DNA of 46,116 nucleotides from a virus: positions 1 through 46,116 of the IMG/VR virus record IMGVR_UViG_3300017783_000048. One strand, 5' to 3'. Below the pieces are notes generated by a model. The model did not search any database. It worked only from the letters and a program-made list of their open reading frames with translations, and was not told the DNA's origin. Position numbers and translations under genes: made by a program. Of the stretch, positions 1-46,116 are shown piece after piece (positions within the stretch are counted from its first letter, which is position 1; the number at the start of each line of letters is the position of its first letter).

Positions 1-1053
1 AGCCGCGAGGTAACGCCATGATCCAGTATCACCACTGGAATGAGTAGGAGCACCAACACCAGCACCGATGTCTGCAATCGCTTGGTAGACTTTTGATGCA
101 TTCTGAATGATTGCATATCTAGAGTATGCGGTAGCTGCATCATAGTTAGCATATTTGCTACCCTCGGTAGCAGTAGCAATAGGCACATTATATGCATACG
201 TTAACCTACCATACATGTCCACTGTAAAGTGAACTGAGTTGACAGTATCAGTGCCACTCCAAAGTCTTTCTCCCTTAGTACCTTCTGCAACAACAGAAGT
301 CAGACTAGGGATGTTGTAATCGCCATCTGTATATGTTGGAAAGTTGGGAACAACTGTCGTTTCGTGAAGATCAAACGTTGGGTTACCATTAACACCGTCA
401 CCGTTAAGAATCTCAATACGACTACTTGTACCAGTAAGAGTTCTTGTATTGACAGCACCACTACCAATTCTTCCAATGAAACCAGCAGTTGTTAAAGATG
501 AAATAGAATTTAGAGTACCGTCATAAGGTTGTGCTCCAGTTCCTTCAATCGATGTGTCAAGACCATAACCCTGAATAGTTGTAGGGTTTGAAGCATTTAC
601 AACTCTACCTTGCTTATTGACTGTTACTTTTGTATATTCAACTTCCTCTGTTGCCGAAGCATAGTGTGGCAGAGTAGGAAGATCAGAAAGTGTTGAATTA
701 AGATTGAGGTTGGCAGAACCATCAAAGTTTCCTGTAGCAACAAGGTCACCTGTGATTTGGATCTGTCTACTATTAGATAAACGTGTTGAGGTAGAAGCGT
801 TACCTGTTAGTGTTGCGGTGATAAGATTCGCAGCAAAATCACCATTAGCATCTCTTTGTACAAGAGTATTACCTGTAGGAGCAATAGATTCTACAGGACG
901 TTCATAACGTAGTGAGGACCATGAAGTAACACCGTCACCAATTTTAATTCGACCTGTATCTAGTTCGATACCAAGTTCGCCTTGCGCCAGAATAGGATTC
1001 GATGTTGTCCAATCGTTACCATTTCCACGTCGTAGTTGAATTCTATTTGCCAT
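1..1053 (-). CDS. Tail fibre-like protein with Mtd-type N-terminus (partial, C-terminus outside window)
   Basis: My translation gives 351 open codons from the ATG at 1053 to the window edge, so the C-terminus is missing. Residues 1-50 (MANRIQLRRG, then NPILAQGELGIELDTG, then IKIGDG and SWSSLRY) fit the N-terminal domain of the major tropism determinant family, common at the start of phage fibre and receptor-binding proteins. The rest is Thr/Asn/Gly-rich and beta-like, with no signal peptide or membrane segment. The gene has its own late-type promoter 37 bases upstream and follows a terminator, so it is probably a separate late unit. By family it should be a virion fibre at the baseplate or neck; which fibre cannot be told from the N-terminus. 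Confidence 0.82.
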   Translation of the reverse strand, partial: MANRIQLRRGNGNDWTTSNPILAQGELGIELDTGRIKIGDGVTSWSSLRYERPVESIAPTGNTLVQRDANGDFAANLITATLTGNASTSTRLSNSRQIQITGDLVATGNFDGSANLNLNSTLSDLPTLPHYASATEEVEYTKVTVNKQGRVVNASNPTTIQGYGLDTSIEGTGAQPYDGTLNSISSLTTAGFIGRIGSGAVNTRTLTGTSSRIEILNGDGVNGNPTFDLHETTVVPNFPTYTDGDYNIPSLTSVVAEGTKGERLWSGTDTVNSVHFTVDMYGRLTYAYNVPIATATEGSKYANYDAATAYSRYAIIQNASKVYQAIADIGAGVGAPTHSSGDTGSWRYLAA

Positions 1054-1089
1054 TTTTTTAAGACAACTTCTGAGATAATGCTTCTAAGT

Positions 1090-1097
1090 TATTTATG
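1090..1097 (-). promoter_or_regulatory. T4-like late promoter (CATAAATA)
   Basis: Read on the minus strand, the octamer is CATAAATA, one base from the T4 late consensus TATAAATA. It lies 37 bases before the fibre start and just after a terminator. The bases that follow (ACTTAGAAG) resemble those after the 16722 promoter (ACTAAAAAG). It is assigned by sequence match only. Confidence 0.7.
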
Positions 1098-1102
1098 TCA
1101 TT

Positions 1103-1126
1103 AAAAAAGGGGAACGTATGTCCCCC
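1103..1126 (-). terminator. Rho-independent terminator
   Basis: On the minus strand GGGGA pairs with TCCCC around a seven-base loop (CATACGT), and the stem is followed at once by TTTTTT (1103-1108). It sits six bases after the stop of the 76-codon gene and before the late promoter of the fibre gene. It would end the unit that begins at gp8. Confidence 0.85.
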
Positions 1127-1131
1127 TATCT

Positions 1132-1362
1132 TCATTCTTCAGTTTCTTCTTCGGGAGGATGTGACATAGTTTCTTCCTGAGGAGTAACTAGTTCTGGATT
1201 ATAGTATTCCAGAGTTTCAATTGCACCCTGAAGTTTCAGTGCAGTTTGCTTGTTTTCTTCCATTTTGGATGCAAGTTGATTTTGAATCCCTTGGATTTCT
1301 ACAAGTCGCTGACGAAATTGGGCCAGCATATCTTCTTGAGATACTTTTTCGATACTAGTCAT
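1132..1362 (-). CDS. Small coiled-coil protein, 76 aa
   Basis: I do not recognise a named family. The 76 residues are Gln/Glu-rich: residues 1-52 have a heptad-like pattern that predicts a coiled coil, and the tail is acidic (PPEEETEE). The start overlaps the previous gene by eight bases, and a strong terminator follows the stop, so it is the last gene of the gp8 - DUF4815 - small protein unit. A short coiled coil next to long fibre genes could be a chaperone or trimerisation partner, but that is inference from position. Reality of the gene is supported by the tight packing and the terminator. Confidence 0.7.
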   Translation of the reverse strand: MTSIEKVSQEDMLAQFRQRLVEIQGIQNQLASKMEENKQTALKLQGAIETLEYYNPELVTPQEETMSHPPEEETEE

Positions 1363-1603
1363 AATTACGATTCTTTTGAGTTTGGACTAACGTTAGCAAG
1401 AGCGACTTAATATCACTCACATCAGATTTTAACTCAGAAACCTCAGTTTGTAAAGCCTCAAAGTCATTATCTTTTGCTAGTTTGGCACGATGTGCTGCCA
1501 TGTATTTATCATATTCAGTTGTATTTGCACACTGGATGGCATTAGATTTGGGATCTCTAAACCATCCAGAATACCCATCTACAGGGATACCAGATTCATT
1601 CAT
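1355..1603 (-). CDS. Small protein with C-terminal coiled coil, 82 aa
   Basis: No named family is recognised. The N-terminal half holds an aromatic motif (GYSGWFRDP) and a Cys at about residue 25. The C-terminal half (about 48-75) has the leucine/valine heptads of a coiled coil. The start overlaps the stop of the 2675-codon gene by one base and the stop overlaps the next start by eight bases, so it is translationally packed between structural genes. A role in attaching or folding the neighbouring giant protein is possible but unproven. Confidence 0.72.
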   Translation of the reverse strand: MNESGIPVDGYSGWFRDPKSNAIQCANTTEYDKYMAAHRAKLAKDNDFEALQTEVSELKSDVSDIKSLLLTLVQTQKNRNYD

Positions 1604-4600
1604 TATACAGCTAAGGAGATTGCTCTAAAATCTTTCAGTAGTGGGACAGATGCTTGATTATTGGATGTCATAACGATCTTGACTTGATATGTATCAAAGT
1701 TCAATCCAGAAATCTCATATTCATAATCTCTATAAATTTCACCCTCTGTCGCAGCAGGAATTGATGCTTGAGCATCTAGGAAGTATGTGTATCCAAGTTC
1801 ATTAATCGATGTCAAACTACCGATTGGTTTCACTCTATATAGGACTTTGATCACAGTGTCCAAAGGTCTCCATGCTTGGAACTTAATCTTCAAGGAACCT
1901 GAAGGATTGACCAGTTCGGCAGGTCTAGTAATGTATACTGCGTTATGGTCATCGCCAGTGGAAAGCAATGCACTATTGAAATTCTGAGGGGTGTTGATTC
2001 TATGAGATACTGTTGTCATAGACATTCTGTCCATGTCAATAACAGGACTGATGGTTGACTTATTAGAACTCAATTCCATATCAATTCTAAGTGAACTACC
2101 ACCAGACAATTCATTAGTTTCATTAATCTCAGAACAGATCAATGCAGGTTCAAAGAGTGCGTTATCTTCGCTAAGAACAAGATCATTGAAGACACCATCG
2201 TTTGAGAACGATGCAGTTGTCAACGTTTCGCCATCGCCAATAGATGTACCCGAAATAACATTTGCCCTAGCGACAACATCAGTTCCAGGTAGCAACATCC
2301 TCTCAATTTGAGGAACCATTACTTCATACTGAACGTTCTGTGATGCATAGATGAGATCACCACCACCCGTAATACCCTGCGAACCAATAGCATTAGTTGA
2401 CAACTCGTAAGTGTCAAGAGTTGGATTTGAGATACTTAAGTGAGTCTTATTAATTTGTGTCAATGGAATACCATCAAGGTTGTAACATTCAATGATAGAT
2501 TCATCTTCGTGCGATTCAGCAGTTGTGCCGTCTTGTCCTCTTGCTTCAACATTGATTGTCTTGAAATTGTTATCGAAACCATTATAGGATATGATCTCAT
2601 CACCAATCTTAATAAATCCAGTGTTGTCTGCTGCAACATCCGTTCCACCGATAATTCTGTGGAAAGCACTAGCATCGTTTACTTGTATTGTTGTATCTGT
2701 AGAAGAGATTGCTGCAGTCAGATATGTATTACTGACTTCAGAGATAGCACCTTCAATAATCACATTATTAGCAGTACTGTGCATACAGTGATTACTGTGG
2801 AAGATCTTAACAATTCTCTCACTGCTTCCGTAAGAAACAGTTCCTTGTAAAAATACATCGGAGATTACGCCATTTACAACATTATCACCACTATAAGCAA
2901 CACCAGTAAATGTTCCTTGTGTTGTGTTTGAAGAATTCTGTAATGTTTCTCCAGCAGTGAATACTTGAGAAACATACTTCAGGGTCAAAGTTCCAGAACT
3001 GAACCCAACAACCTCTGCAATTGCATTTGAGGTTGCACCTTTAATAATCTCACCAGCAACAAATGCAGTTCCTTGAGTAATAGTAACACCAGTAATTGTT
3101 GCTAGTGTTCCAGAAGAAATGATTCTTCCGTTAATACCACTACCAGTTGAACTACCAATACTGAAAGTATTAGATTTGTTTTCGATAGTGAGTTCAAAAG
3201 CACCGCCAACTAATTGTCTAACGGCAGTAACTGTACCTTCACCTGTGAAACTCGTACCTGTAATTGAACCACGTTGTCTAATTCTAGAACCAACGGAGAA
3301 CGACAATACTTGTGCTGGTGGACCAGAACTAGGAGTGTTTGTTGTAAGTTTCAATCTAGGTGTGAACGTTTGAATTGCATTTCTACGAAGATTGATAATT
3401 CCATCATTACCTCTTCCAAGAGTAGAGTTATTGATTACAAGTCTAGAGTTTTGTGTAATATCAAACTCTGCTCTATACATTTTGAACTTAAGATCCTCAT
3501 ACTGGTCAGCAGTCCAAGTAGATGCGTTCTGTGATTTAAACAGAACACCCGCATAAGGTTGTTCTGAGATTGTTCTATCGCCAGAAATCTCTTGTTCGCC
3601 CATTCTAGAAATCCAAACTTGATAAGAGTTGGAGTCAGATAGAAGAACGAAACAGTGTTCTTGAGATTGTGGAATATAAACTGGAGATCTAAAGGTAAAC
3701 TTAGTAGGAATCGCGGCAGTTTCTGACAACTGAATAGCAGAAGGTTCTAGTGTAACGTCGGAGAATGGAAGAATGTTGGTTGTTGGATAACCGTTTTCCA
3801 TGGTTCTGACTTGCATCGATACAGGAATGTTATCATCCTTTGTATTGAAATAAACCTCAACACCAGTCATAAAGACACCACCATCAATATCGGTAATGAA
3901 TGATTGTGCTAGAGGGTCATACCAACCAACTTGACGAACTTCTGTTCTTGTAGAACGAATTGTTCTACGTTGAGTTACAGTGTCACGAACAATATCAGCA
4001 TTACGAACAGCAAGAACGTTCTCACGAACACGTCTTCTTGTTCCAGTTGCCTCAAATTCAACTTCGCCTGATGAAGTTGCAATTCCAGGTACTCTGCTAT
4101 CTGTGTCAGAAGTAGACATTCTGAGAGTTCTAGTACCAGTTCTCCAGCGAGGATTATTACGATTTCTTGGTTCAGGGATAAAGAAGTTACCTCTATACTT
4201 ACCATTTCTATCGGAAATGTGCCTACGATCTTTAACAACTGCTCGTGCTCCACCTGCACCCCGAAGAACTTCGCCAACCTGCATGTTACCAAAGTACCTT
4301 GCATTTCTACCATTACGCATTGCAAGAGCATAAACGTTATGGTTCAGAAGGTTAGTTGTTGCTGCATAGGTGGTAGGTAATTCAGTATCATCATAAGGAC
4401 TAAACTGATACCAACCATTAGGTCTCAAGCAAACGAACTGACAACCACTGGTTAAACCTCTTACAAGTTCACCTGGATTGAAAACGATATCATTAGTTCT
4501 GCTATCAATAGCAGGATCTTTGATGAGTTCGATTAGTTTTGGTGTTACATAATCAGTGATATCTTTACCATCAAAGAAAATATAAAAACGAGTTCTGGGT

Positions 4601-7600
4601 TTCAATCTTTCTGCCCAAATACGAACGTTTCTAGAACGCATCCAGCGAATTGCTGTTGTTGAAACTACGCTGTCACCCATAGATGTGCGATCAATTCTAG
4701 GTACGACTCTAGTTCTAACGCCTCTTCTAACTTGATTTCTAGTGGTTTGAATCGTTGATGTTCTATTAATACGACGCATACCACGACCACCCCAAACACC
4801 AGGTCTAGGAGATCTGCCGATATCTTGTGCTAACCATCCACGATTTCTTGTAGTTCTAGAACTAATAGTTCTTTCACCTCTCCAAGTAGTTCTCCAAGCA
4901 CGCCACTGAATAGGAGCAAAACCATTCTGGTCAACTCTCAATTCAGATGCAGTCTCTTCAAAGTCACCTTCAATTTGAGTGACTCTTGCTGGCAATCTTC
5001 TGGTGTCAACCCAGTCATCAGAACCAGGATGGAGAATAATACGAGCAATATATGTAAAGACATTGAAGGGGTTGATGTTCTCAACACGAGAAGCATAAGG
5101 TTGTTCGACCATCACAACTTCGGTGTATGGAAGAGTTACAATGTCGTTAGCATCATCTAGTTCAGTTCCTGCACCAGTAATTTGAATATTTGAAGAAAGA
5201 CTATCATTAATCTCCAAATTAATGTTGGTGGTGTAATGAGAACATCTCATCGTACCGTCAGTAAAATCAAGAGAAGCGCCAAAATCTTCATTGTCAATTG
5301 CAGATTTACTGTGATCAGTAAAGTCATCAACAACAAATCCGTTCTTCAACCTATCCTTACCATCAGCATCAAGGATTTGTTCGTTGACAGTATCACTTTC
5401 AAGAAGATTTAGTGAAGTATAATATTCCACTTGATCAAGACGACGCTCCAGACCACCAATATCACGCATTGTATAGCGTCTGTTATCGGATCTAACAATT
5501 GCTGCATCTTCTACATCAAAACCATATGGTCTATGATTGATGACTGCCAATAGCATACCTTCAATCAAATCATCAGGTTCTGAAGGAGTTTCTGAAGATT
5601 TGCCTTTAATGATTTGAAATTCGCCATCAGGTGTCAGGAATGCCTTATCAGTTCTAGGAAGATACCAATCAAAATCGCAACGGAAGTTGCTGCTGATCTG
5701 TGGGATATCAAAGATAGTTGCATTCACACCACCACCACTCGTAAACAGTCTGGACTTAAAGTCGAGAGTAGAACAGTTTACAAATGCAGGCGAATTAACT
5801 GTACCAGCACCACTAAACAAGTTCTTAACACCAGGACGGAAATCAAGATAATCTGCTAAGAAAGCAGTTTCATAGAAAGGAATATCCGCATAATCAGTAT
5901 CGAGATATGATTGACCACCGAAGTAATCTCCAGTAGGAGAATGAACATAGTAGTCACAAACAATCAAAACTTGTCTGATAGGAGAAACAACACCCTTTCT
6001 CCTTACAATTTTGGAAATATCGTAGATGAAATTGGTCTGATTTACTTCCAAGAAGTAGTTTTCGGTAATATTCTTAGAACCCTTGACGACAGCACCATCG
6101 CTATCACTAATAATACCAACCAAATCAGTATCATTGGTGTCAACACCTTCAATAGTTTCGCCTGCTAAGAACGCTCCGTCCTCATATACAAGAGAAAGTT
6201 TCAGTGTTGATGTGTCAAAGAAGACAACTTTTGCTCGTGCTTTAGATGTTTTTCCAGTAACAATAGAACCCGTAGCAAAAAACTTAGATTCGACCAGTGT
6301 TACTGAGGGTAATACGGGAGCATTGTCGTCTTCGGATTCATAAACTGCATGTAAACGATAGCAGTCCTTCATTCCAAGAGAGATTTCCTGATCTTCAATT
6401 CTTGTACCATATAGTCTAGAACCATTAAGACCATACTGAGATATTTCATAACTATTTCTAATAGTCTTATTGACTTTCAGAACAAACATCTGGTTGCCAG
6501 TCTTGGTCTTTCTAGTACCAACGTTCTTAGATACTGTTGTAGTTACTCTCAACTTGGTAATAGTACCAAAACTAGAGAATTCGATGTTCGTTTGCTCTGC
6601 ATTAGTAAATGCAACTTGATTAGAACCACTACCTGTAGTATTCAGTTCAATTTGATCGCCAATTTCTGCAGCATCTGTACTGTCAAGAACAGTAATCTGA
6701 TATGAAATGTCACTTAGTGCTGCAAATTGCTCGTTCTCAGGAACGTTAATAGTTCCGTCACCAGCAGTAATCGTAACATTATTAAAGGTTCTTTTTACAA
6801 TTAGAGATTCGTCAGCAATACTCTTAATATAATTCTTTGGCATCTGGCTGAGGAAATCTGCATTTTCCAATTCCCTCAAACCAGCGCGATATCGAAGCAT
6901 GTTAGTAAAACTACCTGGTGAGGGTGCATTACTATCAGATTCTACAAGAACTCTTTGCTCAAGATAATCGAAAATTCTATCTTGACCAGTTCCACTGAGA
7001 TTATCGTCGCTAACTTTCTTAACATCTACATAGTTGTCCTCATTAAAGTACAACCTATCGCCAGATCTCAAGTCAATTCTGAAGTTAGACTGTAAACCAG
7101 AAACTTCGTAATCGGATGTATTGATTGTAGCGATATCTAATGTGGCAAGAGTTGTATAACCCGATTGCCCATTGATTTGAATTCCAGTGTCAGAAGCAGA
7201 ATAATCTCTGCCAGGGTTATCTACAACAATTGTATTGATAATACCATTGTCAACTTCAGCAACAGTTGCAGTTGCATCAGCACCACCAGTAGAGATTGAA
7301 AGAACATTACCTACAGTATATCCAGTTCCTCTTGCATTGAGGTTAATAGCAGTAATGACACCATCAGTCACAGTATCAACAGTAAATGTACCAGACGTAC
7401 CACCACCACCAGTAACAGTCAGAGTTTCTGCTGTCGCAAAACCACTACCACCTGCATTGATAACAACACCTGTCAGTTCTCCATTAGAACCAATTCCAGT
7501 AATGTTAACTGTACATCCAGTACCACTACCACCACTTGTAGTAGCACCTGTAGTGATAGCATATCCAGTTCCTGCGCTAGCAATAGATGATGTTGCAGCA

Positions 7601-9630
7601 ACACCATTAATGATAGTTGCAATATCAACAGTAGCGCCTGTTCCATCACCACCCGTTGTAGCAGTGCCTGTACCAGTAGCGTAACCAGAACCACCAGTAG
7701 TGAGGTTCAGACCGTCTGTAGCGCCTGCTGCTGCCCCGTCAGCGATGATTACACCATTGTCAACAGCAGTAATATTAACGGACAATCCAAATCCAGTACC
7801 ACCTTGACAACTAATATTTTCCCCCGCAACGTAACCAATACCTGCACTCAGATTAGTGATTGCTGTTACGCTATCAACCGTCTTATACTTGAAACTAGTA
7901 CCAATGACATTGACAATGTTTTCCATAATCAAGTCGGCAGTAAATTCTACCGCATTTGATTCATTTCTACCAGTAATTTGGCGAACATCGGAATACTCAA
8001 AGTAATGTACTTTCTGCAACTTAGACAGCAATTCTCCGTCAAGAAGAATATTTTCTCCTTCAACAAAATTACCTTGTACGTGATACAGATCTAGGTGATC
8101 AGAAGTTTGATCATCAAGAACTTGTGCTCTAGCATTACTATTCTCACCAATTAGGATAGAACCCTGAACTACTGCCGAAGAATCTTCTATCTCCAGAACA
8201 GTTTTTAACTGTATATCAAATAAAGTGAATCTGTATTCATCGTTTGCATCATTATATACATTGTCAATGTCATCAATATATGATGCATCACCAACACGGG
8301 CATAACCAAGCAAAATACCACTGGCAGGAATAGCACCAACGCCGCTTCCAGAGGGTCTATCATACAGTTCAACAACCTGATATGCACTAGTCAAGTTTTG
8401 ACCAGTTGTATATGGATATCCATATACGTTGTTATATTTACTAAAGTTGCCCAGATAGAAAGGAACAATCTTGTTCTGTGTAGAATCTGTGTCTCTAGGT
8501 TTTTCTAAATCGACATAAGTCGGTGCAAGAGTTTTAATACGATAACCCTTAACGTATCCTGTACCAGGACCAAATTCTACGGCATATAAATTTTCTGAAG
8601 CAATAGCACCATCAGCACTAGTGTTTCCTTTATCATAGATACCATTATTTTCACCATCATCAAGATGCTCTCTGAGATTGATATCAAAATCATCTACAAC
8701 ATAGTCACCAGATTCTTCATAAGTTCTAGTTGCTAGAGATCTCTCTAGTTCTTCATACTGACTTCTATCTACAAGTTTCTCTACTCTAGAGTTCTTGATA
8801 CGAAGTAGTTCGATGAAATCTTTATCAGCATCATCCTCAATACTCTTTTTAACAAGACGAGTTGTTATTCTAAATCTGTGAGAACCAGGAGCAGAGTAAT
8901 TAGATGTTCCTGCAGCATTATCATTGAGCGAAAGGTCATCTTCTGGGGTGATGATGCTTTCTTGAATGTCAAGTCCGATCCTATAACTAGGGTTAGATCC
9001 ATACTGGTCGAGAAGAATGTATTGATATGGAACGTCTACAAAGAATCCTCTGATGTAATAAACACCTTGTTGAACATAAGCAGCAGAACCCGTTTGGATT
9101 GCATCAGTTGGAAGCAACTGGGCAAAAGGAGATCCTACCTCAATAAGTGTAGTTCCAAAAGTAACTTCTGTGTCAGTAATTAACTGTTCGTTGTTTTCAA
9201 ATGTCTGAGTCTGAGCATTATCACCCCCTGATTCGATATACTTAATGTACAATGTGATGTATCCCTTGTCCGAATTCGTATCCGAAATCGTGAAGAGAAC
9301 TTTTGCTTTAACGCCTGTGGTAAGACCTTCAATGATCTTACCTTCTAGTTGAGTTCTATAGAGTTCAACATCAGCACCAAGAAAAGACTCTTGGAGCATA
9401 ATAGCAGCAACATTCAGGTCATAACCCACTTGACCTGGGATGACCATTGCTCCATCTTTGAAAATGTGAGAACCTACATTTTCAACTTGATTTTGCAGAA
9501 CACTCTGCATCGTGGTAAGTTCCCTCGCCTGAATAGGGAAACCAGGACGAAACAATACTCGATAAAAGTTCTTACTCTTATCGAAGTCGTCGTAATAAGG
9601 GGTGACGTTTAGATTGGTATTTTGTGCCAT
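1603..9630 (-). CDS. Giant DUF4815-type virion structural protein, 2675 aa
   Basis: The N-terminus matches DUF4815 phage structural proteins: PYYDDFDKSKNFYRVLFRPG, then QARELTTMQSVLQNQ and HIFKDGAMVIPGQ (about 10-66), then YYIRGFFVDV and an APGSHRFRI stretch. Residues about 590-820 are a Gly-Tyr repeat block. Residues about 1577-1700 are unusually Arg-rich and end in LKPRTRFYIFFDG, typical of the family. About 1900-2050 has YDPLAQSFITD, TKDDNIPV and QPYAGVLFKSQN. A GFIKIGDEIISYNG module lies near 2342. There is no signal peptide or membrane segment. Its place after gp8, where T4 has genes 9 and 10, suggests a peripheral baseplate or fibre-anchoring component. At 2675 residues it is much longer than I expect for the family, mainly because of repeats. 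It overlaps gp8 by one base. Confidence 0.88.
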   Translation of the reverse strand: MAQNTNLNVTPYYDDFDKSKNFYRVLFRPGFPIQARELTTMQSVLQNQVENVGSHIFKDGAMVIPGQVGYDLNVAAIMLQESFLGADVELYRTQLEGKIIEGLTTGVKAKVLFTISDTNSDKGYITLYIKYIESGGDNAQTQTFENNEQLITDTEVTFGTTLIEVGSPFAQLLPTDAIQTGSAAYVQQGVYYIRGFFVDVPYQYILLDQYGSNPSYRIGLDIQESIITPEDDLSLNDNAAGTSNYSAPGSHRFRITTRLVKKSIEDDADKDFIELLRIKNSRVEKLVDRSQYEELERSLATRTYEESGDYVVDDFDINLREHLDDGENNGIYDKGNTSADGAIASENLYAVEFGPGTGYVKGYRIKTLAPTYVDLEKPRDTDSTQNKIVPFYLGNFSKYNNVYGYPYTTGQNLTSAYQVVELYDRPSGSGVGAIPASGILLGYARVGDASYIDDIDNVYNDANDEYRFTLFDIQLKTVLEIEDSSAVVQGSILIGENSNARAQVLDDQTSDHLDLYHVQGNFVEGENILLDGELLSKLQKVHYFEYSDVRQITGRNESNAVEFTADLIMENIVNVIGTSFKYKTVDSVTAITNLSAGIGYVAGENISCQGGTGFGLSVNITAVDNGVIIADGAAAGATDGLNLTTGGSGYATGTGTATTGGDGTGATVDIATIINGVAATSSIASAGTGYAITTGATTSGGSGTGCTVNITGIGSNGELTGVVINAGGSGFATAETLTVTGGGGTSGTFTVDTVTDGVITAINLNARGTGYTVGNVLSISTGGADATATVAEVDNGIINTIVVDNPGRDYSASDTGIQINGQSGYTTLATLDIATINTSDYEVSGLQSNFRIDLRSGDRLYFNEDNYVDVKKVSDDNLSGTGQDRIFDYLEQRVLVESDSNAPSPGSFTNMLRYRAGLRELENADFLSQMPKNYIKSIADESLIVKRTFNNVTITAGDGTINVPENEQFAALSDISYQITVLDSTDAAEIGDQIELNTTGSGSNQVAFTNAEQTNIEFSSFGTITKLRVTTTVSKNVGTRKTKTGNQMFVLKVNKTIRNSYEISQYGLNGSRLYGTRIEDQEISLGMKDCYRLHAVYESEDDNAPVLPSVTLVESKFFATGSIVTGKTSKARAKVVFFDTSTLKLSLVYEDGAFLAGETIEGVDTNDTDLVGIISDSDGAVVKGSKNITENYFLEVNQTNFIYDISKIVRRKGVVSPIRQVLIVCDYYVHSPTGDYFGGQSYLDTDYADIPFYETAFLADYLDFRPGVKNLFSGAGTVNSPAFVNCSTLDFKSRLFTSGGGVNATIFDIPQISSNFRCDFDWYLPRTDKAFLTPDGEFQIIKGKSSETPSEPDDLIEGMLLAVINHRPYGFDVEDAAIVRSDNRRYTMRDIGGLERRLDQVEYYTSLNLLESDTVNEQILDADGKDRLKNGFVVDDFTDHSKSAIDNEDFGASLDFTDGTMRCSHYTTNINLEINDSLSSNIQITGAGTELDDANDIVTLPYTEVVMVEQPYASRVENINPFNVFTYIARIILHPGSDDWVDTRRLPARVTQIEGDFEETASELRVDQNGFAPIQWRAWRTTWRGERTISSRTTRNRGWLAQDIGRSPRPGVWGGRGMRRINRTSTIQTTRNQVRRGVRTRVVPRIDRTSMGDSVVSTTAIRWMRSRNVRIWAERLKPRTRFYIFFDGKDITDYVTPKLIELIKDPAIDSRTNDIVFNPGELVRGLTSGCQFVCLRPNGWYQFSPYDDTELPTTYAATTNLLNHNVYALAMRNGRNARYFGNMQVGEVLRGAGGARAVVKDRRHISDRNGKYRGNFFIPEPRNRNNPRWRTGTRTLRMSTSDTDSRVPGIATSSGEVEFEATGTRRRVRENVLAVRNADIVRDTVTQRRTIRSTRTEVRQVGWYDPLAQSFITDIDGGVFMTGVEVYFNTKDDNIPVSMQVRTMENGYPTTNILPFSDVTLEPSAIQLSETAAIPTKFTFRSPVYIPQSQEHCFVLLSDSNSYQVWISRMGEQEISGDRTISEQPYAGVLFKSQNASTWTADQYEDLKFKMYRAEFDITQNSRLVINNSTLGRGNDGIINLRRNAIQTFTPRLKLTTNTPSSGPPAQVLSFSVGSRIRQRGSITGTSFTGEGTVTAVRQLVGGAFELTIENKSNTFSIGSSTGSGINGRIISSGTLATITGVTITQGTAFVAGEIIKGATSNAIAEVVGFSSGTLTLKYVSQVFTAGETLQNSSNTTQGTFTGVAYSGDNVVNGVISDVFLQGTVSYGSSERIVKIFHSNHCMHSTANNVIIEGAISEVSNTYLTAAISSTDTTIQVNDASAFHRIIGGTDVAADNTGFIKIGDEIISYNGFDNNFKTINVEARGQDGTTAESHEDESIIECYNLDGIPLTQINKTHLSISNPTLDTYELSTNAIGSQGITGGGDLIYASQNVQYEVMVPQIERMLLPGTDVVARANVISGTSIGDGETLTTASFSNDGVFNDLVLSEDNALFEPALICSEINETNELSGGSSLRIDMELSSNKSTISPVIDMDRMSMTTVSHRINTPQNFNSALLSTGDDHNAVYITRPAELVNPSGSLKIKFQAWRPLDTVIKVLYRVKPIGSLTSINELGYTYFLDAQASIPAATEGEIYRDYEYEISGLNFDTYQVKIVMTSNNQASVPLLKDFRAISLAV
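7195..7865 (-). repeat. Gly-Tyr beta-repeat block inside the DUF4815 protein
   Basis: About six degenerate copies of a 30-45 residue unit with the pattern G-x-G-Y/F, a Gly/Thr-rich strand (GGGGTSG, GGDGTGA), a short strand (TVDI, TVNI), then NGV/NGE and a hydrophobic strand. The copies carry GIGYVAG, GSGYATG, GTGYAIT, GSGFATA, GTGYTVG and GRDYSAS. The same cassette appears in four other proteins of the window. Confidence 0.85.
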
Positions 9631-11162
9631 TAGAACTCGATTACGATTTTGATGTCTTCTACTTGGTCGTTTGCACGACTAATTGCTCGTCTATTATCTA
9701 TATAAACAACCTGACCGCTGTTTGACCTGATCTCAGGTCTAGCGTAACCATTGTTGAATTTCATACCCAAGTCATATTCGGTATTGTTAATTGTTCTCGA
9801 AGATGCATTTGGAATTGTAGGGAAGTTAATGTCTGGTTGACCAGCGGCACCAGATGTTGCTCCACTAATAACGTTAGAACCATCAAACTCATTTTGAGTA
9901 CCTGTAATTTCGGGGAAGATTCCATCAACAGAGTTCTGATAATACTTCAGAAGTTTTGTTGTAGGATTCCAGGAAACAACACGCCCACGAGCAGTAACGT
10001 TTTGACCGCCAACTGTTCTTGTTTGAGTGACAATTTCATCAGGCACATAATTGCCTTGGAATGTAGGGGAAAAGATAACTGCTTTAGCAGCAGAAACCGT
10101 CAAATCAGAAATAAGTTCCTCTGTACCAAATTTTAGAGGATTTGTAATAAGACCGATACGACGGTAGTCGTTATCAATCGGGAAGTCGCCAGCACCTTCA
10201 TCATATGAAAGTTTAGAGTTAATCATAACTCTGAAAGCACCCAACTCAACAATAGAGTTGGCACCATGTCCACCTGGCGGGGGGATAATAACGTCTACTT
10301 CACCACCAGTACCTGTTCCAATACCAGTAATATCATTAACACTGAGTTTTCCATAGGTGTAACCAGTACCACCTGAAGTAACGATAGCAGAAATAATCTT
10401 ACCACCATCAATAACAATAGAAACACGACCGCCAGTTCCATCGCCATTGATAGAAATGTTGTCGTAGGAACCGTTGTTATAACCTGATCCAGCAGCATTG
10501 ATAACTACAGTATCAATTTCTCCACCAACAGCATTGGTTCTTACCGCGTCATTTGTGAAGACGGGCATATAGTCAATGGAGAAGAATTTCAAAACCGAAG
10601 CAACAGGAATCGTATACATGTACTTCCAACGATAGTTGTCACCTGTTGTAATAATAGATGTAGAAGTACCAGTGGGTTCGACTGTTGAGGGTTTTCCGTT
10701 AGGATCAGAAGGAGAAGTACCGTTATAGATGCACTTATAGACTTGATATTGTGAGTTTACAACATAAAAGTCCGAATCATAAAGTTTAGTAGCACCTGAG
10801 GACGCGGTTTTACTAGGAGAATAGTTATGACGATACATGTCATATGTGAAACCCAAACCACCAGTGGTTTGTTCGGGCGAAACCCAGTCAATACGCCGAA
10901 TAACCTGAACGGTATCCGAAGCAAGAACTCTCTTCAGAGAGATCATGTCATCATAAGAATCCGAGAACTCGGAGAATGAATCGACTGCCTGTGGTGGGGA
11001 GTTTTCATTATCCCAAGTTTGTGGGCGACCAATAAACAGATAAAGACGATCTCTCGTTGAACCTGCAAGGTCATCACTTTGGGTGGATATTGGACCCTCC
11101 AATGCCCTGATAAATTTCTTCGCAGAAAAAATTCTAAACTGATCAGTAAGTAGTGCCGCCAT
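9630..11162 (-). CDS. gp8: Baseplate wedge protein gp8 homologue with inserted Gly-Tyr block, 510 aa
   Basis: T4 gp8 (334 aa) is a dimeric wedge protein linking gp7, gp6 and gp10. The start (DQFRIFSAKKFI, then RDRLYLFIGRPQTWDN) fits the T4 FITFGRSEPW region. VQVIRRIDWVSP, YQVYKCIYNGTSPS, GDNYRWKYMYTIP and GLITNPLKFG follow in order, and the C-terminus SGQVVYIDNRRAISRANDQ parallels T4 SGEMIYMENRPPIIMAMDQ. Extra length comes largely from a Gly-Tyr repeat insertion at about 211-302, absent from T4 gp8, with further added sequence around 360-460. A late-type promoter lies 27 bases upstream. AGGAGG (11180-11185) is 17 bases from the ATG, too far for an ordinary ribosome site; no in-frame upstream start exists because a TAG intervenes. 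Confidence 0.92.
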   Translation of the reverse strand: MAALLTDQFRIFSAKKFIRALEGPISTQSDDLAGSTRDRLYLFIGRPQTWDNENSPPQAVDSFSEFSDSYDDMISLKRVLASDTVQVIRRIDWVSPEQTTGGLGFTYDMYRHNYSPSKTASSGATKLYDSDFYVVNSQYQVYKCIYNGTSPSDPNGKPSTVEPTGTSTSIITTGDNYRWKYMYTIPVASVLKFFSIDYMPVFTNDAVRTNAVGGEIDTVVINAAGSGYNNGSYDNISINGDGTGGRVSIVIDGGKIISAIVTSGGTGYTYGKLSVNDITGIGTGTGGEVDVIIPPPGGHGANSIVELGAFRVMINSKLSYDEGAGDFPIDNDYRRIGLITNPLKFGTEELISDLTVSAAKAVIFSPTFQGNYVPDEIVTQTRTVGGQNVTARGRVVSWNPTTKLLKYYQNSVDGIFPEITGTQNEFDGSNVISGATSGAAGQPDINFPTIPNASSRTINNTEYDLGMKFNNGYARPEIRSNSGQVVYIDNRRAISRANDQVEDIKIVIEF

Positions 11163-11188
11163 TTGCTAGGTACTATGGTCCTCCTGTT

Positions 11189-11196
11189 TATTTATG
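11189..11196 (-). promoter_or_regulatory. T4-like late promoter (CATAAATA) for gp8
   Basis: Read on the minus strand, CATAAATA is followed by AACAGGAGG. It lies in the 38-base gap between the 1419-codon gene and gp8, four bases after the upstream stop. The G-rich stretch is where a T4-type late transcript would begin. It is assigned by sequence and position. Confidence 0.7.
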
Positions 11197-11200
11197 TGTG

Positions 11201-14200
11201 TTACGAACGGACAATTGACGTGTAATCAATTGTCTTGATTCTATAAGATGCTCCGCCCTGTCCGTTTAACTTTTCGCCACCCAGAATTGCGTATGCTACA
11301 GCACCAGAACCTGTCGAATCGCCACCTGCATTTGTGAATGTCACAGTTGGGTGTAATGCATATGATCCATCTACAGTTTGTTCGTATCCAAAACCACCGT
11401 TCGTAATGGTAATTGATGCAATTTGGTCATTAGCAGCAGTCATAACCACTGTTCCAGTTGCTTGAATATCCCCAACATTCTCAATAGCAACTGTAGGAGT
11501 ACCTGTGAAGTTTGTTCCTCGCTGTTGTATATAGAAGTCAACAATAGTTCCCTTTTCTGAGAACTCGTAGAAAAACCCGCTAACCCCGAGGTTTAGATCG
11601 CCCGTATTATATGGTTGTACACTATCGAGTGTCAGCATACCTGTTGCTGGACTCCAACCGACAACAGTCGCCTGAATCTGTGATACCGAACCAGTGACAA
11701 CTTCTCCAATATTGAAGTTTGAACCGTTGCCTGTTGACAAGTCCACTTGTACTTGTAAACCACCTGTATGAGGAACACCCCCATCGAGTGTGCCTGAACT
11801 AGTAACTGTGGCAAACTGGAAGGGGATGTTACCATCCTTAACGTTATCACCGACTTGGAATAGGGTGGTGTTTTGTCCACCAACAGTTTCCTCAATACCA
11901 TATTTAGAGTCTCTACCAGTCTCGTTTGGTTCACCCAAAATGATGCCGCCATCGAGAGTAATTTGATTTTCGTAATCTGTACCTGTGTTTACCAGATCTG
12001 GAATACCATCACCAAGACCATCAAGTTCGTCATCATCTTCAAAAACTTTATCAGTAAATACTGAAACAGGTTCTGTCAATAATTTAATAAATTCTGTTAT
12101 GCTTGTACCATCAGGAGCATCAATAACACCGTGCGGTTGATATTGATTGTTTGCCGAATCTGGAGTACCTGCATCAAACTGAACAATATTATCTTCTGTT
12201 GATGGTAGACCAGCATCAATAAATGCCAACTCATCAACTTCAAAGACAACTAAGAGTTCTCTATTATTAGGATTCCAATCATAGACTTTTGCAACTTTAC
12301 TACTAGCACTTTCAACTCTTCGGATTACTCTATCGCCAACTTCAAACTTATATTGAGAAACACCTAATGCATCGTTAGCACCATCGTCAAGAATAATACG
12401 TTGATCGTAATTGAAGTTTATACCTCTAGTTAAACCAGCAAACTTCTTACCAGTTTTAGATGTATATGAAATTGTCTCATTGTTTAGATTAAATGTACCC
12501 GAACCAGGGAATGCTGCTGTCGATTTTACATACAATTCAGTATCCTGTTCGGTAACATCCTTTAACAATCCAGTGAGATATACTGTATTAGAATTGAATG
12601 CTTGACGTGATCTAGTCTTTCTTTTCAGTGTAACTAGTTTATTGAAGATGATATTTGGAAGTTTGCCTGGGTCAGGATTGTTATTATCGACGGGAAAATA
12701 ACCACTTCCAGGATCGGTAACGACAATCTCTGAGACTTGACCTTGATTAATCCTTGCTTCCGCCTTCGCACCAAGACCACTACCACCAGTAATCAAAATA
12801 TAAGGTGCAGATTGGTAGAATTCTCCACCATCATCAACACTAATACTTGCAATCTTACCACTTGCTTGTGCTTTGGCACTACCTGCAGCATCTGTACCAC
12901 CACCACCAATAAATGTTAAAATTGGGTTACCAGAACTATAACCATTACCCTCATTAACTAGAGTCAAACCTGTAACAGATTGTGTCGTTGGAACAACATC
13001 TGCACCTGAACCTTCACCACCAAGAATTTCTGCTTTAGCAGGTCCAAAATAGTTGTCACCTTTCTTGGTCATATTGATGTAGGCAATAGTGCCATCATCA
13101 TTCAAAACAACGTCTCCCGATGCTGTTGTTGGGAAATTTATAGGTAGATCTGGAACCACATCACCCTCAAATAAGGGATCTCCATAATATCTTTGCCCAA
13201 TACCATAAGGATAGACTGGATTACTATTAGAATCTTCGCACAGATAGTATGCATAGGTTCCGTTTGGATACTCTGGAGTTACACCAAACTTGCCGTTATA
13301 TGCATCAAGTGTCGCATTTGCGGTAGTAGCATCCCAAACATGATCTTCAACAAAATCACCTAGAAGATAACCATCGATGGAAAGAGCAGTACCATGATCA
13401 GAATCTGCATATGCAAATCCATACAAGACTGATGGTGCATTTACAGGAACTGTAAAACGCATTTCTCTAGTAGTTGCCAATTGGAAACCACTGATATAAT
13501 TAGAATACGTTGTGAGAGATCCATCCAGATAATACTCAAACCCTTCACCATCATAGAGATATGTTGTATCACCAATAATGATAGGTGATCCTCCATGCCA
13601 TCCATCATCACTAGTGGATACTAAGAAATAATTGTCAATATTTGACGCATCATCTTGATTGAAAACATAAGTTTTACCTCTTTCTAAAATTAAGAATGGT
13701 ACTTCATTACCATCAAAGTAGAACTTACTATTATTGACAGTAACTGTATAGGTGACTGTTCCTGTTGTAGTTACGGTTGGTCTCTGACCATCCAATTCAG
13801 CAGTTGTTTTTAATCTGTAACCAGAAACTTCTCTGGCAACAGTGCCTGACGATGTATATCCCCAAGGTCCGTAGATGGGATATCCATCAAATGACATACC
13901 AACAACCTTGGAATGCCCATCAGTATGTCTTGATAAATCGATGGTCGAAGTATCATTAGAATCACTCTGATAGTAATCCTCCACATAATATGGGTTCAGG
14001 TTCTCTTCTTCTTCCTCTTCATCTTCGAGGGAGATTGTCATGTATCCTTCATCGCCAGCATAACCTGACATGTAGCGATGATTTTTACAATAATAATAAA
14101 TTCTATTGGTTTCATCTTCATTCATGATGAAGATTGGAGTGAACTCATCTTCATAATCACTAGCATGAGCACCAGATGCACCAGTACTATTGTAATACAA

Positions 14201-15460
14201 TGTGCCGCCATTCAATACACCGTCTTGTACAGTGCTGAATTGCATTGGGTGACCAAGAGGATGCACATCGGACGGTTGATTTGAAGCGTCGGATTGATTC
14301 CAAACAATCAAGTAGTTTTTTTGTACCTTGATATCCTCTGGGGAGAAGTAATATACTCCAGGAGAAAAAGGTCCAAACTCATGTGAGTCTACACCAAAGT
14401 CGATGTAGAAGATGCCATTAGGGAATGTAATAGGAGCAGCAGAAACTGTAAACTGAAATCCGTTAGATCCAAGAACCAGATCGTTCTGTTCAATACTTCC
14501 ACCCGTTACCTGTCTAAGGTATACTCTGGTTACATTATTCTGAACGTCTCTTACAATTTTAGCAATTTCGCCTTTGAAACTGCCACCAACCTCATCAACA
14601 ATTCTACCAAGCTCAAGATTGCCTAAGGTCTCATCAAGATTAGCAATACTAATCATTACATTGTCATATTCTGCGCGAATATTCCATTCAAATATTTCAA
14701 ATTTACCCCACTCAAATACACCATTTACACGAGCAAACTCTTCAATTAATTTACTCGACTGATGATAATAAACAGAACTATCGATGATAGCACCATATTC
14801 ATTACTATTTTTTACATAAGGATACTTTACAGTATCAACGCTAAAGTTTGTTGGTGATCCTGCTGCCGTTCCCCATTCAGGTGTATGGAACAGAGTGCCA
14901 TTTGAAAGAATACCAGTTACTTTATTTTTCTGAAATGGTCTGGGTGTTGTTTGTGTCGGAACATCTTTACCACCACGATAAACAAAGACTTGATCAAAAG
15001 ATCTATCTACAATAGTTGCAGAACCACTCGGTTCTCTTTCTGATAGGGTGTATTGTGAAGGTTTGGGGTGGTTGTCTGATTCAATACGAAGTCTATCAGT
15101 TACATTTTCAAACGTTCCTCTAGTTACTGAATTTGGATGTGATTGCCAAATCTTATTAACATCAAACGATGGAATTACATTCGGAGTTTCCTGTTCAGGA
15201 ATAATTTGTAATCTTAGTGGATTGTAACCTCTTCCTCTAGACAATACTCTAACGTGAGTAATCTTACCTTGTCCAGATTCGATAATTGGATACAATAATG
15301 CATCAACTTCTGGTGTACCACAACCAGTGATTGTTAATTTGGGAGGATTCGATTGATCGTATCCAGATCCACTATTTGTGACTTTTACCGCACGAACGCC
15401 GAAAACCTCATCAAATATGGGTTCAATCTGAGCGCCCGATCCAGGAACTGTTCTTGCCAT
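11201..15460 (-). CDS. Virion structural protein with cupredoxin-like and split YHYH domains, 1419 aa
   Basis: The name is given from visible domains. Gly-Tyr repeats occur at about 20-90, 785-925 and 1310-1400. At about 380-475 there is a cupredoxin-like domain with H400, H404 (VHPLGHPMQF) and C458-H461-M464 (YYYCKNHRYMSG), the order of a type-1 copper site. A YHYH-type domain follows: KVVGMSFDGYPIYGPWGY near 518-535 and YNGKFGVTPEYPNGTYAYY near 720-740. Its halves are separated by about 125 residues (570-697) that look like another beta sandwich without copper ligands. A run of acidic residues (EDEEEEEE) precedes the YHYH part. No signal peptide is present, as expected for a virion protein. 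It is three bases downstream of the 412-codon gene, so co-transcribed. Metal binding is inferred. Confidence 0.82.
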   Translation of the reverse strand: MARTVPGSGAQIEPIFDEVFGVRAVKVTNSGSGYDQSNPPKLTITGCGTPEVDALLYPIIESGQGKITHVRVLSRGRGYNPLRLQIIPEQETPNVIPSFDVNKIWQSHPNSVTRGTFENVTDRLRIESDNHPKPSQYTLSEREPSGSATIVDRSFDQVFVYRGGKDVPTQTTPRPFQKNKVTGILSNGTLFHTPEWGTAAGSPTNFSVDTVKYPYVKNSNEYGAIIDSSVYYHQSSKLIEEFARVNGVFEWGKFEIFEWNIRAEYDNVMISIANLDETLGNLELGRIVDEVGGSFKGEIAKIVRDVQNNVTRVYLRQVTGGSIEQNDLVLGSNGFQFTVSAAPITFPNGIFYIDFGVDSHEFGPFSPGVYYFSPEDIKVQKNYLIVWNQSDASNQPSDVHPLGHPMQFSTVQDGVLNGGTLYYNSTGASGAHASDYEDEFTPIFIMNEDETNRIYYYCKNHRYMSGYAGDEGYMTISLEDEEEEEENLNPYYVEDYYQSDSNDTSTIDLSRHTDGHSKVVGMSFDGYPIYGPWGYTSSGTVAREVSGYRLKTTAELDGQRPTVTTTGTVTYTVTVNNSKFYFDGNEVPFLILERGKTYVFNQDDASNIDNYFLVSTSDDGWHGGSPIIIGDTTYLYDGEGFEYYLDGSLTTYSNYISGFQLATTREMRFTVPVNAPSVLYGFAYADSDHGTALSIDGYLLGDFVEDHVWDATTANATLDAYNGKFGVTPEYPNGTYAYYLCEDSNSNPVYPYGIGQRYYGDPLFEGDVVPDLPINFPTTASGDVVLNDDGTIAYINMTKKGDNYFGPAKAEILGGEGSGADVVPTTQSVTGLTLVNEGNGYSSGNPILTFIGGGGTDAAGSAKAQASGKIASISVDDGGEFYQSAPYILITGGSGLGAKAEARINQGQVSEIVVTDPGSGYFPVDNNNPDPGKLPNIIFNKLVTLKRKTRSRQAFNSNTVYLTGLLKDVTEQDTELYVKSTAAFPGSGTFNLNNETISYTSKTGKKFAGLTRGINFNYDQRIILDDGANDALGVSQYKFEVGDRVIRRVESASSKVAKVYDWNPNNRELLVVFEVDELAFIDAGLPSTEDNIVQFDAGTPDSANNQYQPHGVIDAPDGTSITEFIKLLTEPVSVFTDKVFEDDDELDGLGDGIPDLVNTGTDYENQITLDGGIILGEPNETGRDSKYGIEETVGGQNTTLFQVGDNVKDGNIPFQFATVTSSGTLDGGVPHTGGLQVQVDLSTGNGSNFNIGEVVTGSVSQIQATVVGWSPATGMLTLDSVQPYNTGDLNLGVSGFFYEFSEKGTIVDFYIQQRGTNFTGTPTVAIENVGDIQATGTVVMTAANDQIASITITNGGFGYEQTVDGSYALHPTVTFTNAGGDSTGSGAVAYAILGGEKLNGQGGASYRIKTIDYTSIVRS

Positions 15461-15463
15461 TTA

Positions 15464-16702
15464 TCAACTTACGACGTTAATTGTACCTTGCATAGCAGAG
15501 TGTAGCGTACACTGATAATACAGTGTATTAGGAGCATCCATAGGAACAGTCCAATATAAAATATTGGAACTACTACCAGTTTGTCCAGTGGTATATGGAG
15601 ACCCGCTCAAACCTTGTGTGCTTTGAATTCTAAACGGATGTCCACCACCCTGAATAGAATTATCAAAGGCATAAGTAAATCCTCTATAAACATAGAAGGT
15701 AGGATCAGAAGCAGTACCAGTAAATCCAGGACCAGTAACAGTATAATCTGCGTTGCCATTTGCATTCAGTTCCCACCAAATCATCGGACTTGTGGTAGGA
15801 ACTAGAGCAGTACCATTCCAGTATAAAGAATTGCCTTGAACAATACTACTAAGATTGACATCAGTGAGTTCGGTTGCTGTTGTTGGAATAGTTCCTGCGA
15901 AGTTAACAGTTACAGCATCACCTGTAATAGATGTGGTAATATTTGTACCACCAGTAATAGTTATTGTATCTGTAGCACTGTTTGCAGTAGTAGAACCAGT
16001 ATCGGCGGCAAATGTAGCAAACAAATTCTGAGTTACTGATCCTCCGCCTCCACCATCGTCAGCAGGTTCATACTTCCCTGATGAAGCGTTATACTTGAGA
16101 ACTTGATCTGCTGTTGGTGTAATCGATCCATCAACATCAGAAAGTTTTCCGATACTTGAATATTCAGTTAATAGTGATGCACGAACATTACCAGTACCAC
16201 CAGCAGTAATATTGATATTTACATAGGGGTTGTCATCACCATTAACTGTGTAAAAATATCCTGTTTCTGACGCAGCAGGAGCAGCAGAAAGAGTGTTGTA
16301 CTCATTATCATAAATGATAGGTCCACTAAATGTTGTTACATTTGTAGTACCATCAAAAGTTGCGGTAGCAGTGCCATAATTTACAACTAGATCTCCTGTT
16401 CCATTAGGATCAATAGTAACATTTGCATTACTGGCACTAACAATACTTTGACCATTAGTGTCTAATGATGACGTAAGTTTTGTGTAGTTTGAAGATACAA
16501 ATTTGCCGACAGAGGAGTTGAATCTCAACACCTGCCCATCAGTAGCACTAGAGACATTAATAAGCAGTTCGCTGTTATTCCCTAGTCCTGTAGTACCATA
16601 CATTTCACTAAAATTGGCATTAATTTTAGTTGCGCCGTCACGGAGAGTATCACCCGAATTATCATTCGCCGCTGCACCAATATCAATAGTTTGCTTAGAC
16701 AT
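15464..16702 (-). CDS. Fibre-like protein with C-terminal cupredoxin-like domain, 412 aa
   Basis: The N-terminus (QTIDIGAAANDNSGDTLRDG, then INANFSEMY) is the start seen in many T4-like marine phage fibre or collar proteins. The middle is Thr/Asn/Gly-rich with a GGGGG hinge near 220. About residues 310-412 form a cupredoxin-like domain: PTFYVYRGFTYAFDNS, H355 in GGGHPFRI, YWTVPMDAPNTLYYQ, then C398-H401-M404 in the CTLHSAM motif and a final GTINVV strand. The ligand order (His, then C-x2-H-x2-M) resembles plastocyanin, although the last spacing is shorter than plastocyanin's. The late promoter at 16722 lies 20 bases upstream. Likely a peripheral fibre or baseplate decoration; copper binding is untested. 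Confidence 0.8.
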   Translation of the reverse strand: MSKQTIDIGAAANDNSGDTLRDGATKINANFSEMYGTTGLGNNSELLINVSSATDGQVLRFNSSVGKFVSSNYTKLTSSLDTNGQSIVSASNANVTIDPNGTGDLVVNYGTATATFDGTTNVTTFSGPIIYDNEYNTLSAAPAASETGYFYTVNGDDNPYVNINITAGGTGNVRASLLTEYSSIGKLSDVDGSITPTADQVLKYNASSGKYEPADDGGGGGSVTQNLFATFAADTGSTTANSATDTITITGGTNITTSITGDAVTVNFAGTIPTTATELTDVNLSSIVQGNSLYWNGTALVPTTSPMIWWELNANGNADYTVTGPGFTGTASDPTFYVYRGFTYAFDNSIQGGGHPFRIQSTQGLSGSPYTTGQTGSSSNILYWTVPMDAPNTLYYQCTLHSAMQGTINVVS

Positions 16703-16721
16703 TTCTGCAATACTTTTTAGT

Positions 16722-16729
16722 TATTTATA
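16722..16729 (-). promoter_or_regulatory. T4-like late promoter (TATAAATA, perfect) overlapping a stop codon
   Basis: Read on the minus strand this is the exact T4 late consensus TATAAATA. It contains the TAA stop (16725-16727) of the 6757-codon gene and sits 20 bases before the start of the 412-codon gene. Function is inferred from the consensus match. Confidence 0.8.
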
Positions 16730-19700
16730 GGATCTCTGGATCAACTAGTTCTTCACCGTAAAGTGAAAGATCTGGAGCAACCCAGTCATCAGGAACCGAT
16801 GTCTCGACGGCAACGATAGGTTCTTGATATCCTGTACCCTGATTTAAGATTTCGACGCCTGCAACACCGACTAGAGCACGAACCTGACCACCATTACCAT
16901 TGCCGTTGATAGGCGTAAGTGTGATAGATGGTCTAGATGTGTAACCTGATCCGCCTGCAGTAACCGAGACTTGATCTATATATCCACTCTTGATTGCTGC
17001 CGTTGCACGGGCATTCTGACCAAAGACGGACCCGAGATAGTCAAAAGTGATTAGAGAGTTGGACGATTCGATAACCGCAACCTCGCGATCTTCAGTCTCA
17101 CCCTGAATCGAGAGCAAGTCGCCCGATTCAATTGGTGGTACAACCTCAGCAGCATCAACGTCTGCCTCAGAACCAACGTATGCGAAAGCAACAAATGTAG
17201 ATCCTACGCGAGGGATTTCAGAGAAGTTAATTCTAGAACCAACAATCTCAAAACCAACGCCAGGTTCCTGAATAACACCATTGATTGAGACGATGATGTT
17301 ATTCTCGGGCAAGATTGTACTGGATTGAACACCATCAGTAACCGTAAGAGAATAGAATGTATCATTACGCCTGAGGTTAAAGGATTGGCGTAAGGAGTCA
17401 AACTCGAAAGAGATGTCGTCAAGTTGTCTCATCTTACCAAGATAGAATCCTGTAAATGTTGCTCCAAGTTCAGGTGCCTCATTAAACTCAATTTTGTTAG
17501 AGTATGCAGTGAATGCCTTGGCGGATCCAGGAGGTTGTAGAATACCATTGATAAAGATCATCATATGCCCTGCAGAATCAGGGAAGTAATCAACGCCGTT
17601 AGTGATAGTCAGATCAAAGATTCTAGTTGTGCCATCAAATCCTTTAGATGAACGCTTGACACGCGCCTTAAGGATTTTCTTAAGAACAATTGCCGACTTG
17701 TAATCATCAGGTCCAATAATGCCATCATTTTCATCAAATGTTCCGATGATGTCTGCGAGATATAGTCTCAGGTTCAAACCATCTTGACGGATGTCCTGAA
17801 CTCTTGCTGCAGCAACACCTGCGGTTGTAGTGGTAGCAATAACAGAACCATAACCAACAGGGAACGCTCCCGCGAGACCATAGTCACCAACTGCTTCACC
17901 TGTAGTGAATTCTCCACCAACAAACGGTCTATAGTAAATAAAGTTATTATCAGTATCAACACCAGTAACAATGCCATATTTCGTGCTGTCCTGATTTGAA
18001 CTAGAATCAAGTCTGTATAATCTATTACCAACTGTAAAGTCGTTTAGACCTTGTAGAATGTTTAGTTGTAAGCGAATGTTACCAGCAGAAGCAATCCTGT
18101 CGCCAACTGAGATCTCAAAACCATCATACTTAGATACTGTCAGATACTCTCTAGAGTCTGCAGGATAGATAACCGCGTTAAGATCGAATGCACCCGAAAT
18201 TGATTCCGTATCAACAACCAAAGTTCCACCAGTATTATTAAGAACTGCTGCACTATTATCAATAAACGAGGTAGGAGTTGCAGTTGCAGTTGATGTATAA
18301 CCTTTGAAAGGAACACCAGTTTCAAACGAACCGCGAAGGTCGATAATATGAATTCTATCTTCAATTGCACTAATTTGAGCAGTGGTACTGTTCGTAGTAC
18401 CAACAATCGAATCGCTAGCGGACCATGTACCACCAGTCACTCTTACATCAAGATATTTGTAGTTTTCATCTTGAGTGAATCCATAAACAACACCTGTAGT
18501 TGTTCCATCACCAACCTTACTGACACTCTCGTTCATTACATATGGTCCATCCGTGATGTCACCATCAATACGGAATCTCTGGTAAACTTGAACAACCTTT
18601 CCTTCATTAAGAGACTTAAATTCAACGGTAGCGTAGTTGTTAGTAAGGTTGGAGTAGAATGAGTCACCTCCAGTAATGCCACCCGAAATACCCGATGGAA
18701 TGGTACGAACACCATAGTCCTTGGCGGGTCTTACAATGCCATTGTTTCTAGTTACACTGGTGTAGTGGTTATTGTTAAGAAGTTGTGCCAGGATAATATC
18801 AAGTGTATTATCGGTCAGTCTTCTAGTTGCATACTCGCTAGTGGCAGTACCAAGAGGTGCATAGTAAACCGAACCAACTCCACTAGTAGGACCAGGATTA
18901 ACTAGAGTATTTGTTGCTGCTTGCCTCATGTATCCACGAAGCAGACTCATTGCATATGATCTGATGTTAAAGTCGATATCAGCGAAGAATATATCACCAT
19001 ATTGCGATTGATAAGGATCAAGAGGACCCTTGAACAACTTAGCACCCCAGACATAAATGCCATTAGCACTGCTGCTTGCGTTATAGTTTTGAGAACCAGT
19101 AAGATCCTTAATGATTATTTCTGCACCAACATCGGTATAACCGAAACCAAATGCACTGTCAATGAACACTCTGAACCAACCATCACCATAAGGTGTTACA
19201 CCGTAACTTCCAACTACGTCATTGATAGTAATAACAATGTCATCTACCAATCCATTACCATTCTCAGGTCCAACAACCAAATTGGTTGTATCTCCAGACT
19301 TAAATCCAGTACCACCGTTAAGAATACGAACAGTTGTGTTATAAGATTCATCGACAGTTACTTCAAACTCAGCAAGGGATCCTGTAGAACCAGAGTTTTG
19401 TGAAGTAACAGCAGTGAACGTGTACGTGCCAGGTTCTCTGTTTGCTGTAGCAGTTGCAGAGTCATTAGAAACATCTGCAGTGAACACCGAAATTTCACCA
19501 TTTGCCATTGCAAGATTGCCACTAGGACTTCTAAAGATACTAGTGCTAGTTTGACCATCTGAGAATCCAAGGTCAAAGAAAAGTGATTTTTCTGCTGCCG
19601 AATCGCGCCCAAGAACCATCTTAAATCTTATTGAAGATGAATCTTCTGCCTTGACGAAAGCAGAGATGCTGTATCTCTGTCTCTCACCCTGAACCTGAGA

Positions 19701-22700
19701 ACCAGTATCAAATGTTTCTGTATTATTATCAAATGTTACTGAAGTAGCATCGAATGTTTGATACGCAGTCAGGTTGTAGATTCTACGAATAGATCTAGTT
19801 CCTGTTGCAGAATCAGAGAATTCAATCTTGTCTGCAGTTACAGTCCCATCAGGGGCAGCAATTTGATCATTAGTGAAAGTTCCTCCTCCACTAGTTACTG
19901 TGCCAGAAACATCAGTAGTAGTAACCCAGTTAGTGGCATATGCTTCGGGGTTTAACCAGAGGTTTGTTCCAGGAAGTAGACCAGAAATGCCTGTGGTAAG
20001 TGCTCCCGCAGTTTTGAGTGTCTTTACATTACCAGGTTTGACATAATAATCAATGATTGTTGGTGCAGAGTTTATTGTTGGTGCGAACGCAGATGTAGAA
20101 CCAGTCAAAGTCTCAGCATTTTGGAATGTGCCTGTGTAGACTTCAATATAAACCGATTGATCTTCTGTACTCCACTCAAGAACTTTGCCAGTTGCAGTAG
20201 AAGTTCCGCCAGTTACAGTCTCACCAATAGTGAAGTCGCTAGTGATTGAATCTACAGTAACGAAAGTAGCAGATTTTTTGTCTGTAACATCTGTAGTAAG
20301 AGCATCATGAACTGTGTCGTTAATTACAGTGTCAACAAACTCAGTGTATTCTGTCTTCCAAGTATTGGCACCAAACTGGGTATTAACCAAGTTGGTAATT
20401 TCATTGACATAATACTGTCTGTTATAAAGAACGTTCTTAGAAAGATCTCTAGCAATTTGCTTACCAGGATTGATAATTGATACTGCAAGATCAACCAACT
20501 CATCCCATCTGTTAAGAACTGCATTGATATCAGTGATTGTCAGTGAATCATTTACAGGAAGTTCGTCAGTATACAATGGATAATATTCAGTTGCTGTTGT
20601 AGTACCAGTATTGAACTGATAATGCTGATCTTTAATGACAAACTCACCAACAGTCTTGAGTTGTTCGATGGAGTATGTGGTCGCAAGAAGTTCGTCTTCG
20701 ATATGATTCAGAATACCTGCTGCTGTCAGATAGAGTTCGATTGCAGAAATCGTGCTGTTGTTACCACCAGTCTGTATATCCGAAATAATAGACAGAATAA
20801 TTAGTTTCAAATCTCTTTGACACTTCAGTTCACCACCATCAGGATATGTGAATGCATTATATTGCGTAGCATCGATATTATACTGGAATTCGTTAGTTGT
20901 AAGACCAGTGATTTCTTCTGCGATATATTGGCGGTTAAAATATAGACGATCTGCAGCAATGAAGTTATCAGTATTAGAAGGTGCAACGATATCATTCAGA
21001 GTTTGAATCAAAGTGTCAATTGCAGATGCAACATTAGCACAGTAAGGACTACTAGAATCTGTAGTAATGCCCCAAGGACCGATAATAATGTTGTTTGTGT
21101 TATCAGTCGTTAGTTCTCCTCTAATTGCCTCCTTCATGTAATATGCCAATCTTTCATGTGCATATTGTGATTGCCAAACTTGTAATCTGATATGACGAAT
21201 TACGTTGCTAGCACCAAGATATTGCTTAGATACCTGAACGGTATTTACGTTACCACCGTCCATAATATCCTTCACAAGTTCCTGAACAATCGCAGTCAAG
21301 TCTTGCTGACAACGTAGTGTACCAGATCCTGCCGTAACGACGTTTCTAGGCATTTCATTTGCCAGATCAGGATATCTCTGAAGAAGATCGTAAGATGCTT
21401 TATCAACAATAACACTGATGTTCAGTGTAATCAGATTTGCTGCATCTCGGAATCTATTCTGAGTATCTGCGTCAATTTGATTGGTATATACCACATCATC
21501 AGTTGCGTTGTGATTTTCAATCGTGAAAGGAACTTCCAGATATCCATCAACTGTAGCACCACTGAACTCATATACAGGTTCTAACTTAGTTACAGTTGCC
21601 AAGTGGTTAACTGCAGGAGAAAGATTTGCATTTTCTAATGTATCTCCAATAATACTCATGAGAGTAGATACCGTGTTCTTGACATCTACACAATCCATAA
21701 GATTGTATTCAGTCTTAGAAACTGCATTTGTAGTTGCACTTACAAATGTGTGTACATATTGCTGACCAACTGGTGAAGGTTGTACATTGATAGTAAATGT
21801 ATCGGTTGTTGACGCAGAGATCTCAAGAATCTGATTTGCTGCAGGGTCAGTAGAACGAGGATATGCAATTTGGAAAGTATTTCCATCTTCATCACATGTG
21901 AAAGTAATAGATTCAGTTGCAAGATAGATTGCATCAGGTGCTTTAGTAACACCTGTAGAAGCACTAACGAATGTGTGAGTGTAGTTACCACCAGCAACAA
22001 CAGCATTAGATGTTGCACTTACAAATGTGTGTACATATTGATCACCAGCACCCGAAGCACCAACATTAACTGTGATCGTATTATCCTTCTTGACGATACC
22101 ATTTGCAGTTGCACTTACAAATGTATGTGAATACTGATCGTCAGCACCAGAAGCACCAACGTTAACCGTAAAGGTGTCTGTGGTTGTTGAGGCAACATAT
22201 AACCATCTACCACTAGCAAAGTCCGTAGAACGAGGATATGTATGATTGGTTACATTTAGATCCCTACTACAAGTGAAAGTTAGTGAATTGTCCTCAATTC
22301 GGATCTTATCACCAACAACAAATCCATGACCAGCAACTGTGATATTCAATAAACCATTAGAAGGAGTATATGTAGCACCTGTTACTGTACTGGTAGCACC
22401 ATTCTGAAGAATATCTAGAGAAGTATTTGCAGCAGGGTCAGAAGCACGAGGATATGTGTGATTGCTAGCATTACTATCCATTGAACATGTAAACGTCAAC
22501 GAATCGGTAGTCAGACTGATTTGTTGACCAACTTCAAGGTTGTTGTCAGGCAAAGTTAGAACCATAACACCAGTTGCAGGATCATATGTTGCAGCACTAG
22601 GTTCGTAATTAACGGTAGGAGATTTGCCAACGTTAACTTCAAATGTGTTTGTGGTGGAGTTAGAAACTTCTAACCAACCCTGAGATGCAGGATCATTTGC

Positions 22701-25700
22701 ACGAGGATATGTCTTATTAGCAGTATTTCCATCAGAGGTACAAGTAAATGTGAGAGAATCATCTGTGAGTCTGATTCGGTCTCCGTTACTGAGACTGTGA
22801 TTTGCAATGGTCAGTTCCATAACACCTGTTGTAGGCGCATATGTGGCACCTGTGGGTGCTGTAGTAGTGACTTCTGCATTCAATCCATGACTTGCAGATG
22901 TGAGTACAAGTTCGCCAGTGGAGGAGTTGTAAGTTGCAGTAGTAGGTGTGAGTTGTGTTAATGTAGCACCACTAGATTCGGTGATTGTAGTGTCAAATTT
23001 CTGCGTGAGACCATGATCACCCTGAACGTTCCAAGGAACATTATTAATGACATATTTAACAATTTCTTCCGTTTTCTGTAGGGTATACAGTGTTTCAGGA
23101 ATCTCTGTTTCAATGTGATTAAGTGTAATTGGAGTCTGAGTCTGATCAATATACAGAGCAGCAGCATCCCAAACATGATTGTTGCTACCGTTTCTCAGAT
23201 CATCGACAACTGCATCAAGAATATCTTTTACATCATCTTCGCAATTTACTGCCCCACCAATGACGGTGAAGTATGGATAGCGATTCTTCATAATCTGAAC
23301 TGCTTCTTGAGCAATAAACTCCTTGTTCTTAATAACATTGTCAGCAGCATTAATATATCTGTGTGAGTTGCCAGTAAATCCTGCAGGAGAAGCAGCAGAA
23401 GATCTGTTAGTTGCTAATAGTGCATCATTATTGAAGTATTCGCCAGTAGTAAAGTCTTGTGTTCCAGACCAGTCTTCAGTATAAACCTGACCGTCTACAC
23501 CATCAAAGTGGACCAACAACCTAGAGTTAGTATCACCTTGTAATGTACCATTTCTAGGTGTAAATGATGCATCGGCATATCTGTTGGTATTAGAAACTCT
23601 GATCTCGTCGATATGACCAGAGAATGTATTTGCGCCGTTGTAATCACCACCGATGTAAAGTGGAGCAGTAGAACCAAAATCTGTAGCATTGGTGATAGAT
23701 ACTTGCTCGACACCACCAACATACAGTTTCATCGTTGTGCCGCCTCTAACCAGGGCAATATGTGTCCAGGTATTCGCAGTAATAGGAGTGCCCGATGCGG
23801 TAAGTGTACTTGCACCACAAACTGCAGTTACTACATCTGCATTGACATAGATTCTAATAACTTCAGTAGCACTAGATCTTAGATCAGCAATATATCGAGT
23901 TCCTGCAGTAATGTCATCTGCACGAATCCATGCCTCAATTGTGAATGAAGCAGTACCGAAACCAAATTCAGTGGATGTAGTTATGCTGATATGATCGCTT
24001 GTAGTGTCATCCAACAGCAAGGAAGAAGATCCAAACTTCTTCTCTGCAGTGTCCAATTGAGCACTACCGTTAAAGGTCAATGTATGATAGTCTTGACCAT
24101 TAGACTTGGAACGACCAATCTTACCAAGATATACAGTTCGCAGAGCGGCATTATAACTAATAACTTCTGCTTTCGTATCTCTAGTTCTGATGATTTGACC
24201 ACTATTAAAGAATCCTGTGCCAATTTTATCAGTAAGAGAAAGTTTCCTTACGACAGCACTTTCGCCAGCAGAGAATTCTCCACTGTTACCACCATACTCA
24301 AACTTATAATTTCTAATGATCTCATTTTCCTGAATAGGACCACTAACAAGGTTGTTGTAAGGAATTACATAGTTGTTGATAAATTCAGTTGGGAAGTCTG
24401 TATTGAATGCCGTGAGATTGTCAGTGAAGTCAACAATAGAAACCTGAGAGGATGAAATATCATCAATAACAACGTTTGGATATGTTGTAGAAGGAATTCT
24501 GTTAAATAACAGACCAAAGAATGTAGAAGAACCAGAAATGATAACTCTATCAATAGGATCGCTGGTTACAGGGTCAGTGTAATCTTGTACGCCTGTAATT
24601 CTAGCAACAACGCCAGATTCGCCTGCAATGATGTAATCATTTACGTTGATGGAGAATAGACCAGGTGTAGATTGATATGTACCAGTGGTCTTACTCAAAG
24701 TCAGGTTTTGAGTAATATCAATTTCTGTGCCGTAGATAAACGTTCCTGCACCTCTAGGTGCTTGGAAACTTACATTTACAGGTGTATCTACACCTCTAGT
24801 TACAGTCAGTGTTTGAGACTGAGATCCTGTAACGATGTTATCTACCAAGAAGATTTCTGGTCCAAACTGATACTTGCTACCAATTTCAAACGAATCTGTG
24901 GCAGGTGGAGCATCTTCAATGTCAGTAACCGTGATAGTAATACTATTACCACCAGGCAGAGATAGTGAATCGCCAACAACATATCCAGTTGCATTTGAAG
25001 TATCAAAGGAGATACTTACAATAGTGCCTGTAGCATTAACTGTCCAAGTTGCTAGTAGACCAGTTCCACGTCCACCTTGTAGTGGAGATGCAGTTCTATT
25101 CTCATAACCCTGAGAAGTCAATGTAGAATTGGTTCCAAAGTCAATAGGAACTCCGCTAACAGAAACAACCTCAAAAGAAGATGTTGCTTGACCGATGCTA
25201 TATCTCAGAACACCTGCAGGAAGATCCGAATCAGTTGACAAGTTGACTTGCTCAACTCTTGCAGTATCTCCATCAAATGCTGTGATTGTTTCACCAAAGA
25301 TAAACAGACCGCCAGAACTTGTAGTTGTAACAACATCAACTAAAGCAGAGAATCCAGTCTGAGTTATGTTAACCAGTTCATTCTGAAGGAATGTTCCAGG
25401 ATTAGATGTAACTGGATTACCATCATTATCACAGATGAAACCGCGAATAGTATTGCCGATAACACCAGTAACTCTTAACTGCACTGCTGGTGAAGTGGCA
25501 CTACCGATCATTCTCATCCCAACCAGAGGGAAGATACCACTGATATTAGAGAATGATACGTCAACAGTTGTAATCTGTTCAAAATTAACATTTGCATACT
25601 TAACACTTGCAGCAGGTTGAGGTGGTTCTGCAAAGACGATATTTTCTCCTTGAACTTCAAATGCAACACCAGGTGTCTGTACAACACCGTTGAGGACAAT

Positions 25701-28700
25701 CATCAACTGCGAATCGCTAGCAATAATTGAAGTGCCCGAATCTCCTGCTTCACTAACTGTAAGAGGGAATGAGATTCTTTGACCATCAAAGAGTGTTGAA
25801 ATATCATCCAGTCTTTGTACAGTTGATGTAAGAATATTCTCTGAAGAAGTGAGTCGTTTTTGACGGAAGAGAAGTTCTGTATTATTGAACTCCGAGTAGA
25901 TAGGTTCGACCAGAGCAAAACTCTGAATATTGGGGAAGATTGCTTCTCTTGCCAATTGAACCGACTTTGTTAATTGGAAAGCAGTCTCTTTATTAGGAAT
26001 AAAACCATATTCAGAAAGGTTTAATTCACCGAATACTTTGAATGATGCGGGGTGAACGTTTCTGATTAGGATTTCTTTCCATTCGTTAATAGAAATAGCA
26101 GACTTGACTGCATAAGAGAATTCCTGATAATAGTAGGAATCTTGAATCTTTTGAATGATTTCTGAAGGTTTGCCGACATCATCGATAAACTGACCAGTTG
26201 TTTTGGTGATAGATCCAATTTCAAGAACACCTTTAGCAATCTTAAGATTACTGATCGTACCAGAAGACTTGGAAATAACACCAGTAATCTTAGAACCTTC
26301 GTTAAATGTTCCGTCGTAGTCAACAATCTTGAGGATTCTAGGACCAACCTGCCAACCATCATTGGTTGAAACGAAACCAGTTGCAGTTGCATTCTCTAAC
26401 GAATCACCTTGATAAACAAGTTCACCTTCCAAGAAAGTAGAAGTGATGACATTTGCTTCTGCACCACCACCAAAAGATTCGGTAAGAACTTGCTGTCTAC
26501 CAGTACCATCAGTTGCAAATGTAAGTGCATCACCCAAATCAGCGTTGTTTTGAGTAATGGCAATTTTTAACTGGTTGTCTTCCAGAGATTGTGCTGTACC
26601 AGCAATGGCATAGTAAGTAGTAGTTGCATTCAATCTACCAATCGCACCAGATGCCAGTGGGAACTCTACGCCTTCGCCAGTGTCTACAGCATTTAGTGTA
26701 ATTTCAGCACCATTCTGAATACCATGAGGGAAAGCAAACTGTAGCAGACCCAAATCAAGGTTAACAACATAGTTAAATGATGATTTTAGTGTGACTGTAG
26801 GTGTGGATGAATATCCAGAACCAGCATCTTTAACAAAGATTTGATCGAGACGACCATTCTTAATAGTTGCTTCTGCGATAGCACCAGATCCACCGCCACC
26901 TACGATAACAACAGCAGGAGGTTGAGAATAACCAGAACCAGGATCAGTAACAGTAATACTATCCAAAATGCTAGTAGACGTTAACTGAGCATTGATTGGG
27001 AATGTAATCTCAGGACGTAGAGTGTAGTCATGAGGATAGTCATAACCAAAGTTATTATTCTTCAGTTTCTTAATCTTACCTACGTTATCACCAATCGTAA
27101 AGATTGAAGCGCCTGTGCCGAAAGGAGGAATGATAACAGTTACATCGCCACCAGATCCACCAACGTCAGCACCAATACCAGAGATGCCGTCGATATCAAC
27201 ACTTGCTGTAGTGTATCCTTTACCAGGAGACGTAATAGTTACAGCAATAACTTGACCAGGAACAGTTGCTCCTTCAGAATTCAATTGATCAGCAACTGTA
27301 ACACTGACGAAACCACCTTCGCCGTCGCCAGCAATAGCAATACCAGTGTATTCGCCTACAGCATACTGTGTACCAGGTTCATTAATTTCTACACGCTCAA
27401 TTTTTCTACTAGAGAGGATATTAGAAACGATTGGAAGTCTCTTGTAGAAACCACCAGGATTGACAATACGGATGGAGTTGATAGAACCAACCGCCTTAAC
27501 AGAACTTGTGGAATATGTTGCTCTAGCAGCAATCGCTGCTGCTTCTGGTTCATTCAACAAAACAAACTTGAAGGTGTCATCACCACTTGTAATAGTACCG
27601 CCAGAAGTGGATGAGATAATAAACGTACCGTTGTATGGAGATTTCACAACATCCAAATAACTTCCAGGAATTACTGGTGAATCAGCACCAGTTCTAGAAG
27701 GATCGAAGTAGTAAGAGATATTAGTGACAATACCAGTATCAACCTTGAGTTTAACAGTTGCACCTGTGGTTCCAGGTGTTCCTACACGCTCAATAGAGTT
27801 GAAAGAATATTCTAGTTTGTATAGGTTATCCTTAGAGAACGATAGATTGCCACCAGTCATTGTAGGGTGACTGATATCAAAGATATACTGATGATCGTAG
27901 TACATCTTGATAGTTGGAGACTTAGTAAAGATGTTTACAAGTCCTGCAGAATCTGCAGGTAACGTTAGTGCAACCTGATTAAGTTTATAAGTAAATTCCA
28001 GAGGACTGATGATTGAGTCAACTGCGAATGCGCCATCATATTCATCATACTCGACATCAACGATTGTTCTGGTAGGATTACCATCAACAAAGATCATGTC
28101 TCCTGCGTCAAGATAATGTGCAGAACTAGTGATTACATATACAGTATCACTAGAATTGACAGAACTGACATTAAGAATTTTTTCGAGATTGGAGACTAAT
28201 GTAATCTTAGTTACACCAGTCAAATTAGTAATTGTTACACTGCTGTAGTCTGCGTTATACGAGATCTGAGGAACAAGATTGCCCTGTCCATCATCAACTG
28301 TTGGGACCTCAACTACAGATCCTACAATATAAGGAGAAGTGCTAGTTACTTCCTCGATTCTAATATTATAGTCTGCTGCAATATAAGGTTTAAACTTACC
28401 GAAGAGATTTAAGTTATTGGTTCCACCGATTGTTACAGGAGCATCGAAGGTATTGAGAGCAAAAGTGAAGTTGCCAACTGTAGTATCTTCTACTTGTAGG
28501 AATGTATATACAAATTCATTAACATCATTAGGAGTCGGACCAACAATATTGAAGACACTTTGCTCATCAAATTGAACTGTAGAAAGTTCACCAACATTCA
28601 GGTAATCCGACCAACTGTTACCACTAGACGTTGGAATACTAATACTAACGTCGATTGTATTGTTTTCAGAATCTGATGAAACAATATAACCGCTCATTCT

Positions 28701-31700
28701 CTGGTTTGTACCCTCTTTAAGCAGCAGTTTCGTGCCGATAGTAAAATCAAATGCCTGATTTACATTCAGACGTAAGATATTGTCAATCTTAGTTGTACCA
28801 GTAAGTTTGAAGTAATACCTATCTTTAACGACAGCAGTAATGCTAAGTTTTTGAGAACCAGGAGAAGGGACAGTTGCTGTTCTAGAACTCCAAATATCAT
28901 TACTATAAGTAAGTGCCTCAGTATCAGCATTCATCGTGGTTGTTGCTTGATCATAATCAAGAGACTGGAATCCAATGTCACCTAAAGTATATCCAGTAAC
29001 ACTAACAGTACCACCAGTTGTAGTAATTGCAGTAGAACCTGTTGTTCTAGTAAGTTTGCTAGTTGTAAATGTGCCGATTCTGGCAGCATCACTATTTTTG
29101 TCAGTTTTGAGACCAAATCCACGCTGGTCGATATAATCGTATCTTTGGATGTTGCTTGTAAACCATGCAGTATCAGTCCAGGTATAACCAAGAGCAAATG
29201 TATCAGTTGGGGGTAAAGCGGTGATATCAGATGGTACTGTAGGTGTAATTAGTCTATTTCTAAGTCTGACATGATTCAGATAGAACTGACCTTGCTCATC
29301 AGCACGGAATTCTCCTGTGGTTCCATTCCAACCAGGTTGGTTGCCAAAATGGATGTCTTTGTTTGCAAAACTTGTAGTTGTCTGAGTTCCTGTAATTACA
29401 CTAATACCATTTACATATACAGTATAAGCATCTCCATTTTTAGTAATTCCAATTGTCTGCCAAGAATCATCAACAAACATGTTGGTCAATGTTGAGTATA
29501 GGGCACCAGAAGCAGCATTGAGTTTGGTTGATGTGTTAGTAATGGCAAGACCTAACTTACCATTGTTCACACCAGATCCGAAGGTGTCGTAATATAGAAT
29601 GAGACCACCAGTTGCATCTTCAGCGTCACCAATAGAGAAAATAGTATGCTTGGTTGCACCAATAGCATTATTAGTGATTTGTGTTGCATCTTTATGTAAG
29701 AACAACTCTACTGTCCAGTTACTATCCAGTATTGTACCCAGTTCACTAGAAGGGACCTTGATTGCTTGAGTTTCATATGCAGAACCATCCCAACCACTGA
29801 TATTAGTGCCAGTTGAAGTATAAGTTGGAGTTCCGATTACACTAGGGGTATAATGAGTTGTAATATCTATTGGTGCCTGATCCATATCAAGCAAAAATTC
29901 ATTACGGTTGAATTGGATCTGACCATAAGCGAATACGTCGCCAGAGTTGTCTGTGGTCATTGCATATGCAATTGCACCCTCAACATTGTCCTGAATAAAA
30001 TCATTAATAGTGTGAGAAAGAACTTCACCGTTATACTTAATTTTAACCGTTCTTATAGTTTTGTTCTTAGTAGTAGGATCTGTATGATTGTAAACGACGT
30101 TCAGATCACCAAAGATGTCAATAGATGTTTTGTTAACAACATTGATAGTCTCATTTACTGCGGGTCTAAAGATCTTGTACCAAATAAGATTTCCTGCATT
30201 ATCAACCTTAAGGACTGAGAATGAATCTTGCAAAGTCGTATCAGACTTGCCTCTAAGAGTTGAAGTTACATAATACTCATTAAATTCGTCAGTAATGATG
30301 CTTTGATCAATTTGCGAATAAGAAGTATTGTTGTATTGCTTAATATAGTCGATGCTAATTGCAGAAACACCAGCAGTTGCTTTACCAATTGCAATATTAA
30401 CATCAGTACTAGAATCATTTGGAGAAACTTCCATCGAGAAATAGATAGAACCTTCATTGAAAATCATCGAAGTGATTTTTTCAGAAGCACTCTCAGATGC
30501 AAGTTTTCTCTTTACAGTAAATGTTCCTGTGGTATCCAGAATTGCAATGTATGCATCCCAAGGATTGCCTGAGTTTGTATTAGTGTAACCACCAATTGCA
30601 ATACGAGTGCTGCTGATCTTAACAATAGATGTGACATCATCATATCTTGTAGAACCAGAGATTCCTGCAAACGCTCTTTGCAGATCTAATGTGGCACTCA
30701 ATCCATCAGCAGATTGAGTGTATTTTGCGAGAATAATATCTGGGTTTTTGTTGTCAAAGAGTTGGTCATTTGGTTTGTTGATACCAACGACATAAATCGT
30801 GTCGCCATCAACACAAAGTTTCTTAAATTCTGCATAATCTAGTCCTGTTTGACTTTCGAGTGTCTTTTCCCACTCCTTAACACCAGTTGCAGACAACTTA
30901 GCGATAAACGCTACGGTATCGCCACTACTATTCTTAGTAGTACCACAAATAAATGATTCTTTCGTGACAGAAACATATACATCATTAATTCTCACATAGT
31001 CGTTATTATCGATCAGTGCCGAGAAATAATCTGCTTTTTTGAATATCTGTGGGTGAGAAAGAATGACTCTGGGGTTTTGTGTGTATCCAGAACCAGAATT
31101 CAAGATATTAACTCTTTCGATAGAACCAACAGAGCTTACTACTGCTTCCAAAGATCCTGCTGTCGTACCGTCACCATCAATTGTCATTGTGGGGGGAATA
31201 TCTTCGTTATATCCAGACCCAGTTTGATTAATGACGATTTCTTCAATACCTTTGTACTGACGAACATTATAAGTCTTATTTGTGTTCTCCATCAGAGGAG
31301 AATAGTCAACAAATACAGTATCGCCTACTGTAAGGTTGTGCTGAACGTCTGTGGTAAGAACACCATAGTTTACACCACTAATAATTTCGTAATCATAGGT
31401 TTGAATCGTTTCTCCAGAAATTCTAGCGATTCTTGCCGATACACCATCGCCATCAGTGTCTGTATTGTCGAATACAAGTCTATCATTAACCTGATAGTTC
31501 TGTCCAGGGTTTTCAATAGTAAATCCTGTTACAGAGGCATCTTCAAACTTAGTAGTAGTCTCAACTTCGATATCAACCTTAGAATCAAATCTAACTTTAG
31601 GGAAGTAATCAAATAGTTGCAGAGGAGACTCTTCAAATAGTTGATCAGGATCAAAATATTCGTCACCAAGAGTAATAGTTGCTTGACCACCATCAATAGT

Positions 31701-34700
31701 GACTACATCACCAGTAGTGTATCCAGAACCGATATTATTATATCCCCACTTCTGAATAGAACCATTAGGATCAACATCCCAGATGGCAATAGTCATTCCT
31801 GTGCCAGTACCACCAGAAGTTCCAACAGTAACAAAGTCGTTACCGCTTGTAGGACCACTGTATCCAGTTCCTGTACTAAAAATGTCGATATAACCATCTC
31901 GATTCTCATCTTCAATGTCCAACAGCAAGATATCGCCGTTTTCCATTGTTAATGCATTAGTAGAGACGTTAGGTGCCCTTTCAACATCAATATCAACGTT
32001 TTCGTAAGGATCACGATAACGAACAACACCTGTAGGAATATTTTGCTGTGTAGCACCCGAATCTAAGTTCCAAATATCAACAACTGAGTTGTAACTTGGT
32101 CCTAGGATATAAGGGAACTCTGGATTACCTTGCTCTGTAGCATCAATAGTAACAAAGTAGCAATATCTGCCATTTGCAAACTCAGGAGTCTTACAGAAGC
32201 GACCATTATACTGGTCGAGATCACCAAGACTGAAAATATACTCATAGTCATTGATAAATGAACCTGCAGCATCATCTGTCAGCAGAGGACCATCTTTTCT
32301 GAATGGATTTGTATATACAGTTCCATCAGTATCTGTAAATGGTGTTGCAGCAGCGGCAGTTAGATTGCCTTTCAGTCTATATGACGTATCAAGTTTTCTA
32401 ATGGTGGAGTTTTGATTAGTTGGGTCAGAATATCCATAAGGACCATAAATCGGATTACCATCAAATGCCCAACCAATGATTGGAGAGTGATCTACAGTAG
32501 TTTCTTCAATATCTACTTCATTGATAACTCCATTCTCTTCTGAGAGATTGTCGCCAAGGATGAATCTGAGTTTTTGTGGATTGGAAAGGTGTGCGTACTC
32601 GCCACCAAACTGAGTATTGTAACCATCGAATACAGAACCCCGAGCCGTGTCAAAAGTAGTAGTTGCCTGCAGGTTATATGTCCACTGGAAGACGTTGGAA
32701 CTGAATGTTGCACCTTGACCAACAGAAGTAAGATTTACAATCGTGGTTCCTTGTGTATATCCAATACCTCTATTGATAATTTCGATACCAGTGACTTTTC
32801 CTGCCTCAGGACCGTCAATATCGATAACTGCTCGTGCGACAGCACCAAAACCTTCACCTTGAATGGATACTTCGGGTGCAGTGGTATATCCAGAACCACC
32901 AGAAATTCTAGCAATGGAAATGATTCTACCATTCTGAATAACTGCCTGTGCAACAGCACCAGATCCAGAACTTACAGTTACAGTCGGTTTGGATGTATAT
33001 GATGATCCAGATTGAGCAATGTTAATTGACTGAATAGGACCACGAACATTAGCAACCGCTTGTACTCCTGTTCCACCACCACCAACAATCGATACAGTTG
33101 GTTGTGATGTATACCCTGTGCCAGATTCATTAATAAGAACTCTTGATACAATGCCTTTAGTAGTAATTGCAGTTGCAGATGCACCCGAACCGCCACCACC
33201 AACGATAGAGACAAGGGGAGAAGATGTAAATCCAGAACCACCAGCAGTAACTTCGATAGAATCTAGAGTACCATCGATAACTACATTTGCTTGTGCTCCA
33301 GTACCACCACCACCATCGATAGTGACAGTAGGTGGTGTAGCAGCATCATAATTCTGACCCCTGGTGAGAATATCGATACTAGTAACAGATCCAAAGGTTT
33401 TGGTTTCTGTAGACTTATAAGACCAAACTGAGACACCATTCACCCACGTACCGACAGGACCAGAAGTGATTTCGTTCTTAGTTGAGATTGTAGTCGGTGC
33501 TAGTGGGAATCTATTTAACTTACGCTGGTTACCAGGAAGGAAAGCAGAACCAGGGAAAGGTCCAATTTCATAGTTAGGAATACCCGTAGAAGCAACATAA
33601 ACGTACTCTGTGTTAAAGAAAGAGTTTTGTACGTTTGTGGTATAGAAACTAATTGCATTATTAACTGCAGCATTAGGCGACTTACCTTTGTTCAAGTCAA
33701 CAGAGATGAGAATATTTCCCTGAGGAATAACTTGAGCAGGTTGAGGTAACTGATACTGGAACTGGGTTTCGTTGTCTCTAGAGGTTACAAGGAATGTTCC
33801 GTTATAGATGATTGGATTGGCACCATAAATGGTTACCTGATCACCAACCAAGAGACCATGGGAGTTTTCAGTGACGATTGTGGCAACATCATTGTTAGTA
33901 CCACCATAAGTGACTGATGTCACTGAAACAAGTTTTTTAACGTTATACAACCATGTCGTGAGTTCTTTTCTAGTACTAGTACCACCAAGTTTAGAAACAG
34001 ATAGTTTATCACCAGGAAGATAGTAAGAACCAGTGTCAGTAAGGGTTGTTTGTTGGGCATCAACAATACCAACAATATTCATAACCACTTCCTGAGCAGT
34101 ATCTTTATTGATGTATACAGTAAAGTTAGATGTGATCTGTGTGGAAGAATCCCAATCTTCTACAGTACCGTTGGAAGAACGAGTACACTCAATAAACTGG
34201 TTAAGAGATTTTTCCTTATATCGTACTAGTTCTGTACCACCGATAATGAATTCACCGTTTCTTTCTGGCCAACCAATCGTCGAGTCAACCGTAATAATAC
34301 TTTCGACAGTATTAAGAGGTTCTGCAAGTCTGGTTTTGTAAGGAACTGTGAAAGAACCGACGATAGTTTCTTCGGATAGTGCTAATTCGTAGATTTCAGT
34401 ATCAGATGTCTTAATAGAAATAAAGTTTTCTACAAGAGCACTTGCTGCCAGTACATTAGGATCCGCAATATCCTCTTCTTGAATCAAGAGACCATCTTGA
34501 ATATTATCGGGGTCTCCACTAACAAGAGTTGCACGAAGAACCGTATCGATAGACCAAGTTGCCGCAGAAGGTTTGATGATTTGATCTTTAGGGTAGGTAA
34601 TACTTACCTGCTCACCATAAAGAAGTTTAAACAGATAAGAAATACTGAAAGATGTACCTTTGGACTGATAGAAATCTCTAACTGTCTTGATAGCGGTTCT

Positions 34701-36998
34701 AACATCAATTCTCTTATAATCGAGTTCGGGAATATCTGGCAAATATTGCTCTTTATACTTGTCAAGCAGTCTCTTAACAAATAGTGCGTCAAGACATTTT
34801 ACTTGTACCCCAACTAAGGCAGACATTGCCATAGTGTTGTTGGAGAATACCGCATTACCGTCTTCGGTGTATCTTACAATACCGCTTGCTGCTCTTGCAC
34901 AACCTTCAAAGGATGCTTTGGTGTAATTAGAACCAGATTTATTAACTTTGAAACCCGTGATCTGATTGAGACCGATTTCGGCAGAAATTTTGCCTGTAGG
35001 GGAATCTTGAATGATAATATTCGGAGGATTATCAACACTATACCCAGAACCAAAATTTGTAACATTGATATCGGTAATTCTACCGTTAAAGATCTGCGCT
35101 GTTACACTAGCACCAGTACCACCAATATAATTGCCGAGATCGTCTGTTCTATCATCAACAACATACACAGAAGGTACGTCAGTGTACCCAGAACCGCCTG
35201 TAAGCAGTTCTACACCAATGACACGACCATTTCCATCAACAGAAGTTTCAAGCACCTGTGCGCCGACAGGATCAATGACCGCAATTCTAGGAGTTGATTG
35301 ATATCCTTGCCCAGTATTAATAATTTCAATCGAAGTAATTTCTCCTTCGGTTAGTTTTGCACGCAATGTTGCTTTGATTCCATCGTTACCTGTTGCTTCA
35401 TCGATGTAGATATCGGGTACAGTCGTGTATCCAAATCCACTGTCTAGGATAATAGGTGGTTCTGCCAGTGACCCATTGATGATCGTAGGAAGAGTTACAT
35501 TAGTAATAGTAGGAGCAGATGCGCCACTGTTAACATAAACCTGCTGATCTTTCGCGAAAACGCCGCTAGTATTAGCGTATTCAATAATACCAGTATTACC
35601 ATTACGGACAAACGATACAACCGTTGCAGTTTTCCCTGTAAGATTTACATTATCGGCAATAAGTTGTCCAGGAGTAAAATCAAAGATAGTGCCTGTATAT
35701 GTGACAGTTAAAACACCAGTCTCTTTAAATCCTAGTTTTGCGCCACCAGGTTGTTTAATACTAACTCTAGGTGTAAATGTGTATCCACTACCCGAAGATA
35801 CAATCTCAACAGCACTAATAGACCCCTCAGTGACCGTTGCTGCAAGAACAGCAATAGACGAACCTTCTTTGGTTGGTGATTCGATTTGAAGAGTCGGAGG
35901 ATTGGTTTCACTATAACCTTGTCCACCTTCCAAGAGTGATATAGATTTAACGCCATTGATCAGAGTAGTTGCGGATGCACCTTCTCCAACTCTACTGTTA
36001 ATACTTGCTTTTGGCGGATAATCATACCTGTAGTTAGATCCATTATCATTAACTGATATGCTAGTGAGTCCCCCGTTCTCGTTTACACGGGAATACCCAA
36101 TACCACCAGAACCAAAAGACGGGATAGGTGCCTCAATAGAGTAGATAGACACAATTCTACCATTAACAGGCGCAACATTAAAGATGAACTTATCTTTATC
36201 GATAAAGAAATCGACCTTTGGCACTAACAAGCGGTTGTCGTAGATTGCAATAACATATTCATCTACTTGTGGTTCGTATTTAACTCCGTTGGAAGTAAGT
36301 GCAAAAATAGTTTTCGATTCACCGAAAGAAGAGGAAATATTATCAATTGCCGCAATTTGGTTCTCAACGTAACCACCCAAGTAGTAGACGTAAGTAGAAA
36401 TATCATCATCAGAAGGAATCCTTGTTCTAGGTGCTTCTGTAAAGACAATAGCAGTTCCATCTAACTGATAATCTACATTCTGAAGTAAAACTCTACCGTA
36501 GATACTAACAATCAGATGTTGTACGCTTGGTACTGATACAGGACTTTCCCTAGAAGTCAGTTCAAACCTTCTTGTAGATCCATCAAATTTATTGATCAAA
36601 TTTGCCAGAATAGTCCACTTGACTCTTACTTGCTCATAAGAGATACCAGGAGACAAAGAAATATTAGGAGAAGAAATTTTTCTTTCATAGAAAATTACTT
36701 CATCACCGATCAAGACAGATCCGTTTCTATCAATAAATTCATCAACAGATTCTACAACAATAGATGTGGAACTATCAGTGATAGGTTCTACAAGAGATGT
36801 TGCACCATCAAGAATACTGATATCAAGTTTATCGATATCAAGATAATTTAGATAATTATTAACAATATTTTGACCAAGACCCGTCTTTTCCTGGGACTGG
36901 TAGTAGTACTCCAGGAATTTATTGAACATAGGATAATCCTGTTCAATAAACCCTGGGTTTTGAGAACTTACTGAGTTAGATACTTTATTGACGGACAT
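16725..36998 (-). CDS. Giant mosaic baseplate/tail protein in the gp7 position, 6757 aa
   Basis: A single open frame with no internal stop. It lies between gp6 and gp8, where T4 carries gene 7 (1032 aa), so it may be the wedge initiator, but I see no clear T4 gp7 motif. The N-terminus (NPGFIEQDYPMFNKFLEYYY) is typical of marine T4-like structural proteins. Approximate layout: FDG-ING modules at 138-270; Gly-Tyr repeats at 300-700, 1199-1420, 1700-1990 and 3176-3400; YHYH-type domain at 1504-1636; propeller-like stretch at 1995-2360; LamG-like domains at 2415-2590 and 4304-4500; conserved YYYQEFSYAVKS and HPASFKVFGE near 3610-3660; FDG-ING at 3736; tandem HTFVSAT repeats at 4690-5085; helical Cys modules near 4584, 5231 and 5392; jelly roll at 5675-5990; FDG-ING pair and final Gly-Tyr copies at 6450-6750. 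There is no signal peptide. It starts three bases after gp6. Confidence 0.9.
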   Translation of the reverse strand: MSVNKVSNSVSSQNPGFIEQDYPMFNKFLEYYYQSQEKTGLGQNIVNNYLNYLDIDKLDISILDGATSLVEPITDSSTSIVVESVDEFIDRNGSVLIGDEVIFYERKISSPNISLSPGISYEQVRVKWTILANLINKFDGSTRRFELTSRESPVSVPSVQHLIVSIYGRVLLQNVDYQLDGTAIVFTEAPRTRIPSDDDISTYVYYLGGYVENQIAAIDNISSSFGESKTIFALTSNGVKYEPQVDEYVIAIYDNRLLVPKVDFFIDKDKFIFNVAPVNGRIVSIYSIEAPIPSFGSGGIGYSRVNENGGLTSISVNDNGSNYRYDYPPKASINSRVGEGASATTLINGVKSISLLEGGQGYSETNPPTLQIESPTKEGSSIAVLAATVTEGSISAVEIVSSGSGYTFTPRVSIKQPGGAKLGFKETGVLTVTYTGTIFDFTPGQLIADNVNLTGKTATVVSFVRNGNTGIIEYANTSGVFAKDQQVYVNSGASAPTITNVTLPTIINGSLAEPPIILDSGFGYTTVPDIYIDEATGNDGIKATLRAKLTEGEITSIEIINTGQGYQSTPRIAVIDPVGAQVLETSVDGNGRVIGVELLTGGSGYTDVPSVYVVDDRTDDLGNYIGGTGASVTAQIFNGRITDINVTNFGSGYSVDNPPNIIIQDSPTGKISAEIGLNQITGFKVNKSGSNYTKASFEGCARAASGIVRYTEDGNAVFSNNTMAMSALVGVQVKCLDALFVKRLLDKYKEQYLPDIPELDYKRIDVRTAIKTVRDFYQSKGTSFSISYLFKLLYGEQVSITYPKDQIIKPSAATWSIDTVLRATLVSGDPDNIQDGLLIQEEDIADPNVLAASALVENFISIKTSDTEIYELALSEETIVGSFTVPYKTRLAEPLNTVESIITVDSTIGWPERNGEFIIGGTELVRYKEKSLNQFIECTRSSNGTVEDWDSSTQITSNFTVYINKDTAQEVVMNIVGIVDAQQTTLTDTGSYYLPGDKLSVSKLGGTSTRKELTTWLYNVKKLVSVTSVTYGGTNNDVATIVTENSHGLLVGDQVTIYGANPIIYNGTFLVTSRDNETQFQYQLPQPAQVIPQGNILISVDLNKGKSPNAAVNNAISFYTTNVQNSFFNTEYVYVASTGIPNYEIGPFPGSAFLPGNQRKLNRFPLAPTTISTKNEITSGPVGTWVNGVSVWSYKSTETKTFGSVTSIDILTRGQNYDAATPPTVTIDGGGGTGAQANVVIDGTLDSIEVTAGGSGFTSSPLVSIVGGGGSGASATAITTKGIVSRVLINESGTGYTSQPTVSIVGGGGTGVQAVANVRGPIQSINIAQSGSSYTSKPTVTVSSGSGAVAQAVIQNGRIISIARISGGSGYTTAPEVSIQGEGFGAVARAVIDIDGPEAGKVTGIEIINRGIGYTQGTTIVNLTSVGQGATFSSNVFQWTYNLQATTTFDTARGSVFDGYNTQFGGEYAHLSNPQKLRFILGDNLSEENGVINEVDIEETTVDHSPIIGWAFDGNPIYGPYGYSDPTNQNSTIRKLDTSYRLKGNLTAAAATPFTDTDGTVYTNPFRKDGPLLTDDAAGSFINDYEYIFSLGDLDQYNGRFCKTPEFANGRYCYFVTIDATEQGNPEFPYILGPSYNSVVDIWNLDSGATQQNIPTGVVRYRDPYENVDIDVERAPNVSTNALTMENGDILLLDIEDENRDGYIDIFSTGTGYSGPTSGNDFVTVGTSGGTGTGMTIAIWDVDPNGSIQKWGYNNIGSGYTTGDVVTIDGGQATITLGDEYFDPDQLFEESPLQLFDYFPKVRFDSKVDIEVETTTKFEDASVTGFTIENPGQNYQVNDRLVFDNTDTDGDGVSARIARISGETIQTYDYEIISGVNYGVLTTDVQHNLTVGDTVFVDYSPLMENTNKTYNVRQYKGIEEIVINQTGSGYNEDIPPTMTIDGDGTTAGSLEAVVSSVGSIERVNILNSGSGYTQNPRVILSHPQIFKKADYFSALIDNNDYVRINDVYVSVTKESFICGTTKNSSGDTVAFIAKLSATGVKEWEKTLESQTGLDYAEFKKLCVDGDTIYVVGINKPNDQLFDNKNPDIILAKYTQSADGLSATLDLQRAFAGISGSTRYDDVTSIVKISSTRIAIGGYTNTNSGNPWDAYIAILDTTGTFTVKRKLASESASEKITSMIFNEGSIYFSMEVSPNDSSTDVNIAIGKATAGVSAISIDYIKQYNNTSYSQIDQSIITDEFNEYYVTSTLRGKSDTTLQDSFSVLKVDNAGNLIWYKIFRPAVNETINVVNKTSIDIFGDLNVVYNHTDPTTKNKTIRTVKIKYNGEVLSHTINDFIQDNVEGAIAYAMTTDNSGDVFAYGQIQFNRNEFLLDMDQAPIDITTHYTPSVIGTPTYTSTGTNISGWDGSAYETQAIKVPSSELGTILDSNWTVELFLHKDATQITNNAIGATKHTIFSIGDAEDATGGLILYYDTFGSGVNNGKLGLAITNTSTKLNAASGALYSTLTNMFVDDSWQTIGITKNGDAYTVYVNGISVITGTQTTTSFANKDIHFGNQPGWNGTTGEFRADEQGQFYLNHVRLRNRLITPTVPSDITALPPTDTFALGYTWTDTAWFTSNIQRYDYIDQRGFGLKTDKNSDAARIGTFTTSKLTRTTGSTAITTTGGTVSVTGYTLGDIGFQSLDYDQATTTMNADTEALTYSNDIWSSRTATVPSPGSQKLSITAVVKDRYYFKLTGTTKIDNILRLNVNQAFDFTIGTKLLLKEGTNQRMSGYIVSSDSENNTIDVSISIPTSSGNSWSDYLNVGELSTVQFDEQSVFNIVGPTPNDVNEFVYTFLQVEDTTVGNFTFALNTFDAPVTIGGTNNLNLFGKFKPYIAADYNIRIEEVTSTSPYIVGSVVEVPTVDDGQGNLVPQISYNADYSSVTITNLTGVTKITLVSNLEKILNVSSVNSSDTVYVITSSAHYLDAGDMIFVDGNPTRTIVDVEYDEYDGAFAVDSIISPLEFTYKLNQVALTLPADSAGLVNIFTKSPTIKMYYDHQYIFDISHPTMTGGNLSFSKDNLYKLEYSFNSIERVGTPGTTGATVKLKVDTGIVTNISYYFDPSRTGADSPVIPGSYLDVVKSPYNGTFIISSTSGGTITSGDDTFKFVLLNEPEAAAIAARATYSTSSVKAVGSINSIRIVNPGGFYKRLPIVSNILSSRKIERVEINEPGTQYAVGEYTGIAIAGDGEGGFVSVTVADQLNSEGATVPGQVIAVTITSPGKGYTTASVDIDGISGIGADVGGSGGDVTVIIPPFGTGASIFTIGDNVGKIKKLKNNNFGYDYPHDYTLRPEITFPINAQLTSTSILDSITVTDPGSGYSQPPAVVIVGGGGSGAIAEATIKNGRLDQIFVKDAGSGYSSTPTVTLKSSFNYVVNLDLGLLQFAFPHGIQNGAEITLNAVDTGEGVEFPLASGAIGRLNATTTYYAIAGTAQSLEDNQLKIAITQNNADLGDALTFATDGTGRQQVLTESFGGGAEANVITSTFLEGELVYQGDSLENATATGFVSTNDGWQVGPRILKIVDYDGTFNEGSKITGVISKSSGTISNLKIAKGVLEIGSITKTTGQFIDDVGKPSEIIQKIQDSYYYQEFSYAVKSAISINEWKEILIRNVHPASFKVFGELNLSEYGFIPNKETAFQLTKSVQLAREAIFPNIQSFALVEPIYSEFNNTELLFRQKRLTSSENILTSTVQRLDDISTLFDGQRISFPLTVSEAGDSGTSIIASDSQLMIVLNGVVQTPGVAFEVQGENIVFAEPPQPAASVKYANVNFEQITTVDVSFSNISGIFPLVGMRMIGSATSPAVQLRVTGVIGNTIRGFICDNDGNPVTSNPGTFLQNELVNITQTGFSALVDVVTTTSSGGLFIFGETITAFDGDTARVEQVNLSTDSDLPAGVLRYSIGQATSSFEVVSVSGVPIDFGTNSTLTSQGYENRTASPLQGGRGTGLLATWTVNATGTIVSISFDTSNATGYVVGDSLSLPGGNSITITVTDIEDAPPATDSFEIGSKYQFGPEIFLVDNIVTGSQSQTLTVTRGVDTPVNVSFQAPRGAGTFIYGTEIDITQNLTLSKTTGTYQSTPGLFSINVNDYIIAGESGVVARITGVQDYTDPVTSDPIDRVIISGSSTFFGLLFNRIPSTTYPNVVIDDISSSQVSIVDFTDNLTAFNTDFPTEFINNYVIPYNNLVSGPIQENEIIRNYKFEYGGNSGEFSAGESAVVRKLSLTDKIGTGFFNSGQIIRTRDTKAEVISYNAALRTVYLGKIGRSKSNGQDYHTLTFNGSAQLDTAEKKFGSSSLLLDDTTSDHISITTSTEFGFGTASFTIEAWIRADDITAGTRYIADLRSSATEVIRIYVNADVVTAVCGASTLTASGTPITANTWTHIALVRGGTTMKLYVGGVEQVSITNATDFGSTAPLYIGGDYNGANTFSGHIDEIRVSNTNRYADASFTPRNGTLQGDTNSRLLVHFDGVDGQVYTEDWSGTQDFTTGEYFNNDALLATNRSSAASPAGFTGNSHRYINAADNVIKNKEFIAQEAVQIMKNRYPYFTVIGGAVNCEDDVKDILDAVVDDLRNGSNNHVWDAAALYIDQTQTPITLNHIETEIPETLYTLQKTEEIVKYVINNVPWNVQGDHGLTQKFDTTITESSGATLTQLTPTTATYNSSTGELVLTSASHGLNAEVTTTAPTGATYAPTTGVMELTIANHSLSNGDRIRLTDDSLTFTCTSDGNTANKTYPRANDPASQGWLEVSNSTTNTFEVNVGKSPTVNYEPSAATYDPATGVMVLTLPDNNLEVGQQISLTTDSLTFTCSMDSNASNHTYPRASDPAANTSLDILQNGATSTVTGATYTPSNGLLNITVAGHGFVVGDKIRIEDNSLTFTCSRDLNVTNHTYPRSTDFASGRWLYVASTTTDTFTVNVGASGADDQYSHTFVSATANGIVKKDNTITVNVGASGAGDQYVHTFVSATSNAVVAGGNYTHTFVSASTGVTKAPDAIYLATESITFTCDEDGNTFQIAYPRSTDPAANQILEISASTTDTFTINVQPSPVGQQYVHTFVSATTNAVSKTEYNLMDCVDVKNTVSTLMSIIGDTLENANLSPAVNHLATVTKLEPVYEFSGATVDGYLEVPFTIENHNATDDVVYTNQIDADTQNRFRDAANLITLNISVIVDKASYDLLQRYPDLANEMPRNVVTAGSGTLRCQQDLTAIVQELVKDIMDGGNVNTVQVSKQYLGASNVIRHIRLQVWQSQYAHERLAYYMKEAIRGELTTDNTNNIIIGPWGITTDSSSPYCANVASAIDTLIQTLNDIVAPSNTDNFIAADRLYFNRQYIAEEITGLTTNEFQYNIDATQYNAFTYPDGGELKCQRDLKLIILSIISDIQTGGNNSTISAIELYLTAAGILNHIEDELLATTYSIEQLKTVGEFVIKDQHYQFNTGTTTATEYYPLYTDELPVNDSLTITDINAVLNRWDELVDLAVSIINPGKQIARDLSKNVLYNRQYYVNEITNLVNTQFGANTWKTEYTEFVDTVINDTVHDALTTDVTDKKSATFVTVDSITSDFTIGETVTGGTSTATGKVLEWSTEDQSVYIEVYTGTFQNAETLTGSTSAFAPTINSAPTIIDYYVKPGNVKTLKTAGALTTGISGLLPGTNLWLNPEAYATNWVTTTDVSGTVTSGGGTFTNDQIAAPDGTVTADKIEFSDSATGTRSIRRIYNLTAYQTFDATSVTFDNNTETFDTGSQVQGERQRYSISAFVKAEDSSSIRFKMVLGRDSAAEKSLFFDLGFSDGQTSTSIFRSPSGNLAMANGEISVFTADVSNDSATATANREPGTYTFTAVTSQNSGSTGSLAEFEVTVDESYNTTVRILNGGTGFKSGDTTNLVVGPENGNGLVDDIVITINDVVGSYGVTPYGDGWFRVFIDSAFGFGYTDVGAEIIIKDLTGSQNYNASSSANGIYVWGAKLFKGPLDPYQSQYGDIFFADIDFNIRSYAMSLLRGYMRQAATNTLVNPGPTSGVGSVYYAPLGTATSEYATRRLTDNTLDIILAQLLNNNHYTSVTRNNGIVRPAKDYGVRTIPSGISGGITGGDSFYSNLTNNYATVEFKSLNEGKVVQVYQRFRIDGDITDGPYVMNESVSKVGDGTTTGVVYGFTQDENYKYLDVRVTGGTWSASDSIVGTTNSTTAQISAIEDRIHIIDLRGSFETGVPFKGYTSTATATPTSFIDNSAAVLNNTGGTLVVDTESISGAFDLNAVIYPADSREYLTVSKYDGFEISVGDRIASAGNIRLQLNILQGLNDFTVGNRLYRLDSSSNQDSTKYGIVTGVDTDNNFIYYRPFVGGEFTTGEAVGDYGLAGAFPVGYGSVIATTTTAGVAAARVQDIRQDGLNLRLYLADIIGTFDENDGIIGPDDYKSAIVLKKILKARVKRSSKGFDGTTRIFDLTITNGVDYFPDSAGHMMIFINGILQPPGSAKAFTAYSNKIEFNEAPELGATFTGFYLGKMRQLDDISFEFDSLRQSFNLRRNDTFYSLTVTDGVQSSTILPENNIIVSINGVIQEPGVGFEIVGSRINFSEIPRVGSTFVAFAYVGSEADVDAAEVVPPIESGDLLSIQGETEDREVAVIESSNSLITFDYLGSVFGQNARATAAIKSGYIDQVSVTAGGSGYTSRPSITLTPINGNGNGGQVRALVGVAGVEILNQGTGYQEPIVAVETSVPDDWVAPDLSLYGEELVDPEIL
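16800..17010 (-). repeat. C-terminal Gly-Tyr repeat pair of the giant protein
   Basis: Two copies of the beta cassette (GSGYTSRPSITLTP and GTGYQEPIVAVE) close the giant protein, joined by a GNGNGGQVRALV strand. Confidence 0.7.
17280..17650 (-). repeat. FDG-ING module pair in the giant protein
   Basis: Two consecutive copies of a module in which F-D-x3-(R/S)-x-F-x-L is followed after about 30 residues by I-x-(V/I)-(S)-I-N-G-x-(I/L)-Q-x-P-G and an F-x-E-x-P-x-x-G strand. The copies include FINGILQPPG and SINGVIQEPGVGFEIVG. Related copies lie near residues 138-200, 223-270 and 3736-3800. Confidence 0.72.
18990..19990 (-). other. Carbohydrate-binding-like jelly-roll domain in the giant protein (interrupted)
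   Basis: Residues about 5675-5990 follow the pattern of phage fibre jelly rolls: NLWLNPEAYATNWVTT, AAPDGTVTADKIEFSDS, RYSISAFVKAEDSS, FFDLGFSDGQT, then GDGWFRVFIDS and NGIYVWGAKLFKGPLDPYQ. About 100 residues, including a Gly-rich GGTGFKSGD stretch, sit between the FDLG and GDGW strands where the usual domain has a short loop. Sugar binding is a family expectation only. Confidence 0.6.
20300..23330 (-). repeat. Helical Cys-containing modules (three copies) of the giant protein
   Basis: Three segments share C-(E/Q)-x-D-(V/L), a hydrophobic helix, and D-(L/I)-x-x-G-(S/G)-N: CEDDVKDILDAVVDDLRNG near 4584, CQQDLTAIVQELVKDIMDGG near 5231 and CQRDLKLIILSIISDIQTGG near 5392. Between copies one and two lies the HTFVSAT beta-repeat region, so helical and beta modules alternate. 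Confidence 0.65.
21733..22930 (-). repeat. Tandem HTFVSAT / YPR beta repeats in the giant protein
   Basis: Residues about 4690-5085 hold repeated units: a LTFTC-(S/T/D)-x-D-x-N segment with YPR-x-x-D-(P/F)-A, a T-x-T-F-x-(V/I)-N-V segment, and HTFVSA(T/S). At least four YPR and five HTFVSA copies are visible. Two DNA segments (21733-21761 and 22012-22040) are identical over 29 bases, and a third copy near 22108 is close, which indicates a fairly recent duplication. Confidence 0.8.
23490..24090 (-). other. LamG/concanavalin-like domain 2 in the giant protein
   Basis: Residues about 4304-4500 show LTFNGSAQLDTAEKKFGSSS, SFTIEAWIRADDIT, NTWTHIALVRGGTTMKLYVG and IGGDYNGANTFSGHIDEIRV, the classic order of a LamG-like jelly roll ending in the xGxIDEIRxS strand. 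Such domains usually bind glycans or proteins. Confidence 0.85.
26780..27480 (-). repeat. Gly-Tyr repeat block 4 of the giant protein
   Basis: Residues about 3176-3400 hold GGFYKRLP, GTQYAVGEY, GKGYTTASVDI, GSGYSQPPAVVIVGGGGSGA and GSGYSSTPTVTL. The block also contains a PPFGTG turn like the PPPGG turn in gp8. Confidence 0.8.
29230..29760 (-). other. LamG/concanavalin-like domain 1 in the giant protein
   Basis: Residues about 2415-2590 include SNWTVELFLHKDATQI, HTIFSIGDAED, SWQTIGITKNGDAYTVYVNG, IHFGNQPGWNG and FYLNHVRLRNRLI. The strand order fits a LamG-like fold, but it is clearly different in sequence from the second copy. Confidence 0.75.
29920..31020 (-). other. Beta-propeller-like stretch in the giant protein
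   Basis: Residues about 1995-2360 repeat a blade-like pattern of G/D-x-x-(Y/F)-(V/I)-x-G, then a D-x-x-(V/I)-A-K-(L/Y) strand and G-x-x-x-W: SFICGTTKNSSGDTVAFIAK with GVKEWEKTL, DTIYVVGINKPND, IAIGGYTNTNSGNPWDAYIA and LIWYKIF. It resembles SBBP-type propeller repeats of bacterial surface proteins. The exact number of blades is not clear by eye. Confidence 0.6.
31050..31900 (-). repeat. Gly-Tyr repeat block 3 of the giant protein
   Basis: Residues about 1700-1990 hold GTGYSGPTSGNDFVTV, GSGYTTGDVVTIDGG, GQNYQVNDRLVF, GSGYNEDIPPTMTIDGDG and GSGYTQNPRVIL, which lead directly into the propeller-like stretch. Confidence 0.8.
32080..32490 (-). other. YHYH-type domain in the giant protein
   Basis: Residues about 1504-1636 contain IIGWAFDGNPIYGPYGY, SYRLKGN, NDYEYIFSLGDLDQYNGRFC, TPEFANGRYCYFVT and FPYILGPSYN, in the order of the YHYH protein family. 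The literal YHYH motif is not present. Function of the family is unclear to me. Confidence 0.8.
32740..33420 (-). repeat. Gly-Tyr repeat block 2 of the giant protein
   Basis: Six regular copies: GQNYDAATPPTVTIDGGGGT, GSGFTSSPLVSIVGGGGSGA, GTGYTSQPTVSIVGGGGTG, GSSYTSKPTVTVSSGSGA, GSGYTTAPEVSIQGEGFGA and GIGYTQG. It is the most regular array in the window, with a period of about 38-40 residues. Confidence 0.88.
34900..36100 (-). repeat. Gly-Tyr repeat block 1 of the giant protein
   Basis: Residues about 300-700 hold eight copies (GSNYRYDYPPKASI, GQGYSETNPPTLQI, GSGYTFTPRVSI, GFGYTTVPDIYI, GQGYQSTPRIAV, GSGYTDVPSVYV, GSGYSVDNPPNIII and GSNYTKASF), less regular than block 2. Confidence 0.85.
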
Positions 36999-37001
36999 CT
37001 A

Positions 37002-39077
37002 TCAGAAACAAGCAGAAGTATTATCGGTTCCAGGGTTTTCAAATGGCGTTATATCAACTAAAGTCGGTATATCGTTAAAGATCCCAGGTGTCAAACTATT
37101 TAGAGGGATTGAGGGGGGAGGAGTAGTGCCAATTGGGGCAACTGTAACCTCTGGGTTCACAACACTCAAGACAGTTCCAGGTGTAGAAGAAGGAATTGTA
37201 TTTGGGTTTGCAGGAATAACGACTACAGGGATCTTCAAATCATTATTAAGTGCATCTGTATCGATAACAGTCCCAATACCAGTATCAGTACCGCTATCCC
37301 CTCCATCTCCAGTACCATCGTCGCCGTCGTCAGGAGTACTGATATTACTGTCATCGGGCACATTAGGACCAGAACCAACAATATTAACGGGACCAAAACA
37401 AATCTGACCTGTAGAGTAGTCTACACTACCAATACTGGGGTTAGTAATATATTTCTTACTACCAGTGTTGAAGTATGTTTGAAGTTCCCCAAAACCGTTA
37501 TCTTCAAACTGTTGATCAACGCCAGGTCTATCAGCAGTTCTGAATGTACCAGATTGAATTACTGCTTCTTTCGCACAATCTGTGGATCCATCATTACTAG
37601 GATTGGAGTCATACAAACCAGAACCAATAGTAATGCAATATGTATTAGTTTGATTTGTTGTGGGTTTGATATATTTCATAACAGAGATCTGAGTAGAAAC
37701 GTCACTGATGCCACTGTCCGAACCAGAAATTGCTCTTTGGAATGCACTATTTCTAAAGACGGCATTAAAGTTATTAATCTGCGTCTGGGCACCCCACTCA
37801 CCGATTGCATTCTGCACACCTGTAGTCAGATCAGAAACATTTGCTCCAGAAGCGGGATCATATTGCACAAATACTTTGGGAGAAACAAACATTTCATCAG
37901 GATCCACGATAATTGGATCGATAGATGCCATTGAATATGTTCTTAAGCGGGATTCTAGACTATTTTTTGTAGCATCATTCAACGGAGAACCAGTTTTAGT
38001 CTTAATTGCAATATAAACCTTGCCATACACGGGAGGATTAAGTAAATCTCCACCATATGCAACTACAGTATCCGCATTATTATAGAGTTTTTTGGTAATA
38101 ACACTGTAATCTTGAGATGTTACCGCTCTATTTTGTGTGGCGTAGTATCTTGGTGCATTATATTTGATAGATTCGACTTTTTCCGCATCTTCACCCAGTT
38201 GAGAAATACATCTTGTACTAGTGTCAATCACTAATCCCGCAATTACATTCTGATCATCACCAGTACCAGTTTGAATTCTACCTCTAAACTTAAACCTCTG
38301 GACTTCATTTGCTTCGGCACCCTGCGTTACCAAGTATGTCAGCGAGACTACCTCACCATCGGTCAAGTCTCTACCAATTACATTATCGCCAAATTTTACT
38401 CTATATCTCATGTCTTGCCCTTCAGACAAGAAATATACCCGAGTTGAATTATTCAAGTCGGTAATATTGTCTGCTTGAGTGTACAAATCAAATGTAGTGG
38501 ATGACTCGTTTGGTTTTACCCTTACAACAAGAGTTGAAATATCAGCATTTGGAGTAGGAATCTCATATTCTCCTGTTTTGAAGGTATCAACAACGAAATT
38601 AGACGTTACCAGAGACCCCTGATAGACCGTCAGAGCGTCGAGTTTACCTTTTCCAGTGGATGTATCCACATTGACTGTAATGTCTTCTATAGTAGACCAT
38701 GTGTATCCACCACCGACTGCTACAGGTCCCTTAAGTAAGGTTGCTGTGCTGGGATAAGCGCCATTAATTATATTAGTTTGAAATTCAAAGTTTAAACTTG
38801 CCCTAGATGCTCTAATAGAATTGGGAACGTAGTTTAAAAGTTTTGCAATATTAACAATATTATCGCGAATTGTAGCAGAAGACAAAAATGCCTCGTTAAT
38901 CGCCATATTAGCGTTGAACGAGGTATAGTAAGTATTATATGCTAAAGCATCCACAAGATACGACAGAGCAGAACCATCAAAGTCATAATCGGTAAACTCG
39001 GTGCGAGTTCTCAAGTATGATTTGATAGAAGACTTAATGTCTTCAAAATCTAGTGCTGTTAGATTATTCGGTTGCAT
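37002..39077 (-). CDS. gp6: Baseplate wedge protein gp6 homologue, 691 aa
   Basis: In T4, gp6 dimers form the continuous inner ring of the baseplate wedge and bind gp7, gp53 and gp25. The N-terminus (LDFEDIKSSIKSYLRTRTEF, DYDFDGSALSYLVDALAYNT, then FNANMAINEAFLSSATIRDN and LLNYVPNS) is diagnostic of gp6/Baseplate J-type proteins. The core also has RVKFGDNVIGRDLTDGEVV and TSQDYSVITKKLY. Length is close to T4 gp6 (660), but residues about 562-691 form a low-complexity Asp/Gly- then Pro/Thr-rich tail (DDGDDGTGDGGDSGTDTG) not seen in T4. The ATG overlaps the gp25 stop by one base (TAATG), and the giant gene begins three bases after its stop, so 25-6-giant are co-transcribed and probably translationally coupled. 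Confidence 0.95.
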   Translation of the reverse strand: MQPNNLTALDFEDIKSSIKSYLRTRTEFTDYDFDGSALSYLVDALAYNTYYTSFNANMAINEAFLSSATIRDNIVNIAKLLNYVPNSIRASRASLNFEFQTNIINGAYPSTATLLKGPVAVGGGYTWSTIEDITVNVDTSTGKGKLDALTVYQGSLVTSNFVVDTFKTGEYEIPTPNADISTLVVRVKPNESSTTFDLYTQADNITDLNNSTRVYFLSEGQDMRYRVKFGDNVIGRDLTDGEVVSLTYLVTQGAEANEVQRFKFRGRIQTGTGDDQNVIAGLVIDTSTRCISQLGEDAEKVESIKYNAPRYYATQNRAVTSQDYSVITKKLYNNADTVVAYGGDLLNPPVYGKVYIAIKTKTGSPLNDATKNSLESRLRTYSMASIDPIIVDPDEMFVSPKVFVQYDPASGANVSDLTTGVQNAIGEWGAQTQINNFNAVFRNSAFQRAISGSDSGISDVSTQISVMKYIKPTTNQTNTYCITIGSGLYDSNPSNDGSTDCAKEAVIQSGTFRTADRPGVDQQFEDNGFGELQTYFNTGSKKYITNPSIGSVDYSTGQICFGPVNIVGSGPNVPDDSNISTPDDGDDGTGDGGDSGTDTGIGTVIDTDALNNDLKIPVVVIPANPNTIPSSTPGTVLSVVNPEVTVAPIGTTPPPSIPLNSLTPGIFNDIPTLVDITPFENPGTDNTSACF

Positions 39078-39496
39078 TATTCAGGTCTCTTGAGGACGAA
39101 AGAAATAGTTTCTACGATCGGGAGTCCCACAATACGGTAAGAAATCTCAACATTGAACTTATTATTCGATGCTAGAGGTTTTACCAGAACATTTTCTAAA
39201 AGAACCCTAGGTTCGTACTGGTCCACTGTATTTATGATCTCATCTCTGAGAACTTCAGCAGTAAAAGGGTCCATTTGCTCAAACAAAAGAGAAACTGTTT
39301 GAGATCCCACGTCGGGTTGAAACAATTTCTCTCCAGGAGAGGTTAAAATTAGGTTTCTGATCGATTGTTTGATTGCGTTATCGTTCTTTTGAACATTCAA
39401 CGAATCTGTAAGGGGATTTCTAGCGAAAGCAATGTCGATATCACGAAAACTTCTGCTTCTTTGAATATCTTTACCAGTTATGTCCTTTAGTGCCAT
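39077..39496 (-). CDS. gp25: Baseplate wedge protein gp25 homologue, 139 aa
   Basis: gp25 belongs to the GPW/gp25 family and bridges the wedge to the central hub, starting sheath polymerisation. Diagnostic segments are RSFRDIDIAFARNPLTDSLN, then IKQSIRNLILTSPGEKLFQP, GSQTVSLLFEQ, and the C-terminal beta strand VEISYRIVGLPIVETISFVL. Length matches T4 gp25 (132 aa). A CTAAATAT late-like signal lies 25 bases upstream; a G-run (AGGGGGGA) sits about 17 bases from the ATG, too far for a standard ribosome site, and no upstream in-frame start was found. It overlaps gp6 by one base. Confidence 0.95.
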   Translation of the reverse strand: MALKDITGKDIQRSRSFRDIDIAFARNPLTDSLNVQKNDNAIKQSIRNLILTSPGEKLFQPDVGSQTVSLLFEQMDPFTAEVLRDEIINTVDQYEPRVLLENVLVKPLASNNKFNVEISYRIVGLPIVETISFVLKRPE

Positions 39497-39520
39497 TAAA
39501 ATTCACAAGAATCCCCCCTA

Positions 39521-39528
39521 ATATTTAG
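39521..39528 (-). promoter_or_regulatory. Possible late promoter CTAAATAT upstream of gp25
   Basis: On the minus strand CTAAATAT contains the TAA stop of the 48-codon gene and precedes a G-run and the gp25 start by 25 bases. It shares the TAAATA core with the three stronger late sites. The stop-codon overlap means part of the match is coincidental. Confidence 0.45.
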
Positions 39529-39671
39529 CGACCTTGACCCCGATAACGTTTTCTAGCGTTATTACCTGAAGATGAAGCATATTTTGTATGCTTTCCTCGC
39601 CCTTGACGGGTTTTCTTTGGTTGCGACTCGATCATATTCTGACCAGTCAATGATTTTGTGATTTTTGCCAT
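39525..39671 (-). CDS. Small basic protein, 48 aa
   Basis: I start it at the ATG at 39671 (MAKITKSLTGQNMIESQPKK) rather than an upstream ATG at 39725 that would overlap the PAAR gene out of frame. It is strongly basic, with GRGKHTKYASSSGNNARKRY and a final RGQGR, and no hydrophobic core, so it is probably disordered or nucleic-acid/protein-binding. Small Arg/Lys-rich proteins of this kind recur next to gene 25 in related marine phages as I remember them; function is not known. It begins two bases after the PAAR stop, consistent with one operon. Confidence 0.75.
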   Translation of the reverse strand: MAKITKSLTGQNMIESQPKKTRQGRGKHTKYASSSGNNARKRYRGQGR

Positions 39672-39673
39672 AG

Positions 39674-40234
39674 TTAAATTCCTACATAAACATTTGGACT
39701 GCCGCCAGTCACAGTTGAAGAACATGGTAAAGGTAAAGTTCCCGTACCAAGTGGATCTCCAAATTTACCCAGTCGCCTTCCATTGACAAAAACCGACTTT
39801 GTTGTGGCAAGTAGTTGCCTTTGATGCCCAACTGCAGGTTCTCTACCTGCTGCCGTTCCAATAGTACACCAATGTGCGGGTGATTGTAGCACATTTACAC
39901 AAGGTGGTGTTCCAGGGATATATGAAATGGTGGTCAAAGTGGTAAATGTTGGATGTGGAATGAGAACATCCTGATCTAAAATCGGAATATTTCCATTAAT
40001 AATCACATTTGGTGATCCTCCTGCACCTAACGGTAGTAATGGTGTGGGTAACCACGTTACCGTTGCATTCATAAGCGGTAATGGTCTTGGTTGGATGGTC
40101 GGTGTCATTGGTTGGTGCGGACAATCGGGCAAAGTACCTCCACCAAAACCAGGATGGTGCATTGCCCCACAACCAAAACCGTGCCCAGAACAAGTTCCTA
40201 GGTACAGTGCGGCGGGTAAACCTGCGATGGCCAT
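39674..40234 (-). CDS. PAAR-domain baseplate spike-tip protein, 186 aa
   Basis: PAAR proteins form the pointed, metal-stabilised cap on the gp5/VgrG-type spike that first meets the outer membrane. The opening (MAIAGLPAALYLGTCSGHGF, then CGAMHHPGFGGG) is rich in His and Cys, as PAAR tips are. The repeated GGSPNVIINGNIPILDQDVL and VFVNGRRLGKFGDPLG with TVTGGSPNVYVG are the GGSPNV and FVNGxxxxxxGD signatures of the PAAR-like group. Pro-rich loops (TIQPRPLPL) are present. A GGAG ribosome site lies about 12 bases before the ATG. It follows the 941-codon gene and precedes gp25, consistent with a central spike role. Confidence 0.88.
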   Translation of the reverse strand: MAIAGLPAALYLGTCSGHGFGCGAMHHPGFGGGTLPDCPHQPMTPTIQPRPLPLMNATVTWLPTPLLPLGAGGSPNVIINGNIPILDQDVLIPHPTFTTLTTISYIPGTPPCVNVLQSPAHWCTIGTAAGREPAVGHQRQLLATTKSVFVNGRRLGKFGDPLGTGTLPLPCSSTVTGGSPNVYVGI

Positions 40235-40254
40235 CTTATATTACTCCATTTTAG

Positions 40255-40262
40255 ATATTTAG
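40255..40262 (-). promoter_or_regulatory. Possible late promoter CTAAATAT upstream of the PAAR gene
   Basis: On the minus strand CTAAATATCTAAAATGGAG contains the TAA stop of the 941-codon gene and lies 21 bases before the PAAR ATG. It is identical over eight bases to the site before gp25. Support is by pattern only. Confidence 0.45.
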
Positions 40263-43084
40263 TCAATGTCATAGGGATTTCCGTAATTTTCTGCCGCTTT
40301 ACTGACTGTCGCAGCAGATCTACTGAAGTCATGGAAGATCTCTAGCGTCCCTGAAGCATTCCATCCCCTACATCCAGAACCATAAGGACCAGTCATATTA
40401 TATGTGTATGCGTATGTTGTTCCAAAACCTGTGGTTCCAAACCCCTGATCTGCTGCTGGTCCATTATCATACTGATCACCTGTTGTAGTTTGAGTAAAGT
40501 CCGCAGTTCCAGCAAAGGGACTAGGACATACATGACCACAACCAATCTCTACAGGTTCCACTCGAATCTCAACGTTAATATTAACTTTGTCTAGGGGATC
40601 AGGTCTATACTGTGTCATCATATACTTAGTTCGATTAGATGAACGAGGCATATCTGAAAGACTACCACTCACAGTCTGAATATAACGTTCTTGATGCCTT
40701 GCAACAGGTTTTACATCACCTGGCAGCATCACATCATCTAAGTGTTCTGTAATAGTTCTATTGATGCTGGTTTTATCCGTAACAATTTGCTTCTTATGGA
40801 ATTTATCGACATTATCAATTTGTGACAAGTAATCCAAATCGTATTCTGCATCCATATATTTTCTTACAGGATCAATATCAGACTGCTTGATCTTATTCTG
40901 TTCAAGAGCAACTTCTCGAACTCGATTAGGATCACTCTGAATATTCAACTTACTTACAGGCATAGTATGTGTTGTTTGTGCCTTTCTATTCTTATGTCCT
41001 TTCTTAATTGATTTTTTAGTATTACTAGTAGTATCTCCATCGGGTTGATTGTCATACAGTTGTTGAGTAGTAAACTCTCGATTTGCTTTTAGAGCTGCAT
41101 ATGCATCATCACCAAGAAATTTCTTCATACTATCTTTCAAAGTTACATCTTCTGATGCTTCTTCTCTTGCTACAGGTCGTTTACCTTTCTTAGGTATCCT
41201 ATCAATAATATCTAAATCCCTCTCCTTTTGACCCTTTCTAACTGCATTGTTGGGAATAGTAAATGTATTCTCCTTTTGAATATTTGCCAAGTACACCATA
41301 GGTCGATCTTTACTTGACTCGCGATAACCAGATCCACCGTTGATAATATTAATCCCAGTTAAAGCACCAGAACTACTGAACTGTCCTTCAATAATTGCTT
41401 GCTCACCGTTCCTACTAGTTGGTGGAGTAACAACTAGTTTTGGTTTCCTACCCTTTAGATTTTTCCTAGTCATACCAGTACCAGGTTTAAACATATATCC
41501 GTTTTGATCTGGTGCATCTGTAGGTGATGTCGCAAGTCCATCAATACGTCCATTCCTTACCGTACATTGTGCAAACGGTTGTTCAATTAAATTATAATCG
41601 TCTGGTGCTGCATCCGAAACTTCAGCAGTTGTGTATTGTACGGATTTACCTAAGAACTCAAACAATCCAATTAATACTACATGAGTTTTAATACCATATC
41701 CAGCATAGGTTTTAATCGTATGATTTCGATCTGAATTATAACTAGACCCATGAGTAAAATCGCCACCGCCACCACTGACATATGCAACATGATATCCAAA
41801 CTCAGGATCACTATGCACTACACGAGTAATTCGATGTCCATTAACATTATCGCCTACCCGTAATTTATCAAATCCACTCATACCTGCTACATCAGCAATA
41901 TTAGCATCAGCAACATTAGTAACATTCAGAGATTTTGTGAAAGTTGTGGTCGCGCCCGAGGGGTGTCTATGATCCCACTCTAATGTAAATGATTGACCTG
42001 CAGTATACCGCACACCCTGTGATAACCATTCATCAAAACTATAGATCGTACCAGTAATATTATTATTAGCATCAACTCTAGGAAAGATTGATGCACGTAT
42101 TACAAAACCCTCTGATAATCCAGTCTCTAAAGTAAATACTCTGAATGTATAAGCTGCTTCCTCACCAACTTCCCATGGTGTTTCATTTGTTTCAATTGTC
42201 GCACCTCGGGTTGTAACATATCCATTGGGAAATATATCTGTGCCATCTACACTAAATCTAGAAACACCATCAGGTGCTATTGTGGATAACGCGGTGTAAT
42301 TAAACATAACCTTCTCAGATTGACTCCCAATACCAAACAATGTGGGGTGAGGACAATCAACGTCTCCTGTGAAATCACGAACACCTGTGTATCTTATTTG
42401 AGCAATTTCAGTGTTACAGTAAAAATTAGTACAATTATAACATTCTAGTTTGTTTGTACCTGTATTATCATTTGCACCAACACTAACTGATGGTGTTGCT
42501 GGTACTGCACCCGCACCACCTGGATCATAATCTGGATCGCCAGGTTCACCGACTGCAGGTGACCCAGGAGATCCTGGATCTCCATTGGCAACACCAGCAT
42601 TACTAGTAATATTAATATCCTCTTCTTCTAACCAAAAACATGGTGTCCCACTAATACCAGCATTATCACTCAGATCATACAAGTAATAAAACCACGTATC
42701 ACTAGACACATACCGAAATGATAACTCACTCGGATAATTATCATAAACTAATGAAAATCCTGCGGTGCAGTTTGCAACTGCTTTTCCACAACTTACACCA
42801 CTATCAGGAAAAGTATTATACGTTCGACTATTACTATCATCATCAAATGGTATTAATGTAGCACCATACATGACAGCATCATCATCCATCCTAGGAATAT
42901 TGAATTTATTATCACGAAATAAAGATGATGGGTATTCCTTGAATTCAAATGGTAATGCATCAGGTGGTACTACCATTGAACAATTACCACCATCTACCGT
43001 TCCAGCAAAAGATGTGATGAAACCAAACTGATTGCAAACCTCAGTATTATACTTTCCTCTCTCATCCCAACTCTTACATCCCAT
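40259..43084 (-). CDS. Cys-rich virion structural protein, 941 aa
   Basis: I do not recognise a named family; the position beside the PAAR tip and gp25 fits a hub, spike or baseplate component, and T4 gene 5 lies nearby in gene order, but no T4 lysozyme motif is visible. The N-terminus (MGCKSWDERGKYNTEVCNQF) is conserved-looking and Cys-rich; clusters of Cys recur near 100-260 and 870-890 (CGHVCPS). A collagen-like GDPGSPGSPAVGEPGDP stretch lies near 170. A single Gly-Tyr copy (GGSGYRES) is near 590, followed by a very basic linker (KKSIKKGHKNRKAQ) and a Gln/Asp-rich helical part near 640-800. The C-terminus is Gly/Tyr-rich. It overlaps the 61-codon gene by 11 bases. Confidence 0.78.
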   Translation of the reverse strand: MGCKSWDERGKYNTEVCNQFGFITSFAGTVDGGNCSMVVPPDALPFEFKEYPSSLFRDNKFNIPRMDDDAVMYGATLIPFDDDSNSRTYNTFPDSGVSCGKAVANCTAGFSLVYDNYPSELSFRYVSSDTWFYYLYDLSDNAGISGTPCFWLEEEDINITSNAGVANGDPGSPGSPAVGEPGDPDYDPGGAGAVPATPSVSVGANDNTGTNKLECYNCTNFYCNTEIAQIRYTGVRDFTGDVDCPHPTLFGIGSQSEKVMFNYTALSTIAPDGVSRFSVDGTDIFPNGYVTTRGATIETNETPWEVGEEAAYTFRVFTLETGLSEGFVIRASIFPRVDANNNITGTIYSFDEWLSQGVRYTAGQSFTLEWDHRHPSGATTTFTKSLNVTNVADANIADVAGMSGFDKLRVGDNVNGHRITRVVHSDPEFGYHVAYVSGGGGDFTHGSSYNSDRNHTIKTYAGYGIKTHVVLIGLFEFLGKSVQYTTAEVSDAAPDDYNLIEQPFAQCTVRNGRIDGLATSPTDAPDQNGYMFKPGTGMTRKNLKGRKPKLVVTPPTSRNGEQAIIEGQFSSSGALTGINIINGGSGYRESSKDRPMVYLANIQKENTFTIPNNAVRKGQKERDLDIIDRIPKKGKRPVAREEASEDVTLKDSMKKFLGDDAYAALKANREFTTQQLYDNQPDGDTTSNTKKSIKKGHKNRKAQTTHTMPVSKLNIQSDPNRVREVALEQNKIKQSDIDPVRKYMDAEYDLDYLSQIDNVDKFHKKQIVTDKTSINRTITEHLDDVMLPGDVKPVARHQERYIQTVSGSLSDMPRSSNRTKYMMTQYRPDPLDKVNINVEIRVEPVEIGCGHVCPSPFAGTADFTQTTTGDQYDNGPAADQGFGTTGFGTTYAYTYNMTGPYGSGCRGWNASGTLEIFHDFSRSAATVSKAAENYGNPYDID

Positions 43085-43259
43085 CTTTCAATTCCTTTAT
43101 TCGTTTGTAAATTTCTTCATAATTTCCCTTCACATCCAAATACTCGTCACAACCGTCTGGACGGTAGAATAACTTGTCGGGTGTGGGAATGGTCCTCACA
43201 AACGTTTCGAGTGCTTCTAGGCGATCCTCCATGTGCTTCAGACGTGTTTCAAGTTCCAT
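43074..43259 (-). CDS. Coiled-coil miniprotein, 61 aa
   Basis: No named family. Residues 1-22 (MELETRLKHMEDRLEALETF) have clear heptads of a coiled coil, then a PTPDK turn and an acidic/aromatic segment (RPDGCDEYLDVKGNYEEIY). It overlaps the AbrB-like gene by 11 bases and the 941-codon gene by 11 bases, so it is firmly inside this operon. It could be a chaperone or oligomerisation partner of the downstream structural protein; that is inference from position. Confidence 0.72.
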   Translation of the reverse strand: MELETRLKHMEDRLEALETFVRTIPTPDKLFYRPDGCDEYLDVKGNYEEIYKRIKELKDGM

Positions 43260-43413
43260 TGTCTACTTTCCTTAAACATAATTGATCATCGGTGACAGTA
43301 TACTCTAATATATCACCTACATCCCATCCGAGTTCCGTGCTGACTTCTTCAGGTATAGGTAATACCATCTCACCAAACTCATCCTCCTCTAATGTTACTG
43401 TGAATCTTTTCAT
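43249..43413 (-). CDS. AbrB/SpoVT-like small regulatory protein, 54 aa
   Basis: I translated 43413-43249 directly; it is short but open from ATG to TGA. The sequence MKRFTVTLEEDEFGEMVLPI, then PEEVSTELGWDVGDILEYTV and DQLCLRKVDN, follows the swapped-hairpin AbrB/MazE pattern: beta strand, G-E-M-V-L-P-I-P, short helix ending in LGW, then G-D-x-L-E and a final strand. Such domains form dimers and usually bind palindromic DNA, although some act as antitoxins. It overlaps the previous gene by four bases (ATGA) and the next by 11. Its promoter region contains a 27-base palindrome, so autoregulation is possible. Target and activity are inferred. Confidence 0.7.
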   Translation of the reverse strand: MKRFTVTLEEDEFGEMVLPIPEEVSTELGWDVGDILEYTVTDDQLCLRKVDNGT

Positions 43414-43670
43414 AGTCGGTTATTTACTTGTGGATTATCTGTTGGATTATTCTCCTTCCATTCTTCCCATGCCGTGAGAATATCCTTACCCTCATTTATA
43501 AGACCAGCACTACTGCAATAATCGGCACACTCATACATTCGTGGATCTAGAAACTTTTCGTAACGTATCATAACCTCGATTGCCCATGTGCGCTCATCAA
43601 GTCTCTCATTACGAATACTTGCATCCATGAATTTTTCCTCGGAGAATTTTTTGAATCTGATGTAATTCAT
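43410..43670 (-). CDS. Conserved-looking small protein, 86 aa (start uncertain)
   Basis: No named family. The core (ERLDERTWAIEVMIRYEKFL, then DPRMYECADYCSSAG and EGKDILTAWEEW) is helix-rich with two Trp and two Cys. The ATG at 43670 has no ribosome site, whereas the in-frame ATG at 43628 (Met15) is preceded by GAGG eight bases upstream, so the protein may be 72 residues. It is the first gene after the sigma70 promoter at 43819-43847, behind a leader of about 140 bases or more, and overlaps the AbrB-like gene by four bases. Confidence 0.72.
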   Translation of the reverse strand: MNYIRFKKFSEEKFMDASIRNERLDERTWAIEVMIRYEKFLDPRMYECADYCSSAGLINEGKDILTAWEEWKENNPTDNPQVNNRL

Positions 43671-43811
43671 TCTTTGAATAATATCTAGAAGGCGTTTGGG
43701 AACCTTTGTAGGTTAGGGTAGTTTGCTTTTTTATATAAGGGCCCGCCCAGGCTTACATAGAACCCCAAATAACTGCGATTAACTGTTATTATCTATAAAA
43801 GATTAACTGTC
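43671..43811 (-). other. Untranslated leader with repeats and small hairpin
   Basis: About 140 bases between the predicted transcription start and the first ATG. It contains the direct repeats at 43777-43810, a GGGCGGGCCC segment near 43736-43745 and a hairpin at 43701-43714 (AACCT-ACAA-AGGTT). No tRNA or known riboswitch was recognised, and no long ORF is open. Confidence 0.5.
43777..43810 (-). repeat. Direct repeat ACAGTTAATC, two copies 24 bases apart
   Basis: On the minus strand ACAGTTAATC occurs exactly at 43801-43810 and 43777-43786, with a further CAGTTA at 43770-43775. The first copy abuts and slightly overlaps the promoter palindrome, so these may be additional operator half-sites or leader elements. 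Confidence 0.6.
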
Positions 43812-43834
43812 CTAAGTCATTATAACCTAGGACA
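43808..43834 (-). promoter_or_regulatory. Palindromic operator-like sequence over a -10 box
   Basis: On the minus strand TGTCCTA-GGT and ACT-TAGGACA are arms of a 27-base inverted repeat centred on TATAATG; seven outer base pairs are perfect and the inner ones include one G-T. The -10 element lies in the centre, the geometry of a repressor site that blocks polymerase. It could also form a hairpin after the 113-codon gene, but the following sequence lacks a T-run. Confidence 0.6.
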
Positions 43835-43847
43835 CGCTATCTGTCAA
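43819..43847 (-). promoter_or_regulatory. Exact-consensus sigma70 promoter
   Basis: Minus strand TTGACA (43842-43847), a 17-base spacer, then TATAAT (43819-43824). All twelve consensus bases match. It begins right after the stop of the 113-codon gene and points at the 86-codon gene and its operon. Confidence 0.88.
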
Positions 43848-44189
43848 TCAGGCAAACACATAACCTGACACAAACTCTTCGTTCTTAAATACTTTCTCAG
43901 TGCCCAACTGTCCTACAAACTTTCTCACATACCAGGTGAAGTTCTTCTGAAAGACTCCCTCACCAGCAACACAGAATTCATCACATAAGGCGTTGAGTCT
44001 GCTCTTGGTTGTATTAGACTGCCAACCTCCATCATAGATTGTCATGCTATCTTCATCGATAGATGCAATCTGATTGCCATGGAGATAGATGAAACTAACA
44101 CCCTCAATCGTGATGACCTGAGTGTTACCCGATTTCCAATCTTGGTTTGCTTTGATAGCGTTGTTCATTTGGGTTTCGATCTTACGCAT
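43848..44189 (-). CDS. Conserved small cyanophage-type protein, 113 aa
   Basis: I start it at the ATG at 44189 (MRKIETQMNNAIKANQDWKS), because the longer frame to 44297 would run across a good promoter and reads as low-quality sequence. Key segments are VITIEGVSFIYLHGNQIASI, MTIYDGGWQSNTTKSRLNAL, and EGVFQKNFTWYVR. As I remember, proteins with the LHGNxIA and YDGGWxSxTTKSRLNA patterns are common in cyanophages and uncharacterised. The YDGGW-TTKSRLN arrangement suggests a compact alpha/beta fold; no catalytic motif is evident. It has its own sigma70-type promoter at 44225-44253 with a short leader. Confidence 0.82.
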   Translation of the reverse strand: MRKIETQMNNAIKANQDWKSGNTQVITIEGVSFIYLHGNQIASIDEDSMTIYDGGWQSNTTKSRLNALCDEFCVAGEGVFQKNFTWYVRKFVGQLGTEKVFKNEEFVSGYVFA

Positions 44190-44224
44190 GAGAGAAAAGT
44201 TGGTTTGATTTCTTTGACTCTTTA

Positions 44225-44253
44225 ATAATACACGATTTTGAGGTCTGTGCCAA
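44225..44253 (-). promoter_or_regulatory. Sigma70-type promoter for the 113-codon gene
   Basis: Minus strand TTGGCA (44248-44253), 17-base spacer, TATTAT (44225-44230), five of six matches in each box. Predicted start is about 30 bases before the ATG at 44189. Confidence 0.7.
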
Positions 44254-44266
44254 AACCTTGTGACAC

Positions 44267-44452
44267 TTATTCGATTGGCACAATGTCCCAATACCACCCA
44301 ATCTGCTTAATGTAATCAAAGGGGGAAGATCTGTCAGTCTTAGGATATGACTCTTGACGGTCATTCCTTATGCTGTCGATATACTTTTCCATGTCATAGA
44401 TGCTATGGAAAGTACCTCTAAGGACCTGCTGATTGTCGTAGACTTGATACAT
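44267..44452 (-). CDS. Small protein, 61 aa
   Basis: A longer frame to 44521 is open, but an exact sigma70 promoter lies inside it, so I start at the ATG at 44452, which is preceded by GGAG about 12 bases upstream. The protein (MYQVYDNQQVLRGTFHSIYD, then YIDSIRNDRQESYPKTD and IKQIGWYWDIVPIE) resembles short cyanophage hypotheticals that begin with a Y-x-V-Y-D-N-x-x-x-L-x-G-T-F pattern; no function is recognised. It ends about 15 bases before the -35 of the next gene. Confidence 0.68.
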   Translation of the reverse strand: MYQVYDNQQVLRGTFHSIYDMEKYIDSIRNDRQESYPKTDRSSPFDYIKQIGWYWDIVPIE

Positions 44453-44476
44453 CTGTCTCTGAAACTCCACAGTGTT

Positions 44477-44505
44477 ATTATACAGCATCTCGGAGGTTTT
44501 GTCAA
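44477..44505 (-). promoter_or_regulatory. Exact-consensus sigma70 promoter
   Basis: Minus strand TTGACA (44500-44505), 17-base spacer, TATAAT (44477-44482), all twelve bases consensus. It precedes the 61-codon gene with a leader of about 18 bases containing GGAG. The bases just upstream, ACAAACCCC, are shared with the promoter at 45822. Confidence 0.88.
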
Positions 44506-44629
44506 GGGGTTTGTTACACATTTCGGATGCTTATCTGTGAGGGGTTGACATCTGATAGGAAGTTCGCTAAGAGTACAACAGGAGGAGACCTTAAGAGATA
44601 TAAAGAAGACAAAGTAGTTTATTTAATAG

Positions 44630-44661
44630 TTTTCCACAATTATGCGGAAATCTGTGGAAAA
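44630..44661. repeat. Inverted pair of TTTTCCACA (DnaA-box-like)
   Basis: TTTTCCACA at 44630-44638 and TGTGGAAAA at 44653-44661 form perfect nine-base arms around a 14-base spacer. The nonamer is one base from the E. coli DnaA box TTATCCACA and, as I remember, equals a form used for some cyanobacteria. It may be a hairpin or protein site; no T-run follows on either strand, so it is a weak terminator candidate. Confidence 0.5.
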
Positions 44662-44664
44662 GTG

Positions 44665-44877
44665 TTAATCACTGTTGTAGCGGTTGTTTTGCCTTTGTTT
44701 GATGATATAATCTCTAAAACTATTCCACAGGATAGAGATTACCTCTTTAGATGTATCTTTGATGTATTGTAGTTGTTGATTCAATGAGACTGTATTGTGA
44801 GGGGTAGATGAGTAAGTTGACCTGATTAAAGGGGAATTTTGCTCCTCTGGCAATTGGTTCTGGTTTGGGAGATTCAT
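44665..44877 (-). CDS. Possible small protein overlapping the 77-aa gene, up to 70 aa
   Basis: The frame from ATG at 44877 overlaps the 77-codon gene by 131 bases. The unique C-terminal half (LQYIKDTSKEVISILWNSFR, then DYIIKQRQNN) looks like genuine protein, with a helix and Trp, whereas the N-terminal half is less convincing. An internal non-ATG start may be used. If real, it is the last gene of this small-gene cluster; no family is recognised. Confidence 0.4.
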   Translation of the reverse strand: MNLPNQNQLPEEQNSPLIRSTYSSTPHNTVSLNQQLQYIKDTSKEVISILWNSFRDYIIKQRQNNRYNSD

Positions 44878-44980
44878 TAATACAGAGAGTTAAGTATTCA
44901 TTAGAGATGAAAGTAATAAAACCATAATGAGATTGGTAGTTAATAAACTGTCCTAGTTTGTAATTGTTTGGTGGTGTCAT
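44747..44980 (-). CDS. Small protein with SH3-like beta pattern, 77 aa
   Basis: The sequence (NYKLGQFINYQSHYGFITFI, then NEYLTLCINESPKP and RGAKFPFNQVNLLIYPSQY) has the alternation of a small beta-barrel: LGQFI, a G-F-I strand, Y-L-T-L-C strand and V-N-L-L-I-Y strand. No named family is given. The start overlaps the stop of the preceding gene by four bases (ATGA), so translational coupling is likely. Early-gene auxiliary function is a guess from the sigma70-driven neighbourhood. Confidence 0.65.
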   Translation of the reverse strand: MTPPNNYKLGQFINYQSHYGFITFISNEYLTLCINESPKPEPIARGAKFPFNQVNLLIYPSQYSLIESTTTIHQRYI

Positions 44981-45189
44981 TTGTGATCAAACTGTAATAG
45001 GATTTGTTGTAATTCTTGGTCCAGGTCATTACTTAGTTGTTGGAGATTGTTTTTAGTTTGTTGTTGTAAGTTATCAGTTAAGTGTAAGTGAGTACGAAGG
45101 GAATTGATGTCATTGATAGCATCTTCTAGGTGTTGGCAATGCTTATCTAATTCAATCAATTCGGACCATTCATAGAGGACATGATGCAC
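44977..45189 (-). CDS. Gln/Leu-rich helical protein, 70 aa (GTG start)
   Basis: The protein (MHHVLYEWSELIELDKHCQH, then DINSLRTHLHL and LQQLSNDLDQELQQILLQF) is almost wholly helical with coiled-coil heptads. The start is GTG at 45189, overlapping the stop of the 46-codon gene by one base (TAGTG); no clear ribosome site is seen, so start choice is uncertain. No family is recognised. Confidence 0.6.
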   Translation of the reverse strand: MHHVLYEWSELIELDKHCQHLEDAINDINSLRTHLHLTDNLQQQTKNNLQQLSNDLDQELQQILLQFDHK

Positions 45190-45329
45190 TAGGGTTTAAT
45201 ACAGATAGAGGGGTCTACTTTACAGAGTTGATCCATACGTTTGTTTTGAATGTTAGTGACTGTATCGATAGCATACATGCCAACTTGTATGCCAGTGAAG
45301 ATAACAATGAGGGAAAGGATTAATCTCAT
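45189..45329 (-). CDS. Small membrane or exported peptide, 46 aa
   Basis: Direct translation from ATG at 45329 gives MRLILSLIVIFTGIQVGMYA followed by a polar tail with two Cys (CKVDPSIC). Residues 2-20 are a hydrophobic segment after a positive charge, typical of a signal anchor or single-span membrane peptide. It packs between the 79- and 70-codon genes with a one-base overlap. Function is unknown; small phage membrane peptides can act in lysis or exclusion, but nothing here shows that. Confidence 0.6.
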   Translation of the reverse strand: MRLILSLIVIFTGIQVGMYAIDTVTNIQNKRMDQLCKVDPSICIKP

Positions 45330-45354
45330 AGTAGTTAGTTAGATAAGGGTTTGA

Positions 45355-45594
45355 TTACATGCCATTCATATACTCGTGTAACTCTTCATAGTATTGTTCT
45401 TCGGTGTCAAATTGACGACCATGAATAACACAAGGGAAAGTATGTTTTTGAAACATAGTGGAAGCGACTTGGCAGTCTTGCTTATCATAACCCATCTCGA
45501 TGAGGGTGTTAACGTAGGGATTGGAAGTAGTCATAGGTTTGTATAAAGAAAGGTTAGAGAGTTGTTGTAACGTATCGGAGAAGATATCAATCAT
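45355..45594 (-). CDS. Small protein, 79 aa
   Basis: No named family. The segment TLIEMGYDKQDCQVASTMFQ followed by KHTFPCVIHGRQFDTEEQYY and ELHEYMNGM combines a UBA-like helical stretch with a small Cys/His-containing part. The ATG overlaps the previous stop by four bases, supporting the start; Met21 is an alternative. It lies in a sigma70-driven operon from 45822. Confidence 0.66.
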   Translation of the reverse strand: MIDIFSDTLQQLSNLSLYKPMTTSNPYVNTLIEMGYDKQDCQVASTMFQKHTFPCVIHGRQFDTEEQYYEELHEYMNGM

Positions 45595-45815
45595 CCGCAG
45601 TTAGCATGATCAGAATCTGCTGCTTCGTTATAAACATCATAGAAGCAATCAAAGGCATCTAAATCACCTGCAAAAGAGTTGATTTGTGCCTGGTCACATA
45701 CCCAATCAAATGCCATATCTAAGTCGGCACCAGTTTCAATCACAAAGGATTGCAGACCTTGTAAAGCACCGATGAATTTGGAGTTGTTGAGAAGCATTGG
45801 ATTTGTTTTGTTCAT
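45591..45815 (-). CDS. Small acidic helical protein, 74 aa
   Basis: No named family. The sequence (KFIGALQGLQSFVIETGADL, then DMAFDWVCDQAQINSF and LDAFDCFYDVYNEAAD) is acidic and helix-rich. It is the first gene behind the sigma70-type promoter at 45822-45850. The ATG at 45815 is almost at the predicted transcription start, so translation may be leaderless, or Met7 at 45797 may be used. Confidence 0.68.
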   Translation of the reverse strand: MNKTNPMLLNNSKFIGALQGLQSFVIETGADLDMAFDWVCDQAQINSFAGDLDAFDCFYDVYNEAADSDHANCG

Positions 45816-45821
45816 GATTGT

Positions 45822-45850
45822 ATTATTGCAGATTTTGGGGTGATTTTCAA
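45822..45850 (-). promoter_or_regulatory. Sigma70-type promoter of the small-gene cluster
   Basis: Minus strand TTGAAA (45845-45850), 17-base spacer, AATAAT (45822-45827), five of six matches in each box. It directly precedes the ATG at 45815 and is flanked upstream by ACAAAACCCC, like the promoter at 44477. Confidence 0.7.
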
Positions 45851-45885
45851 GGGGTTTTGTGCCAGTTCCCCAACTGATTGTTTGA

Positions 45886-46116
45886 TCAGAGGTCTAGCAT
45901 CATTTCTTCCATCTCGGTTGCGTCGATGGCGTCATGATCCCATGCCACACCGTCACCAGTAGCACCAAGGAAGGAACCCACGCATCCATCCATCATGCAC
46001 CGTTGAAACTTACTCCATACGCTCTCGCCTGCCTCTGCATAGGTCACACAAGCGCGAGCAGTGTTGTAGAGGAATTCATCGTTTGCGATCCACAGGGAAG
46101 CGTTCCAGGTCTCGTA
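45886..46116 (-). CDS. Small protein, C-terminal 76 residues (partial, start outside window)
   Basis: The frame is open from the window edge to TGA at 45886. It reads YETWNASLWIANDEFLYNTA, then GESVWSKFQRCMMDGCVGSF and WDHDAIDATEMEEMMLDL. Proteins with a Y-x-(T/S)-W-N-x-(S/A)-L-W-I-x-N-D-E start are common in cyanophages and uncharacterised, as I remember. The N-terminus is missing, and no catalytic motif is evident in the part seen. Confidence 0.75.
   Translation of the reverse strand, partial: YETWNASLWIANDEFLYNTARACVTYAEAGESVWSKFQRCMMDGCVGSFLGATGDGVAWDHDAIDATEMEEMMLDL

Follow-up and report, generated by a model that had tools for sequence, protein, structure and literature searches.

Organization of the locus

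The window considered here is the whole 46,116-base virus record IMGVR_UViG_3300017783_000048. Judging from its relatives, its source appears to be a T4-like cyanophage; similar DNA was found in 292 phage records, nearly all of them from Synechococcus or Prochlorococcus phages. The gene order on the minus strand is a 6757-aa structural open reading frame, a 412-aa protein, a 1419-aa protein and a 510-aa protein, and phage S-SM1 is annotated with an identical order of these genes. Virion proteomics of S-SM1 is treated in PMC3037559.

Residues 3–122 of the 412-aa protein match T4_gp9_10_N (PF07880; E = 5.2e-7, 30.3 bits against a cut-off of 25), and the protein is matched by phrog_677, 'baseplate wedge tail fiber protein connector' (E = 1.8e-166). 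With this N-terminal domain and its gp8-like and wedge gene neighbors, it has the features of a T4 gp9-like connector. The 510-aa protein is gp8-like by both domain and phrog matches, and the 1419-aa wedge subunit also contains a YHYH domain (PF14240, E = 8.4e-15). In phmmer searches of the PDB, the whole gp9-like protein returned only an N-terminal match of the T4 gp9/gp10 type, next to weak ones, and the whole 1419-aa protein returned nothing.

The initial annotation had proposed paired cupredoxin-like domains at 14060–15645. This interval spans, on the minus strand, the M464 codon of the 1419-aa protein (14069–14071) to the H355 codon of the 412-aa protein (15638–15640). The residues named there (H355, C398, H401 and M404 in the first protein of the pair; H400, H404, C458, H461 and M464 in the second) are present when read directly, and the G-H-P-(F/M) and YY-x-C contexts are as described.

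Table 1. Positions of the two tail genes, their domains and the candidate ligand codons in the window
Feature	Position	Strand	Evidence
412-aa gp9-like baseplate wedge/tail fiber connector	15464..16702	-	PF07880, phrog_677
Predicted cupredoxin domain of the gp9-like protein, residues 309-412 (H355, C398, H401, M404)	15467..15778	-	Model, structural match, conservation
H355 codon, candidate first ligand, G-H-P-F motif	15638..15640	-	61/61 homologues
C398-x2-H401-x2-M404 codons, candidate ligand loop	15491..15511	-	61/61 each; between last two model strands
1419-aa baseplate wedge subunit	11201..15460	-	phrog_708, E 0, 2205 bits
Cupredoxin-like domain of the 1419-aa protein, residues 345-477 (H404, C458, H461, M464)	14030..14428	-	Profile, hhalign, conservation
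H404 codon, candidate first ligand	14249..14251	-	67/67 homologues
C458-x2-H461-x2-M464 codons, candidate ligand loop	14069..14089	-	67/67 each; spacers variable
Third, ligand-less domain copy in the 1419-aa protein, residues 563-680	13421..13774	-	Profile match

Fold of the domain in the gp9-like protein

Residues 300–412 of the gp9-like protein were modeled by AlphaFold2 with a mean pLDDT of 94.4 and a pTM of 0.86. In model numbering, H56 lies just before strand 58–61, C99 ends strand 94–99, and H102 and M105 precede strand 106–112. Sequence and model topology thus agree with a type-1 copper site, in which an inner strand supplies one histidine and the loop joining the final two strands supplies Cys, His and Met. 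Foldseek gave 16 PDB matches at E ≤ 0.001: rusticyanin (the best, 6.2e-5), nitrite reductase, laccase and amicyanin. In VIA-align, the model superimposed on 2dv6_A with a Z of 10.4 and an rmsd of 2.3 over 94 of 113 residues, and on rusticyanin (2cal) with a Z of 9.3; both values exceed the Z of 7–8 that the tool terms common. The rusticyanin alignment ends at model residue 112 and chain residue 155, which places model M105 on M148 if the last strand is ungapped. M148, a residue named in entry titles, is an axial ligand. On the strength of the model, the domain can be assigned with confidence to the cupredoxin fold, a Greek-key beta sandwich, and lies closest to the type-1 copper proteins.

A profile of 12 diverse family members matches amicyanin in the PDB at 8.3e-6, the best match there, with C-x2-H-x2-M aligned gap-free. 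In most sequence alignments, the first phage histidine falls two residues ahead of the copper ligand His53 of amicyanin, and sequence comparison therefore does not fix the register of this ligand. The His-Cys-His-Met set, originally likened to that of plastocyanin and azurin, has a loop of the amicyanin length rather than the plastocyanin one. Amicyanin (Paracoccus; TIGR02657, PF00127) shares the cupredoxin fold as well as the loop; it is a free periplasmic electron carrier, whereas in the phage domain, which is part of a virion protein, the first ligand lies in an H-P pair. The highest structural similarity is to rusticyanin and to the N-terminal cupredoxin domain of three-domain copper nitrite reductases (2dv6, 6tfd). 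These proteins, however, are only 18–22% identical and are an enzyme or a soluble electron carrier, and the ligand loop of rusticyanin is longer.

In the member tables of the 12 domains, no Pfam or NCBIfam cupredoxin model scored above its cut-off: Copper-bind (PF00127, cut-off 21.2 bits) matches 4 of the 12, with 20.1 bits for the member of best E-value, and the amicyanin model TIGR02657 (cut-off 110.2 bits) matches 6 of the 12, with 28.1 bits and E = 2e-6 for the best. Several members also show matches below the cut-off to PF25489, an At5g54830-like domain. A phmmer search of the PDB with the single gp9 domain sequence returned one antibody domain alone, and a few antibodies are listed among the cupredoxins in the PDB search with the profile of alignment A3, a set of family representatives. 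BFVD includes predicted structures of such proteins, and its listing carries no cupredoxin name.

Domains of the 1419-aa protein

Residues 377–467 of the 1419-aa protein are matched by the family profile at 9.8e-16. In hhalign, its domain aligns with that of the gp9-like protein with a probability of 96.3 and an E-value of 1.8e-9, all four ligands being in register, and homology thus supports that the two are the same domain. Its own model is poor (mean pLDDT 71.7); a structure search with it gave immunoglobulin domains as best matches (Z 4.5) and cupredoxins at Z 4.1 and below, and the PDB search with the profile of this domain, run to E = 10, gave four antibody-type matches and no cupredoxin. 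The proposed pairing is supported by the model for gp9 and by profile–profile comparison for the neighbor. The first ligand had been given as H400 or H404. H400 varies: of 67 rows, 37 have a gap at this position, and His occurs in 23 of the other 30. This leaves H404, found in every row, as the first ligand.

The 1419-aa protein carries a further copy of the domain at residues 563–680, which was not mentioned in the initial annotation. It is matched by the profile at 8.4e-4, and at 1.7e-15 one iteration later. It has an asparagine in place of the first ligand and lacks C-x2-H-x2-M. Since this ligand-less copy persists, the retention of the ligands in the neighboring domain points to metal binding and not to folding. 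In a tree of 91 domains (FastTree, midpoint rooted), the gp9 and 1419-aa domains lie in different parts, which hints against a recent tandem duplication as the origin of the two. Cellular and phage domains are partly mixed in the same tree.

Conservation of the ligands

H355, C398, H401 and M404 are invariant in the 61 distinct gp9 homologues, which include the window and were drawn from 80 loci. P356, F357, Y395, Y396, Q397 and many more residues are equally invariant, and since gp9 is well conserved throughout, this is weak evidence when taken alone. More telling are the 67 distinct homologues of the 1419-aa protein (9 rows that do not span the domain were left out): H404, C458, H461 and M464 are present in all of them, and the window residue at positions 459, 460, 462 and 463 is kept in only 49%, 36%, 67% and 70%. 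The distinct sequences in both sets are related, and these counts do not equal independent events. The conservation in homologues that the initial annotation had looked to for support is thus found, without any C/H/M variation in either set.

More copies were obtained from eight divergent phages, namely P-SSM2 (three copies), S-SSM4 (gp9 and its neighbor), S-SZBM1, Sf-CH5, S-TIM61, AG-345-F15, the SAR11 phage HTVC028P and S-B05. Both histidines and the Cys have been lost together in the S-B05 copy. The 12 diverse members (alignment A1) were hand-picked from the divergent matches with the ligand-less S-B05 domain left out; they have 23–55% identity to the first, and their invariant columns are H, P, G, G, Y, C, H and M.

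An iterated profile search of 286 sources yielded 361 domains, 261 of them distinct. The ligand columns read HCHM in 218, HCHH in two, and HCHQ, FAVM and AGIL in one each, while 38 domains have one or more empty ligand columns; the printed examples of the latter are mostly fragments or the second domain of 1419-aa homologues. HCHM thus accounts for 218 of the 223 domains in which all four columns are occupied, and these 218 form 16 groups at 50% identity and 10 groups at 40%. To lessen circularity, the search was also run with the four ligand columns hidden in the profile. It gave 241 matches, of which 169 are distinct. The 159 distinct domains without an empty ligand column read HCHM in 152 cases, HCHH in two, HCHQ in two, and LCHM (which may be an alignment slip), FAVM and AGIL in one each. 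Some circularity is retained in this control, as the source sequences were gathered with ligand-bearing queries. With the masked profile, only three of the 96 columns, a Tyr, a Pro and a Gly, are more conserved than the four ligand columns, which take ranks 4 to 7. Alignment A3, which was used for the model, consists of representatives filtered for H-C-H-M together with gp9 rows, and the invariance of its columns proves nothing alone. The three core ligands are lost jointly in two of the three domains in which one or more of them are missing, and the ligand-less domains of S-B05 and L266 are retained. A change from Met to Gln at the axial position is a natural variation of known type-1 sites (stellacyanin).

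Distribution in phages and cells

The gp9 domain query matched 339 phage records and the 1419-aa domain query 217. Each of nine marine phage genomes examined has one to four domain matches (a ligand-less copy in the case of S-B05), and the whole genome of T4 has none. Whole-genome searches gave five matches for P-HM2, four for P-HM1, three for P-SSM4, none for P-SSP7 and a single weak one for S-PM2, in which the Cys is present and the second His absent. The module occurs in tail proteins of P-SSM2, HTVC028P, S-SZBM1 and others; in HTVC028P, the intact site is in a tail fiber.

Relatives are encoded at 43 bacterial or archaeal genome loci, for example in Bacteroidetes and Myxococcales. Of 53 cellular domains, 50 have the full motif, one has Gln for Met and two lack the full motif. 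Several of these proteins start with a signal-peptide or lipobox-like sequence, and some are short. The small lipoprotein-like or secreted relatives (L321, L324, L317, L298) belong to the same profile family and have the full H-C-H-M, but they are stand-alone short proteins and not part of a larger one; none of the five small bacterial relatives scanned passes a Pfam or NCBIfam cut-off. One locus from a gammaproteobacterial MAG (L301) encodes a tail-fiber-like protein and may be phage DNA. The link with phototrophs that was originally suggested is not sustained by this distribution: the intact domain is found in a SAR11 phage, Bacteroidetes and Myxococcales, and the S-PM2 version is poor in ligands.

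Separate plastocyanin genes (open frames of 109–131 aa) were found in six of ten phage records examined. These cyanophage PetE proteins are cupredoxins with the same four ligand types and occur in some of the same genomes, but each has its own gene, of a host-type metabolic kind. The four that were inspected have a signal-like start and a C-x2-H-x4-M loop.

Possible copper binding and its roles

Both adjacent tail proteins probably carry a cupredoxin domain whose type-1-type copper site is intact, made of His, Cys, His and an axial Met with a loop of amicyanin length. Small secreted cupredoxins of bacteria resemble the module, which would have been inserted into tail, baseplate and fiber proteins of marine phages. 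The most likely reading is that of a captured secreted cupredoxin displaying copper on tail proteins. Binding of copper by the virion, with one ion per chain, appears fairly likely. A T4-like baseplate has 18 gp9 chains, and at such a stoichiometry, each baseplate would hold tens of copper ions.

As for the role, the copper site may serve as a docking surface, the end with the ligand loop touching a partner that lies either in the fiber network or on the host surface. This is proposed because the module recurs in proteins annotated as baseplate, fiber connector or tail fiber; it is tentative, although ranked first among the roles considered. Second comes a structural clamp, in which copper or another soft metal merely stiffens the domain in the virion and has no part in redox chemistry or recognition. 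The location in structural proteins and the tolerance of Gln or His for the axial Met would suit a clamp. It is nevertheless a rather unlikely explanation: cupredoxins fold without copper, and the ligand-less copies that are kept (residues 563–680, S-B05 and L266) indicate that the ligands are unnecessary for the fold.

A redox trigger ranks lower and is unlikely. An electron-transfer copper center in the baseplate would sense the redox state of the host, or light, and gate adsorption or tail contraction. T4 gp9 is annotated as the trigger for tail sheath contraction. According to PMC7112961, the adsorption of P-HM2 depends on light and that of P-SSP7 does not, in line with the five module matches of the former and the absence of any in the latter. 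Such a comparison of two phages with one is confounded by relatedness. Jia et al. are said to have found in 2010 that S-PM2 also adsorbs in a light-dependent manner, yet this phage has only the weak match without the second His, and HTVC028P, with its intact site, infects a SAR11 bacterium. The link to light-dependent adsorption is weakened by both phages. An extended form, in which virions of abundant marine phages would be redox-active copper particles and type-1 centers in the gp9-like connector and its neighbor an electronic switch of the baseplate, with fiber attachment or sheath contraction tuned by redox conditions at the host surface, is speculative and has a slim chance of being correct.

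Comparably improbable is a copper 'Trojan horse', whereby the virion would scavenge or present copper and a copper-uptake protein of the host would be the receptor, by analogy with iron in tail fibers. The precedent, as given in PMC11705849, consists of iron-binding HxH sites in the tail fibers of T4 and marine phages (T4 gp37, R22Y), together with the iron Trojan-horse idea. Metal in phage tail fibers would be common to both cases, but there the metal is iron on paired fiber histidines, and no cupredoxin domain is involved. Phages that infect different hosts have the module in their tail proteins; nothing, however, ties these phages to copper uptake.

An evolutionary relic, in which the fold stays and the ligands are metal-free fossils, had been offered as the alternative to copper binding. 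Relics do exist in the family, such as the domains at residues 563–680 and of S-B05. For the intact domains, this is very unlikely: the ligands are invariant in both sets of homologues and in nearly all domains of the masked control, and the H-C-H-M domains form ten groups even at the 40% threshold.

Plastocyanin and nitrite reductase are among the matches, but a misassigned host petE or nitrite-reductase gene has practically no chance of being the explanation, because the domain belongs to baseplate proteins and the true plastocyanins are separate genes with another loop. Multicopper oxidases have the signature H-P-x-H-x-H, with an extra His for the trinuclear cluster; none of 178 HP motifs has a His three or five positions after the first ligand, which argues against such a cluster.

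Cupredoxins themselves are known; searches of the open-licence PMC literature brought up neither a paper on virion proteins with cupredoxin domains nor a description of phage baseplate cupredoxin domains with conserved type-1 ligands. Should copper occupy the sites, metal centers would be part of the infection machinery in a very common group of marine viruses, possibly with a metal-dependent step in adsorption or ejection, and there would be a virus-bound copper pool in seawater. For annotation, such domains may be misread as plastocyanin or nitrite-reductase metabolic genes. A scaffold that bears a gp9 gene also carries a separate nirK gene, according to PMC8115048, and this nirK gene is not the domain considered here.

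Variants and Further Copies of the Cupredoxin Domain

The ligand loop varies among relatives of the domain. L095 and L101 (both 2968-3279) have the form C-x2-H-x3-M, which exceeds the window's loop by one residue. The axial Met is replaced by His in L177 and L182 (ORF residues 74-161) and by Gln in L053 (ORF residues 427-534). At L301, in a gammaproteobacterial MAG, the domain lies within a tail-fibre-like 650-aa protein; this locus is possibly phage DNA. Among viral matches in a fold search, giant-virus "beta-sandwich" proteins of Pithovirus and Marseillevirus resembled the predicted gp9 domain model in fold.

The ligand-less copy in the 1419-aa baseplate wedge protein overlaps its YHYH match region (residues 658-745). 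The stretch GWAFDGNPIYGPYGY within the 6757-aa ORF is similar to the YHYH-region segment of the 1419-aa protein.

Additional features in the window
Feature	Position	Strand
Cupredoxin copy without ligands, 1419-aa protein	13421-13774	-
Single 6757-aa ORF preceding gp9	16725-36998	-

Follow-up and report, generated by a model that had tools for sequence, protein, structure and literature searches.

The Giant Gene and the Baseplate Operon

The window, i.e., the whole stretch of DNA that was analyzed, is a 46,116-base virus record that is itself a fragment (a metagenome-derived contig), and 44% of it is occupied by one gene on the minus strand (16725-36998). As the earlier note had claimed, this is a single gene of approximately 20 kb that is open throughout: the frame starts with ATG and runs for 6,757 codons with zero internal stops, and the encoded protein has a calculated mass of 726 kDa. 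The openness of the frame is not due to chance, because the other five frames of the same interval contain 176-784 stops. GC and GC3 change little over the gene until the last ~250 codons, where they rise, and the sequence contains zero Ns.

The gene is part of a T4-like cyanophage baseplate operon. Read in gene direction, the operon encodes a wedge protein (PHROG 719), a PAAR-type protein, gp25, gp6, the giant, a gp9-like connector, a 1,419-aa YHYH protein, gp8 and a 2,675-aa DUF4815/VrlC-like protein, and the order gp25-gp6-giant-gp9-like-gp8 is T4-like. The giant directly follows gp6 in the wedge operon (36998 for the end of the giant, 37002-39077 for gp6), which is the position of gp7 in T4. 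The genes most relevant to the analysis are as follows.

39077-39496, minus strand: gp25 homolog (PF04965)
37002-39077, minus strand: gp6 homolog, the expected wedge partner (PHROG 219, PF21379)
16725-36998, minus strand: giant gp7-type wedge protein, 6,757 aa, 726 kDa (open frame; PHROG 701 and PHROG 18802 over its length; gp7 motifs)
15464-16702, minus strand: gp9-like connector (PF07880, E 5.2e-7; PHROG 677)
9630-11162, minus strand: gp8 homolog (PF09215, E 1.2e-17)

Several of the neighboring genes have features of their own. The PAAR-type protein (PHROG 281; 39674-40234) precedes gp25, and is comparable to T4 gp5.4 before gp6. The 1,419-aa neighbor (PHROG 708; 11201-15460) has YHYH and other domains in common with the giant, which suggests that modules have been exchanged between genes of the operon. 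The 2,675-aa DUF4815 protein (PHROG 358; 1603-9630) belongs to the same family as the “virulence-associated structural protein” of S-WAM2, and is probably the VrlC of the literature. At the edge of the window (1-1053) is a protein that is truncated by the end of the record and has a major tropism determinant N-terminal domain (PF18454, E 6.6e-13).

A Family of Giants

The giant gene is genuine, and its kind is already known. The PHROG 701 profile matches over the whole giant, and the neighbors are the same as those of the Kyanoviridae giant gp7 proteins, a family that is present in hundreds of cyanophages and has lengths of 3,007-8,573 aa in most isolates checked. Matches to the N-terminal 666 aa of the giant came from 336 phage records and those to the first 150 aa from 397, all named Synechococcus, Prochlorococcus or cyanophage apart from 1-5 “Marine” records; the best identity to the N-terminal 666 aa is 53%, with none closer among the phage matches listed. 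Proteins in the same slot are those of P-RSM6 (8,573 aa), P-SSM4 (7,312, annotated gp7), P-SSM7 (7,124), ACG-2014d (6,817), P-RSM4 (6,603), Syn19 (6,483), S-RS29 (6,280), S-CREM1 (5,422), P-SSM2 (5,195), S-CAM9 (3,884), S-BM3 (3,849), S-RSM4 (3,515), S-WAM2 (3,446), S-SSM7 (3,007), S-H34 (1,942), Melnitz (896) and Ochrobactrum phage OC (631). The earlier note had placed the protein among the longest of phages, at about 6.5-fold the length of T4 gp7 (1,032 aa). The ratio holds, but the length is not exceptional in the family, since the P-SSM4 and P-RSM6 proteins are longer, and the size is an ordinary one for this group.

One 6,619-aa relative, S-SZBM1_208, has been detected in purified virions (71 peptides, 13.5% coverage; PMC9146016). 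The window giant resembles it and the other Kyanoviridae giants named “gp7 / baseplate wedge initiator” (e.g., P-SSM4 PSSM4_080 and P-RSM4 PRSM4_106; PHROG 701) in slot, core blocks and size class, and in having YHYH, LamG and phycobiliprotein-like domains, and it differs from them in its own variable zone and repeat content.

An assembly artefact fusing two genes had been raised in advance as a way in which the single giant might be illusory, and the window is, after all, a metagenome-derived contig. Such a chimera is ruled out for practical purposes, and we give it virtually no chance: isolate genomes have the same gene with the same architecture and neighbors, collinear blocks span the junctions, and GC3 is even over nearly the whole gene.

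Relationship to T4 gp7

The identity of the protein in this slot has been a disputed point. P-SSM4, P-SSM2 and S-SSM7 relatives are annotated gp7, whereas gp7 has been listed in the non-cyanophage core (PMC3037559), and has been described as absent from these phages, with VrlC appearing to take its place (PMC7029224). We therefore take up two alternatives along with the gp7 reading, namely that gp7 was lost and replaced by VrlC, so that the giant is a separate adhesin merely in the gp7 slot, and that the existing annotation, as a cyanophage gp7 of the usual kind, fully accounts for the giant.

A profile of six Straboviridae gp7 proteins was compared by hhalign with family profiles that tile the giant in 44 overlapping pieces of 300 aa. 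Clear matches occur at only two places in the 6,757 residues, and these are in T4 order. The first, motif A (aa 766-801), corresponds to T4 gp7 724-759 with 42% identity (E 3.6e-7 to 5.6e-8). The second, motif B (aa 3631-3657), follows motif A and corresponds to T4 gp7 866-892 (E 1.2e-5 to 8.5e-5), within a wider match of aa ~3530-3657 to T4 783-891 (E 1.2e-5). Both homologous segments are short (36 and up to 105 alignment columns), and the two motifs are separated by 2,829 residues in the giant vs 106 in T4 gp7. Two weaker matches (Prob 25 and 9) come from profiles that overlap blocks A/B or extend into block A in short relatives, while the remaining forward profiles give Prob ≤0.5 and the 44 reversed control profiles give Prob ≤1.2. 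The same two places are the top two matches to the gp7 profile when the window giant is used alone, without its family. The profile comparison with T4 gp7 that the earlier note had proposed thus yields a gp7-like core, in the form of two collinear motifs.

The family profile of block A, searched against the whole PDB, has T4 gp7 as its best match (E 9.9e-4), and that of block B finds T4-type gp7 only at E 0.06; single-sequence PDB searches with the giant gave nothing useful. AlphaFold models are of low confidence for both the block A region (window aa 690-1145, pLDDT 66) and the block B region (aa 3520-3800, pLDDT 60), and Foldseek with the low-confidence block A model gave nothing at E ≤ 1e-3, with a 1,004-residue T4 baseplate chain at rank 18 (E 0.049). 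There is no Pfam match in the giant for T4 gp7 domains V and VI (PF21427, PF21456). These two families are present in T4 gp7 and absent from OC gp7 as well, so domains V/VI are not universal in the wider gp7 family.

The replacement of gp7 by VrlC, in spite of the two papers that favor an absence of gp7, is improbable, because the giant has both gp7 motifs in order, and the VrlC-like neighbor (1603-9630, PHROG 358) has no gp7 signal (Prob 0.1 vs the gp7 profile). VrlC was accordingly rejected as the gp7 replacement. A separate true gp7 elsewhere in the genome, which would have argued against the gp7 reading, was not found in seven complete relatives (the window's own genome being incomplete): the PHROG 964 family of T4 gp7 matched the slot gene only in four of the seven, and nothing in the other three.

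A Split Core with Insertions

The 631-aa gp7 of Ochrobactrum phage OC provides the connection between T4 gp7 and the giant. It aligns with T4 gp7 645-891 as a single piece (227 columns, Prob 95), and with the giant as three pieces (giant aa 5-58, 764-876 and 3618-3700). Because OC gp7 aligns with T4 in one piece and with the giant in three, the giant is best described as a gp7 with a split core. The supported description, as deduced from these alignments, is that of a core of approximately 260 residues that is cut by insertions of ~694 and ~2,710 residues and followed by a 3,087-residue tail, as follows.

36819-36989, minus strand: core block N (aa 4-60), counterpart of the T4 gp7 helical domain via OC (OC 6-59; blastp E 1.5e-4, profile E 3.7e-8)
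34737-36818, minus strand: insertion 1 (aa 61-754), 694 residues vs 21 in OC (block spacing; single-origin clade on the gp6 tree)
34362-34736, minus strand: core block A (aa 755-879), with motif A at aa 766-801 (hhalign E 5.6e-8; best PDB match T4 gp7)
26232-34361, minus strand: insertion 2 (aa 880-3589), 2,710 residues vs 21 in OC (block spacing)
25989-26231, minus strand: core block B (aa 3590-3670), with motif B at aa 3631-3657 (hhalign E 1.2e-5; OC match E 1.9e-9)
16728-25988, minus strand: C-terminal tail (aa 3671-6757), 3,087 residues (block spacing)

OC gp7 has the same three blocks, contiguous and without the giant insertions. No direct match of block N to T4 gp7 was found, and the T4 gp7 helical domain (PF21428, T4 643-689) is reached from the giant only via OC gp7. 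T4 gp7 (5IV5, NP_049765) is like the giant in its position after gp6 and in having motifs A and B in the same order, and differs in that its 1,032 residues are without insertions and include N-terminal and domain V/VI parts that are missing in the 6,757-residue giant.

Block profiles find N, A and B in order in 18 of 18 Kyanoviridae proteins, with spacings that vary over a wide range. The N-A gap is 21 residues in OC, 108-135 in Melnitz, P-SSM2 and the short forms, and 609-694 in a long clade (694 in the window), while the A-B gap is 21 in OC, 311 in Melnitz, 1,473-2,155 in P-SSM2 and the short forms, and 2,524-2,739 in the long clade (2,710 in the window). The tail beyond block B has 38 to 4,959 residues across the family (3,087 in the window). 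On a gp6 tree, the proteins with the long N-A insertion, including that of the window, form one clade with 100/100 support. The members of the family, from 631 to 8,573 aa, illustrate the stepwise growth of a wedge scaffold at three constant sites, and the disputed point receives a testable answer: gp7 is not missing from cyanophage baseplates, its core being present and split by insertions.

We consider it probable (roughly three chances in four) that the giant is the gp7 ortholog in the baseplate of a marine T4-like cyanophage (Kyanoviridae), with a split core and with putative insertion loops and a putative tail arm for host binding. That it is simply an ordinary gp7 would fit the existing annotations, the PHROG 701 match spanning the gene, and the detection of a relative in virions. 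This simpler account is nevertheless unlikely to suffice, as the annotation is contradicted by PMC7029224 and PMC3037559, and neither the split core nor the phycobiliprotein-like tail domains were found described in the literature searched. What was already known comprises the giant family, the gp7 annotation and the virion presence of a relative; the test of gp7 identity, the split core and the phycobiliprotein-like domains are new here.

Domains of the Insertions and Tail

Outside of the core blocks, the giant with its split gp7 core contains the following recognizable regions.

32136-32696, minus strand: YHYH domain (aa 1435-1621), in insertion 2 (PF14240, E 6.8e-31)
29355-29528, minus strand: weak concanavalin-like (jelly-roll) stretch (aa 2491-2548; PF06439, E 5.4e-4, below cut-off)
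23583-24005, minus strand: LamG/concanavalin-like domain (aa 4332-4472), in the tail (PF13385, E 6.2e-22)
19149-25301, minus strand: hypervariable zone (aa 3900-5950), in the tail, with the lowest conservation among relatives
16728-19001, minus strand: conserved C-terminal module of long forms (aa 6000-6757; comparison with relatives)

The earlier note had described YHYH-type, propeller-like, two LamG-like and one jelly-roll-like domain. The YHYH domain is clearly present, and is a predicted metal-dependent hydrolase (PMC7824862). One LamG domain is also well matched, and LamG is present in four of five relatives checked; the second LamG or jelly-roll corresponds at most to the sub-cut-off PF06439 stretch, and no Pfam support was obtained for a propeller in the giant. 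A beta domain with the motif NGVxQxPG occurs at aa ~3730-3800 and ~6440-6620 (the C-terminal copies were spotted by eye), and the domain near block B resembles the P-SCSP1u cyanophage fibre and a capsule depolymerase in a PDB profile search.

T4 gp7 is a monomer with six copies per virion (PMC3004832). In XM1, the 242-aa gp7 ortholog (gp17) holds the wedge by an N-terminal helical motif, and binds tail spikes by an internal loop (80-106) and its C-terminus (201-242) (PMC10457771). We liken the giant to the XM1 protein, which is without the giant insertions, by this published description. By analogy, the cyanophage insertions would loop out of the wedge and the tail would extend from it as an arm, at places comparable to those of the XM1 ortholog, and both would present the binding modules directly. 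Blocks N, A and B would come together in one fold that supplies gp7's share of the (gp6)2-gp7 wedge scaffold. As in T4, each wedge would contain a single giant, for a total of six in the virion. Arms that bind the host are suggested by the YHYH and LamG domains together with the hypervariable zone (aa 3900-5950), which is the least conserved region, as would be expected of receptor-binding parts. The loops and arm may then replace or add to separately encoded fibres in host binding. The idea that the wedge protein has become a long adhesion structure is therefore retained insofar as this is a gp7-slot wedge protein with a gp7-like core, but the protein is not simply an adhesin, since the scaffold core of ~260 residues persists.

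Phycobiliprotein-Like Domains

The most surprising element of the giant is a set of phycobiliprotein-like modules. A Pfam Phycobilisome match in a relative was the starting point for defining a helical domain of ~116 residues, which has three copies in the tail of the window giant, each defined by profile matches.

23028-23375, minus strand: copy 1 (aa 4542-4657, Cys4586)
21099-21467, minus strand: copy 2 (aa 5178-5300, Cys5230)
20613-20957, minus strand: copy 3 (aa 5348-5462, Cys5393)

A profile of 19 copies gave 146 matches among all PDB sequences, and the best 60 of the 146 consist entirely of phycobiliproteins and smURFP, which is derived from them (best match E 1.1e-7, over phycocyanin 36-159); the same profile reversed gave zero matches. 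With the three window copies alone as the profile, 26 of 27 PDB matches are phycobiliproteins or smURFP (best E 1.9e-3), and single window copies fall under the Pfam cut-off for PF00502. Among 15 complete phage genomes, PF00502 matches only large virion-type genes, in five cyanophages. One copy searched by tblastn matched 351 of 50,697 phage records, all from cyanophages except for one “Marine” record. Repeated copies of ~116 residues occur in cyanophage virion proteins of two sorts, giant gp7 and tail fibres.

Residue numbers are taken from the profile-phycocyanin alignment. The chromophore positions Cys84 and Asp87 are present in all three window copies. In a set of 221 non-redundant copies, gathered by a profile masked at the Cys84 and Asp87 columns, retention is 84% for Cys84, 87% for Asp87 and 100% for Asn47. 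The likeness to cyanobacterial phycobiliproteins (phycocyanin alpha; PF00502) is in the globin-like core and extends over residues 36-159, with the Asn47, Cys84, Asp87 and Gly102-103 positions kept. In contrast to phycocyanin, the phage domains are fused and repeated in a virion protein and have low identity, and the N-terminal helices for the alpha-beta dimer are missing, as the match begins at phycocyanin residue ~36. These domains may represent a host-type fold that was recruited as tail modules, with bilin binding being putative.

CpeT and the Bilin Question

Co-occurrence with CpeT (PF06206, a phycobiliprotein-lyase relative) was examined in 22 complete cyanophage genomes. The phycobiliprotein-like domain is present in 17, and CpeT in 13 of these 17 vs 0 of the 5 genomes without the domain (one-sided Fisher 0.0048, ignoring relatedness of the genomes). 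Of the four domain-bearing genomes without CpeT, three have sub-threshold CpeT candidates. Bilin reductase genes have no association with the domain (6/17 with it vs 2/5 without).

The likely reading of the domains is that they are structural or adhesive spacers without chromophore, whose Cys and Asp are retained for the sake of the fold. This agrees with the lack of a link to bilin reductase genes, with the 16% of copies that have no Cys, and with the absence of the domain from S-H34, S-CAM9, S-SSM7, P-SSM2 and P-TIM68, all of which have the same baseplate plan. The co-occurrence with CpeT does not fit as readily, nor does the fact that Cys84 and Asp87 are among the best-kept positions in a set gathered with those columns masked. 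It is conceivable, though a long shot, that the tail domains bind bilin or need a lyase-type chaperone, such that phage CpeT serves virion domains rather than the host antenna. If true, the split-core giant gp7 would display pigment-type domains on the virion exterior. In cyanobacteria, lyases of the CpeT/CpcT type act on the Cys153/165 site and not on Cys84, which makes a straightforward lyase function less plausible; phage CpeT could also act as a chaperone.

We regard the CpeT association as a lead, with any functional role being putative, and it offers a direct handle on the purpose of phage CpeT. In S-WAM2, S-RSM4, S-PM2, S-RIM32 and S-CAM1, CpeT lies ~1-1.8 kb before a fibre gene (3,700-4,700 aa) that has 5-11 copies of the domain, while in P-RSM4, S-SZBM1 and P-HM1 it is located elsewhere.
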